DNA from: Rhizomys pruinosus
Taxonomy: Eukaryota > Chordata > Mammalia > Rodentia > Spalacidae
Assembly: GCA_009823505.1 (NCBI GenBank)
Contig: VZQC01011955.1
Location: 35,146-99,145 of the forward strand
Length of the DNA: 64,000 bases
Direction of reading: 5' to 3'
Position numbers and translations under genes: made by a program. Shown in pieces: positions 1-64,000 of this stretch. The notes beneath the pieces were generated by a model. The model saw only the letters and a program-made list of their open reading frames with translations. It did no database searches and was not told the DNA's origin. The first letter of the stretch is position 1. Each line of letters opens with the position of its first letter.

Positions 1-343
1 TCACAGCCAAGTCTTCTGCCCGGAGTCCCTCAACTGCTCTGTGTCTCAGAGACCCAGCAGGCCTTGCTCCCCTCCCCCCAACTCTACCAGAGCTGGACAT
101 CAGTCACAGGTAAATGTTCTAACAGCTGAAGTTTTGTGTTGTTAACCAGCTGTTAATAAACAATGCCTTCCAAAAGATACAAAAACTGAAATGAAAAACA
201 GTGTTTCTATATGCAGCTGTCACAGGGTGGGTGGTAAGAGGGTTTGGCAATGGGGAGTGCCGGTGGAGTTTCCGAGTGCTGTTCTTAACTAAATACCATC
301 ATTTTCCTCAACAGAACTGAATGGACAATAAGCCACTTGGAGT
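1..343. other. Single-copy DNA, no feature seen
   Basis: No repeat, open frame or splice structure was recognised up to the first SINE. Confidence 0.5.
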
Positions 344-359
344 AAGAGAAAGAAATGAG

Positions 360-572
360 GGGGCTGGAGAGATGGCTCAGCGCTTAAGAGCGCCGACTGC
401 TCTTGCAGAGGACCCTGGTTCAATTCCCAGCACCCACATGGCGGCTAAGAACTCTTGAACTCCAGTTCCAAGGGAATCCGACAACCTCATCTGACCTACG
501 TGGCATTGCACGACACGGGCGCACCAACCTACATGCAGACATTACATTCATACACATAAAAAATAATTTAAA
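360..572 (+). mobile_element. B2/B3-type SINE
   Basis: Full-length tRNA-derived SINE with the GGGGCTGGAGAGATGGCTCA head, a B-box-like GGTTCAATTCC and an A-rich tail. It is flanked by a 16-bp target site duplication, aagagaaagaaatgag at 344-359 and 573-588 with one mismatch. Confidence 0.9.
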
Positions 573-593
573 AAGAGAAAGGAATGAGAGGCA

Positions 594-900
594 CTTTTTT
601 TTTTTTTTTTTGTCTTTTTGAGACAGGGTCTCCCTGTGGCCCCAGCTGTCCTGGAACTCACTCTGTAGACCAGGCTGGCCTTGAACTCACATAGATCCGC
701 CTGCCTCTGCCTCCCGAGTGCTAGGATTAAAGGTGAATCTCCATGCCTGGTGTTTTTTGATATTTTTGAGACAGGGTTTCCCTTTAATCCCAAATGGCCT
801 GGAGCTCACTCTGTAGACCAGGCTGGCCTTGAACTCCCAGACATCTGCCTGCCTCTACCTCCTGAGTGCTGGGATTAAAGGCGTGTGCCACCACGCCTGG
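594..900 (-). mobile_element. Two B1 SINEs, head to tail
   Basis: Two antisense B1 units (about 594-751 and 752-900), each running from a T-rich end through gagacagggt to the ccaccacgcc-type head. One target site duplication, tgagaggca (585-593 and 901-909), encloses both, so they may have inserted as a dimer. Confidence 0.85.
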
Positions 901-966
901 TGAGAGGCATATTTTAAAAATTATGTCTATTCTGCCATTTTAATCTATAAGAACATTTATAGGTGT

Positions 967-1199
967 GGGGCTGGAGAGATAGCTCAGCGGTTAAGAGTGC
1001 CGATTGCTCTTGCAGAGGACACTGGTTCGATTCCCAGTACCCACATGACAGCTAAGAACCGTCTTTAACTCCAGTTCCAGGGGAATCCGACACATTCTTC
1101 TGATCTCCTCGGCATTGCACGACACAGGTGCACCAACCTACGTGCAGACAGTACACTCATACACATAAAAAATAATAAATAAATAAATTAATTAAAAAA
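967..1199 (+). mobile_element. B2/B3-type SINE
   Basis: Full-length element with an A-rich tail. Target site duplication of about 17 bp, gaacatttataggtgt-like at 950-966 and 1200-1216 with one mismatch. Confidence 0.9.
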
Positions 1200-1268
1200 A
1201 GAATATTTATAGGTGTAAAGATCAGAGTAGGGTGACCATGTCATTTTATCTTTGTTCAAGTTACAAAT

Positions 1269-1374
1269 ACACACTCTCACACACACACATATACACACAC
1301 CCCACACTCACACACACCATACTCACACACACACACACACACACACACCACACTCACACACACACACACACACA
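1269..1374. repeat. (CA)n microsatellite, interrupted
   Basis: Runs of CA broken by ccacact interruptions. Confidence 0.95.
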
Positions 1375-1594
1375 CTTTTTCAATTGACCCAAATAGCATG
1401 ACAGATCAAAAGGCAAAAGAGAGAAATACACCTCACGGTGAAAAGGCACCTTTTGAGGTCTGTGCTTAGAACTGTTAATTAGTCCAGAGAGCCTGGCAGA
1501 GCTGTCAGAAGGCTTTACACACCAGTTGGTTAAAGCTGTTTCAAATAATTTTGCTGCCAGCAGCTCCATGCTTCCCAGCTTGGTCCCCTTCATA

Positions 1595-2404
1595 GAATGT
1601 AAGATTTTTGTTTGTTTTGCTTTGTCTTTTAATTTTTTGCTAATTTTATACAATAGATACATTGTGATTTTAATTGAATTTTTGTGTATTTCATATAGAA
1701 CATCTCGATCAATCTCAATAATCTTTATATCCTCTTCCCCCAGTGGCACCCACCCATAGCTCCCCCACACACTAGAATTCATACATTCTGCCACTCCCGT
1801 TAAGGCCTGTCCTGTCAAGTTAGTGTCCCCAGATGTTTCTCTGTGACTATATATATATTCAGATCCCTTCCCGTATCTGTACCCCTTCCTGGCATATAGA
1901 GTCAAGTTTATGTCCTCAAATGTCCTTCAGTGTGGCTTCATCCACTAGAACCTGGTCACCTATGAGTCTCCCCCTTAAATGAGACTGGATCTCTCTTTCC
2001 CAGCAGTCATTAGTTGCCAGGACTTCTGCAGATAGGGTTGGGGTTTCTTGCCCTCTTCCTCTCCTCTGTGCTAGGATTTTGTCTGGCTTGAGCATCAATT
2101 ACGTGGGACTTGTGCATGCCGTCAGCACTGCATTGAGTTTTTATGAGTAACTGACCAGCTTACTAGAATACTCTGTTTCCTTGTGGTCATCCACCTTCTT
2201 GGCTCTTACAAGCTTTCTACTACCTCTTCCACAATGATCCCTGAGCCTTGGGAGGCAGAAGTTTGATATAGGTGTCCTATTCAGGGATAAGCAGTCTACA
2301 GCCTCTTGCTGTCTGCATGTCGGCCAGTTGTATGATCTGTGTTAATCACCATCCGCTGTGTAAAGAATCTTCTCTGTTGAGAGTTGAGAGATGAGAATGC
2401 AAGA
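1595..2404 (-). mobile_element. L1 3'UTR-like remnant (rodent Lx type)
   Basis: Antisense rodent L1 3' untranslated sequence. It has a T-rich left edge (the A tail), a pyrimidine-rich block matching the L1 polypurine tract, and stretches such as ctcttccacaatg and ccctgagcctt typical of this 3'UTR. It is recognisably homologous to 42555-42960. No coding part is present. The family name is from memory. Confidence 0.6.
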
Positions 2405-2464
2405 TTTTTTTTTTATTTTAATGTGTATGAGTGTAAGTCCTGCATGTAGGTAGGTGCACCCATT

Positions 2465-2751
2465 TTTTAATTTTTTTAAATTAATTTTATTTATTTCTGT
2501 ATGTGTATGAATGTACTGCCTGCATGCAAGTTTGTGCACCCGTGTCGTGCAATGCCTCGGAGGTCAGAAGAGGGTGTCGGATTCCCCTGGAACTGGAGTT
2601 CTCCTGGAACTGGAGTCCTCCTGGAATTGGAGTTCTCCTGGAATTGGAGTTATGGATGGTTCTTAGCCGCCATGTGGGTGCTGGGGATCGAACCCGGGTC
2701 CTCTGCAAGAGCAGTCAGTGCTCTTAACCGCTAGGCTATCTCTCCAGCCCT
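2465..2751 (-). mobile_element. B2/B3 SINE with four internal 17-bp units
   Basis: Younger antisense SINE nested in another. Target site duplication ggtaggtgcacccatt at 2449-2464 and 2752-2767. The body carries four tandem copies of a ctggaactggagttctc-type unit at 2587-2651, where related elements have one or two. Confidence 0.92.
2587..2651. repeat. 17-bp tandem repeat inside a SINE
   Basis: Units at 2587-2603, 2604-2620, 2621-2637 and 2638-2651 (last one partial). They differ by one or two bases (aac/aat, ttc/tcc). Confidence 0.95.
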
Positions 2752-2949
2752 GGTAGGTGCACCCATTTATGCAATGCCCATGGAGGTCAGAAGAGGCTGT
2801 CAGATCCCCTGGAACTGGAGTTATAGGTGGTTGTTAGACACCATGTGGGTGCTGAGAATTGAATCTAGGTCCAGATCCTCTGCAAGAGCAGCTGGTGCTC
2901 TTAACCGCTGAGCCATCTCTCCAGCCTGAGAATGTGATATTTTTAAAAG

Positions 2950-3179
2950 TATTTTTATTTTAGGTGTTATGAGTGTTTCACCTGAATGTTTTTAGGTGAA
3001 TTACCTGCATGCAGTTCCTGTGGAGGCCAGAGGAGGCCAGAAGAGAGCGTTGGATTCCCTTGGATCTGTAACTATCTGGAGTTACAGATAGTTGTTAGTG
3101 ATCATGTGGGTGCTGGGAACCAAACCTGTGTCCTCTGTAAGAGCAGTCAGTGCTCTTAACCTCTGAGTCATCTCTTCAT
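2950..3179 (-). mobile_element. Old B2/B3-type SINE
   Basis: Diverged antisense element ending cttaacctctgagtcatctc. It also contains a short local duplication (tctgtaactatctggagtta followed by cagatagttg). Confidence 0.75.
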
Positions 3180-3192
3180 CCCCAAGACTTTT

Positions 3193-3344
3193 TTTTTTGG
3201 TCTTTTCGAGACAGCGTCTCCCTGTAGCCCCAGCTGTCCTGTAACTCACTCTGTAGACCAGGCTGGCCCTGAGCTCACAAAGATCCGCCTGCCTCTGCCT
3301 CCCGAGTGCTAGGATTAAAGGCGTGCACCACCACGCCCAGCCAC
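3193..3344 (-). mobile_element. B1 SINE
   Basis: Antisense B1 with poly(T) at the left. Target site duplication ccccaagactttt at 3180-3192 and 3345-3357. Confidence 0.93.
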
Positions 3345-3553
3345 CCCCAAGACTTTTAATTAGAAGGAAAGTGAAAAGATGCTTCTCTGCAGTGATATTT
3401 TTGTGTTCTCTATGGAGAACAAATGAACCCACTTAACTCTTGGCTATACTTTCTGCTACTCTACAAGGTTCTAATATGCTTCTGAACATTCAAGTGTACT
3501 TGGATGGACTCAAGTGTATTGTCAATAAAACTTGGTATCTTTAATTATTTTCC

Positions 3554-3708
3554 CTTTTTTTTTTCAGTATTTTTGAGGCAGTGTCTCCCCTTTAGTCCCA
3601 GATGTCCTGGAGCTCACTCTGTAGATCAGATTGGCCTTGAACTCACAGAGATCCACCCACCTCTACCTCCTGAGTGCTGGGATTAAAGGCGTGTGCCACC
3701 ATGCCGGC
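3554..3708 (-). mobile_element. B1 SINE
   Basis: Antisense B1 next to the tail of the following B2. A shared flank (aaacttggtatcttt near 3528, aaacttgatatcttt near 3963) suggests that the B1 entered the A-rich tail of that B2. Confidence 0.85.
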
Positions 3709-3740
3709 TTTTTTAGTTTTTTTTTTTTCCTTTTTTTTTT

Positions 3741-3961
3741 TGAATTTTTAAAAAATCTTTTATGTGTATGAGTGTACTGCCTGCATGTGTTTAAGTGCAC
3801 CTGTGTTGTGCAGTGCCTAGGGAGGTCAGAAGAAGGCTTTGGATCCCCCAGAACTGGAGTTGAGGATGGTTGTTGGCTGTCATGTAGGTGCTGGGAATCT
3901 AACCTGGGTCTTCTGCAAGAGCAGTCAATGCTCTTAACTGCTGAGCCATCTCTCTAGCCCC
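3741..3961 (-). mobile_element. B2/B3-type SINE
   Basis: Antisense element ending gccatctctctagcccc. The large duplicated segment begins inside it, at about 3880. Confidence 0.88.
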
Positions 3962-3974
3962 CAAACTTGATATC

Positions 3975-4112
3975 TTTTTAAAAAATTATTTATTATTTTT
4001 ATTTTATGTGTATGAATGTATCGCCTGCATGTATGTTAAGTGTACCTGTGTCATGCAATGCCCATAGAGGACAGAAGAGGGCACCCGGATCCTCTGCAAG
4101 AACTTCAGTGCC
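3975..4112 (-). mobile_element. B2/B3 SINE fragment, left part
   Basis: 3' part of an antisense B2 with an internal deletion. It is interrupted by the B1 that follows and resumes at about 4287-4329. Confidence 0.75.
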
Positions 4113-4286
4113 CTAGCCGGGTGTGGTGGCCACATCTTTAATTCCAGCACTCGGGAGGCAGAGGCAGTCGGATCTTTGTGAGTTCAAGGCCAGCCTGGTC
4201 TACAGAGTGAGTTCCAGGACAGCTGGGACTACAGGGAGACCCTGTCTCCAAAAGACCAAAAAAAAAAAAAAAAGAAAAAAAAACAA
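4113..4286 (+). mobile_element. B1 SINE
   Basis: Sense B1 with an A-rich tail. Target site duplication aagaacttcagtgcc on the left (4098-4112) and an indel-altered copy on the right (about 4287-4303). Copy B keeps the duplication intact. Confidence 0.9.
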
Positions 4287-4329
4287 AAGAACGTCACAGT
4301 GCCTAACCACTGAGCTATCTCTCTAGCCC

Positions 4330-5139
4330 CTCAAACTGGAATCTTTAATGAAAACCCCAATCAGAGTGAAATGGACTTACTGAGGTCTACTGTGCCAACT
4401 TGTTGCCCACTGATGATATGGAGGCAATTAGCACACAGTTTCTACTCCTAAGAAATTACTAAATGAGGCTGATAAAGCAAATAATTCCTCGGTGTAGCAT
4501 GGCCCATATACTACAGCCCAGCCAGAGCCATTGGGGTGTACATGGGAAAGTCTGCAGGACATCTGAGGCAGTCAGTGTGTCAGTTAGATGGCGGTTGGAT
4601 AGAGTTTTGTCAACAGTGTTGATGCAGTGGTTTCCAGCTGAACTGTGGAAGACAGTGATATGACACTAGCTTTGTACCACCAAGATCCATGGGAAGACTT
4701 GGAGCTGGGACATCCAGTGTGCTTTGAGTTAGGAAGACTGGCCTGTACCAGTATGTTGGGTTAACTCAGAGCTGGAGAAACACAGTCATTCACTAGAAGA
4801 GTCGGAGGAGTTTAGATGGCAGATTGAGGACACAAAACAGGTTGAGGGTAGGGGGAGACCTGTGAGAGGAGCCGGGAAGGAGGGAGCAGGCCTTGCTTCC
4901 CTCTTTAGGTGGAACATGGCTGTCACAGTTATTGGTAGATACAGCTTGCTTTTTCTGATTAAGTTACTCCTTCCCTTGCTCCCTCCCTCCCTCCTTCTCT
5001 CTCTTCCCTTGGACAGGGTTTTGCCATATACCCCAGGTGTCCCTCTAACTTGTAATTCTCGTCTCCACTTCTCAGTGAGTCCCACTTTAAATTACAAATC
5101 TCTTGAAAGGAATACCTCGATTATATAGAAGAAAGTCTG
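4330..5139. other. Single-copy DNA within copy A
   Basis: No gene seen. It contains a pyrimidine-rich run (CCCT-rich, about 4972-5010). Overlapping short open frames on both strands near 4786-5128 come from this low-complexity sequence. Confidence 0.5.
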
Positions 5140-5160
5140 GCGGGCGTGGTGGCACACACC
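5140..5160 (+). mobile_element. B1 5' fragment
   Basis: Only the ggcgggcgtggtggcacaca head of a B1 is present before the sequence changes. Confidence 0.6.
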
Positions 5161-5165
5161 TTTTT

Positions 5166-5485
5166 TTTTCCCATTTAAATTACATTTATTTTAAAAATTG
5201 AAAACGTTCATACAGTAAAATGCATTCTTGTCATGTATAATTCTCTGACTTTTGACAAATGCATACAACACATAACTACAAACAAAATACAGAAAATTTT
5301 CATTATTAACAAAACAAAACAAAACAAAAACCTCTTGTGCCAATACTTTAACCCCTGATATTTACTGGTTTTTCTGCCATCCTTATTGCTTGGCCCTTTA
5401 CAGGAAACATGCAAATGAGATTTAACAGTCAAGAGCCATTTGAGTATGGTTTCTTCTACTTAGCAAAATGCATTTGAGATTTATC
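5166..5485. mobile_element. Ancient L1M-type 3' remnant
   Basis: Shares ttttgacaaatgcata and atttgagatttatccaag with old mammalian L1 3' sequence. No coding sequence. Family from memory; strand unresolved. Confidence 0.45.
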
Positions 5486-5487
5486 CA

Positions 5488-5549
5488 AGAGGCAGGGGTC
5501 TCCCTTTAGTTCCCAGATGGCCTGGAGCTCCTTCTATGTAACCAGGCTG
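5488..5549 (-). mobile_element. Partial B1
   Basis: Antisense B1 fragment (ggtctccctttag to ccaggctgg), immediately followed by a sense B1, giving a fold-back pair. Confidence 0.7.
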
Positions 5550-5725
5550 GTGACACAACACCTTTAATAATACAGCAACTTGGGAGGCAGAATCAGGTGG
5601 ATCTTTGTTGTTCAAGGCCAGACTGGTCCTACACAGTGAGTGAGTTCCGGCACAGCTGGGCACAGGGAGACCCTGTCTCACAAAAAAAAAAAAAAAAAAA
5701 AAAAAGAGAAGAAAAAAAAAAAAGA
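5550..5725 (+). mobile_element. B1 SINE, diverged
   Basis: Sense B1 (ttgggaggcagaatcagg ... gagaccctgtctca) with a long A-rich tail at about 5682-5725. Confidence 0.8.
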
Positions 5726-6121
5726 AAGGGTCTTGTTCTTGTTTTGAATTAAATTGTGTTGAAATTAGTTTTTTTTTCCACATTGACTTGGCTCATAATG
5801 AAAGTCTGTTGAATTATTCTCCAAGACATCACAACTATGAGTATATTTTTGGAATTAAGGTTATTTTAAGCAAAAGGTATATTTCCTGATGATGCACTAC
5901 TTTTTCTAGGTGTCTCCTGCCCATCTCCCACCACCACAAAATCAAAACCTCAGAACCAACATGCTGCTGTTTGACTAAGAAAATGGCAGCACGTGCAACA
6001 AGCAGAAACCTCTGCACCTATGGGGTGCTAATCAGCTTCTGGGGCATTTAAGTATTCCATCACATTCATTTGTCCACTTCTTGGATTCATCATTTAAAGA
6101 AGACTCCAGCTTGGGGAATTC
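5726..6121. other. Single-copy DNA present only in copy A
   Basis: Unique sequence between two B1s. The matching place in copy B (18355-18823) holds an unrelated L1 fragment next to an N. Confidence 0.7.
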
Positions 6122-6138
6122 TGATCTGTAAAGCTTTT

Positions 6139-6304
6139 TTTTTTTTTTTTTTTTGGTGTTTTTGAGACGCAGGGTCTCCCTTTTTTAGATTCCCCAGCTG
6201 GCCTGGAGCTCACTCTGTAGACCAGGCTGGCCTTGAAACTCAGAGATCCCCTGCCTCTGCCTCCCAAGTGCTAGGATTAAAGGCATGCCCCACCATGCCC
6301 CGGG
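6139..6304 (-). mobile_element. B1 SINE
   Basis: Antisense B1 with a perfect 17-bp target site duplication, tgatctgtaaagctttt (6122-6138 and 6305-6321). Copy B retains only the right duplication, which makes copy A the correct structure here. Confidence 0.95.
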
Positions 6305-6321
6305 TGATCTGTAAAGCTTTT

Positions 6322-7493
6322 AAACAAAACACCCTTTTATATGAATACCTCTTCTCCTCAGAAATAGAAACGACTTTCTGGTCTAAATAATGCATGGTGC
6401 TCTATTCTGTGAGGCAGGTTGGACACTATCAGCTCCTTCATCTGAGATGCTTGCTGAGCTCTGCTGAACGTGGAGCCTCTCTTGCAGAAGCTATGTTTCC
6501 CGGGGCACCAGGGCAGCCTCCTGCCAGCCTCTGATACTAATTGTGACTACCAAGCTTTCCTTGCCTTTTTACTTTGTTGAAAACTGCTTATTTTTCAACT
6601 CCCCGCGGCCCCCACCCCCCATTTCAGCCGTTAGCTTTTTTCACCAACTCGGAGACAGAATGCTCGGCATGAACTTTGCATCAGGATCAAACCCAGGATC
6701 CAGGACTGAAGCACCTCAGAATGCCTCTTGGAGCCGTTGTTTCCTCACTTGATAATGGAGATAAGAATACCTCCTTTCTGGAGATAACAGATGTCAGGTT
6801 AGGCTCTGTACACTTGAGTTTTTTCTCGAGACTTGGGGGGACATTAGTTTCTGAACCTGCTGGTGCAAGGCTACAGTACTGAGCAGAGACACACAAGTCC
6901 TGCACTGTCATCAACATATCCTCCTTCCCTCTAGCAGCGTCCAAACCTCCCAGGACACATTAGAAGTGCAGAGTCTCAGGCTCTGTTCTGCCTGTACAGC
7001 AACACAGACTCTTGAGAGGTGCACAGACGGGTGTGTCCTCATGCTGGTGCGTGCCTAAACGTGAGAACTGCGAAGGGCTGTGTTAGGTTATAAAAGAGGC
7101 CGAGCACCCCTAGCCCCCAGATAAAAAGGCACATGAGCTTAAGTAACTCCAAGAACATGTTTACTTCCATGGTGGGACTGCCAGCGTGAGCTGCCTGCAG
7201 ATAACGTGGTGGAACCAGACAGCATGGCAGGGGGCAGGGAGGGCAGAGAGAGGGCAGAGAGAGAGGGGCAGAGACGAGGGCGATGGCGGGTGGGGTCCAC
7301 CCATTTATAGCATGGGGGGGACCTCAGGTACAGGGGAAGAGGTCAGAAGATTGACAGCCTCTGGAGGAAATGGGGCCCTTGTGCCCCTTGGGATTCTGGA
7401 AGCCCAGACCTAACAGGTTGAGCACAGCGTGCACGTGTGTTTGTGTTGTGTGTGTGGTTGTGTGTGACACATATGTATTTTGCTGGTGTTGGG
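6322..7493. other. Single-copy DNA within copy A
   Basis: No gene recognised. It includes a GA-rich patch (about 7236-7275) and a GT-rich run (about 7430-7467). The 60-85 codon open frames here lack any family resemblance. Confidence 0.5.
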
Positions 7494-7507
7494 TGATAAT
7501 CTTTCCT

Positions 7508-7696
7508 TCTCTTTTTTTCTTTTTTTTTTTCTTTCTTTTTTTTTTTTTTTTTTGTCTTTTTGAGACAGGGTCTCCCTTTAGTCGCCAGCTGCCTTGGATC
7601 TTGCTATGTAGACCAGGCTGGCCTTGAACTCACAGAGTACTGCCTGCATCTGCTTCCTGAGTACTGGGATTAAAGGCTTGCGCCACCACACCCGAC
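7508..7696 (-). mobile_element. B1 SINE
   Basis: Antisense B1 with a long T-rich end. Target site duplication gataatcttt at 7494 and 7697. Confidence 0.88.
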
Positions 7697-7895
7697 AGAT
7701 AATCTTTATTTCTGGTCCAGATAAAAAGAGGTACCACAGAGGCACCCTGTCTGGTCAGGTTAGTTGTTCTCTTTCTTTGTCAAGCTGGGTCTTTGGGACA
7801 AGGATTTAGGAATAAATAGATAATCCATTCCAAAATTCTGCTCATTTCTGAGGATTTGAAGGTGTCTTGAATCTCAGCCTTAGAAATAGCAGCTG

Positions 7896-8060
7896 CTTGG
7901 CGTGGTGGCTGCACACCTTTAATCCTAGCACTCGGGAGGCAGAGGCAGGTGGATCTTTGTGAGTTCAAGGCCACGCCTGGTCTACAGAGTGAGTTCCAGG
8001 ACAGCTGGGGCTACAGGGGAGACCATCTCGAAAGACCAAAAAAAAAAAAAAAAAAGAAAA
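7896..8060 (+). mobile_element. B1 SINE
   Basis: Sense B1 with a poly(A) tail. Target site duplication agaaatagcagctg at 7882-7895 and 8061-8074. Confidence 0.92.
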
Positions 8061-8074
8061 AGAAATAGCAGCTG

Positions 8075-8590
8075 TGTGGCCTCCCTCAGTGGGCTTGTCT
8101 GGGTGGCAGGCCTTCCTGTCGTGGCCACAGACATGTCCGTCTGTAAGTCTGCCCACTTTTTTGAATTCTTAGAAAAAGCAATAAATCTCTCCCTTTGTTT
8201 TCCTGTACCTTTTCTAAACACGATTTCTTAAAATGCTTTGGGCTGCCCCAGTACCTTGTACTTCTTTTTTCCCTCTGAGCATCCTTCTCCCCCGGCCATG
8301 TTGCTGCCAGTCTGCCACGTGTCTGACCGTCTTCAATTCAGGCTTAACCCTGCATGGCTCACGGCTTTTCCCCTCTCCCCTCTGCTCTCCTCGAGGCAGC
8401 TGATGACATTCGCAGCTTGCCAGCCCTGAGGATTTTCTTTAAATTCTAATAAAATTGTCCTAAAGCTTCCATTTGTGGCTCCATTCTTAAATTCTTTCGT
8501 GAATGAGACGAAGGACTCTCTAGGGGACGCTCTAGGGTCACATGCCCATGAGTCAGAAGTTTTTCTTATTTGAGACAACTTACCATTCTC
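8075..8590. other. Single-copy DNA within copy A
   Basis: No feature supported beyond short open frames. Confidence 0.5.
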
Positions 8591-8597
8591 TGTTTAT

Positions 8598-8727
8598 TTT
8601 TTTATTTCTTGTTTGGATTTTGACACAGGTGTCCAAGTAGCCCAGCTGGCCTTGAACTTCTGATCCTCGCACGCCTTCTCCATCGTAAATTCACAAATTA
8701 CAGGCAGGTACCACCATGCCTGTGCTT
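8598..8727 (-). mobile_element. Old B1-like (7SL-derived) SINE
   Basis: Diverged antisense copy: gacacaggtgtccaagtagc, ctggccttgaac and ggtaccaccatgcc remain. Confidence 0.65.
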
Positions 8728-9910
8728 TTAACTCTCTTTGGATCTCAGAAGGCAGTAGGAGGAGTCTTGTGTGTGATGAGGGGAGATTTCACCAGGATGC
8801 TGTTAGTCTCGGGGGAAGCACTTCTGAAAGTGGCCATTCAGTTCTGATCTTTCAGCATTTGGAGACATTTGGGAGTCCAAAACAGATACAAACTACTTAA
8901 AGGCTAGAAATCTATGTCGTGGAGGGTCTCCCTGACAGGTGTCTTCAGCCTTGGCCTCTCAATTTGCTTCCGTTACCAGGGCTGGCAGTTGGTTAGATAC
9001 TGCCCTCTAGTGGGCGACTGGTCTCACTAGCCCCTGATGGGAGCCCAGAGGCCTGTAACTGCTTCAAGCAGTCTTCTTTGGGATACTGACATAATGTCTA
9101 CAGTTTGCTTTTCTGTTTCTTTCTCCTGCCCCCCAACCTCTCTCACCCACAGTGAGTCTTCATCAACCCTGTGCTGTTTTAGGTGACACAAGCATGTTCT
9201 CAGAACTACCCACTTGTGTGGACTAGGGGTAAGTATTTGGCACTAGTTAGGCTCTGCTAATACACGTGGCATGTCCCACCATTAAGTTTTGTTTTAAACT
9301 GTTAGAAAATTATTCAGGCAAACATTTCAATTAAAAAATAAAATTTTCAAACTGACAATCCTGCCATTTACCAGGCGAATAATTAATTTATACGTTATTC
9401 TGTAGACCGCATCCCATCTTATTTTCTTACTTTTCTCTTTCCTCGTTCTCTGTTCTCTTAATTCTATTCACTTACCCCAAGAACAGGAGAACAGAGGAAA
9501 AAAAAAGAAAACTAGACAGTGATAGGCCCTGGGCCCGGCTGACTCAGCCCTTGGACGGGATAACCTCAGGGCTGCCTACAGTTATTCTGAACAACCTAAC
9601 CTGTTTCCTTGATGGCTCACCCTGGTCATTTTAATGCCACCTACTTACTCACCTGACCACTTCTTTTTGTCTCTTAAAATTCAATAATCTGCAGGCTCTA
9701 ATTCCCCTCCCTTTTGCTTTTAACAATCTTCTTTATTTTCTGCAGAAGAGAAAGAAAAAAGTGCGTAAATATTGTCTGAGTTGAGAGTATGTTTTCTTGG
9801 ATCTTGGCTGGGGGTCCCTCAACATTTTGGGATTTGATTATGTTTTACTTGATGATTAATAAGGCTCTTCCATATTAGAACTATTAATCCTAGGCCTGCC
9901 ATTAAAGTTA
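8728..9910. other. Single-copy DNA with candidate regulatory motifs
   Basis: AT-rich and pyrimidine-rich single-copy DNA, well preserved between the two copies. It includes a CTCF-like site (8999-9014), a palindromic ggctgactcagcc (about 9537-9549) and a polypyrimidine tract ending ttttctgcag (about 9745). No exon can be demonstrated. Confidence 0.45.
8999..9014 (-). promoter_or_regulatory. CTCF-like motif
   Basis: Reverse complement reads cccactagagggcagt, close to the CTCF core CCASYAGRKGGCRS. Same site in copy B at 21649-21664 with one change. Motif match only. Confidence 0.5.
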
Positions 9911-9917
9911 AATTAAG

Positions 9918-10131
9918 AAAATAAATTTATATTTTATGTGCATCAGTATATTGGCCTTGCCATGTGTGTAGGTGCACGCATGTCATGCAATGCCGGCAAG
10001 TCAGAAGGGTGTGTGATTCCCTGGAAACTGGGTTATGACGGTTGTTAGCCGCCACGTGTGGATATGGAAACTACCTGGGTCCTCACGCAAAGAGCGGTGC
10101 TCTCTACCACTGAGCTATCTCTCTAGCCCCA
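9918..10131 (-). mobile_element. B2/B3-type SINE, indel-damaged
   Basis: Antisense element. Copy B (22557-22772) is cleaner, and much of the damage here looks like consensus error. Confidence 0.85.
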
Positions 10132-10160
10132 AATAAAATTTTTTTTATTCATTCAAGATT

Positions 10161-10285
10161 TTGCTATTGTTGTTTTAGGCAGAGTCTCAGTGTGTAGCCC
10201 TGGCTGGCTGGGGACTCTCTATATAGACAGGCTGGCCTTGACTCAGAGATCTGAGATCAAGGTATGCATCACCATATCTAGCTCA
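10161..10285 (-). mobile_element. Old B1-like SINE
   Basis: Diverged antisense copy with ggcagagtctcagtgtgtag and caggctggccttgac. Confidence 0.65.
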
Positions 10286-10330
10286 TTCAGCATTTTACTC
10301 AGCACTTTCATCTGTTTTCGTTCCACTCTT

Positions 10331-10498
10331 TTTTTTTAATTTTTTTTCTTATGCAGCTTGACCCCTGCCGTGCAATCCGTCGGAGGCAAGAGGGTCTGGA
10401 TTCCGACATGGTCTAATTGGTTCAAACCGGTTCTCTGCCGGCGTGTGGCGCTGGATCCTGCAAGAGCGTCGTGCCTCTAAGCTAGGTATTCAGCCCCT
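10331..10498 (-). mobile_element. B2/B3 SINE present only in copy A
   Basis: T-rich start, then a heavily deleted antisense B2 body (gtgcaatcc, cggaggca, cctgcaagagcg) ending cagcccc. Flanked by cgttccactctt at 10319-10330 and 10499-10510. Copy B has a single cgttccactctt and no SINE, an empty-site arrangement. Confidence 0.85.
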
Positions 10499-10510
10499 CG
10501 TTCCACTCTT

Positions 10511-10912
10511 ATTCACCCTTAAAGTGGAGATCAAGGTTCTGTATGAAGTTTGTTTTAGAGGGGCTTCTGCTTTCACAGTTTAAAGGAGGGAAGAGAGATA
10601 TGGATGCCAATTAGCCTTAGAATTTCCCGAAGGCTCTGAAACAAACCAGGCAAGGTGATGGGGAGGTTATTACTTTAGTTGAGTCTGCAGGGAATGGGTG
10701 TTGTGAATAGCTGACCTTTCATGTGGGAATGGAATAATGAGAAGGAGCGAACAGCATGTCAACCCAGCCAAGAGCCTCTGGGCAGGAGGGTTAGCAAGCA
10801 CACAGGCCTATGGTGGGTGTCAGTGAGGAGCGACTGGGGGACTACTGAGGTCACAGCAAGACAAGAGGAGCAGAGGGACATCTCAGAAAGGCAGGGAGGC
10901 ATGGCAGGGTTC
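10511..10912. other. Single-copy DNA within copy A
   Basis: No gene recognised. The first 60 bp differ sharply from copy B (damaged consensus). Confidence 0.45.
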
Positions 10913-10951
10913 TCTGTCTCTCTCTCTCTTCTCTCTCTCGTCTCTCCTCTC
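10913..10951. repeat. (CT)n microsatellite
   Basis: Interrupted CT run. Copy B has a longer, more regular version at 23405-23446. Confidence 0.9.
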
Positions 10952-11024
10952 TCTGCTGAGGATTGAACCCAGGTCTTCTGCATCCTAGGCAAGTGTTCTA
11001 CCATTGAGCTACCCCTCAGCTCCA
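10952..11024 (-). mobile_element. ID SINE
   Basis: About 73 bp matching the reverse complement of the tRNA-Ala-derived ID core (gaggattgaacccagg ... gcaagtgttctaccattgagc). Not a functional tRNA. Confidence 0.75.
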
Positions 11025-11059
11025 GTTCATACCTTAGCTGTGATTAGAAGGATTCTATG

Positions 11060-11208
11060 GCCGGGCGTGGTGGCGCACGCCTTTAATCCTAGCACTTGGG
11101 AGGCAGAGGCAGGTGGATCTTTGTGAGTTCAAGGCTACCCTGGTCTACATAGCAAGTTCCAGGACAGCCTGAGCTACAGGGAAACTCTATCTCAAAATGA
11201 CCAAAGAA
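11060..11208 (+). mobile_element. B1 SINE
   Basis: Full-length sense B1 with an intact gccgggcgtggtggcgcac head. Imperfect target site duplication, agaaggattctat on the left and agaaggactgtac on the right. Confidence 0.92.
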
Positions 11209-11270
11209 AAAGAAGGACTGTACGGATCTGACATACTCATATGATCTCATACCATTGGAAAGTCATTACG

Positions 11271-11287
11271 GCCGCCCTCTGGTGAAT
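11271..11287 (-). promoter_or_regulatory. CTCF-like motif
   Basis: Reverse complement attcaccagagggcggc fits the CTCF core. Counterpart in copy B at 23767-23783. Confidence 0.45.
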
Positions 11288-11336
11288 GGACTATGGGGAA
11301 CGAGAGGCAGTGGGACGATCTATGATAATGAAGATA

Positions 11337-11492
11337 TGTTGTTTTTGTCTGTTTGAGACAGAGTCTATGTAGCCTAGACTGACTTTGAATTCACTGTATA
11401 AGCACAGTCTGGTGTCAAATCCATATATACCGCAGGCTGGCGCTTTGAATTCAAAGTGATCCCCCTGCCTCAACTTCCCAGTGTGCATGAAA
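11337..11492 (-). mobile_element. Old B1-like SINE
   Basis: Antisense remnant (tgtttgagacagagtctatg ... ccccctgcctcaacttccca) with indel damage relative to copy B. Confidence 0.5.
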
Positions 11493-12178
11493 GAAGATTT
11501 TTGTGGCAGTCCAGAGAAAATATGCCAGTGGCTGAGATGCGGGTGAGTTATTGGGGTGAGAATGGTAGGGGAGCCCTGGTCAGACATCAGAGGAGGACCT
11601 CAGGGGACTTGCATCTTCGGAATAGAAGGATTGGCGCTATCTGCCTTTCAGTATGGAGTACATTGTTTTAGGGAGGAAGATTGTGTTCATCAGCCCTCCA
11701 GCAGCCCTGAGATAATGTCTTAGGGAGAGGAAAGCTTTGCTTTGGCACGGCTTCGGAGGCTACGGTCCTGTTCTGTGAACTCTGTTACTTGGTGCTGTAT
11801 GACAAATGCGACAAGTACATTGTAGGGGAGACATGCGGTGCGGGAGGAGACAGAAAGAAGCAGGGGTCCCAACAGCCCCTTCAAGAACACAGCAGGTCCC
11901 TAACTTCCCATGCGAAGGAAGTTCCCAGAAAAACTGCATCTTAAAATTGAACATGCAGCTGGGGCCTGGTGGCACACACAACAACAACAAACAAAAAAAA
12001 CTGAACAGCTACAAAGGTGGATCAACTGATTAGAACTTCAGTGATTTGTGGAGAGTTTGGACTGTTGTAGGCTCAAACTTTATTACAATTTATCCTGGTC
12101 CATCTTTAGTCCCCCTAAATAGCCACTCCTTGCCACCTTGTTTCTGAATTAACATCCTGTGATTAACAGATCAAAACT
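11493..12178. other. Single-copy DNA within copy A
   Basis: No gene seen. A truncated B1 head followed by CAA repeats lies at about 11960-12000. Confidence 0.45.
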
Positions 12179-12352
12179 CGCCTTTAACCCTAGCAATTGG
12201 GAGGCAGAGGCAGGCTGATCCCTGTGAGTTCAAGGCTAGTCTGTCTGGTCTATAAAGCCTGTTCTAGGACAGCTGGACGACAGGGAAGACCCTGTTTCAA
12301 AAAGACCAAAACAAACCAAACCAACAACAAAACAAAAAAAACAAACAAAAAA
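12179..12352 (+). mobile_element. B1 SINE, 5' truncated
   Basis: Sense B1 lacking about the first 20 bp of the head, with an acc/aac-rich A tail. Confidence 0.82.
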
Positions 12353-13080
12353 CCATTTTGGAATGATTAACTTAGCAGAACACCAGGTTCCACCAACATC
12401 AGACAGCATCTGAGGCCCAGAGCCGAGACTTCTCTTTTGCTGCGTCTGCCTACTTGACGTTCTCACCCATGTATTTGAAAAATGTCTTGATTTAATGCTT
12501 TCTTTGTTCTGTTATACATCTAAAAACTTCATGAAACCGTTACCACATTGGAGCATGAAATTTGAGGTAACCTGAATCTGTGTTCCTGGGGACGAGTCAC
12601 CATGTTTGGCTCCAGAATAAACTATCTCTTATGCCCTTTGAAGTAAGAGTTATAGCGTTTTGCATTAACATACTAGATATTACTGTATGTCTTTACTTGG
12701 GTTAATGGACCACCACAGTAGGAATTCTCAGTATTCAGCACTTTTCCTACCTTCCCAGGCCTGCTTTCTTCCCTGCACCCTGTCTCAGTGAAAGGCAGCT
12801 CTACCTCCTGCTTGCAAATTGTACTGTGGAGGTCTAACTCTCCTTGCTGGCCTTGGAAGCTTCTAGAAGATTGAGTCTGGGCTTTTTAGCCTGGAGTTCC
12901 CTGGCGTATTGTGTACCATCCCTGGGTGGAGCAGGTGGGCTGGGTCCTGCTTTTACAGCTAACGGGAGAGCAAGACTTTGTTTTCAGTTTGTCTCGGAGT
13001 GATTCTACTTGGAGGAACCACAGAGACAACATGGATTTGGGGAGAATGCTTTAGAAAGCAGAACAGTGCCGTGGAACATG
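12353..13080. other. Single-copy DNA within copy A
   Basis: No repeat or exon recognised. Confidence 0.5.
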
Positions 13081-13198
13081 TGTCCTTCCTTCTTCCTTCC
13101 TTCCTTTCCTATCCTTCCTTCCTCGTTCCTTCCTTCGTCTTCCTTCCTTCCTTCCGGTTCCTTCCTCTTTTCTTTATTTCCTTTCTTCTTTCTTTCTA
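13081..13198. repeat. (TTCC)n microsatellite, interrupted
   Basis: Irregular TTCC run. Copy B has a pure ~110-bp array at the same place (25576-25686). Confidence 0.92.
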
Positions 13199-13204
13199 AT
13201 TTTG

Positions 13205-13546
13205 TATGTATGTGTATATATGAGTGGTGTCTGTGTGCATGTGGCATATGTCCGTGTGTGCATCTACGTGTGTGGGTACACACATCCATGTGCACGTGTG
13301 GAGGTCAAAGGAGGCTGCTGAGTGCTCTGCTCTTTCATCTTACTCTCATTCCCTTGGGACAGGGTCACTCATTGAACTGGGCTAAGGGGCCAAAGCAAGC
13401 CCCCGCTGACCTTCCTGTCTTCATTCACCTCCCCAAGTGCTAGATTCGGGTTGACATATCAGCTTTCTTACACGTGATGTCTGGAAACAGACTTGTGTCT
13501 CATGCTTGAAAGCCAAGGTCTCATCTGCTGAGCTGTCTCCCCAGGC
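13205..13546 (-). mobile_element. B4-type composite SINE
   Basis: Antisense element with GT-rich tail, gacagggtcactcattgaac, a B1-like middle and tgctgagctgtctccccagg at its tRNA-derived head. Confidence 0.7.
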
Positions 13547-13548
13547 CA

Positions 13549-15230
13549 TGTGCTTATTTGAAAGCAAAAATCAAGGCAGAAGTTGCTTGTCCGGTGGTGC
13601 TTGTTAGTGAATCCCTTAAAAACCATGTTGGATTCATCATACCGAAACATGTAATCTGAAGATTCATCTCACAATGTGGCATTGCCTTCTCCTTACAAAC
13701 CAGGAGAGAGTCGGTTGGTACAGAGCACTGGGAGGCTGGCAGCCATTCAGTTCTTTACTTTAGGTTTTAGAGAATCATTTCTGCCTCCCCGTCACCTTCC
13801 TCCCCCTTCTTTAATTGTGTGCTTCCGCACTTACATATTGAAAACACCTAATCCCCAGTGTGATGCTGCTTGGAGACGAGTCCTTTGGGAGATAATTAAG
13901 TTTAGCATCATTCATGAGGAGGGTGGGGATCATCGAATAGATTAATGTCCTTATAGAAAGAGGAAGAAAGAGATCTGCGTTCCCGTTCTTTATTATACGA
14001 AGGACTCAGCAACAAGGCAGCACACTGGAGAGAGAGCTTCATCAGGAACTGAGTCTCCCCTCCCTTGATCCAGCCCCCTCTGTTGTTTAAGTCACTCACA
14101 CTTGTTTTTGGTCCTCAGCAGTGTTCAAGCGTCCCATGGTTAGGTTGTCTTCTCTCTTCTCCCCCCTCCCCTGCCCTCTTCGTCTCACCATGGCCCTTCT
14201 TTCCCTTCCTTCTTTCCTTCCTTCTCCTCTCCCTCCCTTTTCATTTCTCTATGTCATACCTATCCATCGTTTTCCCAATTTCATGGTTTTTCCGGGGATC
14301 TCTACGTATTTAGGCTATGGTAAGTAGCTCAGATTTCATGAACATAGGTGAGTGCAGAGTGCTATCCTGAGTGTAACAGTCACTATAGAGCAGCTGTGAC
14401 AACTTGCAAGAGAATTCTCCCCCACCCCCAAGATGGAGCCTATTGATTATGTTGATAGTTCTTCATAGGAGAAAGGTGCTGGAGAGGGCTGTGAGCTTTG
14501 CCTGAGGTCCTGGCAGCCCCCTCTGACACTCCCAGCTAGATGGTTCTACCTTGATTGTATATGGTCTTGTGATCTTAAGAGGTGCTAGTGTATGTGTATA
14601 GACTGCAAATGCTTAACAGAGAAAAGACTCCATCTATGTAGGTTATGTGGGAAGTGCATCCATGCGGGACTTCAGTATACAGCGTGCTTTGGGATACCCA
14701 TATGTCCTATACAAGTAGCATGCCTCATCATACTCTAATAAGCCAGATAAACTCTTTGTCCCCCAAGTTGGACACTGGTGGAATTGTATGTTGATTTGAC
14801 ATTGGTGCCCTTTAAGGAAAGGGTAAATGTTTGCTTATGACTTCCCTGGGAAAGAGTTCCCTCAACAATAGAATACAAGGTAAATTGATTTTCTTTCTGG
14901 ATTGGGGACTTGCCCATCAGATGAAGGCTGATTTATTCTTCAAGCATCTTGATTCTTTTTAGTATATATCTTGGGCATATTCCCTATTCTAAATCTTTGC
15001 AACAAAACAACAAAATTCCATTTCTATTTACTTGGAGAATGGCTTTGGCCTGTCATTGGCTGGGATGTGAATATGCCTGAGAACCAGAAGATGGAGAAGA
15101 TTGGGATATAACAGAGCTTGGTGGTTAAGGTTAACCTGGGGAGGGCCATTTTTAACATGTTGAAGGTATGATGAAGGGCAGCTGGACATTTGAAAATGAA
15201 GAACCATGTTTGAATCCCACTCCTGGCATT
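13549..15230. other. Single-copy DNA within copy A
   Basis: No gene recognised. It includes a pyrimidine-rich low-complexity patch at about 14140-14250. Short open frames there are compositional. Confidence 0.5.
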
Positions 15231-15231
15231 C

Positions 15232-15302
15232 GTTCTCTCTCTCTCTTCTCTTCCGCTCCGTCGCTTCCTCGCTCTCCCCTCCTCCTCATCCTCTCTCTCT
15301 CA
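15232..15302. repeat. CT-rich repeat
   Basis: CT run with many interruptions. Copy B has a pure (CT)n at 27716-27757. Confidence 0.85.
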
Positions 15303-15442
15303 GTATGTTTTGCCTGCAAGAATATAAGAAAACATTTTACTTAGTTGTTATAGAGATTGAATCAAGAATCCCTAGAGAGAGTACCAGGTATGACACTGGC
15401 CTCGAACACATGGAGAACCTCTCCCTACCCACCTTTTTTTAC

Positions 15443-15512
15443 ATATGCTGGGGATTGAATCCAGGTTCTTGGATGGTAGAAGTGTTTCACCACAGATCTA
15501 TACCCCCAGTTC
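15443..15512 (-). mobile_element. ID-like SINE remnant
   Basis: Diverged antisense ID (tgctggggattgaatccagg ... tataccccca). Confidence 0.5.
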
Positions 15513-16532
15513 GTGGCTTTTTGTGACAGCTTTCACTTGGAATGATGTTCTCCTGTCTCCACCTCACAAGTATTTTGCCCAGCAGAACTTCACCAGATGA
15601 TGGTCCCTGCCCCATTCCATCTAGAGGCACAGTCACCTTTTCTATTTTATCTTCCAAACAATATTTTAAGAGCAGATATTATTACACTTGGTTTTTTGGA
15701 ACCTGTGTCTTTCATAGGGAAGAGAACTTTAGGAGATGCTCAAGTGTTTCTGTGAAGACAACAATGAGAGAACAAATGAATGTCTCCATGGTCAGGATCA
15801 AGGAGAGGCTTGGTTCAGAGGTCGGCATCCATCCTCCGGTCCTCTTTGTCTCTCGTACTGGTTCTGTTCTTTTATCTTTTGGTGCTTTCTGAGGGATTCT
15901 CAATTGCATTCCTAGTTAAGAATATATATTTGGAGAATACATCTTAGACCTAAGCTCCTTAGAGACAGACTTTTGACTTCCCTGCAAGTGGCTCGGATAA
16001 TCACTGCATTTGCCGAGCTGTGAGAATCAACCCTTAAATGAACTGCCTTTCATTCCAAATGTCAGGAATTTTCAGACAGGTGGAACATGGATCCTGTGGC
16101 AGTTGCCATGGTCACTTCGGGCACTGCTGATGCTCTGTCCTGTCTTCTTCTCCCAGCCGCCAACATCACACATTCACTACAATACATACTAATCTATTCT
16201 TTGATGGTTTCAAGACAAAGAACTCCAGGTAGCGGCATTCTATGAAATGGATATAAAGATAACAGGATATATGTTAGTCGCCCTTCTGTTATTAAAACAC
16301 ACGCTAACAGTTTATAAAGAGAAAAGATGCTGTTTTGCTCCCCAGTTTCAGGACTTATAGGTTAACGGTCCCCAGTCAGCTGACTGAATTGCCTTCAAAG
16401 CGGAAATGTGAATCAGAGCAAAACTGCTCACCTCAGGGCCAGCGCAACAAAAGGTTAAGGAAACTGGGGTCCCACAATCTCCTTCAGAGATGCATCCTCA
16501 GTGGATGGCCTAAAGACTCCCACCAGGCCTCA
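15513..16532. other. Single-copy DNA to the end of copy A
   Basis: No gene recognised. The sequence ends at the N. Confidence 0.5.
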
Positions 16533-16533
16533 N
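16533..16533. other. Single N, assembly join
   Basis: The only ambiguous base in this part of the window. It lies exactly where copy A stops and copy B starts, so it probably marks a contig join of unknown size. Confidence 0.9.
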
Positions 16534-16541
16534 GAGACATT

Positions 16542-16622
16542 TCATGTAGGTGCTGGGAATCTAAACCTGGGTCTTCTGCAAGAGCATCAATGCTCTTAAC
16601 TGCTGAGCCATCTCTCTAGCCC
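16542..16622 (-). mobile_element. B2/B3 SINE, cut by the contig edge
   Basis: Counterpart of the end of the copy A element at 3741-3961. The rest is missing because the sequence starts here. Confidence 0.85.
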
Positions 16623-16639
16623 CAAACTTTATCTTTTTA

Positions 16640-16770
16640 AAAATTATTTTTATTTTTATTTTATGTGTATGAATGTATCGCCCTGCATTATGTGTATAAG
16701 TGTACCTGTGTCATGCCATGCCATAGAGGACAGAAGAGGGCAACCCGATCCTCTGCAAGAACTTCAGTGC
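16640..16770 (-). mobile_element. B2/B3 SINE fragment, left part
   Basis: Interrupted by the next B1 and continued at about 16968-16997. Confidence 0.78.
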
Positions 16771-16914
16771 CCTAGCCGGGTGTGGTGGCCACATCTTTAA
16801 TTCCAGCACTCGGGAGGCAGAGGCAGTCGGATCTTTGTGAGTTCAAGGCAGCCTGGTCTACAGAGTGAGTTCCAGGAACAGCTGGGACTACAGGGAGACC
16901 GTCTCCAAAAGAAC

Positions 16915-16953
<39 letters not shown>
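16771..16953 (+). mobile_element. B1 SINE with long poly(A)
   Basis: Sense B1 followed by about 39 A residues. Perfect target site duplication aagaacttcagtgc at 16757-16770 and 16954-16967. Confidence 0.93.
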
Positions 16954-16960
<7 letters not shown>

Positions 16961-16997
16961 TCAGTGCTCTTAACCACTGAGCTATCTCTCTAGCCCC

Positions 16998-17805
16998 TCA
17001 AACTGGATATCTTTAATGAAAACCCCAATCAGAGTGAAATGGACTTACTGAGGTCTACTGTGCCAACTTGTTGCCCACTGATGATATGGAGGCAATTAGC
17101 ACACAGTTTCTACTCCTAAGAAATTACTAAATGAGGCTGATAAAGCAAATAATTCCTCGGTGTAGCATGGCCCATATACTACAGCCCAGCCAGAGCCATT
17201 GGGGTGTACATGGGAAAGTCTGCAGGACATCCGAGGCAGTCAGTGTGTCAGTTAGATGGCGGTTGGATAGAGTTTTGTCAACAGTGTTGATGCAGTGGTT
17301 TCCAGCTGAACTGTGGAAGACAGTGATATGACACTAGCTTTGTACCACCAAGATCCATGGGAAGACTTGGAGCTGGGACATCCAGTGTGCTTTGAGTTAG
17401 GAAGACTGGCCTGTACCAGTATGTTGGGTTAACTCAGAGCTGGAGAAACACAGTCATTCACTAGAAGAGTCGGAGGAGTTTAGATGGCAGATTGAGGACA
17501 CAAAACAGGTTGAGGGTAGGGGGAGACCTGTGAGAGGAGCCGGGAAGGAGGGAGCAGGCCTTGCTTCCCTCTTTAGGTGGAACATGGCTGTCACAGTTAT
17601 TGGTAGATACAGCTTGCTTTTCTGATTAAGTTACTCCTTCCCTTGCTCCCTCCCTCCCTCCTTCTCTCTGTCCCTTTGACAGGGTTTTGCCATATACCCC
17701 AGGTGTCCCTCTAACTTGTAATCCTTCTGTCTCCACTTCTCAGTGAGTCCCACTTTAAATTACAAATCTCTTGAAAGGAATACCTCGATTATATAGAAGA
17801 AAGTC
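16998..17805. other. Single-copy DNA within copy B
   Basis: Counterpart of 4330-5139, with no gene seen. Confidence 0.5.
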
Positions 17806-17831
17806 TGGCTGGGCGTGGTGGCACACACCTT

Positions 17832-18150
17832 TTTTTTTCCCATTTAAAATTACATTTATTTAAAAATTGAAAACGTTCATACAGTAAAATGCATTCTTGT
17901 CATGTATAATTCTCTGACTTTTGACAAATGCATACAACACATAACTACAAACAAAATACAGAAAATTTTCATTATTAACAAAACAAAACAAAACAAAAAC
18001 CTCTTGTGCCAATACTTTAACCCCTGATATTTACTGGTTTTTCTGCCATCCTTATTGCTTGGCCCTTTACAGGAAACATGCAAATGAGATTTAACAGTCA
18101 AGAGCCATTTGAGTATGGTTTCTTCTACTTAGCAAAATGCATTTGAGATT
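17832..18150. mobile_element. Ancient L1M-type 3' remnant
   Basis: Counterpart of 5166-5485. A B1 head fragment precedes it at about 17808-17828. Confidence 0.45.
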
Positions 18151-18154
18151 TATC

Positions 18155-18353
18155 CAAGAGGCAGGGTCTCCCTTTAGTTCCAGATGGCCTGGAGCTCTCT
18201 ATGTAAACCAGGCTGGGTGACACACACCTTTAATACCAGCACTTGGGAGGCAGAATCAGGTGGATCTTTGTGTGTTCAAGGCCAGACTGGTCTACACAGT
18301 GAGTGAGTTCCGGCACAGCTGGGGCTACAGGGAGACCCTGTCTCACAAAAAAA
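18155..18353. mobile_element. Fold-back pair of partial B1s
   Basis: Antisense part (18155-18214) then sense B1 (18215-18353). The A tail is cut off by the N after seven A residues. Confidence 0.8.
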
Positions 18354-18354
18354 N
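18354..18354. other. Single N, second join
   Basis: Lies in the poly(A) tail of a B1, immediately before a sequence that copy A does not have. Confidence 0.9.
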
Positions 18355-18823
18355 GGAGTTTAGTCCATTAATATTTAAGGTTATAATTGAAAGACAGATA
18401 TTGCTTCCTTTCACCTTATTATCCATTTGGATTTTTAGTCTCTGCTTTTACTCCTATGGTTATGTTTTTATTAGTTTCTTTTCCTAGGTGCTTGGGGATA
18501 GTTGCTCCTCTCTTCTGCCCTTTGAATTGCTTCAAGTATTTTCTGAAGAGTTGGTTTTCCGGACATGTAGTCTATTATCTTGTTTATGTCCTGGAAGATT
18601 TTTCTCTCTCCTTCCACTATAATCGACATTTTTGTTTGGTAAAGTATTCTGGGTTGGCATCCATAGTCCTTTAACACAGGGAATGCTTTGTTCCATTTTC
18701 TTCTTGCTTTCATGGTTTGTGCCGAGAAGTCAGTTGTAATTCTGATGGGTTTCCCTTTGTATGTGACTTGTTTTTCTTTTGTATCTTTCAGAATTTTGTC
18801 TTTGTTTTGGACATCTAGCATTT
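18355..18823 (-). mobile_element. L1 fragment spanning the ORF1/ORF2 junction
   Basis: On the minus strand this reads the end of L1 ORF1, a short spacer, then the start of ORF2 (LSIITLNINGLNS, the usual N-terminal endonuclease start). It replaces about 400 bp of unique DNA and the left target-site copy seen in copy A, so it may be misplaced by the assembly. Confidence 0.88.
18471..18821 (-). pseudogene. L1 ORF1p C-terminal domain fragment
   Basis: An uninterrupted 116-codon frame matching the C-terminal part of L1 ORF1p, the RNA-binding chaperone of the L1 ribonucleoprotein. Recognisable stretches are VTYKGKPIRIT and KARRKWNKAF, and the C-terminal segment contains GKPTLQKIL. The coiled coil and RRM N-terminal parts are absent because the fragment stops at the adjoining B1. 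Without its 5' end, promoter or the rest of ORF2 it cannot be a working element. The lack of stops suggests a fairly young source copy. Confidence 0.88.
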
Positions 18824-18975
18824 TTTTTTTATATTTTTGAGACAGGGTCTCCCTTTTTTAAGTCCCAGCTGGCCTGGAGCTCACTCTGTAGACCAGGCTG
18901 GCCTTGAACTCAGAGATCCCCCTGCCTCTGCCTCCCAAGTGCTAGGATTAAAGGCATGCCCCACCATGCCCCGGG
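18824..18975 (-). mobile_element. B1 SINE
   Basis: Counterpart of 6139-6304. The right flank tgatctgtaaagctttt is present but the left duplication is missing. Confidence 0.9.
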
Positions 18976-20170
18976 TGATCTGTAAAGCTTTTAAACAAAA
19001 CACCCTTTTATATGAATACCTCTTCTCCTCAGAAATAGAAACGACTTTCTGGTCTAAATAATGCATGGTGCTCTATTCTGTGAGGCAGGTTGGACACTAT
19101 CAGCTCCTTCATCTGAGATGCTTGCTGAGCTCTGCTGAACGTGGAGCCTCTCTTGCAGAAGCTATGTTTCCCGGGGCACCAGGGCAGCCTCCTGCCAGCC
19201 TCTGATACTAATTGTGACTACCAAGCTTTCCTTGCCTTTTTACTTTGTTGAAAACTGCTTATTTTTCAACTCCCCGCGGCCCCCACCCCCCATTTCAGCC
19301 GTTAGCTTTTTCACCCTGGAGACAGAATGCTCGGCATGAACTTTGCATCAGGATCAAACCCAGGATCCAGGACTGAAGCACCTCAGAATGCCTCTTGGAG
19401 CCGTTGTTTCCTCACTTGATAATGGAGATAAGAATACCTCCTTTCTGGAGATAACAGATGTCAGGTTAGGCTCTGTACACTTGAGTTTTTTCTCGAGACT
19501 TGGGGGGACATTAGTTTCTGAACCTGCTGGTGCAAGGCTACAGTACTGAGCAGAGACACACAAGTCCTGCACTGTCATCAACATATCCTCCTTCCCTCTA
19601 GCAGCGTCCAAACCTCCCAGGACACATTAGAAGTGCAGAGTCTCAGGCTCTGTTCTGCCTGTACAGCAACACAGACTCTTGAGAGGTGCACAGACGGGTG
19701 TGTCCTCATGCTGGTGCGTGCCTAAACGTGAGAACTGCGAAGGGCTGTGTTAGGTTATAAAGAGGCCGAGCACCCCTAGCCCCCAGATAAAAAGGCACAT
19801 GAGCTTAAGTCACTCCAAGAACATGCTTTACTTCCATGTGGGACTGCCAGCGTGAGCTGCCTGCAGATAACGTGGTGGAACCAGACAGCATGGCAGGGGG
19901 CAGGGGCAGAGAGAGGGGCAGAGAGAGAGGGGCAGAGCGAGGGCGATGGCGGGTGGGGTCCACCCATTTATATCCATGGAGTGGGACCTCAGGTACAGGG
20001 GAAGGGGTCAGAAGATTGACAGCCTCTGGAGGAAATGGGCCCCTGTGGGCCCCTTGGGATTCTGGGAAGCCCAGACCTAACAGGTTGAGCACAGCGTGCA
20101 CGTGTGTTGTGTGTGTGTGTGTGTGTGTTACACATATGTATTTTGCTGGTGTTGGGTGATAATCTTTCCT
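18976..20170. other. Single-copy DNA within copy B
   Basis: Counterpart of 6322-7493, with a GA-rich patch (about 19895-19935) and (GT)n (about 20100-20130). Confidence 0.5.
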
Positions 20171-20171
20171 T

Positions 20172-20355
20172 CTCTTTTTCTTTTTTTTTTTCTTTCTTTT
20201 TTTTTTTTTTTTTGTCTTTTTGAGACAGGGTCTCCCTTTAGTCCCAGCTGCCTTGGATCTTGCTATGTAGACCAGGCTGGCCTTGAACTCACAGAGTACG
20301 GCCTCAGCGCGTCCTGAGTACTTGGTGATTTATAGGCTTGGCCCACACACCCACA
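20172..20355 (-). mobile_element. B1 SINE, indel-damaged
   Basis: Counterpart of 7508-7696. Its last 60 bp are strongly altered compared with copy A. Confidence 0.82.
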
Positions 20356-20550
20356 GATAATAGTTATTCTGTCCAGATAAAAGGAGGTACCGCACAGAGG
20401 CGAGCCCGTCTGGTCATGTTATTGTTTCTACTTCTTCTTTGTCAAGCTGGTTCTGTTGGGACAAGGATTTAGGGAATAAATAGATATCAATCCAAAGATC
20501 TGCTCAATTTCTGTGAGGATTGAAGTGTCCTTGAATCTCACCTTAAAAAT

Positions 20551-20720
20551 AGCACTCTTGCGGTGGTGCAAACACCTTGTAAGCCCTAGCATTCGGGAGG
20601 CATAGGCAGGTGGATCTTTGTGATTCAAGGCCGGCCTTCGAGCAGAGTGAGTTCCGACAAGCTGGGGTCCTAAGGGAGCCATCCTCGGAAATACCAAAAA
20701 AAAAAAAAAAGAAAAAGAAA
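20551..20720 (+). mobile_element. B1 SINE, indel-damaged
   Basis: Counterpart of 7896-8060. The body is full of small deletions while copy A is near consensus. Confidence 0.82.
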
Positions 20721-21259
20721 TAGCAGCTGTGGTGGCCTCCCTCAGTGGGCTTGTCTGGGTGCAGGGCCTTCCTGTCTGGCCACAGACATGTCTCTGTAAG
20801 TCTGCCCACTTTTTTGAATTCTTCAGAAAAGCATAATCTCTCCCTTTGTTTTTCCTGTACCTTTTCTAAACACGATTTCTTTAATGCTTTGGGCTGCCCC
20901 AGTACCTTGTACTTCTTTTTCCCTCTGACTCTTCCTTCTCCCGGCCATGTTGCTGCCAGTCTGCCACGTGTCTGACCGTCTTCATTCAGGCTGTAACCCT
21001 GCATGGCTCACGGCTTTTCCCCTCTCCCCTCTGTACTCCTCCTCGAGGCAGCTGATGACATTCCCAGCTTGCCAGCCCTGAGGATTTTTCTTTAAATTCT
21101 AATAAAATTGTCCTAAAGCTTCCATTTGGGTCCATTCTTAAATTCTTTCGTGAATGAGACTAAGGACTCTCTAGGGGACGCTCTAGGGTCACATGCCCAT
21201 GAGTCAGAAGTTTTTCTTATTTAGATACAACTTACCATTCTCTGTTTATTTTTGTTTAT

Positions 21260-21380
21260 TTCATTGTTTATTTTGACACAGGGTCTCAAGTAGCCCAGGC
21301 TGGCCTTGAACTTCTGATCCTCCAGCCTTCTCCATCTAAATTCACAAATTACAGGCAGGTACCACCATGCCTTGCTTTAT
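21260..21380 (-). mobile_element. Old B1-like SINE
   Basis: Counterpart of 8598-8727. It reads closer to B1 (gacacagggtctcaagtagc, caggctggccttgaac). Confidence 0.68.
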
Positions 21381-22556
21381 CCTCTCTTTGGATCTCAGAA
21401 GGCAGTAGGAGGAGTCTTGTGTGTGATGAGGGGAGATTTCACCAGGATGCTGTTAGTCTCGGGGGAAGCACTTCTGAAAGTGGCCATTCAGTTCTGATCT
21501 TTCAGCATTTGGAGACATTTGGGAGTCCAAAACAGATACAAACTACTTAAAGGCTAGAAATCTATGTCGTGGAGGGTCTCCCTGACAGGTGTCTTCAGCC
21601 TTGGCCTCTCAATTTGCTTCCGTTACCAGGGCTGGCAGTTGGTTAGATACCGCCCTCTAGTGGGCGACTGGTCTCACTAGCCCCTGATGGGAGCCCAGAG
21701 GCCTGTAACTGCTTCAAGCAGTCTTCTTTGGGATACTGACATAATGTCTACAGTTTGCTTTTCTGTTCTTTCTCCTGCCCCCCAACCTCTCTCACCAGTG
21801 AGTCTTCATCAACCCTGTGCTGTTTTAGGTGACACAAGCATGTTCTCAGAACTACCCACTTGTGTGGACTAGGGGTAAGTATTTGGCACTAGTTAGGCTC
21901 TGCTAATACACGTGGCATGTCCCACCATTAAGTTTTGTTTTAAACTGTTAGAAATTATTCAGGCAACATTTCAATTAAAAAAATAAAATTTTCAACTGCA
22001 ATCCTGCCATTTACCAGGCGAATAATTAATTTATACGTTATTCTGTAGACCACATCCCATCTTATTTTCTTACTTTTCTCTTTCTCGTTTCTGCTTTAAT
22101 TCTATTCACTTACCCCAAGAACAAGGAAACAGAGGAAAAAAAAAGAAAACTAGACAGTGATAGGCCCTGGGCCCGGCTGACTCAGCCCTTGGACGGGATA
22201 ACCTCAGGGCTGCCTACAGTTATTCTGAACAACCTAACCTGTTTCCTTGATGGCTCACCCTGGTCATTTTAATGCCACCTACTTACTCACCTGACCACTT
22301 CTTTTTGTCTCTTAAAATTCAATAATCTGCAGGCTCTAATTCCCCTCCCTTTTGCTTTTAACAATCTTCTTTATTTTCTGCAGAAGAGAAAGAAAAAAGT
22401 GCGTAAATATTATTGTCTGAGTTGAGAGTATGTTTTCTTGGATCTTGGCTGGGGGTCCCTCAACATTTTGGGATTTGATTATGTTTTACTTGATGATTAA
22501 TAAGGCTCTTCCATATTAGAACTATTAATCCTAGGCCTGCCATTAAAGTTAAATTA
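21381..22556. other. Single-copy DNA within copy B
   Basis: Counterpart of 8728-9910, with the same candidate regulatory motifs. Confidence 0.45.
21649..21664 (-). promoter_or_regulatory. CTCF-like motif
   Basis: Reverse complement cccactagagggcggt. Counterpart of 8999-9014. Confidence 0.5.
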
Positions 22557-22772
22557 AGAAAATAATTTATTATTTTATGTGCATCAGTATATTGCCTGCA
22601 TGTGTGTAGGTGCACGCATGTCATGCAATGCCCGCAGAGTCAGAAGGAGTCAGATTCCCTGAAACTGGGGTTATGGACGGTTGTTAGCCGCCACGTGGGT
22701 GGTGGGAATGGAACCTTGGTCCACTGCAAGAGTAGCTGGTGCTCCTAACCACTGAGCTATCTCTCTAGCCCC
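22557..22772 (-). mobile_element. B2/B3-type SINE
   Basis: Counterpart of 9918-10131, closer to consensus. Confidence 0.88.
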
Positions 22773-22803
22773 AAATTAAAATTTTTTTTATTCATTCAAG
22801 ATT

Positions 22804-22930
22804 TTGCTATTGTTGTTTTGAGGCAGAGTCTCAGTGTGTAGCCCTGGCTGGCTTGGGACTCTCTATATAGACCAGGCTGGCCTTGAACTCAGAGATCTGA
22901 GATCAAAGGTATGCATCACCATATCTAGCT
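22804..22930 (-). mobile_element. Old B1-like SINE
   Basis: Counterpart of 10161-10285. Confidence 0.68.
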
Positions 22931-22962
22931 CATTCAGCATTTTACTCAGCACTTTCATCTGT

Positions 22963-22974
22963 TCGTTCCACTCT
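22963..22974. other. Empty site of a SINE insertion
   Basis: A single cgttccactctt here corresponds to the duplicated target site around the SINE at 10331-10498 in copy A. Confidence 0.8.
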
Positions 22975-23404
22975 TATTCACCACTTACAAAGTGGAGATC
23001 AAGGTTCTGTTTTTGACTCTGAAGTTTTCATGTTTTTTATGCAGATGGGTAGGGCTTCTGCTTTCACAGTTTAAAGGAGGGAAGAGAGATATGGATGCCA
23101 ATTAGCCTTAGAATTTCCCGAAGGCTCTGAAACAAACCAGGCAAGGTGATGGGGAGGTTATTACTTTAGTTGAGTCTGCAGGGAATGGGTGTTGTGAATA
23201 GCTGACCTTTCATGTGGGAATGGAATAATGAGAAGGAGCGAACAGCATGTCAACCCAGCCAAGAGCCTCTGGGCAGGAGGGTTAGCAAGCACACAGGCCT
23301 ATGGTGGGTGTCAGTGAGGAGCGACTGGGGGACTACTGAGGTCACAGCAAGACAAGAGGAGCAGAGGGACATCTCAGAAAGGCAGGGAGGCCATGGCAGG
23401 GTTC

Positions 23405-23446
23405 TCTGTCTCTCTCTCTGTCTCTCTCTCTGTCTCTCTCTCTCTC
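23405..23446. repeat. (CT)n microsatellite
   Basis: Regular TCTCTC/TGTCTC run. Confidence 0.92.
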
Positions 23447-23520
23447 TGCTGAGGATTGAACCCAGGGTCTTCTGCATCCTAGGCAAGTGTTCTACCATTG
23501 AGCTACACCCTCAGCTCCAG
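23447..23520 (-). mobile_element. ID SINE
   Basis: Counterpart of 10952-11024. Confidence 0.75.
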
Positions 23521-23553
23521 TTCATACCTTAGCTGTGATTAGAAGGATTCTAT

Positions 23554-23706
23554 GGCCGGGCGTGGTGGCGCACGCCTTTAATCCTAGCACTTGGGAGGCA
23601 GAGGCAGGTGGATCTTTGTGAGTTCAAGGCTACCCTGGTCTACATAGCAAGTTCCAGGACAGCCTGAGCTACAGGGAAACTCTATCTCAAAATGACCAAA
23701 AGAAAA
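23554..23706 (+). mobile_element. B1 SINE
   Basis: Counterpart of 11060-11208. Confidence 0.92.
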
Positions 23707-23766
23707 AGAAGGACTGTACGGATCTGACATACTCATATGATCTCATACCATTGGAAAGTCATTACG

Positions 23767-23783
23767 GCTGCCCTCTGGTGAAT
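23767..23783 (-). promoter_or_regulatory. CTCF-like motif
   Basis: Counterpart of 11271-11287, with one C-to-T change. Confidence 0.42.
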
Positions 23784-23834
23784 GGACTATGGGGAATGAG
23801 AGGCAGTGGGACGATCTATGATAATGAAGATATT

Positions 23835-23988
23835 TTGTTTTTGTCTGTTTGAGACAGAGTCTATGTAGCCTAGACTGACTTTGAATTTACTGTATAGCAC
23901 AGTCTGGTGTCAAATTCACTATATAGCCTAGGCTGGCTTTGAATTCAAAGTGATCCCCCTGCCTCAACTTCCCAGTGTGCATGAAAGA
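23835..23988 (-). mobile_element. Old B1-like SINE
   Basis: Counterpart of 11337-11492, with a more regular body (tatatagcctaggctggc). Confidence 0.55.
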
Positions 23989-24675
23989 AGATTTTTGTGG
24001 CAGTCCAGAGAAAATATGCCAGTGGCTGAGATGCGGGTGAGTTATTGGGGTGAGAGTGGTAGGGGAGCCCTGGTCAGACATCAGAGGAGGACCTCAGGGG
24101 ACTTGCATCTTCGGAATAGAAGGATTGGCGCTATCTGCCTTTCAGTATGGAGTACATTGTTTTAGGGAGGAAGATTGTGTTCATCAGCCCTCCAGCAGCC
24201 CTGAGATAATGTCTTAGGGAGAGGAAAGCTTTGCTTTGGACACGGCTTCGGAGGCTACGGTCCTGTTCTGTGCACCTGTTACTTGGTGCTGTATGACATA
24301 ATGCACCAAGTACATTGTAGTGGGAGCATGCGGTGCGGGAGGAGACAGAAAGAAGCAGGGGTCCCAACAGCCCCTTCAAGAACACAGGTCCCTAACTTCC
24401 CATGCGAAGGAAAGTTCCCAGAAAAACTGCATCTTAAAATTGAACATGCAGCTGGGCCTGGTGGCACACACAACAACAACAAACAACAAAAAACTGAACA
24501 TGCTACAAAGGTGGATCAACTGATTAGAACTTCAGTGATTTGTGGAGAGTTTGGACTGTTGTAGGCTCAGAACTTTATTACAATTTATCCTGGTCCATCT
24601 TTAGCCCCCTAAATAGCCACTCCTTTCCCACCTTTGTTTCTGAATTAACATCCTGTGATTAACAGATCAAAACTC
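23989..24675. other. Single-copy DNA within copy B
   Basis: Counterpart of 11493-12178, including the truncated B1 head and CAA repeat at about 24455-24495. Confidence 0.45.
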
Positions 24676-24851
24676 GCCTTTAACCCTAGCAATTGGGAGG
24701 CAGAGGCAGGCTGATCCCTGTGAGTTCAAGGCTAGTCTGTCTGGTCTATAAAGCCTGTTCTAGGACAGCTGGGACTACAGGGAGACCCTGTTTCAAAAAG
24801 ACCAAAACCAAACCAAACCAACAACAACAACAAAAAAAAACAAACAAAAAA
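24676..24851 (+). mobile_element. B1 SINE, 5' truncated
   Basis: Counterpart of 12179-12352. Confidence 0.82.
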
Positions 24852-25575
24852 CCATTTTGGAATGATTAACTTAGCAGAACACCAGGTTCCACCAACATCA
24901 GACAGCATCTGAGGCCCAGAGCCGAGACTTCTCTTTTGCTGCGTCTGCCTACTTGACGTTCTCACCCATGTATTTGAAAAATGTCTTGATTTATGGCTTT
25001 CTTTGTTCTGTTACTCTAAAAACTTCATGAAACCGTTACCACATTGGAGCATGGAATTTGAGGTAACCTGAATCTGTGTTCCTGGGGTACAGTCACTCAT
25101 GTTTGGCTCCAGAATAAACTATCTCTTATGCCCTTTGAAGTAAGAGTTATGCTTTTGCATTAACATACTAGATTACTGTATGTCTTTACTTGGGTTAATG
25201 GACCACCACAGTAGGAATTCTCAGTATTCAGCACTTTTCCTACCTTCCCAGGCCTGCTTTCTTCCCTGCACCCTGTCTCAGTGAAAGGCAGCTCTACCTC
25301 CTGCTTGCAAATTGTACTGTGGAGGTCTAACTCTCCTTGCTGGCCTTGGAAGCTTCTAGAAGACTGAGTCTGGGCTTTTTAGCCTGGAGTTCCCTGGCGT
25401 ATTGTGTACCATCCCTGGGTGGAGCAGGTGGGCTGGGTCCTGCTTTTACAGCTAACGGGAGAGCAAGACTTTGTTTTCAGTTTGTCTCGGAGTGATTCTA
25501 CTTGGAGGAACCACAGAGACAACATGGATTTGGGGAGAATGCTTTAGAAAGCAGAACAGTGCCGTGGAACATGTG
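24852..25575. other. Single-copy DNA within copy B
   Basis: Counterpart of 12353-13080, with no gene seen. Confidence 0.5.
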
Positions 25576-25686
25576 TCCTTCCTTCCTTCCTTCCTTCCTT
25601 CCTTCCTTCCTTCCTTCCTTCCTTCCTTCCTTCCTTCCTTCCTTCCTTCCTTCCTTCCTTCCTTCCTTCCTTCCTTCCTTCCTTCC
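25576..25686. repeat. (TTCC)n microsatellite, pure
   Basis: About 27 uninterrupted TTCC units. Any long open frame here is a compositional artefact (Pro-Ser-Phe-Leu or Lys-Glu-Gly-Arg repeats). Confidence 0.98.
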
Positions 25687-25724
25687 TCTTTCTTTATTTC
25701 CTTTCTTCCTTTCTTTCTAATTTT

Positions 25725-26050
25725 GTATGTATGTGTATATATGAGTGGTGTCTGTGTGCATGTGGCATATGTCCGTGTGTGCATCTACGTGTGTGGGTAC
25801 ACACATCCATGTGCACGTGTGGAGGTCAAAGGAGGCTGCTGAGTGCTCTGCTCTTTCATCTTACTCTCATTCCCTTGGGACAGGGTCACTCATTGAACCT
25901 GGAGCTAGGGGCCAGCAAGCCCCCGCTGACCTTCCTGTCTTCACCTCCCCACAGTGCTGGGGTTATACATACATTTTAACACGTGGGGATGTGAACACAG
26001 GTTTGCATGCTTGCAAAGAAGGGCTCTTACTGCTGAGCTGTCTCCCCAGG
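25725..26050 (-). mobile_element. B4-type composite SINE
   Basis: Counterpart of 13205-13546, with a cleaner middle (cattgaacctggagctagg). Confidence 0.75.
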
Positions 26051-27710
26051 CCATGTGCTTATTTGAAAGCAAAAATCAAGGCAGAAGTTGCTTGTCCGGT
26101 GGTGCTTGTTAGTGAATCCCTTAAAAACCATGTTGGATTCATCATACCGAAACATGTAATCTGAAGATTCATCTCACAATGTGGCATTGCCTTCTCCTTA
26201 CAAACCAGGAGAGAGTCGGTTGGTACAGAGCACTGGGAGGCTGGCAGCCATTCAGTTCTTTACTTTAGGTTTTCAGAGAATCATTTCTGCCTCCCCGTCA
26301 CCTTCCTCCCCCTTCTTTAATTGTGTGCTTCCGCACTTACATATTGAAAACACCTAATCCCCAGTGTGATGCTGCTTGGAGACGAGTCCTTTGGGAGATA
26401 ATTAAGTTTACATGACATCATGAGGAGGGTGGGGATCATCATAGATTAATGTCCTTATAGAAAGAGGAAGAAAGAGATCTGCGTCCCCGTTCTTTATTAT
26501 ACAAGGACTCAGCAACAAGGCAGCACACTGGGGAGAGAGCCTTCATCAGGAACTGAGTCTCCCCTCCCTTGATCCAGCCCCTCTGTTGTTTAAGTCACTC
26601 AGCACCTGGTATTTTGTTACAGCAGTCCCAATGGATTAGGTGTCTTCTCTCTTCTCCTCCCCTCCCCTCCTCTTCTCTCACCTCCCTTCTTTCCCTCCTT
26701 CTCTTCCTTCCTTCTCCTCTCCCTCCCTTCTTTCTCCATGTTCTACCTCTTTTCCCAATTTCATGGTTTTTCCAGGGGATCTCTACAGTATTTAGGCTAT
26801 GGTAAGTAGCTCAGATTTCATGAACATAGGTGGTGCAGAGTGCTATCCTGAGTGTAACAGTCACTATAGAGCAGCTGTGACAACTTGCAAGAGAATTCTC
26901 CCCCCACCCCCAAGATGGAGCCTATTGATTGAATGTTGATATTCTCTCATAGGAGAAAGTGCTGGAGAGGGCTGTTGAGCCTTTGCCTGAGGTCCTGGCA
27001 GCCCCCTCTGACACCTCCCAGCTAGATGGTTCTACCTTGATTGTATATGGTCTTGTGATCTTAAGAGGTGCTAGTGTATGTGTATAGACTGCAAATGCTT
27101 AACAGAGAAAAGACTCCATCTATGTAGTTATGGGGAAGTTGTCATCCATGCTGAGACTTCAGTAGTACAGCTGCTTTGGGATCACCCATATTCCTATAAG
27201 TAACTCCTCACTCATACTCTATAAGCCAGATAAACTCTTTGTCCCCCAAGTTGGACACTGGTGGAATTGTATGTTGATTTGACATTGGTGCCCTTTAAGG
27301 AAAGGGTAAATGTTTGCTTATGACTTCCCTGGGAAAGAGTTCCCTCAACAATAGAATACAAGGTAAATTGATTTTCTTTCTGGATTGGGGACTTGCCCAT
27401 CAGATGAAGGCTGATTTATTCTTCAAGCATCTTGATTCTTTTTAGTATATATCTTGGGCATATTCCCTATTCTAAATCTTTGCAACAAAACAACAAAATT
27501 CCATTTCTATTTACTTGGAGAATGGCTTTGGCCTGTCATTGGCTGGATGTGAATATGCCTGAGAACCAGAAGATGGAGAAGATTGGGATATAACAGAGCT
27601 TGGTGGTTAAGGTTAACCTGGGGAGGGCCATTTTTAACATGTTGAAGGTATGATGAAGGGCAGCTGGACATTTGAAAATGAAGAACCATGTTTGAATCCC
27701 ACTCCTGGCA

Positions 27711-27715
<5 letters not shown>
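26051..27715. other. Single-copy DNA within copy B
   Basis: Counterpart of 13549-15230, with a pyrimidine-rich patch at about 26643-26740. Confidence 0.5.

Positions 27716-27757
<42 letters not shown>
27716..27757. repeat. (CT)n microsatellite, pure
   Basis: About 20 uninterrupted CT units. Confidence 0.95.
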
Positions 27758-27760
<3 letters not shown>

Positions 27761-27892
27761 TTTGCCTGCAAATGAATATAAGAAAACAATTTTACTTAGT
27801 TGTTATGGAGATTGAATCAATAATCCTAGAGAAGAAGTACCAGGTAGTGACACTGGCCTCGAACACATGGAAACCCTCCCTACCCCTTTTTT

Positions 27893-27961
27893 ACAATGCT
27901 GGGGATTGAATCCAGGTTCTTGGATGGAGAAGTGTTTCACCACAGATCTATACCCCCAGTT
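27893..27961 (-). mobile_element. ID-like SINE remnant
   Basis: Counterpart of 15443-15512. Confidence 0.5.
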
Positions 27962-28975
27962 CGTGGCTTTTTGTGACAGTTTCACTTGGAATGCCATGTT
28001 CTCCTGTCTCCACCTCACAAGTATTTTGCCCAGCAGAACTTCACCAGATGATGGTCCCTGCCCCATTCCATCTAGAGGCACAGTCACCTTTTCTATTTTA
28101 TCTTCCAAACAATATTTTAAGAGCAGATATTATTACACTTGGTTTTTTGGAACCTGTGTCTTTCATAGGGAAGAGAACTTAGGAGATGCTCAAGATGTTT
28201 CTGTGGAACAATGAGAGAACAAATGAATGTCTCCATGGTCAGGATCAAGGAGAGGCTTGGTTCAGAGGTCGGCATCCATCCTCCGGTCCTCTTTGTCTCT
28301 CGTACTGGTTCTGTTCTTTTATCTTTTGGTGCTTTCCGAGGGATTCTCAATTGCATTCCTAGTTAAGAATATATATTTGGAGAATACATCTTAGACCTAA
28401 GCTCCTTAGAGACAGACTTTTGACTTCCCTGCAAGTGGCTCGGATAATCACTGCATTTGCCGAGCTGTGAGAATCAACCCTTAAATGAACTGCCTTTCAT
28501 TCCAAATGTCAGGAATTTTCAGACAGGTGGAACATGGATCCTGTGCAGTTGCCATGGCAACTTCGGCACTGCTGATGCTCTGTCCTGTCTTCTCTCCCAG
28601 CCCCAACACTCACACACTTCACTCAATACATACTAATCTATTCTTTGATGGTTTCAAGACAAAGAACTCCAGGTAGCGGCATTCTATGAAATGGATATAA
28701 AGATAACAGGATATATGTTAGTCGCCCTTCTGTTATTAAAACAAACACCTAACAGTTTATAAAGAGAAAAGATCTGTTTTGCTCCCAGTTTCAGGACTTC
28801 TGGTTAACGGTCCCCAGTCAGCTGACTGAATTGCCTTCAAAGCGGAAATGTGAATCAGAGCAAAACTGCTCACCTCAGGGCCAGCGGCACAAAAGGGTTA
28901 AGGAAACTGGGGTCCCACAATCTCCTTCAGAGATGCATCCTCAGTGGATGGCCTAAAGACTCCCACCAGGCCTCA
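27962..28975. other. Single-copy DNA at the end of copy B
   Basis: Counterpart of 15513-16532. Confidence 0.5.
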
Positions 28976-29628
28976 CCTCTTAAAGGGCCCGCTACCTCCA
29001 GTATCACCAATAGACTAGGCCAATAAGACTTAAGCCTTGGGACATGGCATAGAGCAAAGGTTACAGAGCTCTGACTAGAACAGGCTTCGTTTACAGGCAT
29101 CAAGCAAGAGTCAGGCAGGAAGTCACATGAGCTCTTGCTTTATCAAACCATGTCTGGCAAAGTGTCTTTAGCTTCCTGAACACCTAAGGTCACTGAAGTA
29201 ATCTTTCCCCACCAGCTGCCTGCATAAGTTCCCCCTGAGACTGGGAACCTGAGTTTCTCAGGAGGACGATCTGGCTGGGGTGGTGGGGTAGAAAGGAGAG
29301 GATTTCTGCTTTTCCTGTGCTGAGGTCCTGGCAGAAAACATGGGCAGGAAACAACCTGCTTCAGTTCTGTTTTTCTCACAGGGAGCTGAAGATAAACCCC
29401 ATCCAGATTCAAAACTCAAGCAGACTGAGGAGGGAAAGGCTTTTATTCATAAGAATTTTGAAAACTCTGTAGCCTAAATCTTTTTGCCTGTCTATCCAAA
29501 CTGTAACTATGCTTGCTTCATATGTACTGATCAACTCTACTGCCTGGAGTGGCTGAAAAGAATAATTAACCATCATGGAAACATTAAAATCACTCAAAAC
29601 CACATGTGTAATTCATAGCATCTGCTTT
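28976..29628. other. Single-copy DNA, no feature seen
   Basis: Unique right flank of the duplicated segment. Confidence 0.5.
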
Positions 29629-29750
29629 GGGGGATGGAGAGATGGCTCAGCAGTTAAAAGCACTGGCTGCTTTTGCAGAGGGCAACAGATTTTGGTTACC
29701 AGCAAACCTCCAGTTCTAGGGGATATGATTTATTTTAAAAATTTATTTAT
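29629..29750 (+). mobile_element. B2/B3 SINE, deleted copy
   Basis: 5' part of the element (gagagatggctcagcagtta) joined to a short A/T-rich tail. The 3' body is missing. Confidence 0.75.
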
Positions 29751-29990
29751 GGGGACTGGAGAGATAGCTGGTTAAGAGCACCAACGCTCTTGCAGAGGAC
29801 CCGGGTTCGATCCCCAGCACCCACATGGCGGCTAAGAACCGTCTGTAACTCCAATTCCAGGAGAACTCCAGTTCCAGGGGAATCTGAGACCCTCTTCTGA
29901 CCTCTGCAGCATTGCACGACACGGGTGCACAGACCTGCATGCAGACAGTACATTCATACACATACAAAGATAAATAATAATAAAAAAAAT
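29751..29990 (+). mobile_element. B2/B3 SINE, near full length
   Basis: Young-looking element with B box ggttcgatccc and two copies of the internal 17-bp unit. It is followed at once by an opposite-strand SINE. Confidence 0.92.
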
Positions 29991-30232
29991 TAAAAAAAAT
30001 TTATTTATTTATTTATTTAGTTAGTTTTATGCGTATGAGTGTTTTGCATGCATGTTTGCAATTGTGTGCAATTGTGTGCCCATGGAGGCCAGAAGAGGCA
30101 TCAGATCCTGGGGAGCTGGAGTTATAGATGGTTGTGAGCTGCTGTGTGGGTCCTGGGAACTAAATCTGGGACCTCTGAAAGAGCAGCCAGCCAGTGCTCT
30201 TAACCCCTAAGCCATCTCTCCAACCCCAAGAA
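29991..30232 (-). mobile_element. B2/B3-type SINE, older
   Basis: Antisense element beginning with ATTT repeats and ending ccatctctccaacccc. Forms an inverted pair with the preceding SINE. Confidence 0.85.
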
Positions 30233-30475
30233 ATAAATATTAAAAAAACAAAACAAAGACTATACTTTCAGGGATCATTTCTATAGTATGTTACTAGAGA
30301 AGTTTCTCTGACTGTGTAGAGTACCAGAAACCACAAGGAGGAGACGTAGCATTCTCTCCTGAGCGTAAAGCCGGCTCTTGGTGTTGCTTTACTGCAACTG
30401 CCACTGCCATTGATGATCGATCGTTCTTCTCTCTTTCTAGAGAGTAAAGGGAGAGGATGCAGTCTGAGTGGGAAA

Positions 30476-30518
30476 AAACAAACAAACAAAACAAAACAAA
30501 ACAAAACAAAACAAAACA
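30476..30518. repeat. (CAAAA)n repeat
   Basis: CAAA/CAAAA units in tandem. Confidence 0.92.
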
Positions 30519-31139
30519 GTACCTGCTCTTCTTGGAGAATAGAACCTTTGTTCGCTTTTTCCTGGTGAGGCACCCCACAATGTACATAAACCCAGCACAG
30601 CAGTTACTGCTTTGCGGTCCATATGTCTCAGGACAGGACAAACAATGTCCAGCTCCTTGTGGTACCCCTAGTGTTTGCTGGAAGAAATTTACTTTATTAC
30701 CTTGTGGCCTTTTAAGTATGACTTTTCTAAATTCTCTCCAAGTTTAGCAAAGCTGAATTAGACTATCCTTATGTAATACATTTAAAAATTAGAAGAAAAG
30801 ATAAGCTATTTGAAATAATATGTATTTTCCTTAATATTTCCATATTGATGATCCTAGCTGGTCTTCATTAAAATTCTGTTTGGTGTGGAAACATGTAAAT
30901 GATAAGGAATCGGAGGCTCGGGAAGGGTAGCCTCATCCGAGGTCTTCAGGCAGATCAGTAGGTACAGGAATTCTATATAGCACTGGGCTATATACCAAAC
31001 ACTTTTGTCTGAGCTATCCCCTTGTCAGTGGCTATAATAATCATTGCAGAACCTTCATTTTACAGAGGCAAGGATAAATCTCAATGGGTGAGTCTGGGCA
31101 GTGATAATGGTTATTCTTACTGCCATCAATTCTGGCATT
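30519..31139. other. Single-copy DNA, possible MIR trace
   Basis: Mostly unique. 30900-31080 has weak MIR-like stretches (ggaatcggaggctcgggaag, cattttacagaggca). Confidence 0.35.
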
Positions 31140-31740
31140 AACCACCTAGAGTTAGCACAGGGCTCACGACTAAAAATACTGCCCCTGTAAAGTCACTCCA
31201 CACAGCTATAAGTGGGGTCTCTAGGTCACTCATATTTCTGACAAACTGGCCACAAATCTGGGTGGAAGGGATTCCCATGAGCCTCTGCAGTTTCTATAAA
31301 TTTGCTAGGATAATTCAAAGAACTCAAGACAGTGCCATACTTGTGGTTTTGTTCTAAAAGACACAAATTGGACCAAAGGAAGGGACTTGGCACAGAGTCT
31401 GGAAGAGCCTAGAATGAGACCTCCGGGACCTCATGCCATATCATTCATCTTCTGTTGGTGGCACTCACCCACCAAGAAGCTCAATGAGCTCCAGCATCCA
31501 TGGTTTTTACTGACCTTTCATTACACAGGCATAATTGATAACTAAACTTCCGATGAGCCACTCTCTCTGGCTCAGTCTCTAGGTTGGCCCGCCTGATAAC
31601 TAGCTGTGGTGAAGAGGCAGCTCATTACCATAAACCGAGGTGTGGTCAGGGCCTCATGAACAGCAAGTACTTCTGTCACTTGGGAACTTATATAGGTTTT
31701 AGAAGCTTCCTTCCAGAAACCTGGAATAAAAACCAGACAA
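31140..31740. mobile_element. Ancient LTR-like mammalian repeat
   Basis: Blocks such as ctttcattacacaggcataa, cagctcattaccataaac and aggttttagaagcttcc follow, in order, a widespread old mammalian repeat that I believe is an ERVL/MLT-type LTR. No retroviral coding region is present. Family and strand are uncertain. Confidence 0.4.
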
Positions 31741-31924
31741 ATCCTTTTACAGTTGTAGCACAGCTGTGCAGGCTCTGTGTCTGCAGATCCCAGGGCAAGT
31801 GCTTTCCCTTTTGTCCAGTGCTTTCCAGGGAAACCGGCTTCTACCTGGCTTTCCAACCATGAATTAAAGGAGAACTCAGGGTCTATTCTGACCTCCTGGA
31901 GATCTAGACAGAGGCTTTAAAACC

Positions 31925-32107
31925 ACACCACTCAGAGGTTAAGAGCACCGACTGCTCTTGCACAGCACCCACATGGCGGCTAAGAACCGCCTTTAACTCC
32001 AGTTCCAGGGGAATATGACACCCTCTTCTGATCTCCGCAGCATTGTACAACACAGGTGCACCATCCTACATGCAGACAGTACATTCATACACATAAGAAA
32101 AAAAAAA
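31925..32107 (+). mobile_element. B2/B3 SINE, 5' truncated and internally deleted
   Basis: Begins at agaggttaagagcaccgact and lacks the B-box segment. Ends in an A-rich tail that abuts a B1. Confidence 0.85.
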
Positions 32108-32109
32108 CT

Positions 32110-32290
32110 GGCCAGGCATTGTGGCACACGCCTTTAATCCTAGCACTTGGGAGGCAGAGGCAGACAGATCTTTGTGAGTTCAAGGCTAGCCTGGTCTACA
32201 GAGTGAATTCCAGGAAAGCTGGGGCTACAGGGAGACCCTGTCTCGAAAAGACCAATAAAAAAAAAAGAAAAAAAAAAAGAAAGAAAAAAA
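32110..32290 (+). mobile_element. B1 SINE
   Basis: Full-length sense B1 with a long A/G-interrupted tail. Confidence 0.92.
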
Positions 32291-32692
32291 CACACCCTGT
32301 CCCTCTGTTTTGCCCACTTGAAATCAGACCAAACCCACAATCCAGTTTCCAAACTGTGGAGGGTGATAAAGACCCAGCAGGGGGAATCTATCCACCCTCT
32401 TCCATCCTCACAGACAGCTTGTCTTCAGTACCACGAGGCTATAGAAAAATGCTATGGGAGGAACCAGGGCAGGGTGCAGAGGTCTGCATTTATTCTTAAT
32501 TTGCATTTTAAACAGAAGCCTTTCATCCCTTACAGCTCTCTGCCCTAGGTAGCTGTGTTCTAAGACCTGCAAGCCAAAAATGTGTGGTGGCTGCTTTGAA
32601 AGGAAAAAAGCCCTGAGCATCAGGCTGCAAAGGGGGCACCATAGATACCCACTTTAGTCATAAAGTCCTGTCACTGGTGAGCAGGGGAAGGA
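32291..32692. other. Single-copy DNA, no feature seen
   Basis: No repeat or exon recognised. Confidence 0.5.
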
Positions 32693-32860
32693 TTGTCATT
32701 TATTGCTTACTATGCACTGTGCACTGTGGCCAGTACTTAGATGCCACAAGCCATTTAACTCTTACCATGCTGTGGATTGTGAGTCCTTTAATAGATGACG
32801 ACGGAACTGAGGCTCTGCAAGGTTAAAAGGAATCAAGCCTGTACCAGGCTGTCTTCAGTC
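32693..32860 (-). mobile_element. MIR SINE remnant
   Basis: Antisense 3' half of MIR: tttattgcttactatgcact, catttaactctta, then gacggaactgaggctctgca and aggttaaaagg. Confidence 0.7.
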
Positions 32861-33230
32861 TTTGTTAATAGCCAGAAAAATGCAGGGAACATGTTTGCTT
32901 GCTCTGTGATTTATTAAATATTATTTTTGTATGTTTATGTAATTAGACTGTGAACCTCTGAAACCTGTCATTTTGAAAGCTCAGGGCAGCGGAACAAAGC
33001 TAATCAAAGAAAAGCCTCATTTACTTTAATCCTGCTGGGAGACTGCTCAGGTCATTCCTATGAATATCCTGGTGACCTTGCTTAGCTTAGTCTAAACATT
33101 AGGCTGCTTTCAGTTATTAAACCTCTGCTAATTCAGGCCTCTGATGCAGAGCAAATGCGCTATTAATGATAAACGTTGCAATCACATAAAAGGCTCGCTG
33201 TGGGATTATAAAGGAGGTAGTGTTTGGAAA
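32861..33230. promoter_or_regulatory. Candidate conserved noncoding block
   Basis: Repeat-free AT-rich DNA with several developmental-factor-like words (gctaatcaaag, ggaacaaagc, attaatgataaac). No open frame. Judged from composition and motifs only, without an alignment. Confidence 0.25.
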
Positions 33231-33270
33231 GATGGCTCTGGAGGCCTGACCTCTGCATTAGCTCTATGCT

Positions 33271-33288
33271 AGTGCCACCTAGTGGCCA
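33271..33288 (-). promoter_or_regulatory. Strong CTCF-like motif
   Basis: Reverse complement tggccactaggtggcact is an excellent match to the CTCF core (CCACTAGGTGGCA). It lies just left of a B2 SINE, in single-copy DNA. Confidence 0.6.
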
Positions 33289-33314
33289 TTCTGGCACCTG
33301 CGTGTCTTTCAGAT

Positions 33315-33566
33315 TTCTTTTTTCTATTTTAATTTTTTTAATTAATTTTATTTATTTCTGTATGTGTATGAATGTACTGTCTGCATGCAAGTCTGTGCAC
33401 CCGTGTCGTGCAATGCCGCGGAGGTCAGAAGAGGGTGTCGGATTCCCCTGGAACTGGAGTTCTCCTGGAATTGGAGTTTCAGACGGTTCTTGGCCGCCAT
33501 GTGGGTGCTGGGGATCGAACCCGGGTCCTCTGCAAGAGTGGTCAGCACTCTTAACCGCTAGGCTAA
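33315..33566 (-). mobile_element. B2/B3 SINE with two 17-bp units
   Basis: Antisense. The last about 14 bp of the usual SINE head are replaced by unique sequence (5' truncated). Confidence 0.9.
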
Positions 33567-35150
33567 GGGGTGGGGCTGTGGAGCTGTGCCTTCCTCGTTC
33601 TCAAGCAGGTGACTTTCCATTGCGTGAAAGGAAAAGAATGAGGCCATCATTTTCTTAACATAATTGCAAAATTCCAAGTACCTTAGATTGTGAATTTGGG
33701 TCCTTGGAATCATTTTAGTATAGCCCAAGAATGCCTTGCTTCCAGCTTCTTCCCCATCCCCGATTCCTGGGAAACCCATCAGTGCACACCGGCCATCTTT
33801 CCATATTTTCCCAGGACGGTGTCTTCAATCGACACCACAGCTCAGAAGGCAAGTGAGAAGGCCCAGACCCTCCTCAGAACATTGACTCAGTGGCTTTGTC
33901 TTCCCTCTATAGTCTCAGCCTGGAGTTCCTCAGTGCGGTTTGTGAGTGACGACGGGACTTCTGTAGTGTGCCATGCCTGAGTTAAGTGAGCAAGATGCTA
34001 AGTTTGTAAGTCACACTTCCTAACTTTGAGAAAGACAGAAATGTCTGGGCAGGGGTACAGACTCCTATTGGGATGATAAATCTCAGGTGAGACACCACGA
34101 AGGGCTCAGGACATGCAGTGGGATTTACCCTGGACCTGTCATTGGTTTTAAACTTAGGGAAATGATTAGACTTTTTCAATCAGTTAGCTTGTATAAAATA
34201 GTCATCATTAACATCTGCTTTGCTAAGTAGTAAGAATAGTAAGAAATAAATACAACTGTGGAAATAAATGAAGACCACCCAAATGCTAACAAAGAGAGCT
34301 TGGGAGTCAGCCTCAGCCACTGGGTTTGGTGGAAACTCACCACCAAGCCCAGAGTTTACAAGGGGAAACCATCAAGGCTACTCTTTGTTGGTACCTGGAA
34401 GCCGGAGGTGGGCCAAAGGCAGGGTATCTTCTGTGATTGGTTTAGAGAGCATATCTGGTTTTCATTGATTGGTCTCAAGTTGGAATCAGTGGAAAAAGAT
34501 ACAGAAGCTTCCAGTTAGTGAGCAGGTCTGACCTTTCTGGGATGATTTCTCCAGGAACTATGGTGTGGTCTCTACAGCCTCTGGACTTCTGGGTTGGAGC
34601 TCTTTGTCACACCTGGTCTGGTCATTGTCCATTTGTGTAATCAGAATTCTAGGAAGCATTCAAAACTGGTCACAGGGTGTGTGACATGCACGAATATACA
34701 GTAAATGGTAGTCATCGTTATTACGGTACACCAAGATCAGATCAGAGATGACTCTTAAACTCTAATGGAGCCAGACTGTAGTGGAAGCTTCCGAATTCCA
34801 TTTTATGTTGCTGTAATACGAGATTGTGTAATTCATGAAAAAGAACTTAGACTCAGGTTGCAGGTGGATTGTGACACATATGGCATGGTGCTCACATGGC
34901 CTCCTTGGCTTGGTCACAGCATGGCCGGGAAGTAGAGGGGGAAGTTCCCACATTTAAAGAGAGATGTCACTTGGTGAGACCAGAAGCATGGGCATAGAAA
35001 GGAGCCAGTCTTAAGTCTTTTATAATAATCTATTCATGGAAATAACCAGGTCCTGCAAGAACTATATTATCCCTTGAAGAGTGGTGTCCCCTGACATAAT
35101 CTGTAGGAATGACCTACAATCTGGACTAATGACTTTTATTTAATCTTGCA
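33567..35150. other. Single-copy DNA, no gene recognised
   Basis: Longest repeat-poor stretch outside the duplication. A 96-codon frame at 33690-33980 and an 86-codon frame at 34258-34518 resemble nothing I know. Confidence 0.5.
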
Positions 35151-35165
35151 CCAAAATGCTACTTT

Positions 35166-35405
35166 TTCCCCTAAAATTTATTTATTTATGTGTATGAATG
35201 TACTGTCTGCATGCATGCAGGTCTGTGCACCCGTGTTGTGCAATGCCTCGGAGGTCAGAAGAGGGTGTTGGATTCCCCTGGAACTGGAGTTCTCCTGGGA
35301 TTGGAGTTACAGATGGTTCTCAGCCAACATGTGGGTGCTGGGGACCAAACCCAGGTCCTCTGCAAGAGTGGTCAGCACTCTTAACCACTAGGCCATCTCT
35401 CCAGC
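35166..35405 (-). mobile_element. B2/B3 SINE with two 17-bp units
   Basis: Antisense. Target site duplication ccaaaatgctacttt (35151-35165) and ccaaaatgctactgt (35406-35420). Confidence 0.92.
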
Positions 35406-35420
35406 CCAAAATGCTACTGT

Positions 35421-36030
35421 TTATAATGCAAGCAAGCTCACTGAACCTTGTGCTCTTGTGACCTGGGCACCTGACCTTGTACCCTGGGGAGCCCACTTTG
35501 CCCTCTACCCAAGATAGTGAATGAGAACAAGTGTGCTTGAATTAGCATATCCAAGTGTTGAAAGTGGAATATCCATATTTGTATCCTCAATGGGGACAGG
35601 GAGGATAATTAAGTATGCTTGACACTGTGTGTACCAAGTATTTTAAGTCTAGGATCAAAGGGCAAGGTTCTCTAATAAGGGGGATCCAAGCTTATAGTTT
35701 TCCAATTCAGGCTGGAGAGACTGTTTGAATAAACAGTACGGCCTGGCTCAGGAGCCTAGGTCCAAAAGAGATCCCAAGAAGGACAGTATGGTTCTCAGAG
35801 TTTGGGTCACTCTTGGAATTAATGCTGAGAGGCAGGATGATTCTTTATTCAGGCATAATTGTAATGTGGCTTAGGAATGCCACACCAATTGTAGTCCCTT
35901 TAAATATCCCGTTGCCTGGAGAAGTCCCCAGCACACAGATTACTGAAGGACCGTTCAAAATGTAGCCAAGCCAAACCTCCTCCCAACAGGGTCATTCAGG
36001 CTTCAAGCAGGAAAATAGATAACATGCCAG

Positions 36031-36033
<3 letters not shown>
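35421..36033. other. Single-copy DNA, no feature seen
   Basis: No repeat or exon recognised. Confidence 0.5.

Positions 36034-36075
<42 letters not shown>
36032..36075. repeat. (TG)n microsatellite
   Basis: About 21 uninterrupted TG units. Confidence 0.97.
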
Positions 36076-36076
<1 letters not shown>

Positions 36077-36159
36077 AGATGTTGCTGGTGGCTCCTGAGT
36101 TTGGAGGCCCCGCAGGACTGGCACACCAGCCTTCATGTATTGGTGAATCCCAGCAGTAT

Positions 36160-36462
36160 ATTAGTTGCTTCTCTTATTGCTGTGAGCAAGATAAGGATGA
36201 AAAGGTTTATTTTTGCTTTGCATTCTGAGGACACAGCCCATCATAGTGGGGAAGTCGTGGTGGTAGGAGTTTGAGGTGCCGGACGCATGGCACCTCCATT
36301 TCAGAAGCGGGGTGGGACCAGTGCTTCTCAGTGTCTGGGTCCACTGTGGAATGGCACTGCCACATTTACAGTGGTCTTCCCACTGCAATTAACCCCATCT
36401 TGAAACCCCCTTACAGACATACACAGAAGTTCATCTCCTAGCTGATTCTGTCTCAACCAGGT
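36160..36462 (+). mobile_element. Rodent medium-copy repeat (family not named)
   Basis: Carries the ttgctgtgagcaa ... aaggtttatttttgct ... cccatcatagtgggga ... ctcctagctgattctg landmarks common to a frequent rodent repeat. Related copies lie at 39626, 58494, 60687 and 61981 (reverse). Confidence 0.6.
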
Positions 36463-36517
36463 ATGTATTTCCCATTTTAGTTTCATTTAATAGCTTACCA
36501 ATTGGCGCAAGATATTT

Positions 36518-36680
36518 TATTTTATTTTATTTTTGTTTGTGTTTTTGAGACAGGGTCTCCCTGTAGCCCCAGCTGTCCTGGAACTCACTCTGTAGACCAG
36601 GCTGGCCTTGAACTCAAAGAGATCCACCTGCCTCTGCCTCCCAAGTGCTGGGATTACAGTCATGTGCCAGCACGCCTGGC
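36518..36680 (-). mobile_element. B1 SINE
   Basis: Antisense B1. Imperfect target site duplication around ggcgcaagata and ggcacaagatt. Confidence 0.88.
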
Positions 36681-36782
36681 TGGCACAAGATTTTTAATAT
36701 GCAGAAAATATAGATTTTGTTTTATATGATCTGAAAGCAATTCATCTTACTGTAAGCCAGGAGCAATACTATACATATTCTT

Positions 36783-37006
36783 TTTGTGATATTTTTAAAT
36801 ATTTTATTTTATGAGTATGAGTATATTGCTTGCATGTATGTAAGCACCCGTGTCATGCAGCACTGTGGAGGTCAGAAGAGGGCGTTGGATCCCCTGAAAT
36901 GGAGTTACAAATGATTGTTAGCTACCATGTGGATTCTGGGAACTGAACCCGGGTCCTCTGCAAGAGCAGCCAGTGCTCATAACAGCTGAGCCATCTCTCC
37001 ACCCCC
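36783..37006 (-). mobile_element. B2/B3-type SINE
   Basis: Antisense element ending gccatctctccaccccc. Its last 104 bp and the next 50 bp are duplicated downstream. Confidence 0.88.
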
Positions 37007-37056
37007 TTTCCCTGCCATTTTAAACATCATATTAATATCTTCAGCAAGTTCTTACA
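36903..37056 (+). repeat. Local duplication, first copy
   Basis: 154 bp from agttacaaatga to aagttcttaca, repeated at 37149-37302 with about 5% differences. Confidence 0.93.
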
Positions 37057-37148
37057 GAATCACCTAGGAGATGAACTTCTGTGTATGTCTGTAAGGGGGT
37101 TTCAAGACGGGGTTAGTTGCGGTGGGAATACCACTGTAAATGAGGCAG
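37054..37148 (-). repeat. Inverted copy of 36357-36451
   Basis: The reverse complement of this 95-bp segment matches 36357-36451 with about six mismatches, including non-consensus bases shared only by the two. Confidence 0.93.
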
Positions 37149-37302
37149 AGTTACAAATGGTTGTTAGCCACCATGTGGATTCTGGAAACTGAACCTGGGT
37201 CCTCTGCAAGAGCAGCCAGTGCTCGTAACAGCTGAGCCATCTCTCCACCCCCTTTCCCTGCCATTTTAAACATCATATTAATATTTTCAGCAAGTTCTTA
37301 CA
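37149..37302 (+). repeat. Local duplication, second copy
   Basis: Second copy of 36903-37056, starting directly after the inverted segment. Confidence 0.93.
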
Positions 37303-37830
37303 ATCGAGGGAGCTGTAGAAAAGCACAAGTCAGTCAAAATTCACCTCTAGGTCTGGATGGGCACTCCTGGGTTTCCAGAACAATTTGCTTGAACAAAGCT
37401 GAGGCTCTGTGGATGGTGAAGAGTGCCCGTGAACAGCCATGTCTGTCTGGGCCACAAGCACTGGCCTATGCTCTGTGATGTCAAGCCTGTGGTCATTTCT
37501 CCTCTGTACCCTGAATCTCTGTTTAAGGACACTGGGAAAAGACTGGAAAGGCAGAGGGAGCTGACACCTTCCTGCACGTGTTATTCCCATCCATTCTGCT
37601 GTAGCAGTGATACTTCACTAACCAGCAACCACTCATTCCAGGGTTGTTCCTTGCACCCTCCCTGCAGCAGCTTCTAGGCTCCCCACTGTTAGATACACGG
37701 TAGTTCTTAGGAAGCTGTGGCTCTTCCCTTGCCAAGCTCTGCCTCCCACTGCACAGTCCCTGCTTTCTATTTTTAAGTGATCGTCTAGGTAACACCATTC
37801 ATTGAATATTTTAGAAGGTTTTATCCTTTT
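37303..37830. other. Single-copy DNA, no gene recognised
   Basis: Overlapping 76-91 codon frames on both strands lack family resemblance. Confidence 0.5.
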
Positions 37831-37837
37831 GAAAAAA

Positions 37838-38061
37838 AAATTTACTTGTTATTCTTACCTTATGTGTATCAATGTATTGCTTACATCTAGGTAGATGTGC
37901 CTATGTTGTGCAATGCCTGCCCAGGTCAGAAGAGGGGATTGGAGCCTCTGGAACTGGAGTTACAGGTGGTTGTTAGCTGCCATGTGGGTACTGAGAATTG
38001 AACTCAGGTACTCTGCAAGAGCAGATAGTGCTCTTAACCCCTGAGCCATCTCTCCAGCCCC
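37838..38061 (-). mobile_element. B2/B3-type SINE
   Basis: Antisense element ending ccatctctccagcccc. Confidence 0.88.
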
Positions 38062-38111
38062 CAGGTTTTATTTTACCCTTTAAAAGTAGGCAAGCAGTTA
38101 ATAACTGTTTT

Positions 38112-38308
38112 TATAAATTACATTTATTTATGTATTTATTTATTTGTGTGTGTGCATGTGCATATGTCACAGGGTATGTGTGGAGGTCAGTGGACAACTT
38201 GCTGAAATCAATTCTCTCTTTCTACTGTGTGGGCCCTTTGGAATTGAACTCGGGTCATCAGGCTTGGTGGTAATAACCTTTACCTGCTGAGCCATCTTTC
38301 AAGCTCAG
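38112..38308 (-). mobile_element. tRNA-derived rodent SINE (B4/RSINE-related)
   Basis: Antisense: GT-rich tail, ggaggtcagtggacaacttg, gaactcgggtcatcaggctt and acctgctgagccatct. Same family as 50687-50890. Confidence 0.65.
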
Positions 38309-38310
38309 TA

Positions 38311-39620
38311 ACTCCAAGATTTGACAGTTTCCTGCACAACCCTTTCTTCTGCCTTCCTCCTGCATCTGGAGACATGGTGACCTGGAGAAAATCCTCAAGC
38401 CTCTTTTACCACCGTGATGGCTGGGGTTTTGGGGGTTGGAAGACCCACTTCTTCTTGCCCTTATTTATTTATTTATTTATTTTTGTTACCCAGAAGACTT
38501 TCTAGCCCTTTCCTTTAATGACACTAGGGGAAAAGAAGGAGAAGGGGTAGGGGAAGGGACCCACTTATGTTTCAAGTTAGATCTTCCCATTCTAAATTTT
38601 CATTCCCCTGTGAGACTGCAGAGCTGAAGGTTTGGCCCATTCCATGTGGGGGAAGGGAAAAGGGCTCTTGCATACCCCCACCCAGAAGCAGCCATCAATG
38701 ATAAAGACATAGCCAGGTGTTGGGTGGGTCAAGATGAAGCAAACATGGCCCTTGCCCTAGAACAGGTCATGTCTAGTAGAAACAAACAGCACAACAGTGT
38801 GAACCAAGCATGGGCACTTGCATTATGCCGTCAAGCATTGGTGCTTAATTCTGTCTGCAAAGGACTCAAGAGACTGCTTGGGACAACATATTACAATTGA
38901 GTGGGCACTCCGGATATGTCAGGACATGTGTGATAGCCAAAGGTACTTGAGAACATCTCTGTTTAGGGGTTTGTAGGGGAGGTGCATAAAGCCAGGGCAG
39001 AGGGCTAGGGACCCAGGGTCAGTGGGATGGAGCTATGGGATGATAAACTTTCAGTGGGAGAGAAGGACTGGAGAGAAAGGACCTGGGATGACTCGCTATG
39101 GAGACTGTGGGAAGCTGGTAGGTTGATGACTCATCTTCGGAAGAGACAGCTTACAGTAGCAGTTGTTGGCAAGAGCTGGCAAGATCTGCGGCAGGAGAAC
39201 GGCTTCGAGGCTGTGTCATAATAGCGGCTGGTGGCTTTAAAGATGTGTAAGAGACTTTCCAGTGCTTTCTGAACAAAACAGTGATTCAAAGAAGTAGACG
39301 CAAATGAATATCGAGGGGGAAGACTATGCCAAGCTTCTGGTTGGGATGCTCTGTTCAGCAGAGACACTGGGCTTGACTTTAAAAGACCATGTTGCAAGGA
39401 GGGCTGAAGTATCCAGGATGGAGAGGACTAATGGGCAGGAAGGCTGAGGGAGGTGGGTGCACAGTGTGGAGTGTGCTATACCCCACTATCTGGGCACCAC
39501 TCCTGAGGCTACTGAAGCCCAGTGTTGATTTGGAGGCTTAGGAACGTTGTGATCCGAGGCCATGCTTCAGGGAGCCTAATCCTGGACTGTGTGTAGGCGG
39601 TATCAGAGTACTGAGGGTGC
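38311..39620. other. Single-copy DNA with a short (TTTA)n
   Basis: No gene recognised. (TTTA)n at 38461-38483. Confidence 0.5.
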
Positions 39621-39625
39621 TGTAC

Positions 39626-39933
39626 CAGTTACTTCTCTTGTTTCTATGACAAATATCTAACAAGAAGCAACATAGGAGAGGGAGGGTTTATTTTGGCTTA
39701 CCGTTTGATACAGTCCATCAAGGCAGGGAGGGCATGATGGTAGGATCGTGAGGCAGCTGATCACCCTGCCACCATATTCAGGAAGTAGACATAAAAGCTC
39801 AAGGTCCATTCACAGTCACTTACTTCCTCCATCAAAGCTCTGCCTTCTAAAAGTTACATAACCACCAGTTGGAGACCAAGAGTTCAAACACATGGCCCTA
39901 TGGGACAGTTTCTTCCTTCAAATTACAACAGGA
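39626..39933 (+). mobile_element. Rodent medium-copy repeat (family not named)
   Basis: Contains gggtttattttggcttacc and ends gggacagtttcttccttca, landmarks of the same family as 36160-36462. Confidence 0.6.
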
Positions 39934-40157
39934 CTCCTGTTGCAAAACTGGTATACTAGCAAGTGATGACAAGAGTCAGATTAGCACCCTGGCATTGAAA
40001 GTGGGGGTAAGGTCATCATGTTTGGAAGGAGACTATGAAAGTGGAGGTCACTGATGTGGCAGTGGATGACGGTCAGGAGACAAGAGCTACAAGTATTCAT
40101 TTATTGTTAATTACAGTGAGGAGACAGAACTTGAAAAGGCAACAGAAAGAGTAATTG

Positions 40158-40863
40158 TTTTTTTTTTTTTTTTTTAGTTTTTATTGATGCTTTGTGCATT
40201 TCATACATTTTTTCCAATTCAGTTCAGGCTTTTTTCCCTTTCCCTCCCCCCCCACCCCCCCCCCATCCCAGATCATGCATTCTGCCATAACTGTCCTGCA
40301 TCTTTCTCTCAGTTTTTTTTTTTTCATTTTTAGCTATAAGTGATAATCCATGAGTACAAGCATCCTTCATGTAAAACCTATCTGCAGGCTGTTGTGCCCA
40401 AACACCTACAGCCCCACCATCCAGTGGGGGGTGACAGGTTGTTTGTTCAATCAAGTTGATCAAATGAGTGTCCAGACTACATTGCTGTAGTTTCACCATT
40501 CACCCCAATAGCAGCCCTTACATTCTACCACGCCCCCTCTTCCGCAGGTTGTTCCCTAGGCTTAGAAAAGGGGCACAGGTGGATGAGAGGTAAAACAGTC
40601 CACTCTCTCTGGAGCTGTTGACTTGGACTCTGGTCAATTCTGGCTGTTTCCTTTCATGGGCTGACAGTTTGTCCAGGAATAACCTTTCGATCCTACTAAT
40701 GAAGAACAAGCAATTAGATATATAGGTATTTAAGCAGCACTAATAGTTATGGTAGGTTACTTTAGCATAGACACATGTTTGGATATGTTAATCCATGAAT
40801 TACAATTTTCCCCCCTGTTAAATATGACAGGGTCTTACTGTGGCTTATAACATCTCCTAACCT
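40158..40863 (-). mobile_element. L1 3' end insertion
   Basis: Antisense, 5'-truncated L1 3'UTR of about 706 bp: poly(T) at the left, a C-rich block (polypurine tract of the sense strand), then cgccccctcttccgc-type 3'UTR sequence. Perfect 15-bp target site duplication cagaaagagtaattg (40143-40157 and 40864-40878). Confidence 0.78.
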
Positions 40864-40878
40864 CAGAAAGAGTAATTG

Positions 40879-41184
40879 TAATGCTGGCTGTCAGTAGCCA
40901 AACAATGAATTGCCTTTTCCAGACACATAATGTGTCCTGTAATGAAGCTAAACTCATCCTACAGCTTCAGATGGGACCACAGAAGCAGTAAGAAAGGAAA
41001 GCAAGGGAGTCAGGGGTAGTCCCACCGTGGACAATTTACTTGCTGGCAGTTATTTTTATCACAGCCATAACCATAACAGTACTCCATTTATTTTCTATTT
41101 CTGTTTAAAAGAGCTCCACTAGGCTAATTTCAGTGAGAAAATAGTGAAATTAGCCTACAAATCCACTTGTGGTAGTACTATAAA
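40879..41184. other. Single-copy DNA, no feature seen
   Basis: No repeat or exon recognised. Confidence 0.5.
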
Positions 41185-41460
41185 TTAGTACAATATTCTA
41201 AAAAGCAATAAAAGTTGTGGCAAATCTCACTCCCAGGAATTTATCCTAGGGAAATTCGTTGTTTTTAAAACCAAAGCAGGGGGCCCAAACAAGTTCCTTC
41301 TAGAGCTATCTGTGGCAACCCCAATGGTAAGGACATAAAACTGCAGTGGAAGGAAATGGTTTGGTAAATTATGCTACGATGAGACAATGAAATATTATGA
41401 ACCTATTAAAATGCAAATTATTAATCTGACTAGGGAGAAACATGGAAACGTGTTTGATAG
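41185..41460 (+). mobile_element. Ancient L1M/HAL1-type 3' remnant
   Basis: Old L1 landmarks in order: ctcccaggaatttatcctag, ggaaatggtttggtaaatta, caatgaaatattatgaacc. No coding capacity. Confidence 0.62.
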
Positions 41461-41892
41461 GGAAGTGAGAGAAGGGGGAGCAGAGGACAGAATGCTTTGC
41501 ACACTTTAGTCATGTGACTGTGAATACATGTGCAATTTCGATAAATTTGACGGTGATCTGGAGAAGTAAAAGTCGGTATGGTGTACCATTCTGTGACCTT
41601 GGGTGTTGTCTTCTTATCCTTGGTTTCTCATTGATAAAATAGGGCAATACAGGGTATAATTTCAAAATTGGTGCAAGAAAAGCATCCACCACAAGGAGTT
41701 GTGAATAGTCCAACAGACGACCCACGCAAAGCAAATGCAAACACAGCTCTTGAAAATGCTCCACACATGACGTTGTCCATTGTTATGGGTGCTTTTTACT
41801 CTATACATATTAATAGTTTAGCTTACCTCAATGACCTTAAAAAAGTGCACTTGTGTATAATTCTCTTTAATAGAATTAAGACAATCCGAGAG

Positions 41893-42118
41893 GGGGCTGG
41901 AGAGATGGCTCAGTGGTTAAGAGCACTGGCTGCTCTTGCAGCGGACTGGGGTTTGGTTCCTAGCACCCACTTGGTGGCTAACAACTGTACTTAACTTCAG
42001 TTCTAGGAGGTCTGTTGCCTTCTTCTAACCTCTTCAGGCATTGCATGACATGAGTGTACATACATACATGCAGGCAAAACACACACAGAAAATAAAAATA
42101 ATAGATAAAGTATTTAAA
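41893..42118 (+). mobile_element. B3-type SINE
   Basis: Older element of the B2 superfamily with the caggcaaaacacacacagaa tail. Confidence 0.85.
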
Positions 42119-42130
42119 AAAGAGAATCCA

Positions 42131-42350
42131 GGGCTGGAGAGATGGCTCAGCAGTTAAGAGACTGCTCTTGCAGAGGACGCAGGCTCGAATCCCAGCACCC
42201 ACATGGCAGCTAACAACTGTCTGTAACTCCAGTTCCAGGGGATCTGACACCCTCTTCTGACTTCCGTGGGTATGTACCACACGGGTACCCTTACACATAT
42301 GTAGACAATAAATATAAAATAAAAATAGTAAATAAAACATTAAAAAAAAG
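42131..42350 (+). mobile_element. B2/B3-type SINE
   Basis: Second SINE in the same orientation, almost directly after the first. Confidence 0.88.
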
Positions 42351-42401
42351 AAGACCCAAGAGGAACTACACACAGCATTGAGACAAAAAAAACGTTAGGT
42401 G

Positions 42402-42540
42402 CTGCCGGGCGTGATGGTGCATGCCTTTAATCCCAGCACTCGGGAAGCAGTGGCAGGCCGATCTCTGTGAGTTCGAGGCCAGCGTGGTCTACAGAGCGAG
42501 CTCCAGGCCAGCTGGGACTAAAAAAAAAAAAGGGGGGGGG
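42402..42540 (+). mobile_element. B1 SINE, 3' truncated, ending A11G9
   Basis: Sense B1 that stops at cagctgggacta, followed by 11 A and 9 G instead of the usual gggagaccctgtctc and A tail. Confidence 0.85.
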
Positions 42541-42554
42541 CTTTTTGTTTTGTC

Positions 42555-42960
42555 TTTGTGGTCTTGTTTCTGTTTTATTTTATTTTTTAATGTCTATTTT
42601 TGTTGGGTTTTGTGTGTTTCATACAATGAAACGTAATCATTCTTAGACCCCCTTCTCCTATGTGCACTCCCCTATGTCCTCCCCTATATACCCCCTACTG
42701 GATTTCATGCATTTGGTCATGTATGTTAAGACCTAGCAAGTCAAGCTTCTGTACCCAGATGTCCCTCAGTGCAAGTTTATGCACAGAAGTCTGGTCACCC
42801 TATCTAGAGCCACCCCCTTAGAGATCATCTGCCCCTCACCCAGTAGTACAGTTGCCAATTGTTTCTTGGCTAAAGTTGGGGCCTGCTGCCCATTTTCCCA
42901 CAGTGCAGTATCGGCACTTTTATCTTGGAGGTAATCAACAGCTCTCTAACTGCCGTGTTT
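42555..42960 (-). mobile_element. L1 3'UTR-like remnant
   Basis: Homologous to 1595-2404 (for example gatgtccctcagtg and gtctggtcacc). Antisense and non-coding. Confidence 0.55.
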
Positions 42961-43985
42961 TAATCTACTGACTGAGCATTCAAGGGACAAAATGAACACA
43001 TTGATGAAAATTCGGACTCCATGCTTTCGATCTTCTCTTTTGCCTCAACCGTTTGAAGCATCAAAACGAGATTTCATCTGCTTTCTTTCCCAAATGGTAG
43101 GCGCACTGAAGGGTAGACAGACGGCTGTCAAGAGCACACAGACCAGGTGGGGACGGCTGTGAGCTCATCACCTGCCAGTCGAGCTTTCTGGTACTGCACA
43201 AGGGAGCACATGAGACTAGCAGCCCTTCCTGTGGAGCCCCAGGGTGCTGCCTCCCAACCTGAGCTGTGGGTAGGTACTGTTGATTTCATCAGAGCTCTGG
43301 CAGTTGCTGCTAGTTGTTTCTGTCCTGTTTATTTGGGGCATGGTTCATGGGTGCCCGCAATGGTCAGAAGACAGGAAGTTGACACCTGTTCACACCAGAA
43401 AGTGCAACTCTCTGTTCACTGCAGTGGGGGGCAGGGGGCGGGTAAGGGTGGTGATGTGGGGTTCTGTTATCTCCACAAAGGATCTGAAACCCTGCAGAGC
43501 AGACCTGGGTTCACCAGCTGCTTTGCTTCCCGAGTGCTTGGAGCATAATTCTGGAACGGGTACTCCGCTCTAATGACTTGGCATGTTGTCTGCATCATGG
43601 ATGGAAAGGCTGGGCTGCTCCTACCATAAGATAAGGGCAGACCCGGCTGTATCCATTCCCAGAGCACTGGATCTGCGCAGGCGCTCAGGAATCTGCTGTT
43701 CCCTGCAAGCTTCAGACAGCAGTGGGACTCAGTGTGTACTGACGCCTGCAGGACCTGTTCTTCAAACACCACCAAGGTTCACAGAGACGGCATTATTAGA
43801 GTGATCATTGTAACAAAGGTCTGAATCTGAATGTCCACAAACAGGAAATTGACAAAAGAACCACGGTAACATAAGAAAGAAAGCACGGTCTCTCCAAGCT
43901 TAGAGGATAAGATGTGCATTCTAGGAATCTAGGTTAGTTTACATAGGTTGGGGTTTCTGATGTAAATGCATATAATGGAAAGAGA
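42961..43985. other. Single-copy DNA, no gene recognised
   Basis: A 133-codon frame at 43147-43548 overlaps other frames on both strands and has no motif or family resemblance. Confidence 0.5.
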
Positions 43986-43989
43986 TTTG

Positions 43990-44277
43990 GGGCCTAGGGA
44001 GACCACTCAAGGAACAAGAGCGCTGGCTGTGAAAGCAAGAGGATTTGAGTTCAAATGCCAAGCACCTACATAAAGGCCAGGCATGGCTTTGTCTGCAACC
44101 CCAGCACAGGAAGGCAGAGAGAGGGATCCTGGGAGCTTGCAGGCCAGCCAGTATAGGAAACAGGCAGTTCGATTTGGTGAGGGAACCTGTCTCAAGAAAT
44201 AAGGTGAAGAGCAGTAGATACCTAACCTGCCACATCTGTGCACAGGTGAGGACACAAGCACATACATGTGCATGTAC

Positions 44278-44312
<35 letters not shown>
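43990..44312 (+). mobile_element. B4-type composite SINE with (CA)n tail
   Basis: tRNA-like head, B1-like middle (ggccaggcatggctttgtct ... aacctgtctcaag) and a CA microsatellite at 44279-44310. Confidence 0.72.
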
Positions 44313-44589
44313 ATTTATATGGCTGGCTCAGTGTTTGGGGATGGATTAGCAAAAGGTAGTCAGAAACTGCAAAGGGTGAAATAAGAACAAGGCAGAGTAG
44401 CTGAAGCGTCCTGCGAGGGCAGCAGTGGAATCGCAGCTACCTGATCAGTGACGGGAGCACAATACTCTAATGTGTATTCTGTTAAACTACTGAACACAAA
44501 GAGGTGTGGGAATGTACATGCACAGGTTGGGAGGGGTATGGAGAAGCAAATAATCATTTGGGGGGGTGCGTTTATTTATTATAAAAAAT

Positions 44590-44811
44590 ATTTTATAAAA
44601 AAATATTTTATTTATTTTTTACTTTAAGTGTATTGAGTATATTGCCTGCATCCATGTTATAGAAAGCCTATGGAGGTCAGAAGAGGGTGTTGATCCTTTG
44701 GGAATGGATTTCGGTACAGTTATTATCTGCCATGTGGGTGCTGGAATCTGAAACTGGGTCCTCTGCAAGAGCAGCCAGTGCTCTTAACCACCCAGCCATC
44801 TCTCCAGTCCC
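44590..44811 (-). mobile_element. B2/B3-type SINE
   Basis: Older antisense element ending ccatctctccagtccc. Confidence 0.85.
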
Positions 44812-45154
44812 AGATATTAATATTTAGCAATGTTCTGTTTAACTGGAATATTATTTCATGCCTAAAACTATCTGATTAAAAAAAATCAGACACCTCATTA
44901 GATTTAACCTGCTCTTCTTAAGCTAAGGAATATTTTTAAATAGAAAACCATGAATTTAAAACAGTTTAGTATAGTATACTATATATTTATACAAACTGAT
45001 CTCTTTATAGGAAAATTAACTGAAAGCTTGGCCCACTAAAAGGCAAGAGCTAATAACCTATTGACAAAAATACTCACCATGCAATAAATGTTAATATTAG
45101 ACACCTCTTAATGCAAAGACAATATGAAATTCTCAAATATAAAAAATATTTTAA
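44812..45154. other. AT-rich single-copy DNA
   Basis: Nothing recognised beyond AT-rich composition and a short ATTA repeat just to the right (45170-45197). Confidence 0.5.
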
Positions 45155-45197
45155 ATAAAAAATATTTTTAATTAATTAATTAATTAATTAATTAATT

Positions 45198-45489
45198 TTT
45201 TTTGGTCTTTTCGAGACAGGGTCTCCCTGTAGCCCCAGCTGTCCTGGAACTCACTCTGTAGACCAGGCTGGCCTTGAACTCACAAAGATCCGCCTATGAC
45301 TGTACTGTCTGCATGTAGGTTGGTGCACCTGTGTTGTGCAATGCTGCGGAGGTCAGAAGAGAACATTGGATTCCCCTGGAACTGGAGTTAAAGACGGTTT
45401 TTAGCCACCATGTGGGTGCTGGGAATTGAACCCAGGTCCTCTGCAAGAGCAGTCGGTGCTCTTAACCACTGGGCCATCTCTCCAGCCCC
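45198..45489 (-). mobile_element. Chimeric B2/B1 SINE
   Basis: Antisense B1 3' half (45198-45295, up to gatccgcct) joined without any A tail to an antisense B2 body (45296-45489). ataaaaaatattttt at 45155 and a near match at 45490 flank the whole composite. Confidence 0.8.
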
Positions 45490-45708
45490 ATAAAAAATAT
45501 ATTTTGGAAAAGAAAAGAAATATTAGACACTTCTTAGCTGATGGCAATCTCCTACTACAGAACAAGTAACAAAATGCATTTCTTGGTTTGTTTTTTCATA
45601 AGACCTAGGGTCTTGATCAGGTTTGCAAGTAAAGAATTAAAAGTTAGGAGAAAAAAATTCTCAGACAGCAGAATGCAACAGGTAACTTTATTAAAAGTGA
45701 AGAAACAA

Positions 45709-45870
45709 GGGGCTGGAGAGATGGCTTAGTGGTTGAGAGCACTGGCAGATGACTAGGAATCGATTTCTAACATCCATCTGCTGGCCAACAACTGGGTATG
45801 ACCCCAGTTCTGGGGGCTCTGATGCCTTCTCCAGGGTCTGTCTCACTAGTGGTGAAAACACTCATACCTA
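45709..45870 (+). mobile_element. B2/B3 SINE, degraded
   Basis: Clear head (ggggctggagagatggctta) with a decayed and deleted body. Confidence 0.7.
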
Positions 45871-46390
45871 TGGCCTTTTGTCTTTGGTGTTCGGAGGCAG
45901 GTCCTCTCTCCTAATTTTGAATGGGTCAACTAAAGAGGAGAGAGCCCCTAGGTCCCTGCTCCAAGCTGAGTGAGCCCTGGCCAGTCTGGCTTTGGTCTTA
46001 TCTAAGCTGGTCTGGTTCCGTCAGCTGGAAAAGGGCCCTGTTGGCTAGGGGGTGAGCTCCCAGGCCTTTGTCTCAGAGCAAGCAGCAGCAGGAAGTGTGC
46101 CATTTTTACTGCTCACTGGTGGCCCTGCCTGCTTATCATCGATGCAGCCTTACAGTCATCCTCTGCTACCCAGAACGAGGATTTCCTGTTCATCCAGCCT
46201 GGAGTGCAGTCATCACGGTTCATATAGGCCATTGCATTCCCTACCTATAATCCCTTTTTTAACTCAGTAAGGCCCATGATGTCCTCCCAGTCTGTCCCTG
46301 CTCCACATCCCCATTTAGGAGTTAGGCTTCAAGACATCGTTAGTCATCTCAAATTATGTGCAGCTCTTCATGGAAAAAAGGTGGTTTTCT
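45871..46390. other. Single-copy DNA, no gene recognised
   Basis: Short overlapping open frames only. Confidence 0.5.
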
Positions 46391-46391
46391 C

Positions 46392-46530
46392 TGAAGGGGT
46401 GGTGGCACTCACCTTTAATCCCAGCACTCCGGAGACAGAGGCAGGCAGATCTCTGTGAGATGAAGGTCAGCCTGGTCTATGTATCAAGGCCAGTCAGGGC
46501 TACATAGTAAGACCCTGTCTCAAAAAACCA
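46392..46530 (+). mobile_element. Old B1 SINE
   Basis: Diverged sense B1 with the cctttaatcccagcactccg core. Confidence 0.8.
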
Positions 46531-46744
46531 GAAAGAAATAGAGTCTTGCATTGATTTGCCAGTTTTGTAACTTAGAAAAGGCATTATCTTCTTTAGTATG
46601 CATACCACGGGCTGATTGCGTAACAACCCAAAAATCCGTTCCATTACCTGAGTGTTGCAGCACTCTCAAGCAGAACAGCTATTCTCATTCTCATCCCTTA
46701 CTTAGCCTTTTACATTTGCTTAACGTATAAATTTCTATGTGTTT

Positions 46745-46900
46745 AGCCGGGCGTGGCGGCGCACGCCTTTAATCCTAGTACTTGGGAGGCAGAGGCAGGC
46801 AGATCTTTGTAAGTTCAAGGCCAGCCTGGTCTACAGAGTGAATTCCAGGACAGCTGGGGCTACAGGGAGACCCTGTCTCGAAAAGACCAAAAAAAAAAAA
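46745..46900 (+). mobile_element. B1 SINE
   Basis: Near-consensus sense B1. Target site duplication aaatttctatgtgtta at 46728 and 46901. Confidence 0.95.
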
Positions 46901-47019
46901 AAATTTCTATGTGTTAAAAATCATAGTTTTGTAAGTTTGCCAAGGCACGATATGTCAGATTATTTGAATAAAATTGCTTTTTGAGATAATGGTGCTCACA
47001 AAACATTTTGAGAAATTTT

Positions 47020-47232
47020 TCATTTATTTTTATTTTATGTGTATGAATATTTTGCTTGTGTGTATGTAAGTGCACCATGTGCCACAGTGCTTGTGGAGAC
47101 CAGAAGAGGTTGGACCTGCTGGAACTGGAGTTATGGATGGTTGTTAGCTGCCACATGGGTGCTGGGAACTGAACCATGTCTTCTGCAAGAGCAGCCAGAG
47201 CTCTTAACTGGTGAGCCATCTCTTCATCTCCC
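47020..47232 (-). mobile_element. B3-type SINE
   Basis: Antisense element ending gagccatctcttcatctccc. Confidence 0.82.
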
Positions 47233-47450
47233 CCCTCATTTGAATCATATGTACCTTATGCTAATTTTCACTCCAAAAATATCATTTAAGTACCAGATCA
47301 AAACACTAATTTTCAGCAGAGCAAATTATTTTATACAAATTAATGCTATTTGAAATCATACAAATTTATCCTTTGAAAGTGAGTTCCTCATGCACAGCAT
47401 TCTGTGTTCACGGTGGTAGAGGAACTTCATGGACATAAAAGGGCCCTGCT

Positions 47451-47470
47451 GGGTTTGGGTTTGGGTTTGG
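47451..47470 (+). repeat. (TTTGGG)3 G-rich run
   Basis: gggtttgggtttgggtttgg: three GGG tracts plus GG. Confidence 0.9.
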
Positions 47471-47523
47471 TCCACAGCCAGGAATAGTTCCAGTGTCTGA
47501 AAAGCTTTAAGATTGTGTCTCTC

Positions 47524-47678
47524 TTTTTTTTTTTAGTCTTTTTTAGACAGGGTCTCCCTTTAGTTCTAGCTGGCCTGGAGCTTGCTCTGTAGACCAGGCT
47601 GGCCTTGAACTCGAAGAGATCCGCCTGCCTCTGCCTCCTGAGTGCTGGGATTAAAGGCGTGTACCACCATGCCTGGCA
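47524..47678 (-). mobile_element. B1 SINE
   Basis: Antisense B1. Target site duplication aagattgtgtct and aagattatatcc. Confidence 0.9.
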
Positions 47679-47922
47679 AGATTATATCCTAAGGAATCTC
47701 AATATCAATTTCTTTTCAGTACTTAAAAAAGCACCTGTTAATTGTTCACATAAACACCAGAATCTTTAAAATCAGTCATGCTGAGCCAGGCTAATCTCAG
47801 GTGATCCCTTAGGTTTAGAAGCCCTGTATCTTTTTGTTTTGTTCAACAGTTACATAGCCTCACTCCAAACCACTGAAAAAAAAAATCTACCCAAAAGAAC
47901 TGTATTTAAAAATAACAAATAA

Positions 47923-48091
47923 AGCTGGGTGTGGTGGCACATGCCTTTAATCTCAACACTCAGAAGGCCTAAGCCGGTGGATCTCTGTGAGTTCAAGGCC
48001 AGCCTGGTCCTTATAGTAAGTTCCACACCAGCTGGGGGCTACAGGGAGACCCTGTCTCAAACAAGACCAAACAACAGCAACAACAATAACC
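47923..48091 (+). mobile_element. B1 SINE, diverged
   Basis: Sense B1 with a CAA-rich tail. Confidence 0.85.
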
Positions 48092-49910
<1,819 letters not shown>

Positions 49911-49911
49911 G

Positions 49912-49951
<40 letters not shown>

Positions 49952-50240
49952 CTGTGGTGCACACACATGAGTGCATGCACACCTGTGTACATTCAGGCCA
50001 GAGTAGGACTTTGGCTCTCTTCTCTGTTGTCTTGAGATCAGATCTGTCACTGAATCGGAATCTCACTCAGCTAGGTCGGCTGGACAGTGAGCTCTTGGAA
50101 TTTACCAGTTCACCCTCTAGTGCTGGGGTTATGGGCAAGCACAGCCGTGCTTGGCTGTCTACCTGGGTGCCGAGGATTTGAACTCATGACCTCACGTTAT
50201 ACAGTAGATGCTCTTACCCATTGTACCATCTCTCCAGCCT
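49911..50240 (-). mobile_element. B4-type composite SINE with (TG)n tail
   Basis: Antisense: (TG)n at 49913-49947, then a B1-like middle (gatctgtcactgaatcggaa) and ttgtaccatctctccagcc head. Confidence 0.72.
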
Positions 50241-50686
50241 TTTCTTGTCCAATTTTAAAGGTTTTCCAGCTCACTGAGGCATGTATGAGCCATACTGAGT
50301 CCATGGTGTATAATACCATCACTATTGTCCCAAATATATAGAATTTCTGGTCACAGAGACTCCATAATCATTGTCTGCTAACCAAATGAAGTACTTTCAT
50401 TTCCAAAAGCATTTTGTAACCATTACAGAAATAGCAGATTTTAGGTAAGAATCACTAATGGCTGCTTACATCATTGGGAGATTCATTTCAGGGAACAGAT
50501 ATTCACATAAGACCTACCATCACAGGCCCTTTATTGAGGACAAAGAGAAAAGGGTGCTTATGAAATGGGTAAGTCAGCCAGATACTGATGTAAACAAGTC
50601 ATCAAATATGACATTACCAATAATGGGACAAGTTATGCGTAATTTGCCTCCTGCTGTGATCCAATAGAACACAGCATTGCTTATGT
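50241..50686. other. Single-copy DNA, no feature seen
   Basis: No repeat or exon recognised. Confidence 0.5.
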
Positions 50687-50890
50687 AGCATTGGGGGCCA
50701 GAGGGAGGGCTCAGCCCATAAAGGTGTTTACTGCCAAGCCTGTCAGTCTGAGTTTGATTTCCAGAACTCACACTAGAAGGAGAGAACTGATTCCCACCAG
50801 TTGTCCTGTGACCTCTACATGCGTACTATAACATGCTCACATGCTCATGTATAAACACACACACACACACAATCAATAAATGCAAAAACA
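50687..50890 (+). mobile_element. tRNA-derived rodent SINE (B4/RSINE-related)
   Basis: Sense copy of the family at 38112-38308: ctgccaagcctgtcagtctg, gttgtcctgtgacctctaca and a CA-rich tail. Confidence 0.68.
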
Positions 50891-51269
50891 TCGTGTCCTG
50901 TGGTTTGGATCTTAAAGGCTTGGTCACTAGCTTGTGGAGCTGGTATGGGGTGTGGCATCTTAAAAGCCACGTAAGTACTAGAGAGAGTTGGCCAGTTTGT
51001 GGGAGGGGCCTGTGGTCCCTTCAGTGCTTTCCTGTTGCTCCCTTGTCATCCTGATGCAACTGGCTTTGCTCCACTATGTGCCTTCTGCCCTGATACTCTG
51101 TTTCACCAAGTAGGGCCAACTTACCACGGACTGAAAACTTGGAAGCTGTCCTCCTCTTCACTTGGTTTTCTCACTTTGTCACAGTGACGGAGAACTGCCT
51201 AACACGGTGTAAATTTATTAACAGTTACGTAGATAAATGTTGAAAGGCTTTTCCCCATGCTAAGAGGCC

Positions 51270-51700
51270 AGATCAGACTGGATTAGCAAAAATATAAAAG
51301 CAGGTTTATTAGGAGTAGCTTACCATGCAGGACCCCAGACCAAGGCCTTTTCTAGTCCTGGGCAGGGGAAGGGATGACTTGTCAGCCGGGGATTGGACCG
51401 CCTAGCTGATGTGTCATGGGCCCACTGGGAAGGGGAGGGGAGATGATGTGTCAGCCAAGAGTTGGTCGGCCTAACGATTAGGAACTGGTTTGCTCCTATA
51501 TAAGGGCGTGGGGTGATGGGTTGGTTTCAGGGTGGTGGGTGACATCTGGGGAACAGGCTGCACCAGTCTCCAGAAACTCGGACTTTGGCACTACCAGGGG
51601 TGGACTCTGGAGTTTCCGGAGTGGGCGGGGCCAGGCCTATTGGGGACAGACTGGGGAGCCAGGGAGCTGTCCAGACAAACGAATGTCTTTTAATTTCAGG
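51270..51700 (-). mobile_element. LTR-like element (tentative)
   Basis: On the minus strand a TATATAG-type box (about 51495-51508) lies about 190 bp upstream of an AATAAA signal (about 51306-51312), as in an LTR U3-R. A degenerate repeat (gatgacttgtcagcc, gatgatgtgtcagcc) lies between. No retroviral coding sequence seen. Confidence 0.3.
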
Positions 51701-51829
51701 AGGTAGTTGTTCAAATATTTCTGGGGAAAAATGCATTACGTGACTATCTTTTTCTATGTGTTAAGAGCAAAGCATGCAGAAGAAAAGATATAATTAAGTC
51801 AAAAAGGTCTGTTCATCCCAGATAGGGAA

Positions 51830-52260
51830 GAAAGACAGACCCAGGACACCACCAACATCCAACTTGTTGAGCCAATGGGCTTTATTGGCGTTGCAGGAAT
51901 ATGGGTGAGGGGTTATTGACAGGAGCAGAAATGACTCCAAGACAGCTGCATCAACAAAGTCCATCCCAGCATGGGTGACAGCTCGCAAAAGCAGGAAGCC
52001 TGGAGCTCAGTGCACACCTGCAGAAAGCTCAGCAGGCTGGTGAGTGTTCTTTCTAGGCAGCTCAGCTGGTCTTCGAGCATTCTGGGCAGTTTGCCTTCCT
52101 GCAGTCCTTAGAGCTGATATATATTTGGGGAGGGAGGGACCTAGTGAACTGGCCATTTCAGGGACTTCCTGAAGCTACTGAGTTGTTTACTTCTGAAACT
52201 TGAGCTTCCTTGAAGGATGTGCTGTTTCACCTCCTCTCCCAACAACCTGTTGTTTACCTC
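51830..52260 (-). mobile_element. Rodent interspersed repeat (tentative)
   Basis: Contains gggctttattggcgttgc (AATAAA on the minus strand), atcccagcatgggtgacagc and ggcagctcagctggtctt, which I associate with a widespread rodent LTR-like repeat. Family not named. Confidence 0.4.
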
Positions 52261-52755
52261 TCTTCTGAAGGGCCCTCTGTTTATCTCCCTTATCTCCCAT
52301 TCTGTGTTTTACCTCCAAGATGGAAGGTTTCATCTTAAATTGCTACTCGGCAGCTTGACAGACCTAAGAAGCAGGAAGCTCAGTAGAAGAATTGCTTCCA
52401 TGGGGTTGGTGCGTGGCTATGACTGTGAGGCACGTTCTTGACTGCTAAATGTGTGGGAGGCCAGCACACTGTAGGTACTGGGCCTGAGCAGAATGGCCTG
52501 GGCTGGATAAGGAGGGTAGCTGATCTTGAGGCAGAAACCCAAGCCTGAATCCCAATCTACAGCAGCTCCAAAGGGCCGGCCATCCCAACTCCAGGTCCCT
52601 GCAGGCCCCTCCAGCCTCCAACGCTGTGTGTCAGCCAGGCTCCTCCATGCCCAGACCTGCTCCTCTTATTCCCTCGCACGCACTCCTGAAAACCCTTCTG
52701 ATAAACCTCCTGCCCTCAGATCACCCCCTCAGAATCTGCTTCCTATAGAACCTGC
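52261..52755. other. Single-copy or unrecognised DNA
   Basis: A 101-codon frame at 52526-52831 is proline/serine-rich with no family resemblance. Confidence 0.45.
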
Positions 52756-52756
52756 T

Positions 52757-52830
52757 CAGGGCTTGGGATACAGCTCAAAGGTCCACACTTTCCTAGCATG
52801 GAGAATACCTTGGATTCCATCCCTGGCATG
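52757..52830 (+). mobile_element. ID SINE
   Basis: Diverged sense ID core: gggcttgggatacagctcaa ... cttggattccatccctggca. Confidence 0.7.
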
Positions 52831-53395
52831 AAACATAACACAACTACCTGCCCTACAGTGCTGTGCATTTGTAGGGCTCCAGCCTGATCTGACACTGCAG
52901 TCTTGGTTGTAATGGGCATTTTTCTCACCAGGTGACCTAGTCACACATTCCAAGTCCTACAGGTTAAGCAAAGTCATTAACATCGTCAGCTGAGCCTTTC
53001 TGTGTTATGCTGGAAATGTTTCTTAACTGATATTTGACAAGTTACTAGGTACATTCTGGTTGACTGCCTTATAAACACTTTTCTTCTGCCCTGGAGTGTA
53101 GGGACTCTTCCAAGGTACTCTTCTGCCCACAAACTACCAATAAATTGTACTTTGGGCAATTCTGAGTTTGCCTCTTTCTGCCATCCCTGGATACTTGCTT
53201 TTGCTGATTGGTGCTCATATACTGGACGTAGATTTTTCTATAACATCAACCGAATGAATTTGGTGCCACAAACACATGCTTGAAAAGAGCAGTAAAGATC
53301 AGATAGCTGTAATCATAGTGATTTTGTGTAAAGCTCTGGTACAATCTGGGGACAAGAAATAATAATCCCCAACCTTCCCCCCAAATTACTTTTCT
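52831..53395. other. Single-copy DNA, no feature seen
   Basis: No repeat or exon recognised. Confidence 0.5.
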
Positions 53396-53396
53396 T

Positions 53397-53672
53397 TGTG
53401 TGTGTGGTGTGCATGTATGTAGGTACACGTGTGTATAGGTGCATGTGCACGTGTGTGTATGAGTGTGAAGGCCAGAGGTCGATATCTGATGTGTTCCTTG
53501 ATCATAGTCCAGTTTATTTATTGAGGCCAGATCTCTCGCTGAATCTGGAGCTTGCCAGTTCTTGCTGGTCTGAGCATCAGGATTTATGAAGGTTATCTTC
53601 ATAAATCTCCACTCTGGTCCTTAAGCTTGCGTGATAGGTGCTTCATTCACTGAGCCATCCTCTCAATCCCAT
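53397..53672 (-). mobile_element. B4-type composite SINE
   Basis: Antisense: GT-rich tail, gccagatctctcgctgaatc and tcactgagccatcctctcaa head. Confidence 0.7.
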
Positions 53673-53744
53673 AAGAAGATATTTTCCCTCTAATTATAAG
53701 CTAGTCTTATTTCCTATTCTAGTTCTACATAGTTTCAAATGAAA

Positions 53745-53962
53745 AAAATGGTTTTTGAGCTAGAGTCTCAGATAGCCCCGGCTGGCTTGGAATCCCATCG
53801 AGGGTGACCTTGAATTTCTACTGCTCCCACTTTACCTGCCGAGTTCTGGAATTAGGGGTGCGAACCACCACATCTGTGTTTTTATGTGGTGCTGAAGATG
53901 GATCCAGGACGTCATGGATGCAGTTAAGCCTTTTACCCCAGACGAGATACATCCCTGGCCCC
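53745..53962 (-). mobile_element. B1/ID composite SINE (B4 or ID_B1 type)
   Basis: Antisense B1-like part (agctagagtctcagatagcc) followed by an antisense ID-like part (gtggtgctgaagatggatcc ... gatacatccctggcccc). Confidence 0.65.
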
Positions 53963-54008
53963 AGACTGAAATTTTTTGTTAAAGTCTTTGGGCTAAATTT
54001 TACATTAG

Positions 54009-54102
54009 TTTTTTTTTTTTTCTTCTTTTCTTGGCAGGAAAGATAAAGCCTGAGGCCTCCCAAGTGCTAGGATTAAAGGCATGTGCCACCACGCCCGGCT
54101 TG
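54009..54102 (-). mobile_element. B1 fragment
   Basis: Poly(T), unrelated filler, then only the B1 head (caagtgctaggattaaaggc ... cacgcccggc). The middle of the element is missing. Confidence 0.65.
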
Positions 54103-54117
54103 AGCTGAAATAATTTT

Positions 54118-54425
54118 TAAAATTATGATAAATGAACATAAAGTGTGTCATGTTGTCACTTAAATGCACAGTTCTGTTGTGTTAAGTACACCTGTAGTGT
54201 TATATACCCATCGTCTTGTAAAACTGAAGCTGTATTAAGTAGCAATTTCCCATTTCTTCCTGCCACCAGGCCCTGGGAAACACCATTCTACTTTGTTTTT
54301 GTGAAGGTGCCTATTCAGTTTGCCTCTCACAAGTGAAACCACACACTTTTGGTCCTTTCGTGATTCATTCATTTCACTTAGCAGTGTCTTTAAGGTTCAT
54401 CTATGCTGTAGGCTGTTATATGAAA
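54118..54425. mobile_element. Ancient L1M-type 3'UTR remnant
   Basis: Landmarks in order: acagttctgttgtgttaagt, cttgtaaaactgaagctgta, ccctgggaaacaccattcta and tttcacttagcagtgtcttt, as in old mammalian L1 3' sequence. Strand not assigned. Confidence 0.65.
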
Positions 54426-54611
54426 TGATTTTTTTTTCTCTTTCCAGCTTGCTGTTGATCTGAAACGTCCAGACCACTGAGGGTTGGAAGCATTGGAGAT
54501 AAGATGATTCAGCTTTGGAACCAGGGCCCAGGATGAATCTGAAGAGCTCACTTTTCTCTTGGGGTCATGCCCCTTACTTTAATGCCCATGACATCTACAC
54601 TGCTAGAAGAT

Positions 54612-54823
54612 GAAGAGTTTTTATTTTATGTTAGTGTATTCCCTGCATGTAAGTATGTGCACCAGTGTTGCGCAATGACAGCAGAGGTCAGAAGAGAGTG
54701 TTGGATCCCCTGGAACTGGACTTACAGATGGTTGTTAGCCACCATGTGGGTGCTGGGAATCCAACCTGGGTCCTCTGCAAGAGCAGCCAGTGCTCTTAAC
54801 TGATGAATCATCTTCCCAGCCCC
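54612..54823 (-). mobile_element. B2/B3-type SINE
   Basis: Antisense element with a decayed head (gaatcatcttcccagcccc). Confidence 0.87.
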
Positions 54824-54965
54824 TAAGATAAAGAATTTTAAATGGGTTCTCAGGTTTACTTTGACAAGATGGCAAGGAAAATACGGAGCAACAGATGTTT
54901 ATTTAATGGAGATATGAAAATAGTCCCTTTGACTATTCAGTTCTTTTAAAAAATAGCTTATTATG

Positions 54966-55181
54966 CTGGGCATGGTGGTGCACGCCTTTAATCCTAGCAC
55001 TTGGGAGGCAGAGGCAGGCAGATCTTTGTGAGTTCAAGGCCAGCCTGGTCTACAGAGTGAGTTGCAGGACAGCTGGGACTACAGGGAGACCTGTCTCGAA
55101 AAGACCAAACAAAAAACAAAAACCAAAAACTAAAAAACAGAAAAAAAAACCAAGACAAAACAAAACAAAAAAACCCTGAGG
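54966..55181 (+). mobile_element. B1 SINE with long A-rich tail
   Basis: Near-consensus sense B1, then about 85 bp of AAAC/AAAAC tail. Target site duplication aaaaaatagcttat at 54951 and 55183. Confidence 0.93.
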
Positions 55182-55196
55182 AAAAAAATAGCTTAT

Positions 55197-55404
55197 GATT
55201 ATTCTAAGTGTGTGAATATATTGCCTACATGCATGTAAGTGCACCCATATCCTGCAATGCCTGCAGTGATCAGAAGAGAGTATTGGATCCCCTGGAACTG
55301 GAGTTATGTACAGTTGTTAGTGCCATGTGGAGGCTGGGAACCAAACCCAGGTCCTCTGCAAGAAAAACCAATGCTCTTAACTACTGAGCCATCTCTTCAG
55401 CCCC
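55197..55404 (-). mobile_element. B2/B3-type SINE
   Basis: Antisense element ending ccatctcttcagcccc. The preceding B1 inserted at its tail end. Confidence 0.87.
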
Positions 55405-55626
55405 ATGAATTTTTGACGTCCTACTAGGCTAGAGAAGGTTCTTGTCACATCCAGACAACCTCAAATGAAGAGAGTTGAGACTTCGACAGGCCTAGAATAA
55501 GAGAACAAAGACTAAAACAAACAGGAACCAGTTTATTGTACTGGTAAGGGAGTCAGAGAGAGAGATTTTTCTCAAGTAGGGCCCTGAACAAGGACAGCTT
55601 CAGACTTTTATACTCTTTTATTTTAT

Positions 55627-55836
55627 TATTTTTTTTATGTGTATGAATGTACTGTCTGCATGTAGCTTGGTGCACATGTGTCATGTAATGCTGTGGAGGT
55701 CAGAAGAGGGCATGGGATTCCTCTGGAACTGGAGTTAAAGACGATTCTTAGTCTCAATGTGGGTGCTGGGAATTGAACCTGTGTCCTCTGCAAGAGCAGT
55801 CAGTGTTCTTAACCGCTGAGCCATCTCTCCAGCCCC
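55627..55836 (-). mobile_element. B2/B3-type SINE
   Basis: Antisense. Target site duplication ctcttttatttta (55614-55626) and ctcttttattttc (55837-55849). Confidence 0.92.
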
Positions 55837-55849
55837 CTCTTTTATTTTC

Positions 55850-56607
55850 ATGTGTCTTGTAGGTAATAGAAGATGTTTTGATTGGTGTTTTGAAAAATGG
55901 TGTAAGAAGTTACAAAATGACTGGCATTCTGGGCTGGGAGACTCTCAGGGCTTGAACAGGAGACATTCAGAAATGCATGTATATATAGGTGTCGTTCGCA
56001 CATTAGGTTAAGTCCAAAGGTAGTGCTTATAATAACAGCAAACCTGCAAAAAATGGATCTTAATTCCTCCCCCAGCACATCCTATTGAAATGTTTTGGTC
56101 AGTACCTCTTGTCTAGGATCCAGGCTTCCACAGCAATTTGTCTTCAGTCGCTCTGTCTTAATAAGCTTTTGACTCGTCTAGTCTTTTCACAGATGGATTG
56201 GGAGGGTGATGTTTGGCTTCCATCTAGAATCCAAATGGAATATTTCCTCGAAAGTTCATGTGCAGAAGGCGTGGTCCTCAGCTGGTGGTCCTATTGGGAG
56301 ACTCTGGAGACTTCAGGAAGAAAGGTCCAACTGGAGGAAGGGGGTCCCTGGCGATGTGACTTTGAAGGGCTTTATGGGTCTCTGTCTCTTCTCTGTTTCT
56401 TGTCTGTTCTGAAGTCAGCAGCTTTGCTTATGTTCCCTCCTTTTAAATAATTTCTCTCCTGCATTTTGCCACATCACTGGAAAGCTTACAATCACAGGCA
56501 GAAATCCCAGCTCATAATTCTTTTAACCCCACCACCATAGTTACATTTCACCTGACAATCACATTTTTCATTAATGAATGAATAATGGATAAAAATTATG
56601 AAATGTA
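55850..56607. other. Single-copy DNA, no gene recognised
   Basis: A 121-codon frame at 56085-56450 overlaps a 68-codon frame and shows no family resemblance. Confidence 0.45.
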
Positions 56608-56608
56608 G

Positions 56609-56848
56609 GGGCTGAAGAGATAGCCTAGCAGTTAAGAGCACCGACTGCTCTTGCAGAGGACCCGGGTTCGATCCCCAGCACCCACATGGTGGCCGAGAAC
56701 TGTCTGTAACTCCAATTCCAGGAGAACTCCAGTTCCAGGGGAATCTGAGACCCTCTTCTGACCTCCGTGGCATTGCATGACATAGGTGCACAAACCTACA
56801 TGCAGACAGTACATTCATACACATACAAAAATAAATAAAATTAAAAAA
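56609..56848 (+). mobile_element. B2/B3 SINE, near full length, two 17-bp units
   Basis: Has the B box ggttcgatccc and the duplicated ccaggagaactccagtt segment. Confidence 0.93.
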
Positions 56849-56914
56849 ATATGAAATGCTTTAACATCAGAGCTGTAATCATTCTTGCGTGATAATGGAT
56901 ACAAATGCCCCTTT

Positions 56915-57142
56915 TAAATTTTTTTTAAAAATTTATTCTTGTATGTGTATGAATGTACTGTCTGCATGTAGGTTTGTGCACACATGTCATGCAATGATGC
57001 AGAGGTCAGAAGAGGGTGTCAGATTCTCCTGAAACTGGAGTCAAAGATGGTTCTCAGCTGCCATGTGGGTGCTGGGGATTGAACCCGGGTCCTCTGTGAG
57101 AGCAGTCGGCACTCTTAACCGCTAGGCTATCTCTCCAGCCCC
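56915..57142 (-). mobile_element. B2/B3-type SINE
   Basis: Antisense. Target site duplication acaaatgccccttt (56901-56914) and acaaatgccctttt (from about 57144). Confidence 0.92.
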
Positions 57143-57305
57143 AACAAATGCCCTTTTTGGTGATCTGGAATTTTTTTCCTCAGGTACATTGTTCATATTA
57201 TCATCCTGAAAAATATGACTTTACAGACTGAAGACAACTGAGAATGCTTTCTTTTTAAGAAAAAAAGAAATGGGACCATAAACATCACTATTTTCATTAT
57301 CATCT

Positions 57306-57528
57306 ATATTTTATTTTTATTTTATGTGTATGAGTGTATTTGTATGCATGTATGTAAGTGCACCTGTGTCATACAGTGCCTTCAGAGGTCAGAAGAAGGT
57401 GTTGGATTCCCCTGGAACTGGAATTATGGATAGTTGTTAGCCATCATGTGGGTGCTTGGAATCAAACCGGGTCTCTTCTCTGCAAGAGTAGCCAGTGCTC
57501 TTAACCACTGAGCCATCTTTCCAGCCCC
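57306..57528 (-). mobile_element. B2/B3-type SINE
   Basis: Antisense. Flanked by atcatctattt-type duplication (near 57299 and 57531). Confidence 0.9.
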
Positions 57529-57765
57529 ATGATCATCTATTTTTTCATCCATACACTTTCTGATAGATCACCTCTCCACTAATATTTATTGGATACGCAT
57601 TACCATATGTCATTGTCATTGTATCTTATCATATGATAGGGGTTACACAGATAACATTAACTTTTCAAATCTATTTTGAAAGCACTTTTCAAATCTATAT
57701 TGCAAGCTTTTGCAAAATCAATATAATATAAGGTAAAAATTCAGGTGGCATCAAGAAAGGTATAC
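57529..57765. other. Single-copy DNA
   Basis: Contains the local direct repeat cttttcaaatctat at about 57661 and 57686. Confidence 0.5.
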
Positions 57766-57768
57766 ATA

Positions 57769-57985
57769 GGGCTAGAGAGCTGGCTTAGCAGTTAAGAGTA
57801 CTGTAGTTGCAGAGGACCCAAGTTTGGTTCCCAGCACCTACATTAAGTGGCTCATAACTGCCTGTAACCCCAGCTCCAGGAGATCTGACACCTTCTTCTG
57901 GCCTCAGTGGGCAGCTGCACACACATGCACATATGTGCTCAAAGACACACATACATAATTAAAAATAAAATGAATCTTTATAAAA
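57769..57985 (+). mobile_element. Old B3-type SINE
   Basis: Diverged sense copy with ggcctcagtgggcagctgca and an A-rich tail. Flanked by aaggtata repeats. Confidence 0.82.
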
Positions 57986-58493
57986 AGGTATAAACAGTCT
58001 GTGACGGTGGAAGAAGAGAGTCTTTGTGAATGGGCTGACATGTACTAGAGCCTTTAGACTGGCTAAGATGTGGGTGAGCGGGATGAAGTAGAGACTCATC
58101 TAAAAGAAACACGTTGGCCAACAAAGGTCAGGAGGTGAGACTGAGCAGAACAGGAGCAACTCTGCTGGACAAAACAGTATTTGTGAGGGGGAGACATCGA
58201 AAACAAGGTTGGGAGGAGCACCAAGCTGTCCCAGGAAGCTTCCCAGGCTCTGGTCTTCACTGACAGACAGCCTGGCTGGTGTGAGCTAGCACAGCATGGG
58301 AGTCGGTAGCACAGGCTGTGGGCTCAATCATGTCCAGGAGGTCCGGCTCTGCTAAATCAGAGCTGAGTAAGGATACATGTGCTACAAGGTTATGAGAATT
58401 AAAGGTGCTCACACATCTAAACCATTTAAAACAGAGCCGGACACATGATGGATACTCAGTAGTAAAGAGTACTTACATCTAACGGTATTTACT
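57986..58493. other. Single-copy DNA, no feature seen
   Basis: No repeat or exon recognised. Confidence 0.5.
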
Positions 58494-58800
58494 TTTCTCA
58501 CTGCTGTGACGAAATACAGGACAAAAGAAACCTAAGGATGGAAGGGTTTATTGTGGCTCATGGTTGAGGGTACACATCATGGCCGGGACAGCAAGGGGAT
58601 AGGAGCACGAGATACCAGGTCACGGCTGACATTGCCGGGAAGAAATGTTGTGACTCAGCTTCCTTTCTTCCTTTTCCTCAGTGCAGGACTCCAGCCCATG
58701 GGACAGTGTCACACACATTCAGGGTGAGTCTTCTCTTCTCAGTTAATTCTCTCTGGAAATACCCTTATAGACATACCCAGAATGTTGCCATGGTAATTCC
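58494..58800 (+). mobile_element. Rodent medium-copy repeat (family not named)
   Basis: Landmarks cactgctgtgacgaaataca, gggtttattgtggctcatgg and ccagcccatgggacagtgtc. Confidence 0.62.
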
Positions 58801-59103
58801 AAATCTATTCAGACAAGTGAAGATTCGGAGACAGTGAAAGAAGAGTGAGAAGGAGCAGGCACAACCGAGCAGCTGGGGATACCAGCCTGGAATTTCAGAA
58901 GGAGCTGTCATTGATTTACCTTTATTAGTATTTACATATGCACAGCAAATTACCCTGAACTGTCACTGCTGAAAACAATAATTGCTTGTTGTACCACAAT
59001 CTGAGCGTCAGGAATCCAGAAGTATCAAGTGGTTCTGGTTCAGGCTTCCTCATTTGAGGAAATAAAGATGTTACCTTCTGGGCATTTCAAGACTCAGCAC
59101 AGA
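58801..59103. other. Single-copy DNA, no feature seen
   Basis: No repeat or exon recognised. Confidence 0.5.
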
Positions 59104-59335
59104 GGGGCTGGAGAGATAGCTGAGAGGTTAAGAGCACTGGCTGCTCCCACAGAGGACTTGGGTTCAGTTCCCAGCACCCACATGATGGCTAACAATGCTC
59201 CATAACTTCATTTTCTAGGGGACCCAACACCTTCTTCTGATATCTGCAGGGAATGCATGACACATGTACACTTACATATACACAGGCAATATACTCATAC
59301 ACATAAAATAAAAATAATAAGGAAAATATTAAGAA
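59104..59335 (+). mobile_element. B3-type SINE
   Basis: Sense copy. Target site duplication agactcagcacagag-like at 59090 and atgactcaacacagg at 59336. Confidence 0.87.
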
Positions 59336-59654
59336 ATGACTCAACACAGGAAGATCAGCCTCTACCTACCACAGCTATCAGCAGCCTCAAGTTCTACTTT
59401 AGTCTCACCCATGGCCATCTGCTGCCCCGAGAGTGAACTAGAAAATAGGGAAAACCTTGAAGAAGGAAGCCTCAGTCTTTTAATAATTGAACACACGAAT
59501 ACCATACGAGTCCTATGTATGAGAAGTGAATCATTATCCCATCGTCCACTGAAGGGCTGAGACTCAAAGGTCTGAAAGACCACAGGTGAGGATGGTTGAG
59601 GGCCAGTTTAGAGAGTACTCACTCCAACCACTAGTCCCCATTAAGGAATTTCAG

Positions 59655-59745
59655 TAGACCCTGTATTACTTAACCTTAAGGATAAAGTAGGGAGGGCATT
59701 AGACTCAGAGAGGTTAAATGACTTGCCCAAGATCACATAGCTATA
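59655..59745 (-). mobile_element. MIR SINE core remnant
   Basis: Antisense MIR core: actcagagaggttaaatgac, ttgcccaagatcacatagct. Confidence 0.75.
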
Positions 59746-60432
59746 GATAAATAATTATGTAATCAATCAAAATAAGTTAAAATGCCACTATAACAAATAA
59801 TATCATATATAAATTTTCATAGAGAAAATTTAGGTCCTGACATTGTTTTGTTGTGGGATAAAGTATGGGAAGATGGGATTAAAGGAGAGAGATCTGAGAA
59901 CCTATGAGACAACCAGCCCCGGAGGCAGTGGCTGTGGAGACCCCACCCGATGGTGGGGCGTCTTTCCCTCGTGCTCTTTACTCTCTTTCTGCTTCCATCC
60001 CTTCTGAGTCTTCCCTTCCCTGGGCATTCAATTCTTTGTCCACCTCTGGGTAGTAACTGAGGAGTTATTCAGTCTATCTGCACCAGCTGGGAAGGATTCA
60101 GGTACCGTGCATTGCAGAAAAGAAGCAGTCTTCTAGAGAATCACAAATCTGTCTGGAGCCCGCAGTCTCCTGCCTTGCACGATGGCTGGTTTTAAACAAA
60201 CCAGGTTAATTTGCTGAGGGTGGGTGGGTAAGTCCTTTGTTCTCTGTCTCTCTTCTCTTTCCTCGTCTTCCCCACACTTTCCTCTGTCTTGCTCTCTTGT
60301 GGGACACGTATCAGTGAGCAGCCCATCAAATGGAGACTCAGGATGAATCGGTGCTGAATAGTAAACAGCAGCCGTGAGGAGCTGCTGGGACTGTTCAGAT
60401 TCTCTAGAGTAGAAACTGTGCTGTGCTTATAA
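59746..60432. other. Single-copy DNA, no feature seen
   Basis: No repeat or exon recognised. Confidence 0.5.
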
Positions 60433-60552
60433 GGGGTTTTTATTTTTATTTACTTATAAGAGAGATGGGGGTTCTCGATATGGACCCCAGGCTGGCCTTC
60501 AACACATGATCCTCCTGCCTCAGCCTACCTCATGGTGAGATTACATTCAGTG
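60433..60552 (-). mobile_element. Old 7SL-derived SINE remnant
   Basis: B1-like antisense traces (caggctggccttcaacacat, cctcctgcctcagcct). Confidence 0.45.
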
Positions 60553-60554
60553 TG

Positions 60555-60615
60555 CTCCTCCTCCTCCTCCTCCTCCTCCTCCTCCTCCTCCTCTTCCTCC
60601 TTTTCCTTCTCTTCT
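60555..60615. repeat. (CTC)n microsatellite
   Basis: About 13 CTC units, then CT-rich sequence. Confidence 0.95.
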
Positions 60616-60686
60616 TTTTTGGGGGTTTATTTATGGTACCTTTGTAGTATTATTGCAGTGAGCATCTGTAGTTTGTTTGCTGTCTT

Positions 60687-60907
60687 GGTTTGCTTTCTGT
60701 TGCTGTGATAAAACACTGACTAAAACCAACTTGAGAGAGGAAAGCATTTGTTCGGCTTATACTTCCATGTCACAGTCATCACTGAGGGAAGTCGGGGCAA
60801 GAACTTGAGTAGGAACCTGGAAGCAGGAACTGAAGCAGAGACCATGGCGGAACAATGCTTACTGACTTGCTCCTTCTGGCTTGCTCAGCCTGCTTTCATA
60901 TACAAAC
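60687..60907 (+). mobile_element. Rodent medium-copy repeat, interrupted by a B1
   Basis: 5' part with ttctgttgctgtgataaaac and ggcttgctcagcctgctttc, cut by the following B1. Confidence 0.65.
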
Positions 60908-61080
60908 TTCTTTTTTGTTTGTTTTTTTTTGTGGTATTTTTGAGACAGGGTCTTTCTTTAGTCCCAGCTGGCCTGGAGCTCACTCTGTAGACCAGGCTGG
61001 CCTTGAACTCACAGAGATCCACCTGCCTCTGCCTCCCAAGTACTAGGATTCTTTAATCCTAGTGTACCACCACAGCCTGC
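60908..61080 (-). mobile_element. B1 SINE
   Basis: Antisense. Target site duplication tatacaaac (60899-60907 and 61081-61089). The head has a short duplicated segment (attctttaatcctagt). Confidence 0.9.
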
Positions 61081-61202
61081 TATACAAACCATTTCTTGTC
61101 TGGTCTTGTGGGTCTGGATATACTTCAGGACTGTGAAAGAAGTCAGCCTCAGCATGGACTTGAACTGGCTCTTAGACACACAGGAGTTAAAACACAGGCA
61201 TC

Positions 61203-61426
61203 GGGGCTGGAGAGATGGCCTAGCAGTTAAGAGCACCGACTGCTCTTGCAGAGGACCCGAGTTCGATCACCAGCACCCACATGGCGGCTGAGAATCGTCT
61301 TTAACTCTAGTTCCAGGGGAATCTGACATCCTCTTCTGACCTCCTCGGCATTGCACGACACGGGTGCGCAAACCTACAGGCAGACACTACATTCATACAC
61401 ATAAATAAATAAATAAAATAATAAAA
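61203..61426 (+). mobile_element. B2/B3 SINE, near full length
   Basis: Near-consensus sense copy with an ATAA tail. Target site duplication aacacaggcat (left) and accacaggcat (right). Confidence 0.93.
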
Positions 61427-61439
61427 AAACCACAGGCAT

Positions 61440-61980
61440 GTCCCAGTTTAAGCAGCCCCAGAACACAAGACTGAAATATGCCAGAGACCAATTAACCAGC
61501 CATCAGCTATCTTGCAAGCATGTTCTCACTTTTCTAAAGGATTTACAAGAATAGAAAGCCCAACTGTATATGGGTATTTATATTGTAAGTACTGGAGTTG
61601 AGTGTTGATGGACATTTGAGGCTAAACTAGTATTAAAGTTTAATTGGAAGTAAAGATACGACTTCTCTGGAATGATCAGTTGTCATCAGGCTCCCAATCT
61701 TAAGTGTGAAAAAAGATGATTCTATTTCCAGGCCTTGAATCAGCTTGCCTGCCTCCAACCCTTCCTCTACTCCATCCTACTGCTGCCAATTCATCTTCCT
61801 CCACGCTTCACCCTCTTCCCCTCCAGCTGAAAACTCTCCAGTTCAGACGGGATAAACTCCCCCAAGCCTATTCCTCACCAGAGCTAATATTATCAGCATG
61901 GAGCATCATGCCTTCTCAATTTAGCTTACACTGTTCTTCCTGCCAAAAACCTGCCTGCCTTTCTCCACTTCCGATAGCCT
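61440..61980. other. Single-copy DNA, no gene recognised
   Basis: An 88-codon pyrimidine-rich frame (61716-61982) has no family resemblance. Confidence 0.5.
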
Positions 61981-62281
61981 AAGTGTGGTGGTTTGAATGA
62001 GAAATCGCCTCCCTAAGCTCAAATATTGGAACACTAGGTCTCCAGTTGGTGGCGCTGTTTGGAGATCATGGAATCTTTAGAAGGTGTGGCCTTGCCAGAG
62101 AAGTGAGTCACTGGGGGCTTTGAGAGTCCATAGCCTTGACCTACTTGCAGCTCCCTCTCTCTGCTACCTGTTTGCTGTTGAAGATCTGTACTCCCAGCTT
62201 CCAGCTCCTGTCACCCTGCCTGCGGCTTGCTGCCATGTCTCCGTACCGCATGGACTCCTAGCCCTCTGGACTGTCCACAGT
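61981..62281 (-). mobile_element. Rodent medium-copy repeat (family not named)
   Basis: Opposite-strand copy of the family at 39626: gtggtggtttgaatgagaaa, ccagttggtggcgctgtttg, ggtgtggccttgcc. Confidence 0.62.
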
Positions 62282-62608
62282 CATAAAGTCAGCCTGGTAC
62301 TGGCACAAAAACAGACCCATTGACCAATGGAACAAAACTGAAGATCCAAACTTGAGCTCATACAATTTCAGCCACCTCATATTTGACAAAGGGGCAAAAA
62401 GCCCTCAATGGATGAAGGATAACATTTTCAGCAAATGGTGCTGACAAAATTGGATCATCATTTGTAGAAGAACAAAATGAAACCCCTACCTCTCACCCTG
62501 TACAAAAATCAACTCCAAGTGGATTGAAGATCTCAATGTGAAGCCTGAAACCCTGAAGGTGATAGAAGAAAAAGTTGGCAACAACATACAAGACATAGGT
62601 GTAGGAAA

Positions 62609-62774
62609 AGACTTTTTTTTTTTTTTTTTGGTGTTTTCGAGACAGGGTCTCCCTATAGCCCCAGCTGTCCTGGAACTCACGCTGTAGACCAGGCTGGCCT
62701 TGAACTCACAAAGATCTGCCTGCCTCTGCCTCCCAAGTGCTAGGATTAAAGGGGTGCGCCACCATGCCCAGCTA
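62609..62774 (-). mobile_element. B1 SINE inside L1
   Basis: Near-consensus antisense B1. Target site duplication aggaaaagacttt on the left (62596-62608), taggaaaagactttc on the right (62774-62788). Confidence 0.94.
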
Positions 62775-63093
62775 GGAAAAGACTTTCTAAATCAGACAGC
62801 AGCTGCACAGGAAGTAAGGTCAACACCCAACAAATGAGACCTCATAAAACTCAAAAGCTTATGTACAGCGAAAGAAACAATCAAGGAGGTGAAGAGAAAA
62901 CCCACAGAGTGGGAAGAAATCTTTACCAGTGATACATCTGACAAGCATTAATGTCAAGAATATATAAACTACTCAAAAAACAAAGAAGTAAGAAAAATGA
63001 CCTTCTCAAAAGATGGAATAAAGAGCTGAACAGAGACTTTGCCAGTGAGGAATTAAAGATGGTTGGGAAACATCTTAAAAAGTGTTCAACATT

Positions 63094-63240
63094 GCCGGGC
63101 ATGGTGGCACACGCCTTTAATCCTAGCACTTGGGGGCAGAGGCAGGTGGATCTTTGTGAGTTCAAGGCCAGCCAGGTCTACAGAGTGAGTTCCAGGACAG
63201 CTGGGGATACAGGAGACCCTGTCTTGAAAACACCAAAAAA
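63094..63240 (+). mobile_element. B1 SINE inside L1
   Basis: Sense B1. Imperfect target site duplication aaaagtgttcaacatt on the left and aaaagtgttcagcatt on the right. Confidence 0.94.
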
Positions 63241-64000
63241 AATGTTTAAAAGTGTTCAGCATTATTAATAATTAAGGAAATGCAAATTAAAATCACTCTC
63301 AGATATCATCTCACTCCAATACAGCTAGCTAAGATCAAGAAAACAAAAGACAACAGATGCTGGAGAGGTTGTGGGGAAAGGGGAACACTGGTCCACTGCT
63401 GGTGGGAATGTAAACTTGTACAACCACTATGGAAAGCAGTGTGGAGAACCCTTAAAAGGCTCAGAATAAGTCATACCACTCCTGGGTATATACCCACAAG
63501 ACTCATCCTACTTTGCAAATCCATGTTTATTGCAGCTCTCTTCACAATAATGAAGAGCTAGAACCAATTCAGATTCCCCTCCACAGATGAGTGGATGACA
63601 AAAATGTGGTACATCTACACAATGGAGTACTATTTGGCAATAAAGAAAGATGGCATTATGAACTTTGCAGGTAAATGGATGGAGCTCAAAGCCATTATGC
63701 TGAGTGAAGTAACACAGTCCCTGATAGACAGAGAATGGTTTCCCTCATTTGTGGATGCTAACACCAAATCCCCAAGATGAATGGCAAGCTGAATAACATT
63801 ATTGTTATATTTTTGTTTATCTGAAAGCAACTATGTTGTTACAATATGAATCTCTTGATGGGCTCTAGAATCCACCCACCAATTATTTTCAGACTCTGTA
63901 ATTACTGTATATGGGTGGAGAGTATGTATCCATATTTTAGAGTACTATAAAATTAATGGAGGAAAATGTGAATTCCTAAGCATAAAAAAAAGACTGAGAG

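Follow-up and report, generated by a model that had tools for sequence, protein, structure and literature searches.

Results

A colinear repeat with a single N at its join

The window analysed here, a stretch of 64,000 bases, holds a segment of about 12.5 kb in two head-to-tail copies, which we refer to as copy A and copy B. Self-BLAST of the window returned the two copies as three colinear pieces, 3880-5688 with 16542-18353 (96.3%), 6146-10333 with 18821-22978 (94.2%) and 10498-16532 with 22963-28975 (94.5%). Only two Ns occur in the whole window, one at the join and one inside copy B. The main features are:

3880-16532, plus strand: copy A, where the left-hand contig ends, running leftward into unique DNA (self-BLAST)
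16533, no strand: single N at the join of copies A and B (self-BLAST)
16534-16541, plus strand: eight bases after the N (2 of 8 match 3872-3879)
16542-28975, plus strand: copy B, running rightward into unique DNA (self-BLAST)
18354, no strand: second single N, inside copy B at an A-run belonging to a B1-like SINE

The DNA is rodent-like, and the SINE names used throughout (B1-like, B3/B2-like) are presumptive.

The last base of copy A directly adjoins the N at 16533, and the nine bases that end it (16524-16532, caggcctca) recur at 28967-28975, after which copy B enters unique DNA. Unique flanking sequence was found by self-BLAST to the left of copy A only and to the right of copy B only, which is the geometry of an overlap. 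A first-pass annotation had described the colinear repeat, its one-N junction, the shared ending and the one-sided flanks, and all of these were recovered here; the second N, a non-homologous stretch (5689-6145 vs 18355-18820) and an insertion confined to copy A (10334-10497) are additional to it. The homology of copy B begins 9 bases past the N, not directly at it, and the eight bases in between, which match neither flank, are probably poor contig-end sequence.

A real tandem duplication of ~12.5 kb, very recent and with its junction falling in a gap of the assembly, whose copies later acquired a SINE (A) and perhaps an L1 (B), would also leave copies that are colinear and head-to-tail, and the 3-base match between the end of copy A and the start of copy B (both TCA) would suit end joining. 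However, the contiguity across the junction that such a duplication needs is interrupted by the N at 16533; the N also hides the junction itself, which leaves this reading some room. For the gap to coincide with the breakpoint would take either chance or a break of the assembly at that very point. One of the window's two Ns marks the join, and the second is inside copy B. The ends of the segment also lie in unlike repeats (3880 falls within a B3-like SINE at 3747-3961, while no SINE match extends over 28975), so repeat-mediated recombination is not indicated. We regard a real duplication as very unlikely.

Error and divergence between the copies

The homologous parts of the two copies were aligned block by block, which gave 11,733 aligned columns (eight copy B bases, 22963-22970, are counted in two blocks owing to a target-site repeat, with negligible effect). 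Across these columns we found 109 substitutions vs 340 indel events, 265 of the latter being one base long, and the earlier description of sparse SNPs with many 1-base indels thus held up. In natural mammalian divergence, substitutions normally outnumber indels. A forced global alignment (907 substitutions) was rejected because it paired the non-homologous 5689-6145 and 18355-18820 and the insertion.

The differences were strongly clustered: 35 of 122 intervals of 100 columns held none (3.1 expected), the count per interval had a variance of 16.0 at a mean of 3.7, and the longest identical runs reached 441 bases. Within 25 columns of an indel there were 97 substitutions in 6181 columns, with a transition share (25/97) that could not be told apart from one third (p = 0.13), whereas away from indels we counted 12 substitutions in 5552 columns (0.22%; interval 0.11-0.38%), 9 of which were transitions (Fisher p = 0.0013 for the two shares). 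The 25-column split was our own choice, and the fully isolated substitutions (n = 11, 9 of them transitions) gave the same picture. Since the transition shares differ near and away from indels, two populations of differences are mixed here, patchy error and true divergence of ~0.22%. One-base indels lay outside homopolymers in 139 of 265 cases, and difference events were enriched in repeats about 1.8-fold without being confined to them (133 of 449 events vs 1996 of 12,250 columns). Simple repeats, too, were of unequal length in the two copies, as with the TCCT arrays (13083-13166 in A, 25576-25715 in B). Most differences between A and B, chiefly the indels, look like sequence error and not like haplotype differences. 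The clean-column divergence, with its predominance of transitions, fits two alleles; so low a value is also compatible with a real recent duplication.

SINEs as a gauge of sequence error

Profile searches of the window yielded 43 B1-like and 46 B3-like matches, and indels against the family consensus were compared in the 75 elements that had 90 or more body columns, the other 14 of the 89 being shorter and dropped. Elements of up to 10% divergence carried 17.2 indels per kb inside the repeated segment (n = 7) vs 4.0 outside (n = 14; p = 0.03), those of up to 15% carried 17.9 (n = 12) vs 5.5 (n = 30; p = 0.005), and all 75 elements together carried 27.3 (n = 23) vs 12.8 (n = 52; p = 0.0008), these p values being somewhat too small given the dependence between paired A and B elements. 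Among the nine A/B pairs of SINEs in which both members reached the 90-column minimum, more indels were found in A for 5 and in B for 3, with one tie. Each copy is thus the worse one in places, a pattern that agrees with a remark, in one part of PMC7649008, on the copy left unpolished. The error excess explains the indels without deciding between an artefact and a duplication, since a real recent duplication would be equally poorly polished.

An insertion present in copy A only

One difference between the copies is a discrete insertion with its target site:

10318-10510, minus strand: SINE-like insertion (10334-10497; B3/B2-type, badly read) with its 13-base target-site repeats

The inserted sequence lies between the 13-base repeats 10318-10330 and 10498-10510, and copy B has the empty site intact at 22963-22975. 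Against a B3-type profile the insertion showed 22% substitutions and 10 indels over 130 body columns, and it resembles a young element whose sequence was poorly read. We call it SINE-like because of weak matches to SINEs of the window and to the B3 profile. An Rfam search at E up to 1 over 10300-10540 gave nothing for the insertion, and its reading as a pseudogene of an unknown small RNA was dropped.

The insertion bears on whether both copies could come from the same haplotype and be kept apart by sequence error alone, the homotype class of false duplication defined in a section of PMC9516828. Most A/B differences do behave like error, and error-rich copies are shared with that class. Yet a clean insertion in A with target-site repeats and an intact empty site in B, and likewise the 12 clean-column substitutions, 9 of them transitions, argue for two different molecules; on both counts this locus departs from the published class, in which error occurs without true differences between the copies. 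We consider a homotype origin highly improbable. Real differences at an allelic level are thus present, in the clean columns as in the insertion, although copy-specific insertions would be compatible with a real duplication too.

A non-homologous stretch next to the second N

Between the first and second self-BLAST pieces the copies hold unrelated sequence, 457 bases of other DNA in A and 466 bases of L1 in B:

5689-6145, plus strand: 457 copy A bases that B does not match, made up of an A-run, unique DNA and the left of the two target-site repeats around a B1-like SINE
6123-6321, minus strand: that B1-like SINE, intact in copy A and flanked by its two 16-base target-site repeats (6123-6138, 6306-6321)
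18355-18820, minus strand: L1 piece, covering the end of ORF1 and the part beyond it, that abuts the T-run of the B1-like SINE and is absent from A

The frame 18471-18857 matched Pfam PF17490 (4.5e-14), and the L1 piece matched L1 ORF1p structures (best 4.1e-26). Copy B retains only the right 16-base repeat of the B1-like SINE (18977-18992), and to the left of the SINE's T-run its sequence is L1 up to the second N. The stretch 18354-18820 may be a 5'-truncated L1 that inserted into the SINE A-tail and lost its remainder in the gap, or a misfill of the gap that runs from the SINE T-run into L1 from elsewhere. An A-tail insertion is what the orientation would suggest, the 5' side of the L1 facing the A-tail, but it would require a single N to represent kilobases, and copy B also lacks 457 bases of flanking DNA. 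A misfill would account for 466 bases standing for the 457 of copy A, for the single N that bounds them and for the loss in copy B of a target-site repeat that copy A kept, but the L1 part is an open frame and not noise. The near-equal lengths and the single N lean towards misfill, the open frame and the orientation towards insertion, and we hold the chances of the two to be about even.

Coding content and other features of the window

Pfam searches covered 25 of 88 listed open frames, a scope that may overlook short exons. In 20 frames (9 inside the copies, 11 outside) there was no match at E up to 0.05; the other 5 yielded the L1 match and a PRELI-like one. With none of the 9 within-copy frames matching a Pfam domain, and the L1 piece as the exception, gene duplication is not indicated by the frames covered. 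The PRELI-like match (48271-48585, minus strand) scored 24.6 bits against a Pfam cut-off of 27 and is perhaps a decayed processed pseudogene.

A full-length U3 snoRNA match (30256-30472, plus strand; 171.7 bits) is followed by an A-rich AAAAC tail and has a 12-base A-rich word on both sides, and is probably a retrotransposed copy. Weak tRNA-like Rfam matches at corresponding places of the two copies (10955-11012 and 23447-23507, minus strand; 29.1 and 31 bits) are probably a tRNA-derived SINE. Within a B3-like SINE, a 17-base unit is repeated about four times at 2582-2651; shorter, two-copy forms occur in the SINEs at 29847, 33443, 35268 and 56708, and unit number seems to vary within the family. 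At 56604-57146, two oppositely oriented B3-like SINEs are arranged as an inverted repeat (76% identity over 570 columns).

Discussion

The repeat is very probably a false heterotype duplication, that is, two overlapping haplotype contigs left unmerged. The first-pass annotation had read it in this way, and its reading is supported, though not proven, by the geometry and by the gap symbol at the join. We suggest that, when this diploid, rodent-like genome was assembled, the two haplotypes of one 12.5 kb stretch were kept in separate contigs, and that a scaffolder then set these head to tail with one N, leaving the overlap unmerged. Copy A would represent one haplotype, closing the left contig on its right side, and copy B the other, in two pieces (16534-18353 and 18355 onward). 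The haplotypes would differ by ~0.2% in substitutions, in simple-repeat length, by the SINE inserted in A and perhaps by an L1 inserted in B; it is plausible that structural heterozygosity such as these insertions kept the contigs apart. The extra one-base indels would mainly be sequence error, uncorrected because reads could not be assigned between two near-identical copies.

Known artefacts resemble this locus closely. False heterotype or haplotypic duplications from heterozygous overlap, as set out in parts of PMC9516828 and PMC7203741, likewise have adjacent copies on one scaffold with a gap, slightly different haplotypes and more errors than elsewhere; there the class is defined by depth, k-mers and linked reads, whereas here it is judged from sequence alone. 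A gap between adjacent copies is given as a mark of false duplications in the relevant passage of PMC9516828, and the N at 16533 is such a gap between a duplicated pair on one scaffold. Unmerged overlaps or 'negative gaps' (BiSCoT, PMC7649008; PMC8389630; PMC7736779), in the sections that describe them, have the same order of contig 1, Ns and contig 2 repeating the shared region, are usually allelic and have one copy unpolished by short reads. According to a portion of PMC7649008, scaffolders can write overlapping contigs consecutively with a run of N between them, one human assembly held 515 such regions, usually allelic, and the alignment of short reads tends to favour one copy, leaving the other unpolished. 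The scaffolder in that portion writes 13 Ns, so the one N here implies another tool or setting; a literature search on single-N gaps returned no direct source tying a single N to such an artefact. What the sequence shows is the geometry, the Ns and the differences with their patchy spread; the tools that produced the join, like the allelic status of A and B, are what we infer.

Some observations count against a false duplication: the homology of copy B starts 9 bases past the N and not at it, and two retroposon differences are a high number for a 12.5 kb stretch with 0.2% divergence. The TCA match at the ends could also arise in an end-joined real duplication. Were the locus a genuine tandem duplication, its copies would be 0.2% diverged and would already have received retroposon insertions of their own, in a rodent-like lineage whose L1s and SINEs are very active, which we think decidedly unlikely.

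With the copies taken as alleles of a falsely duplicated stretch, the divergence to quote is ~0.2%, not the 4-6% of the raw alignment. The locus also offers a worked example of how error can be told from divergence with two copies and the surrounding SINEs alone. Left uncorrected, the stretch would be taken for a recent segmental duplication, and its indels would be read as rapid divergence.
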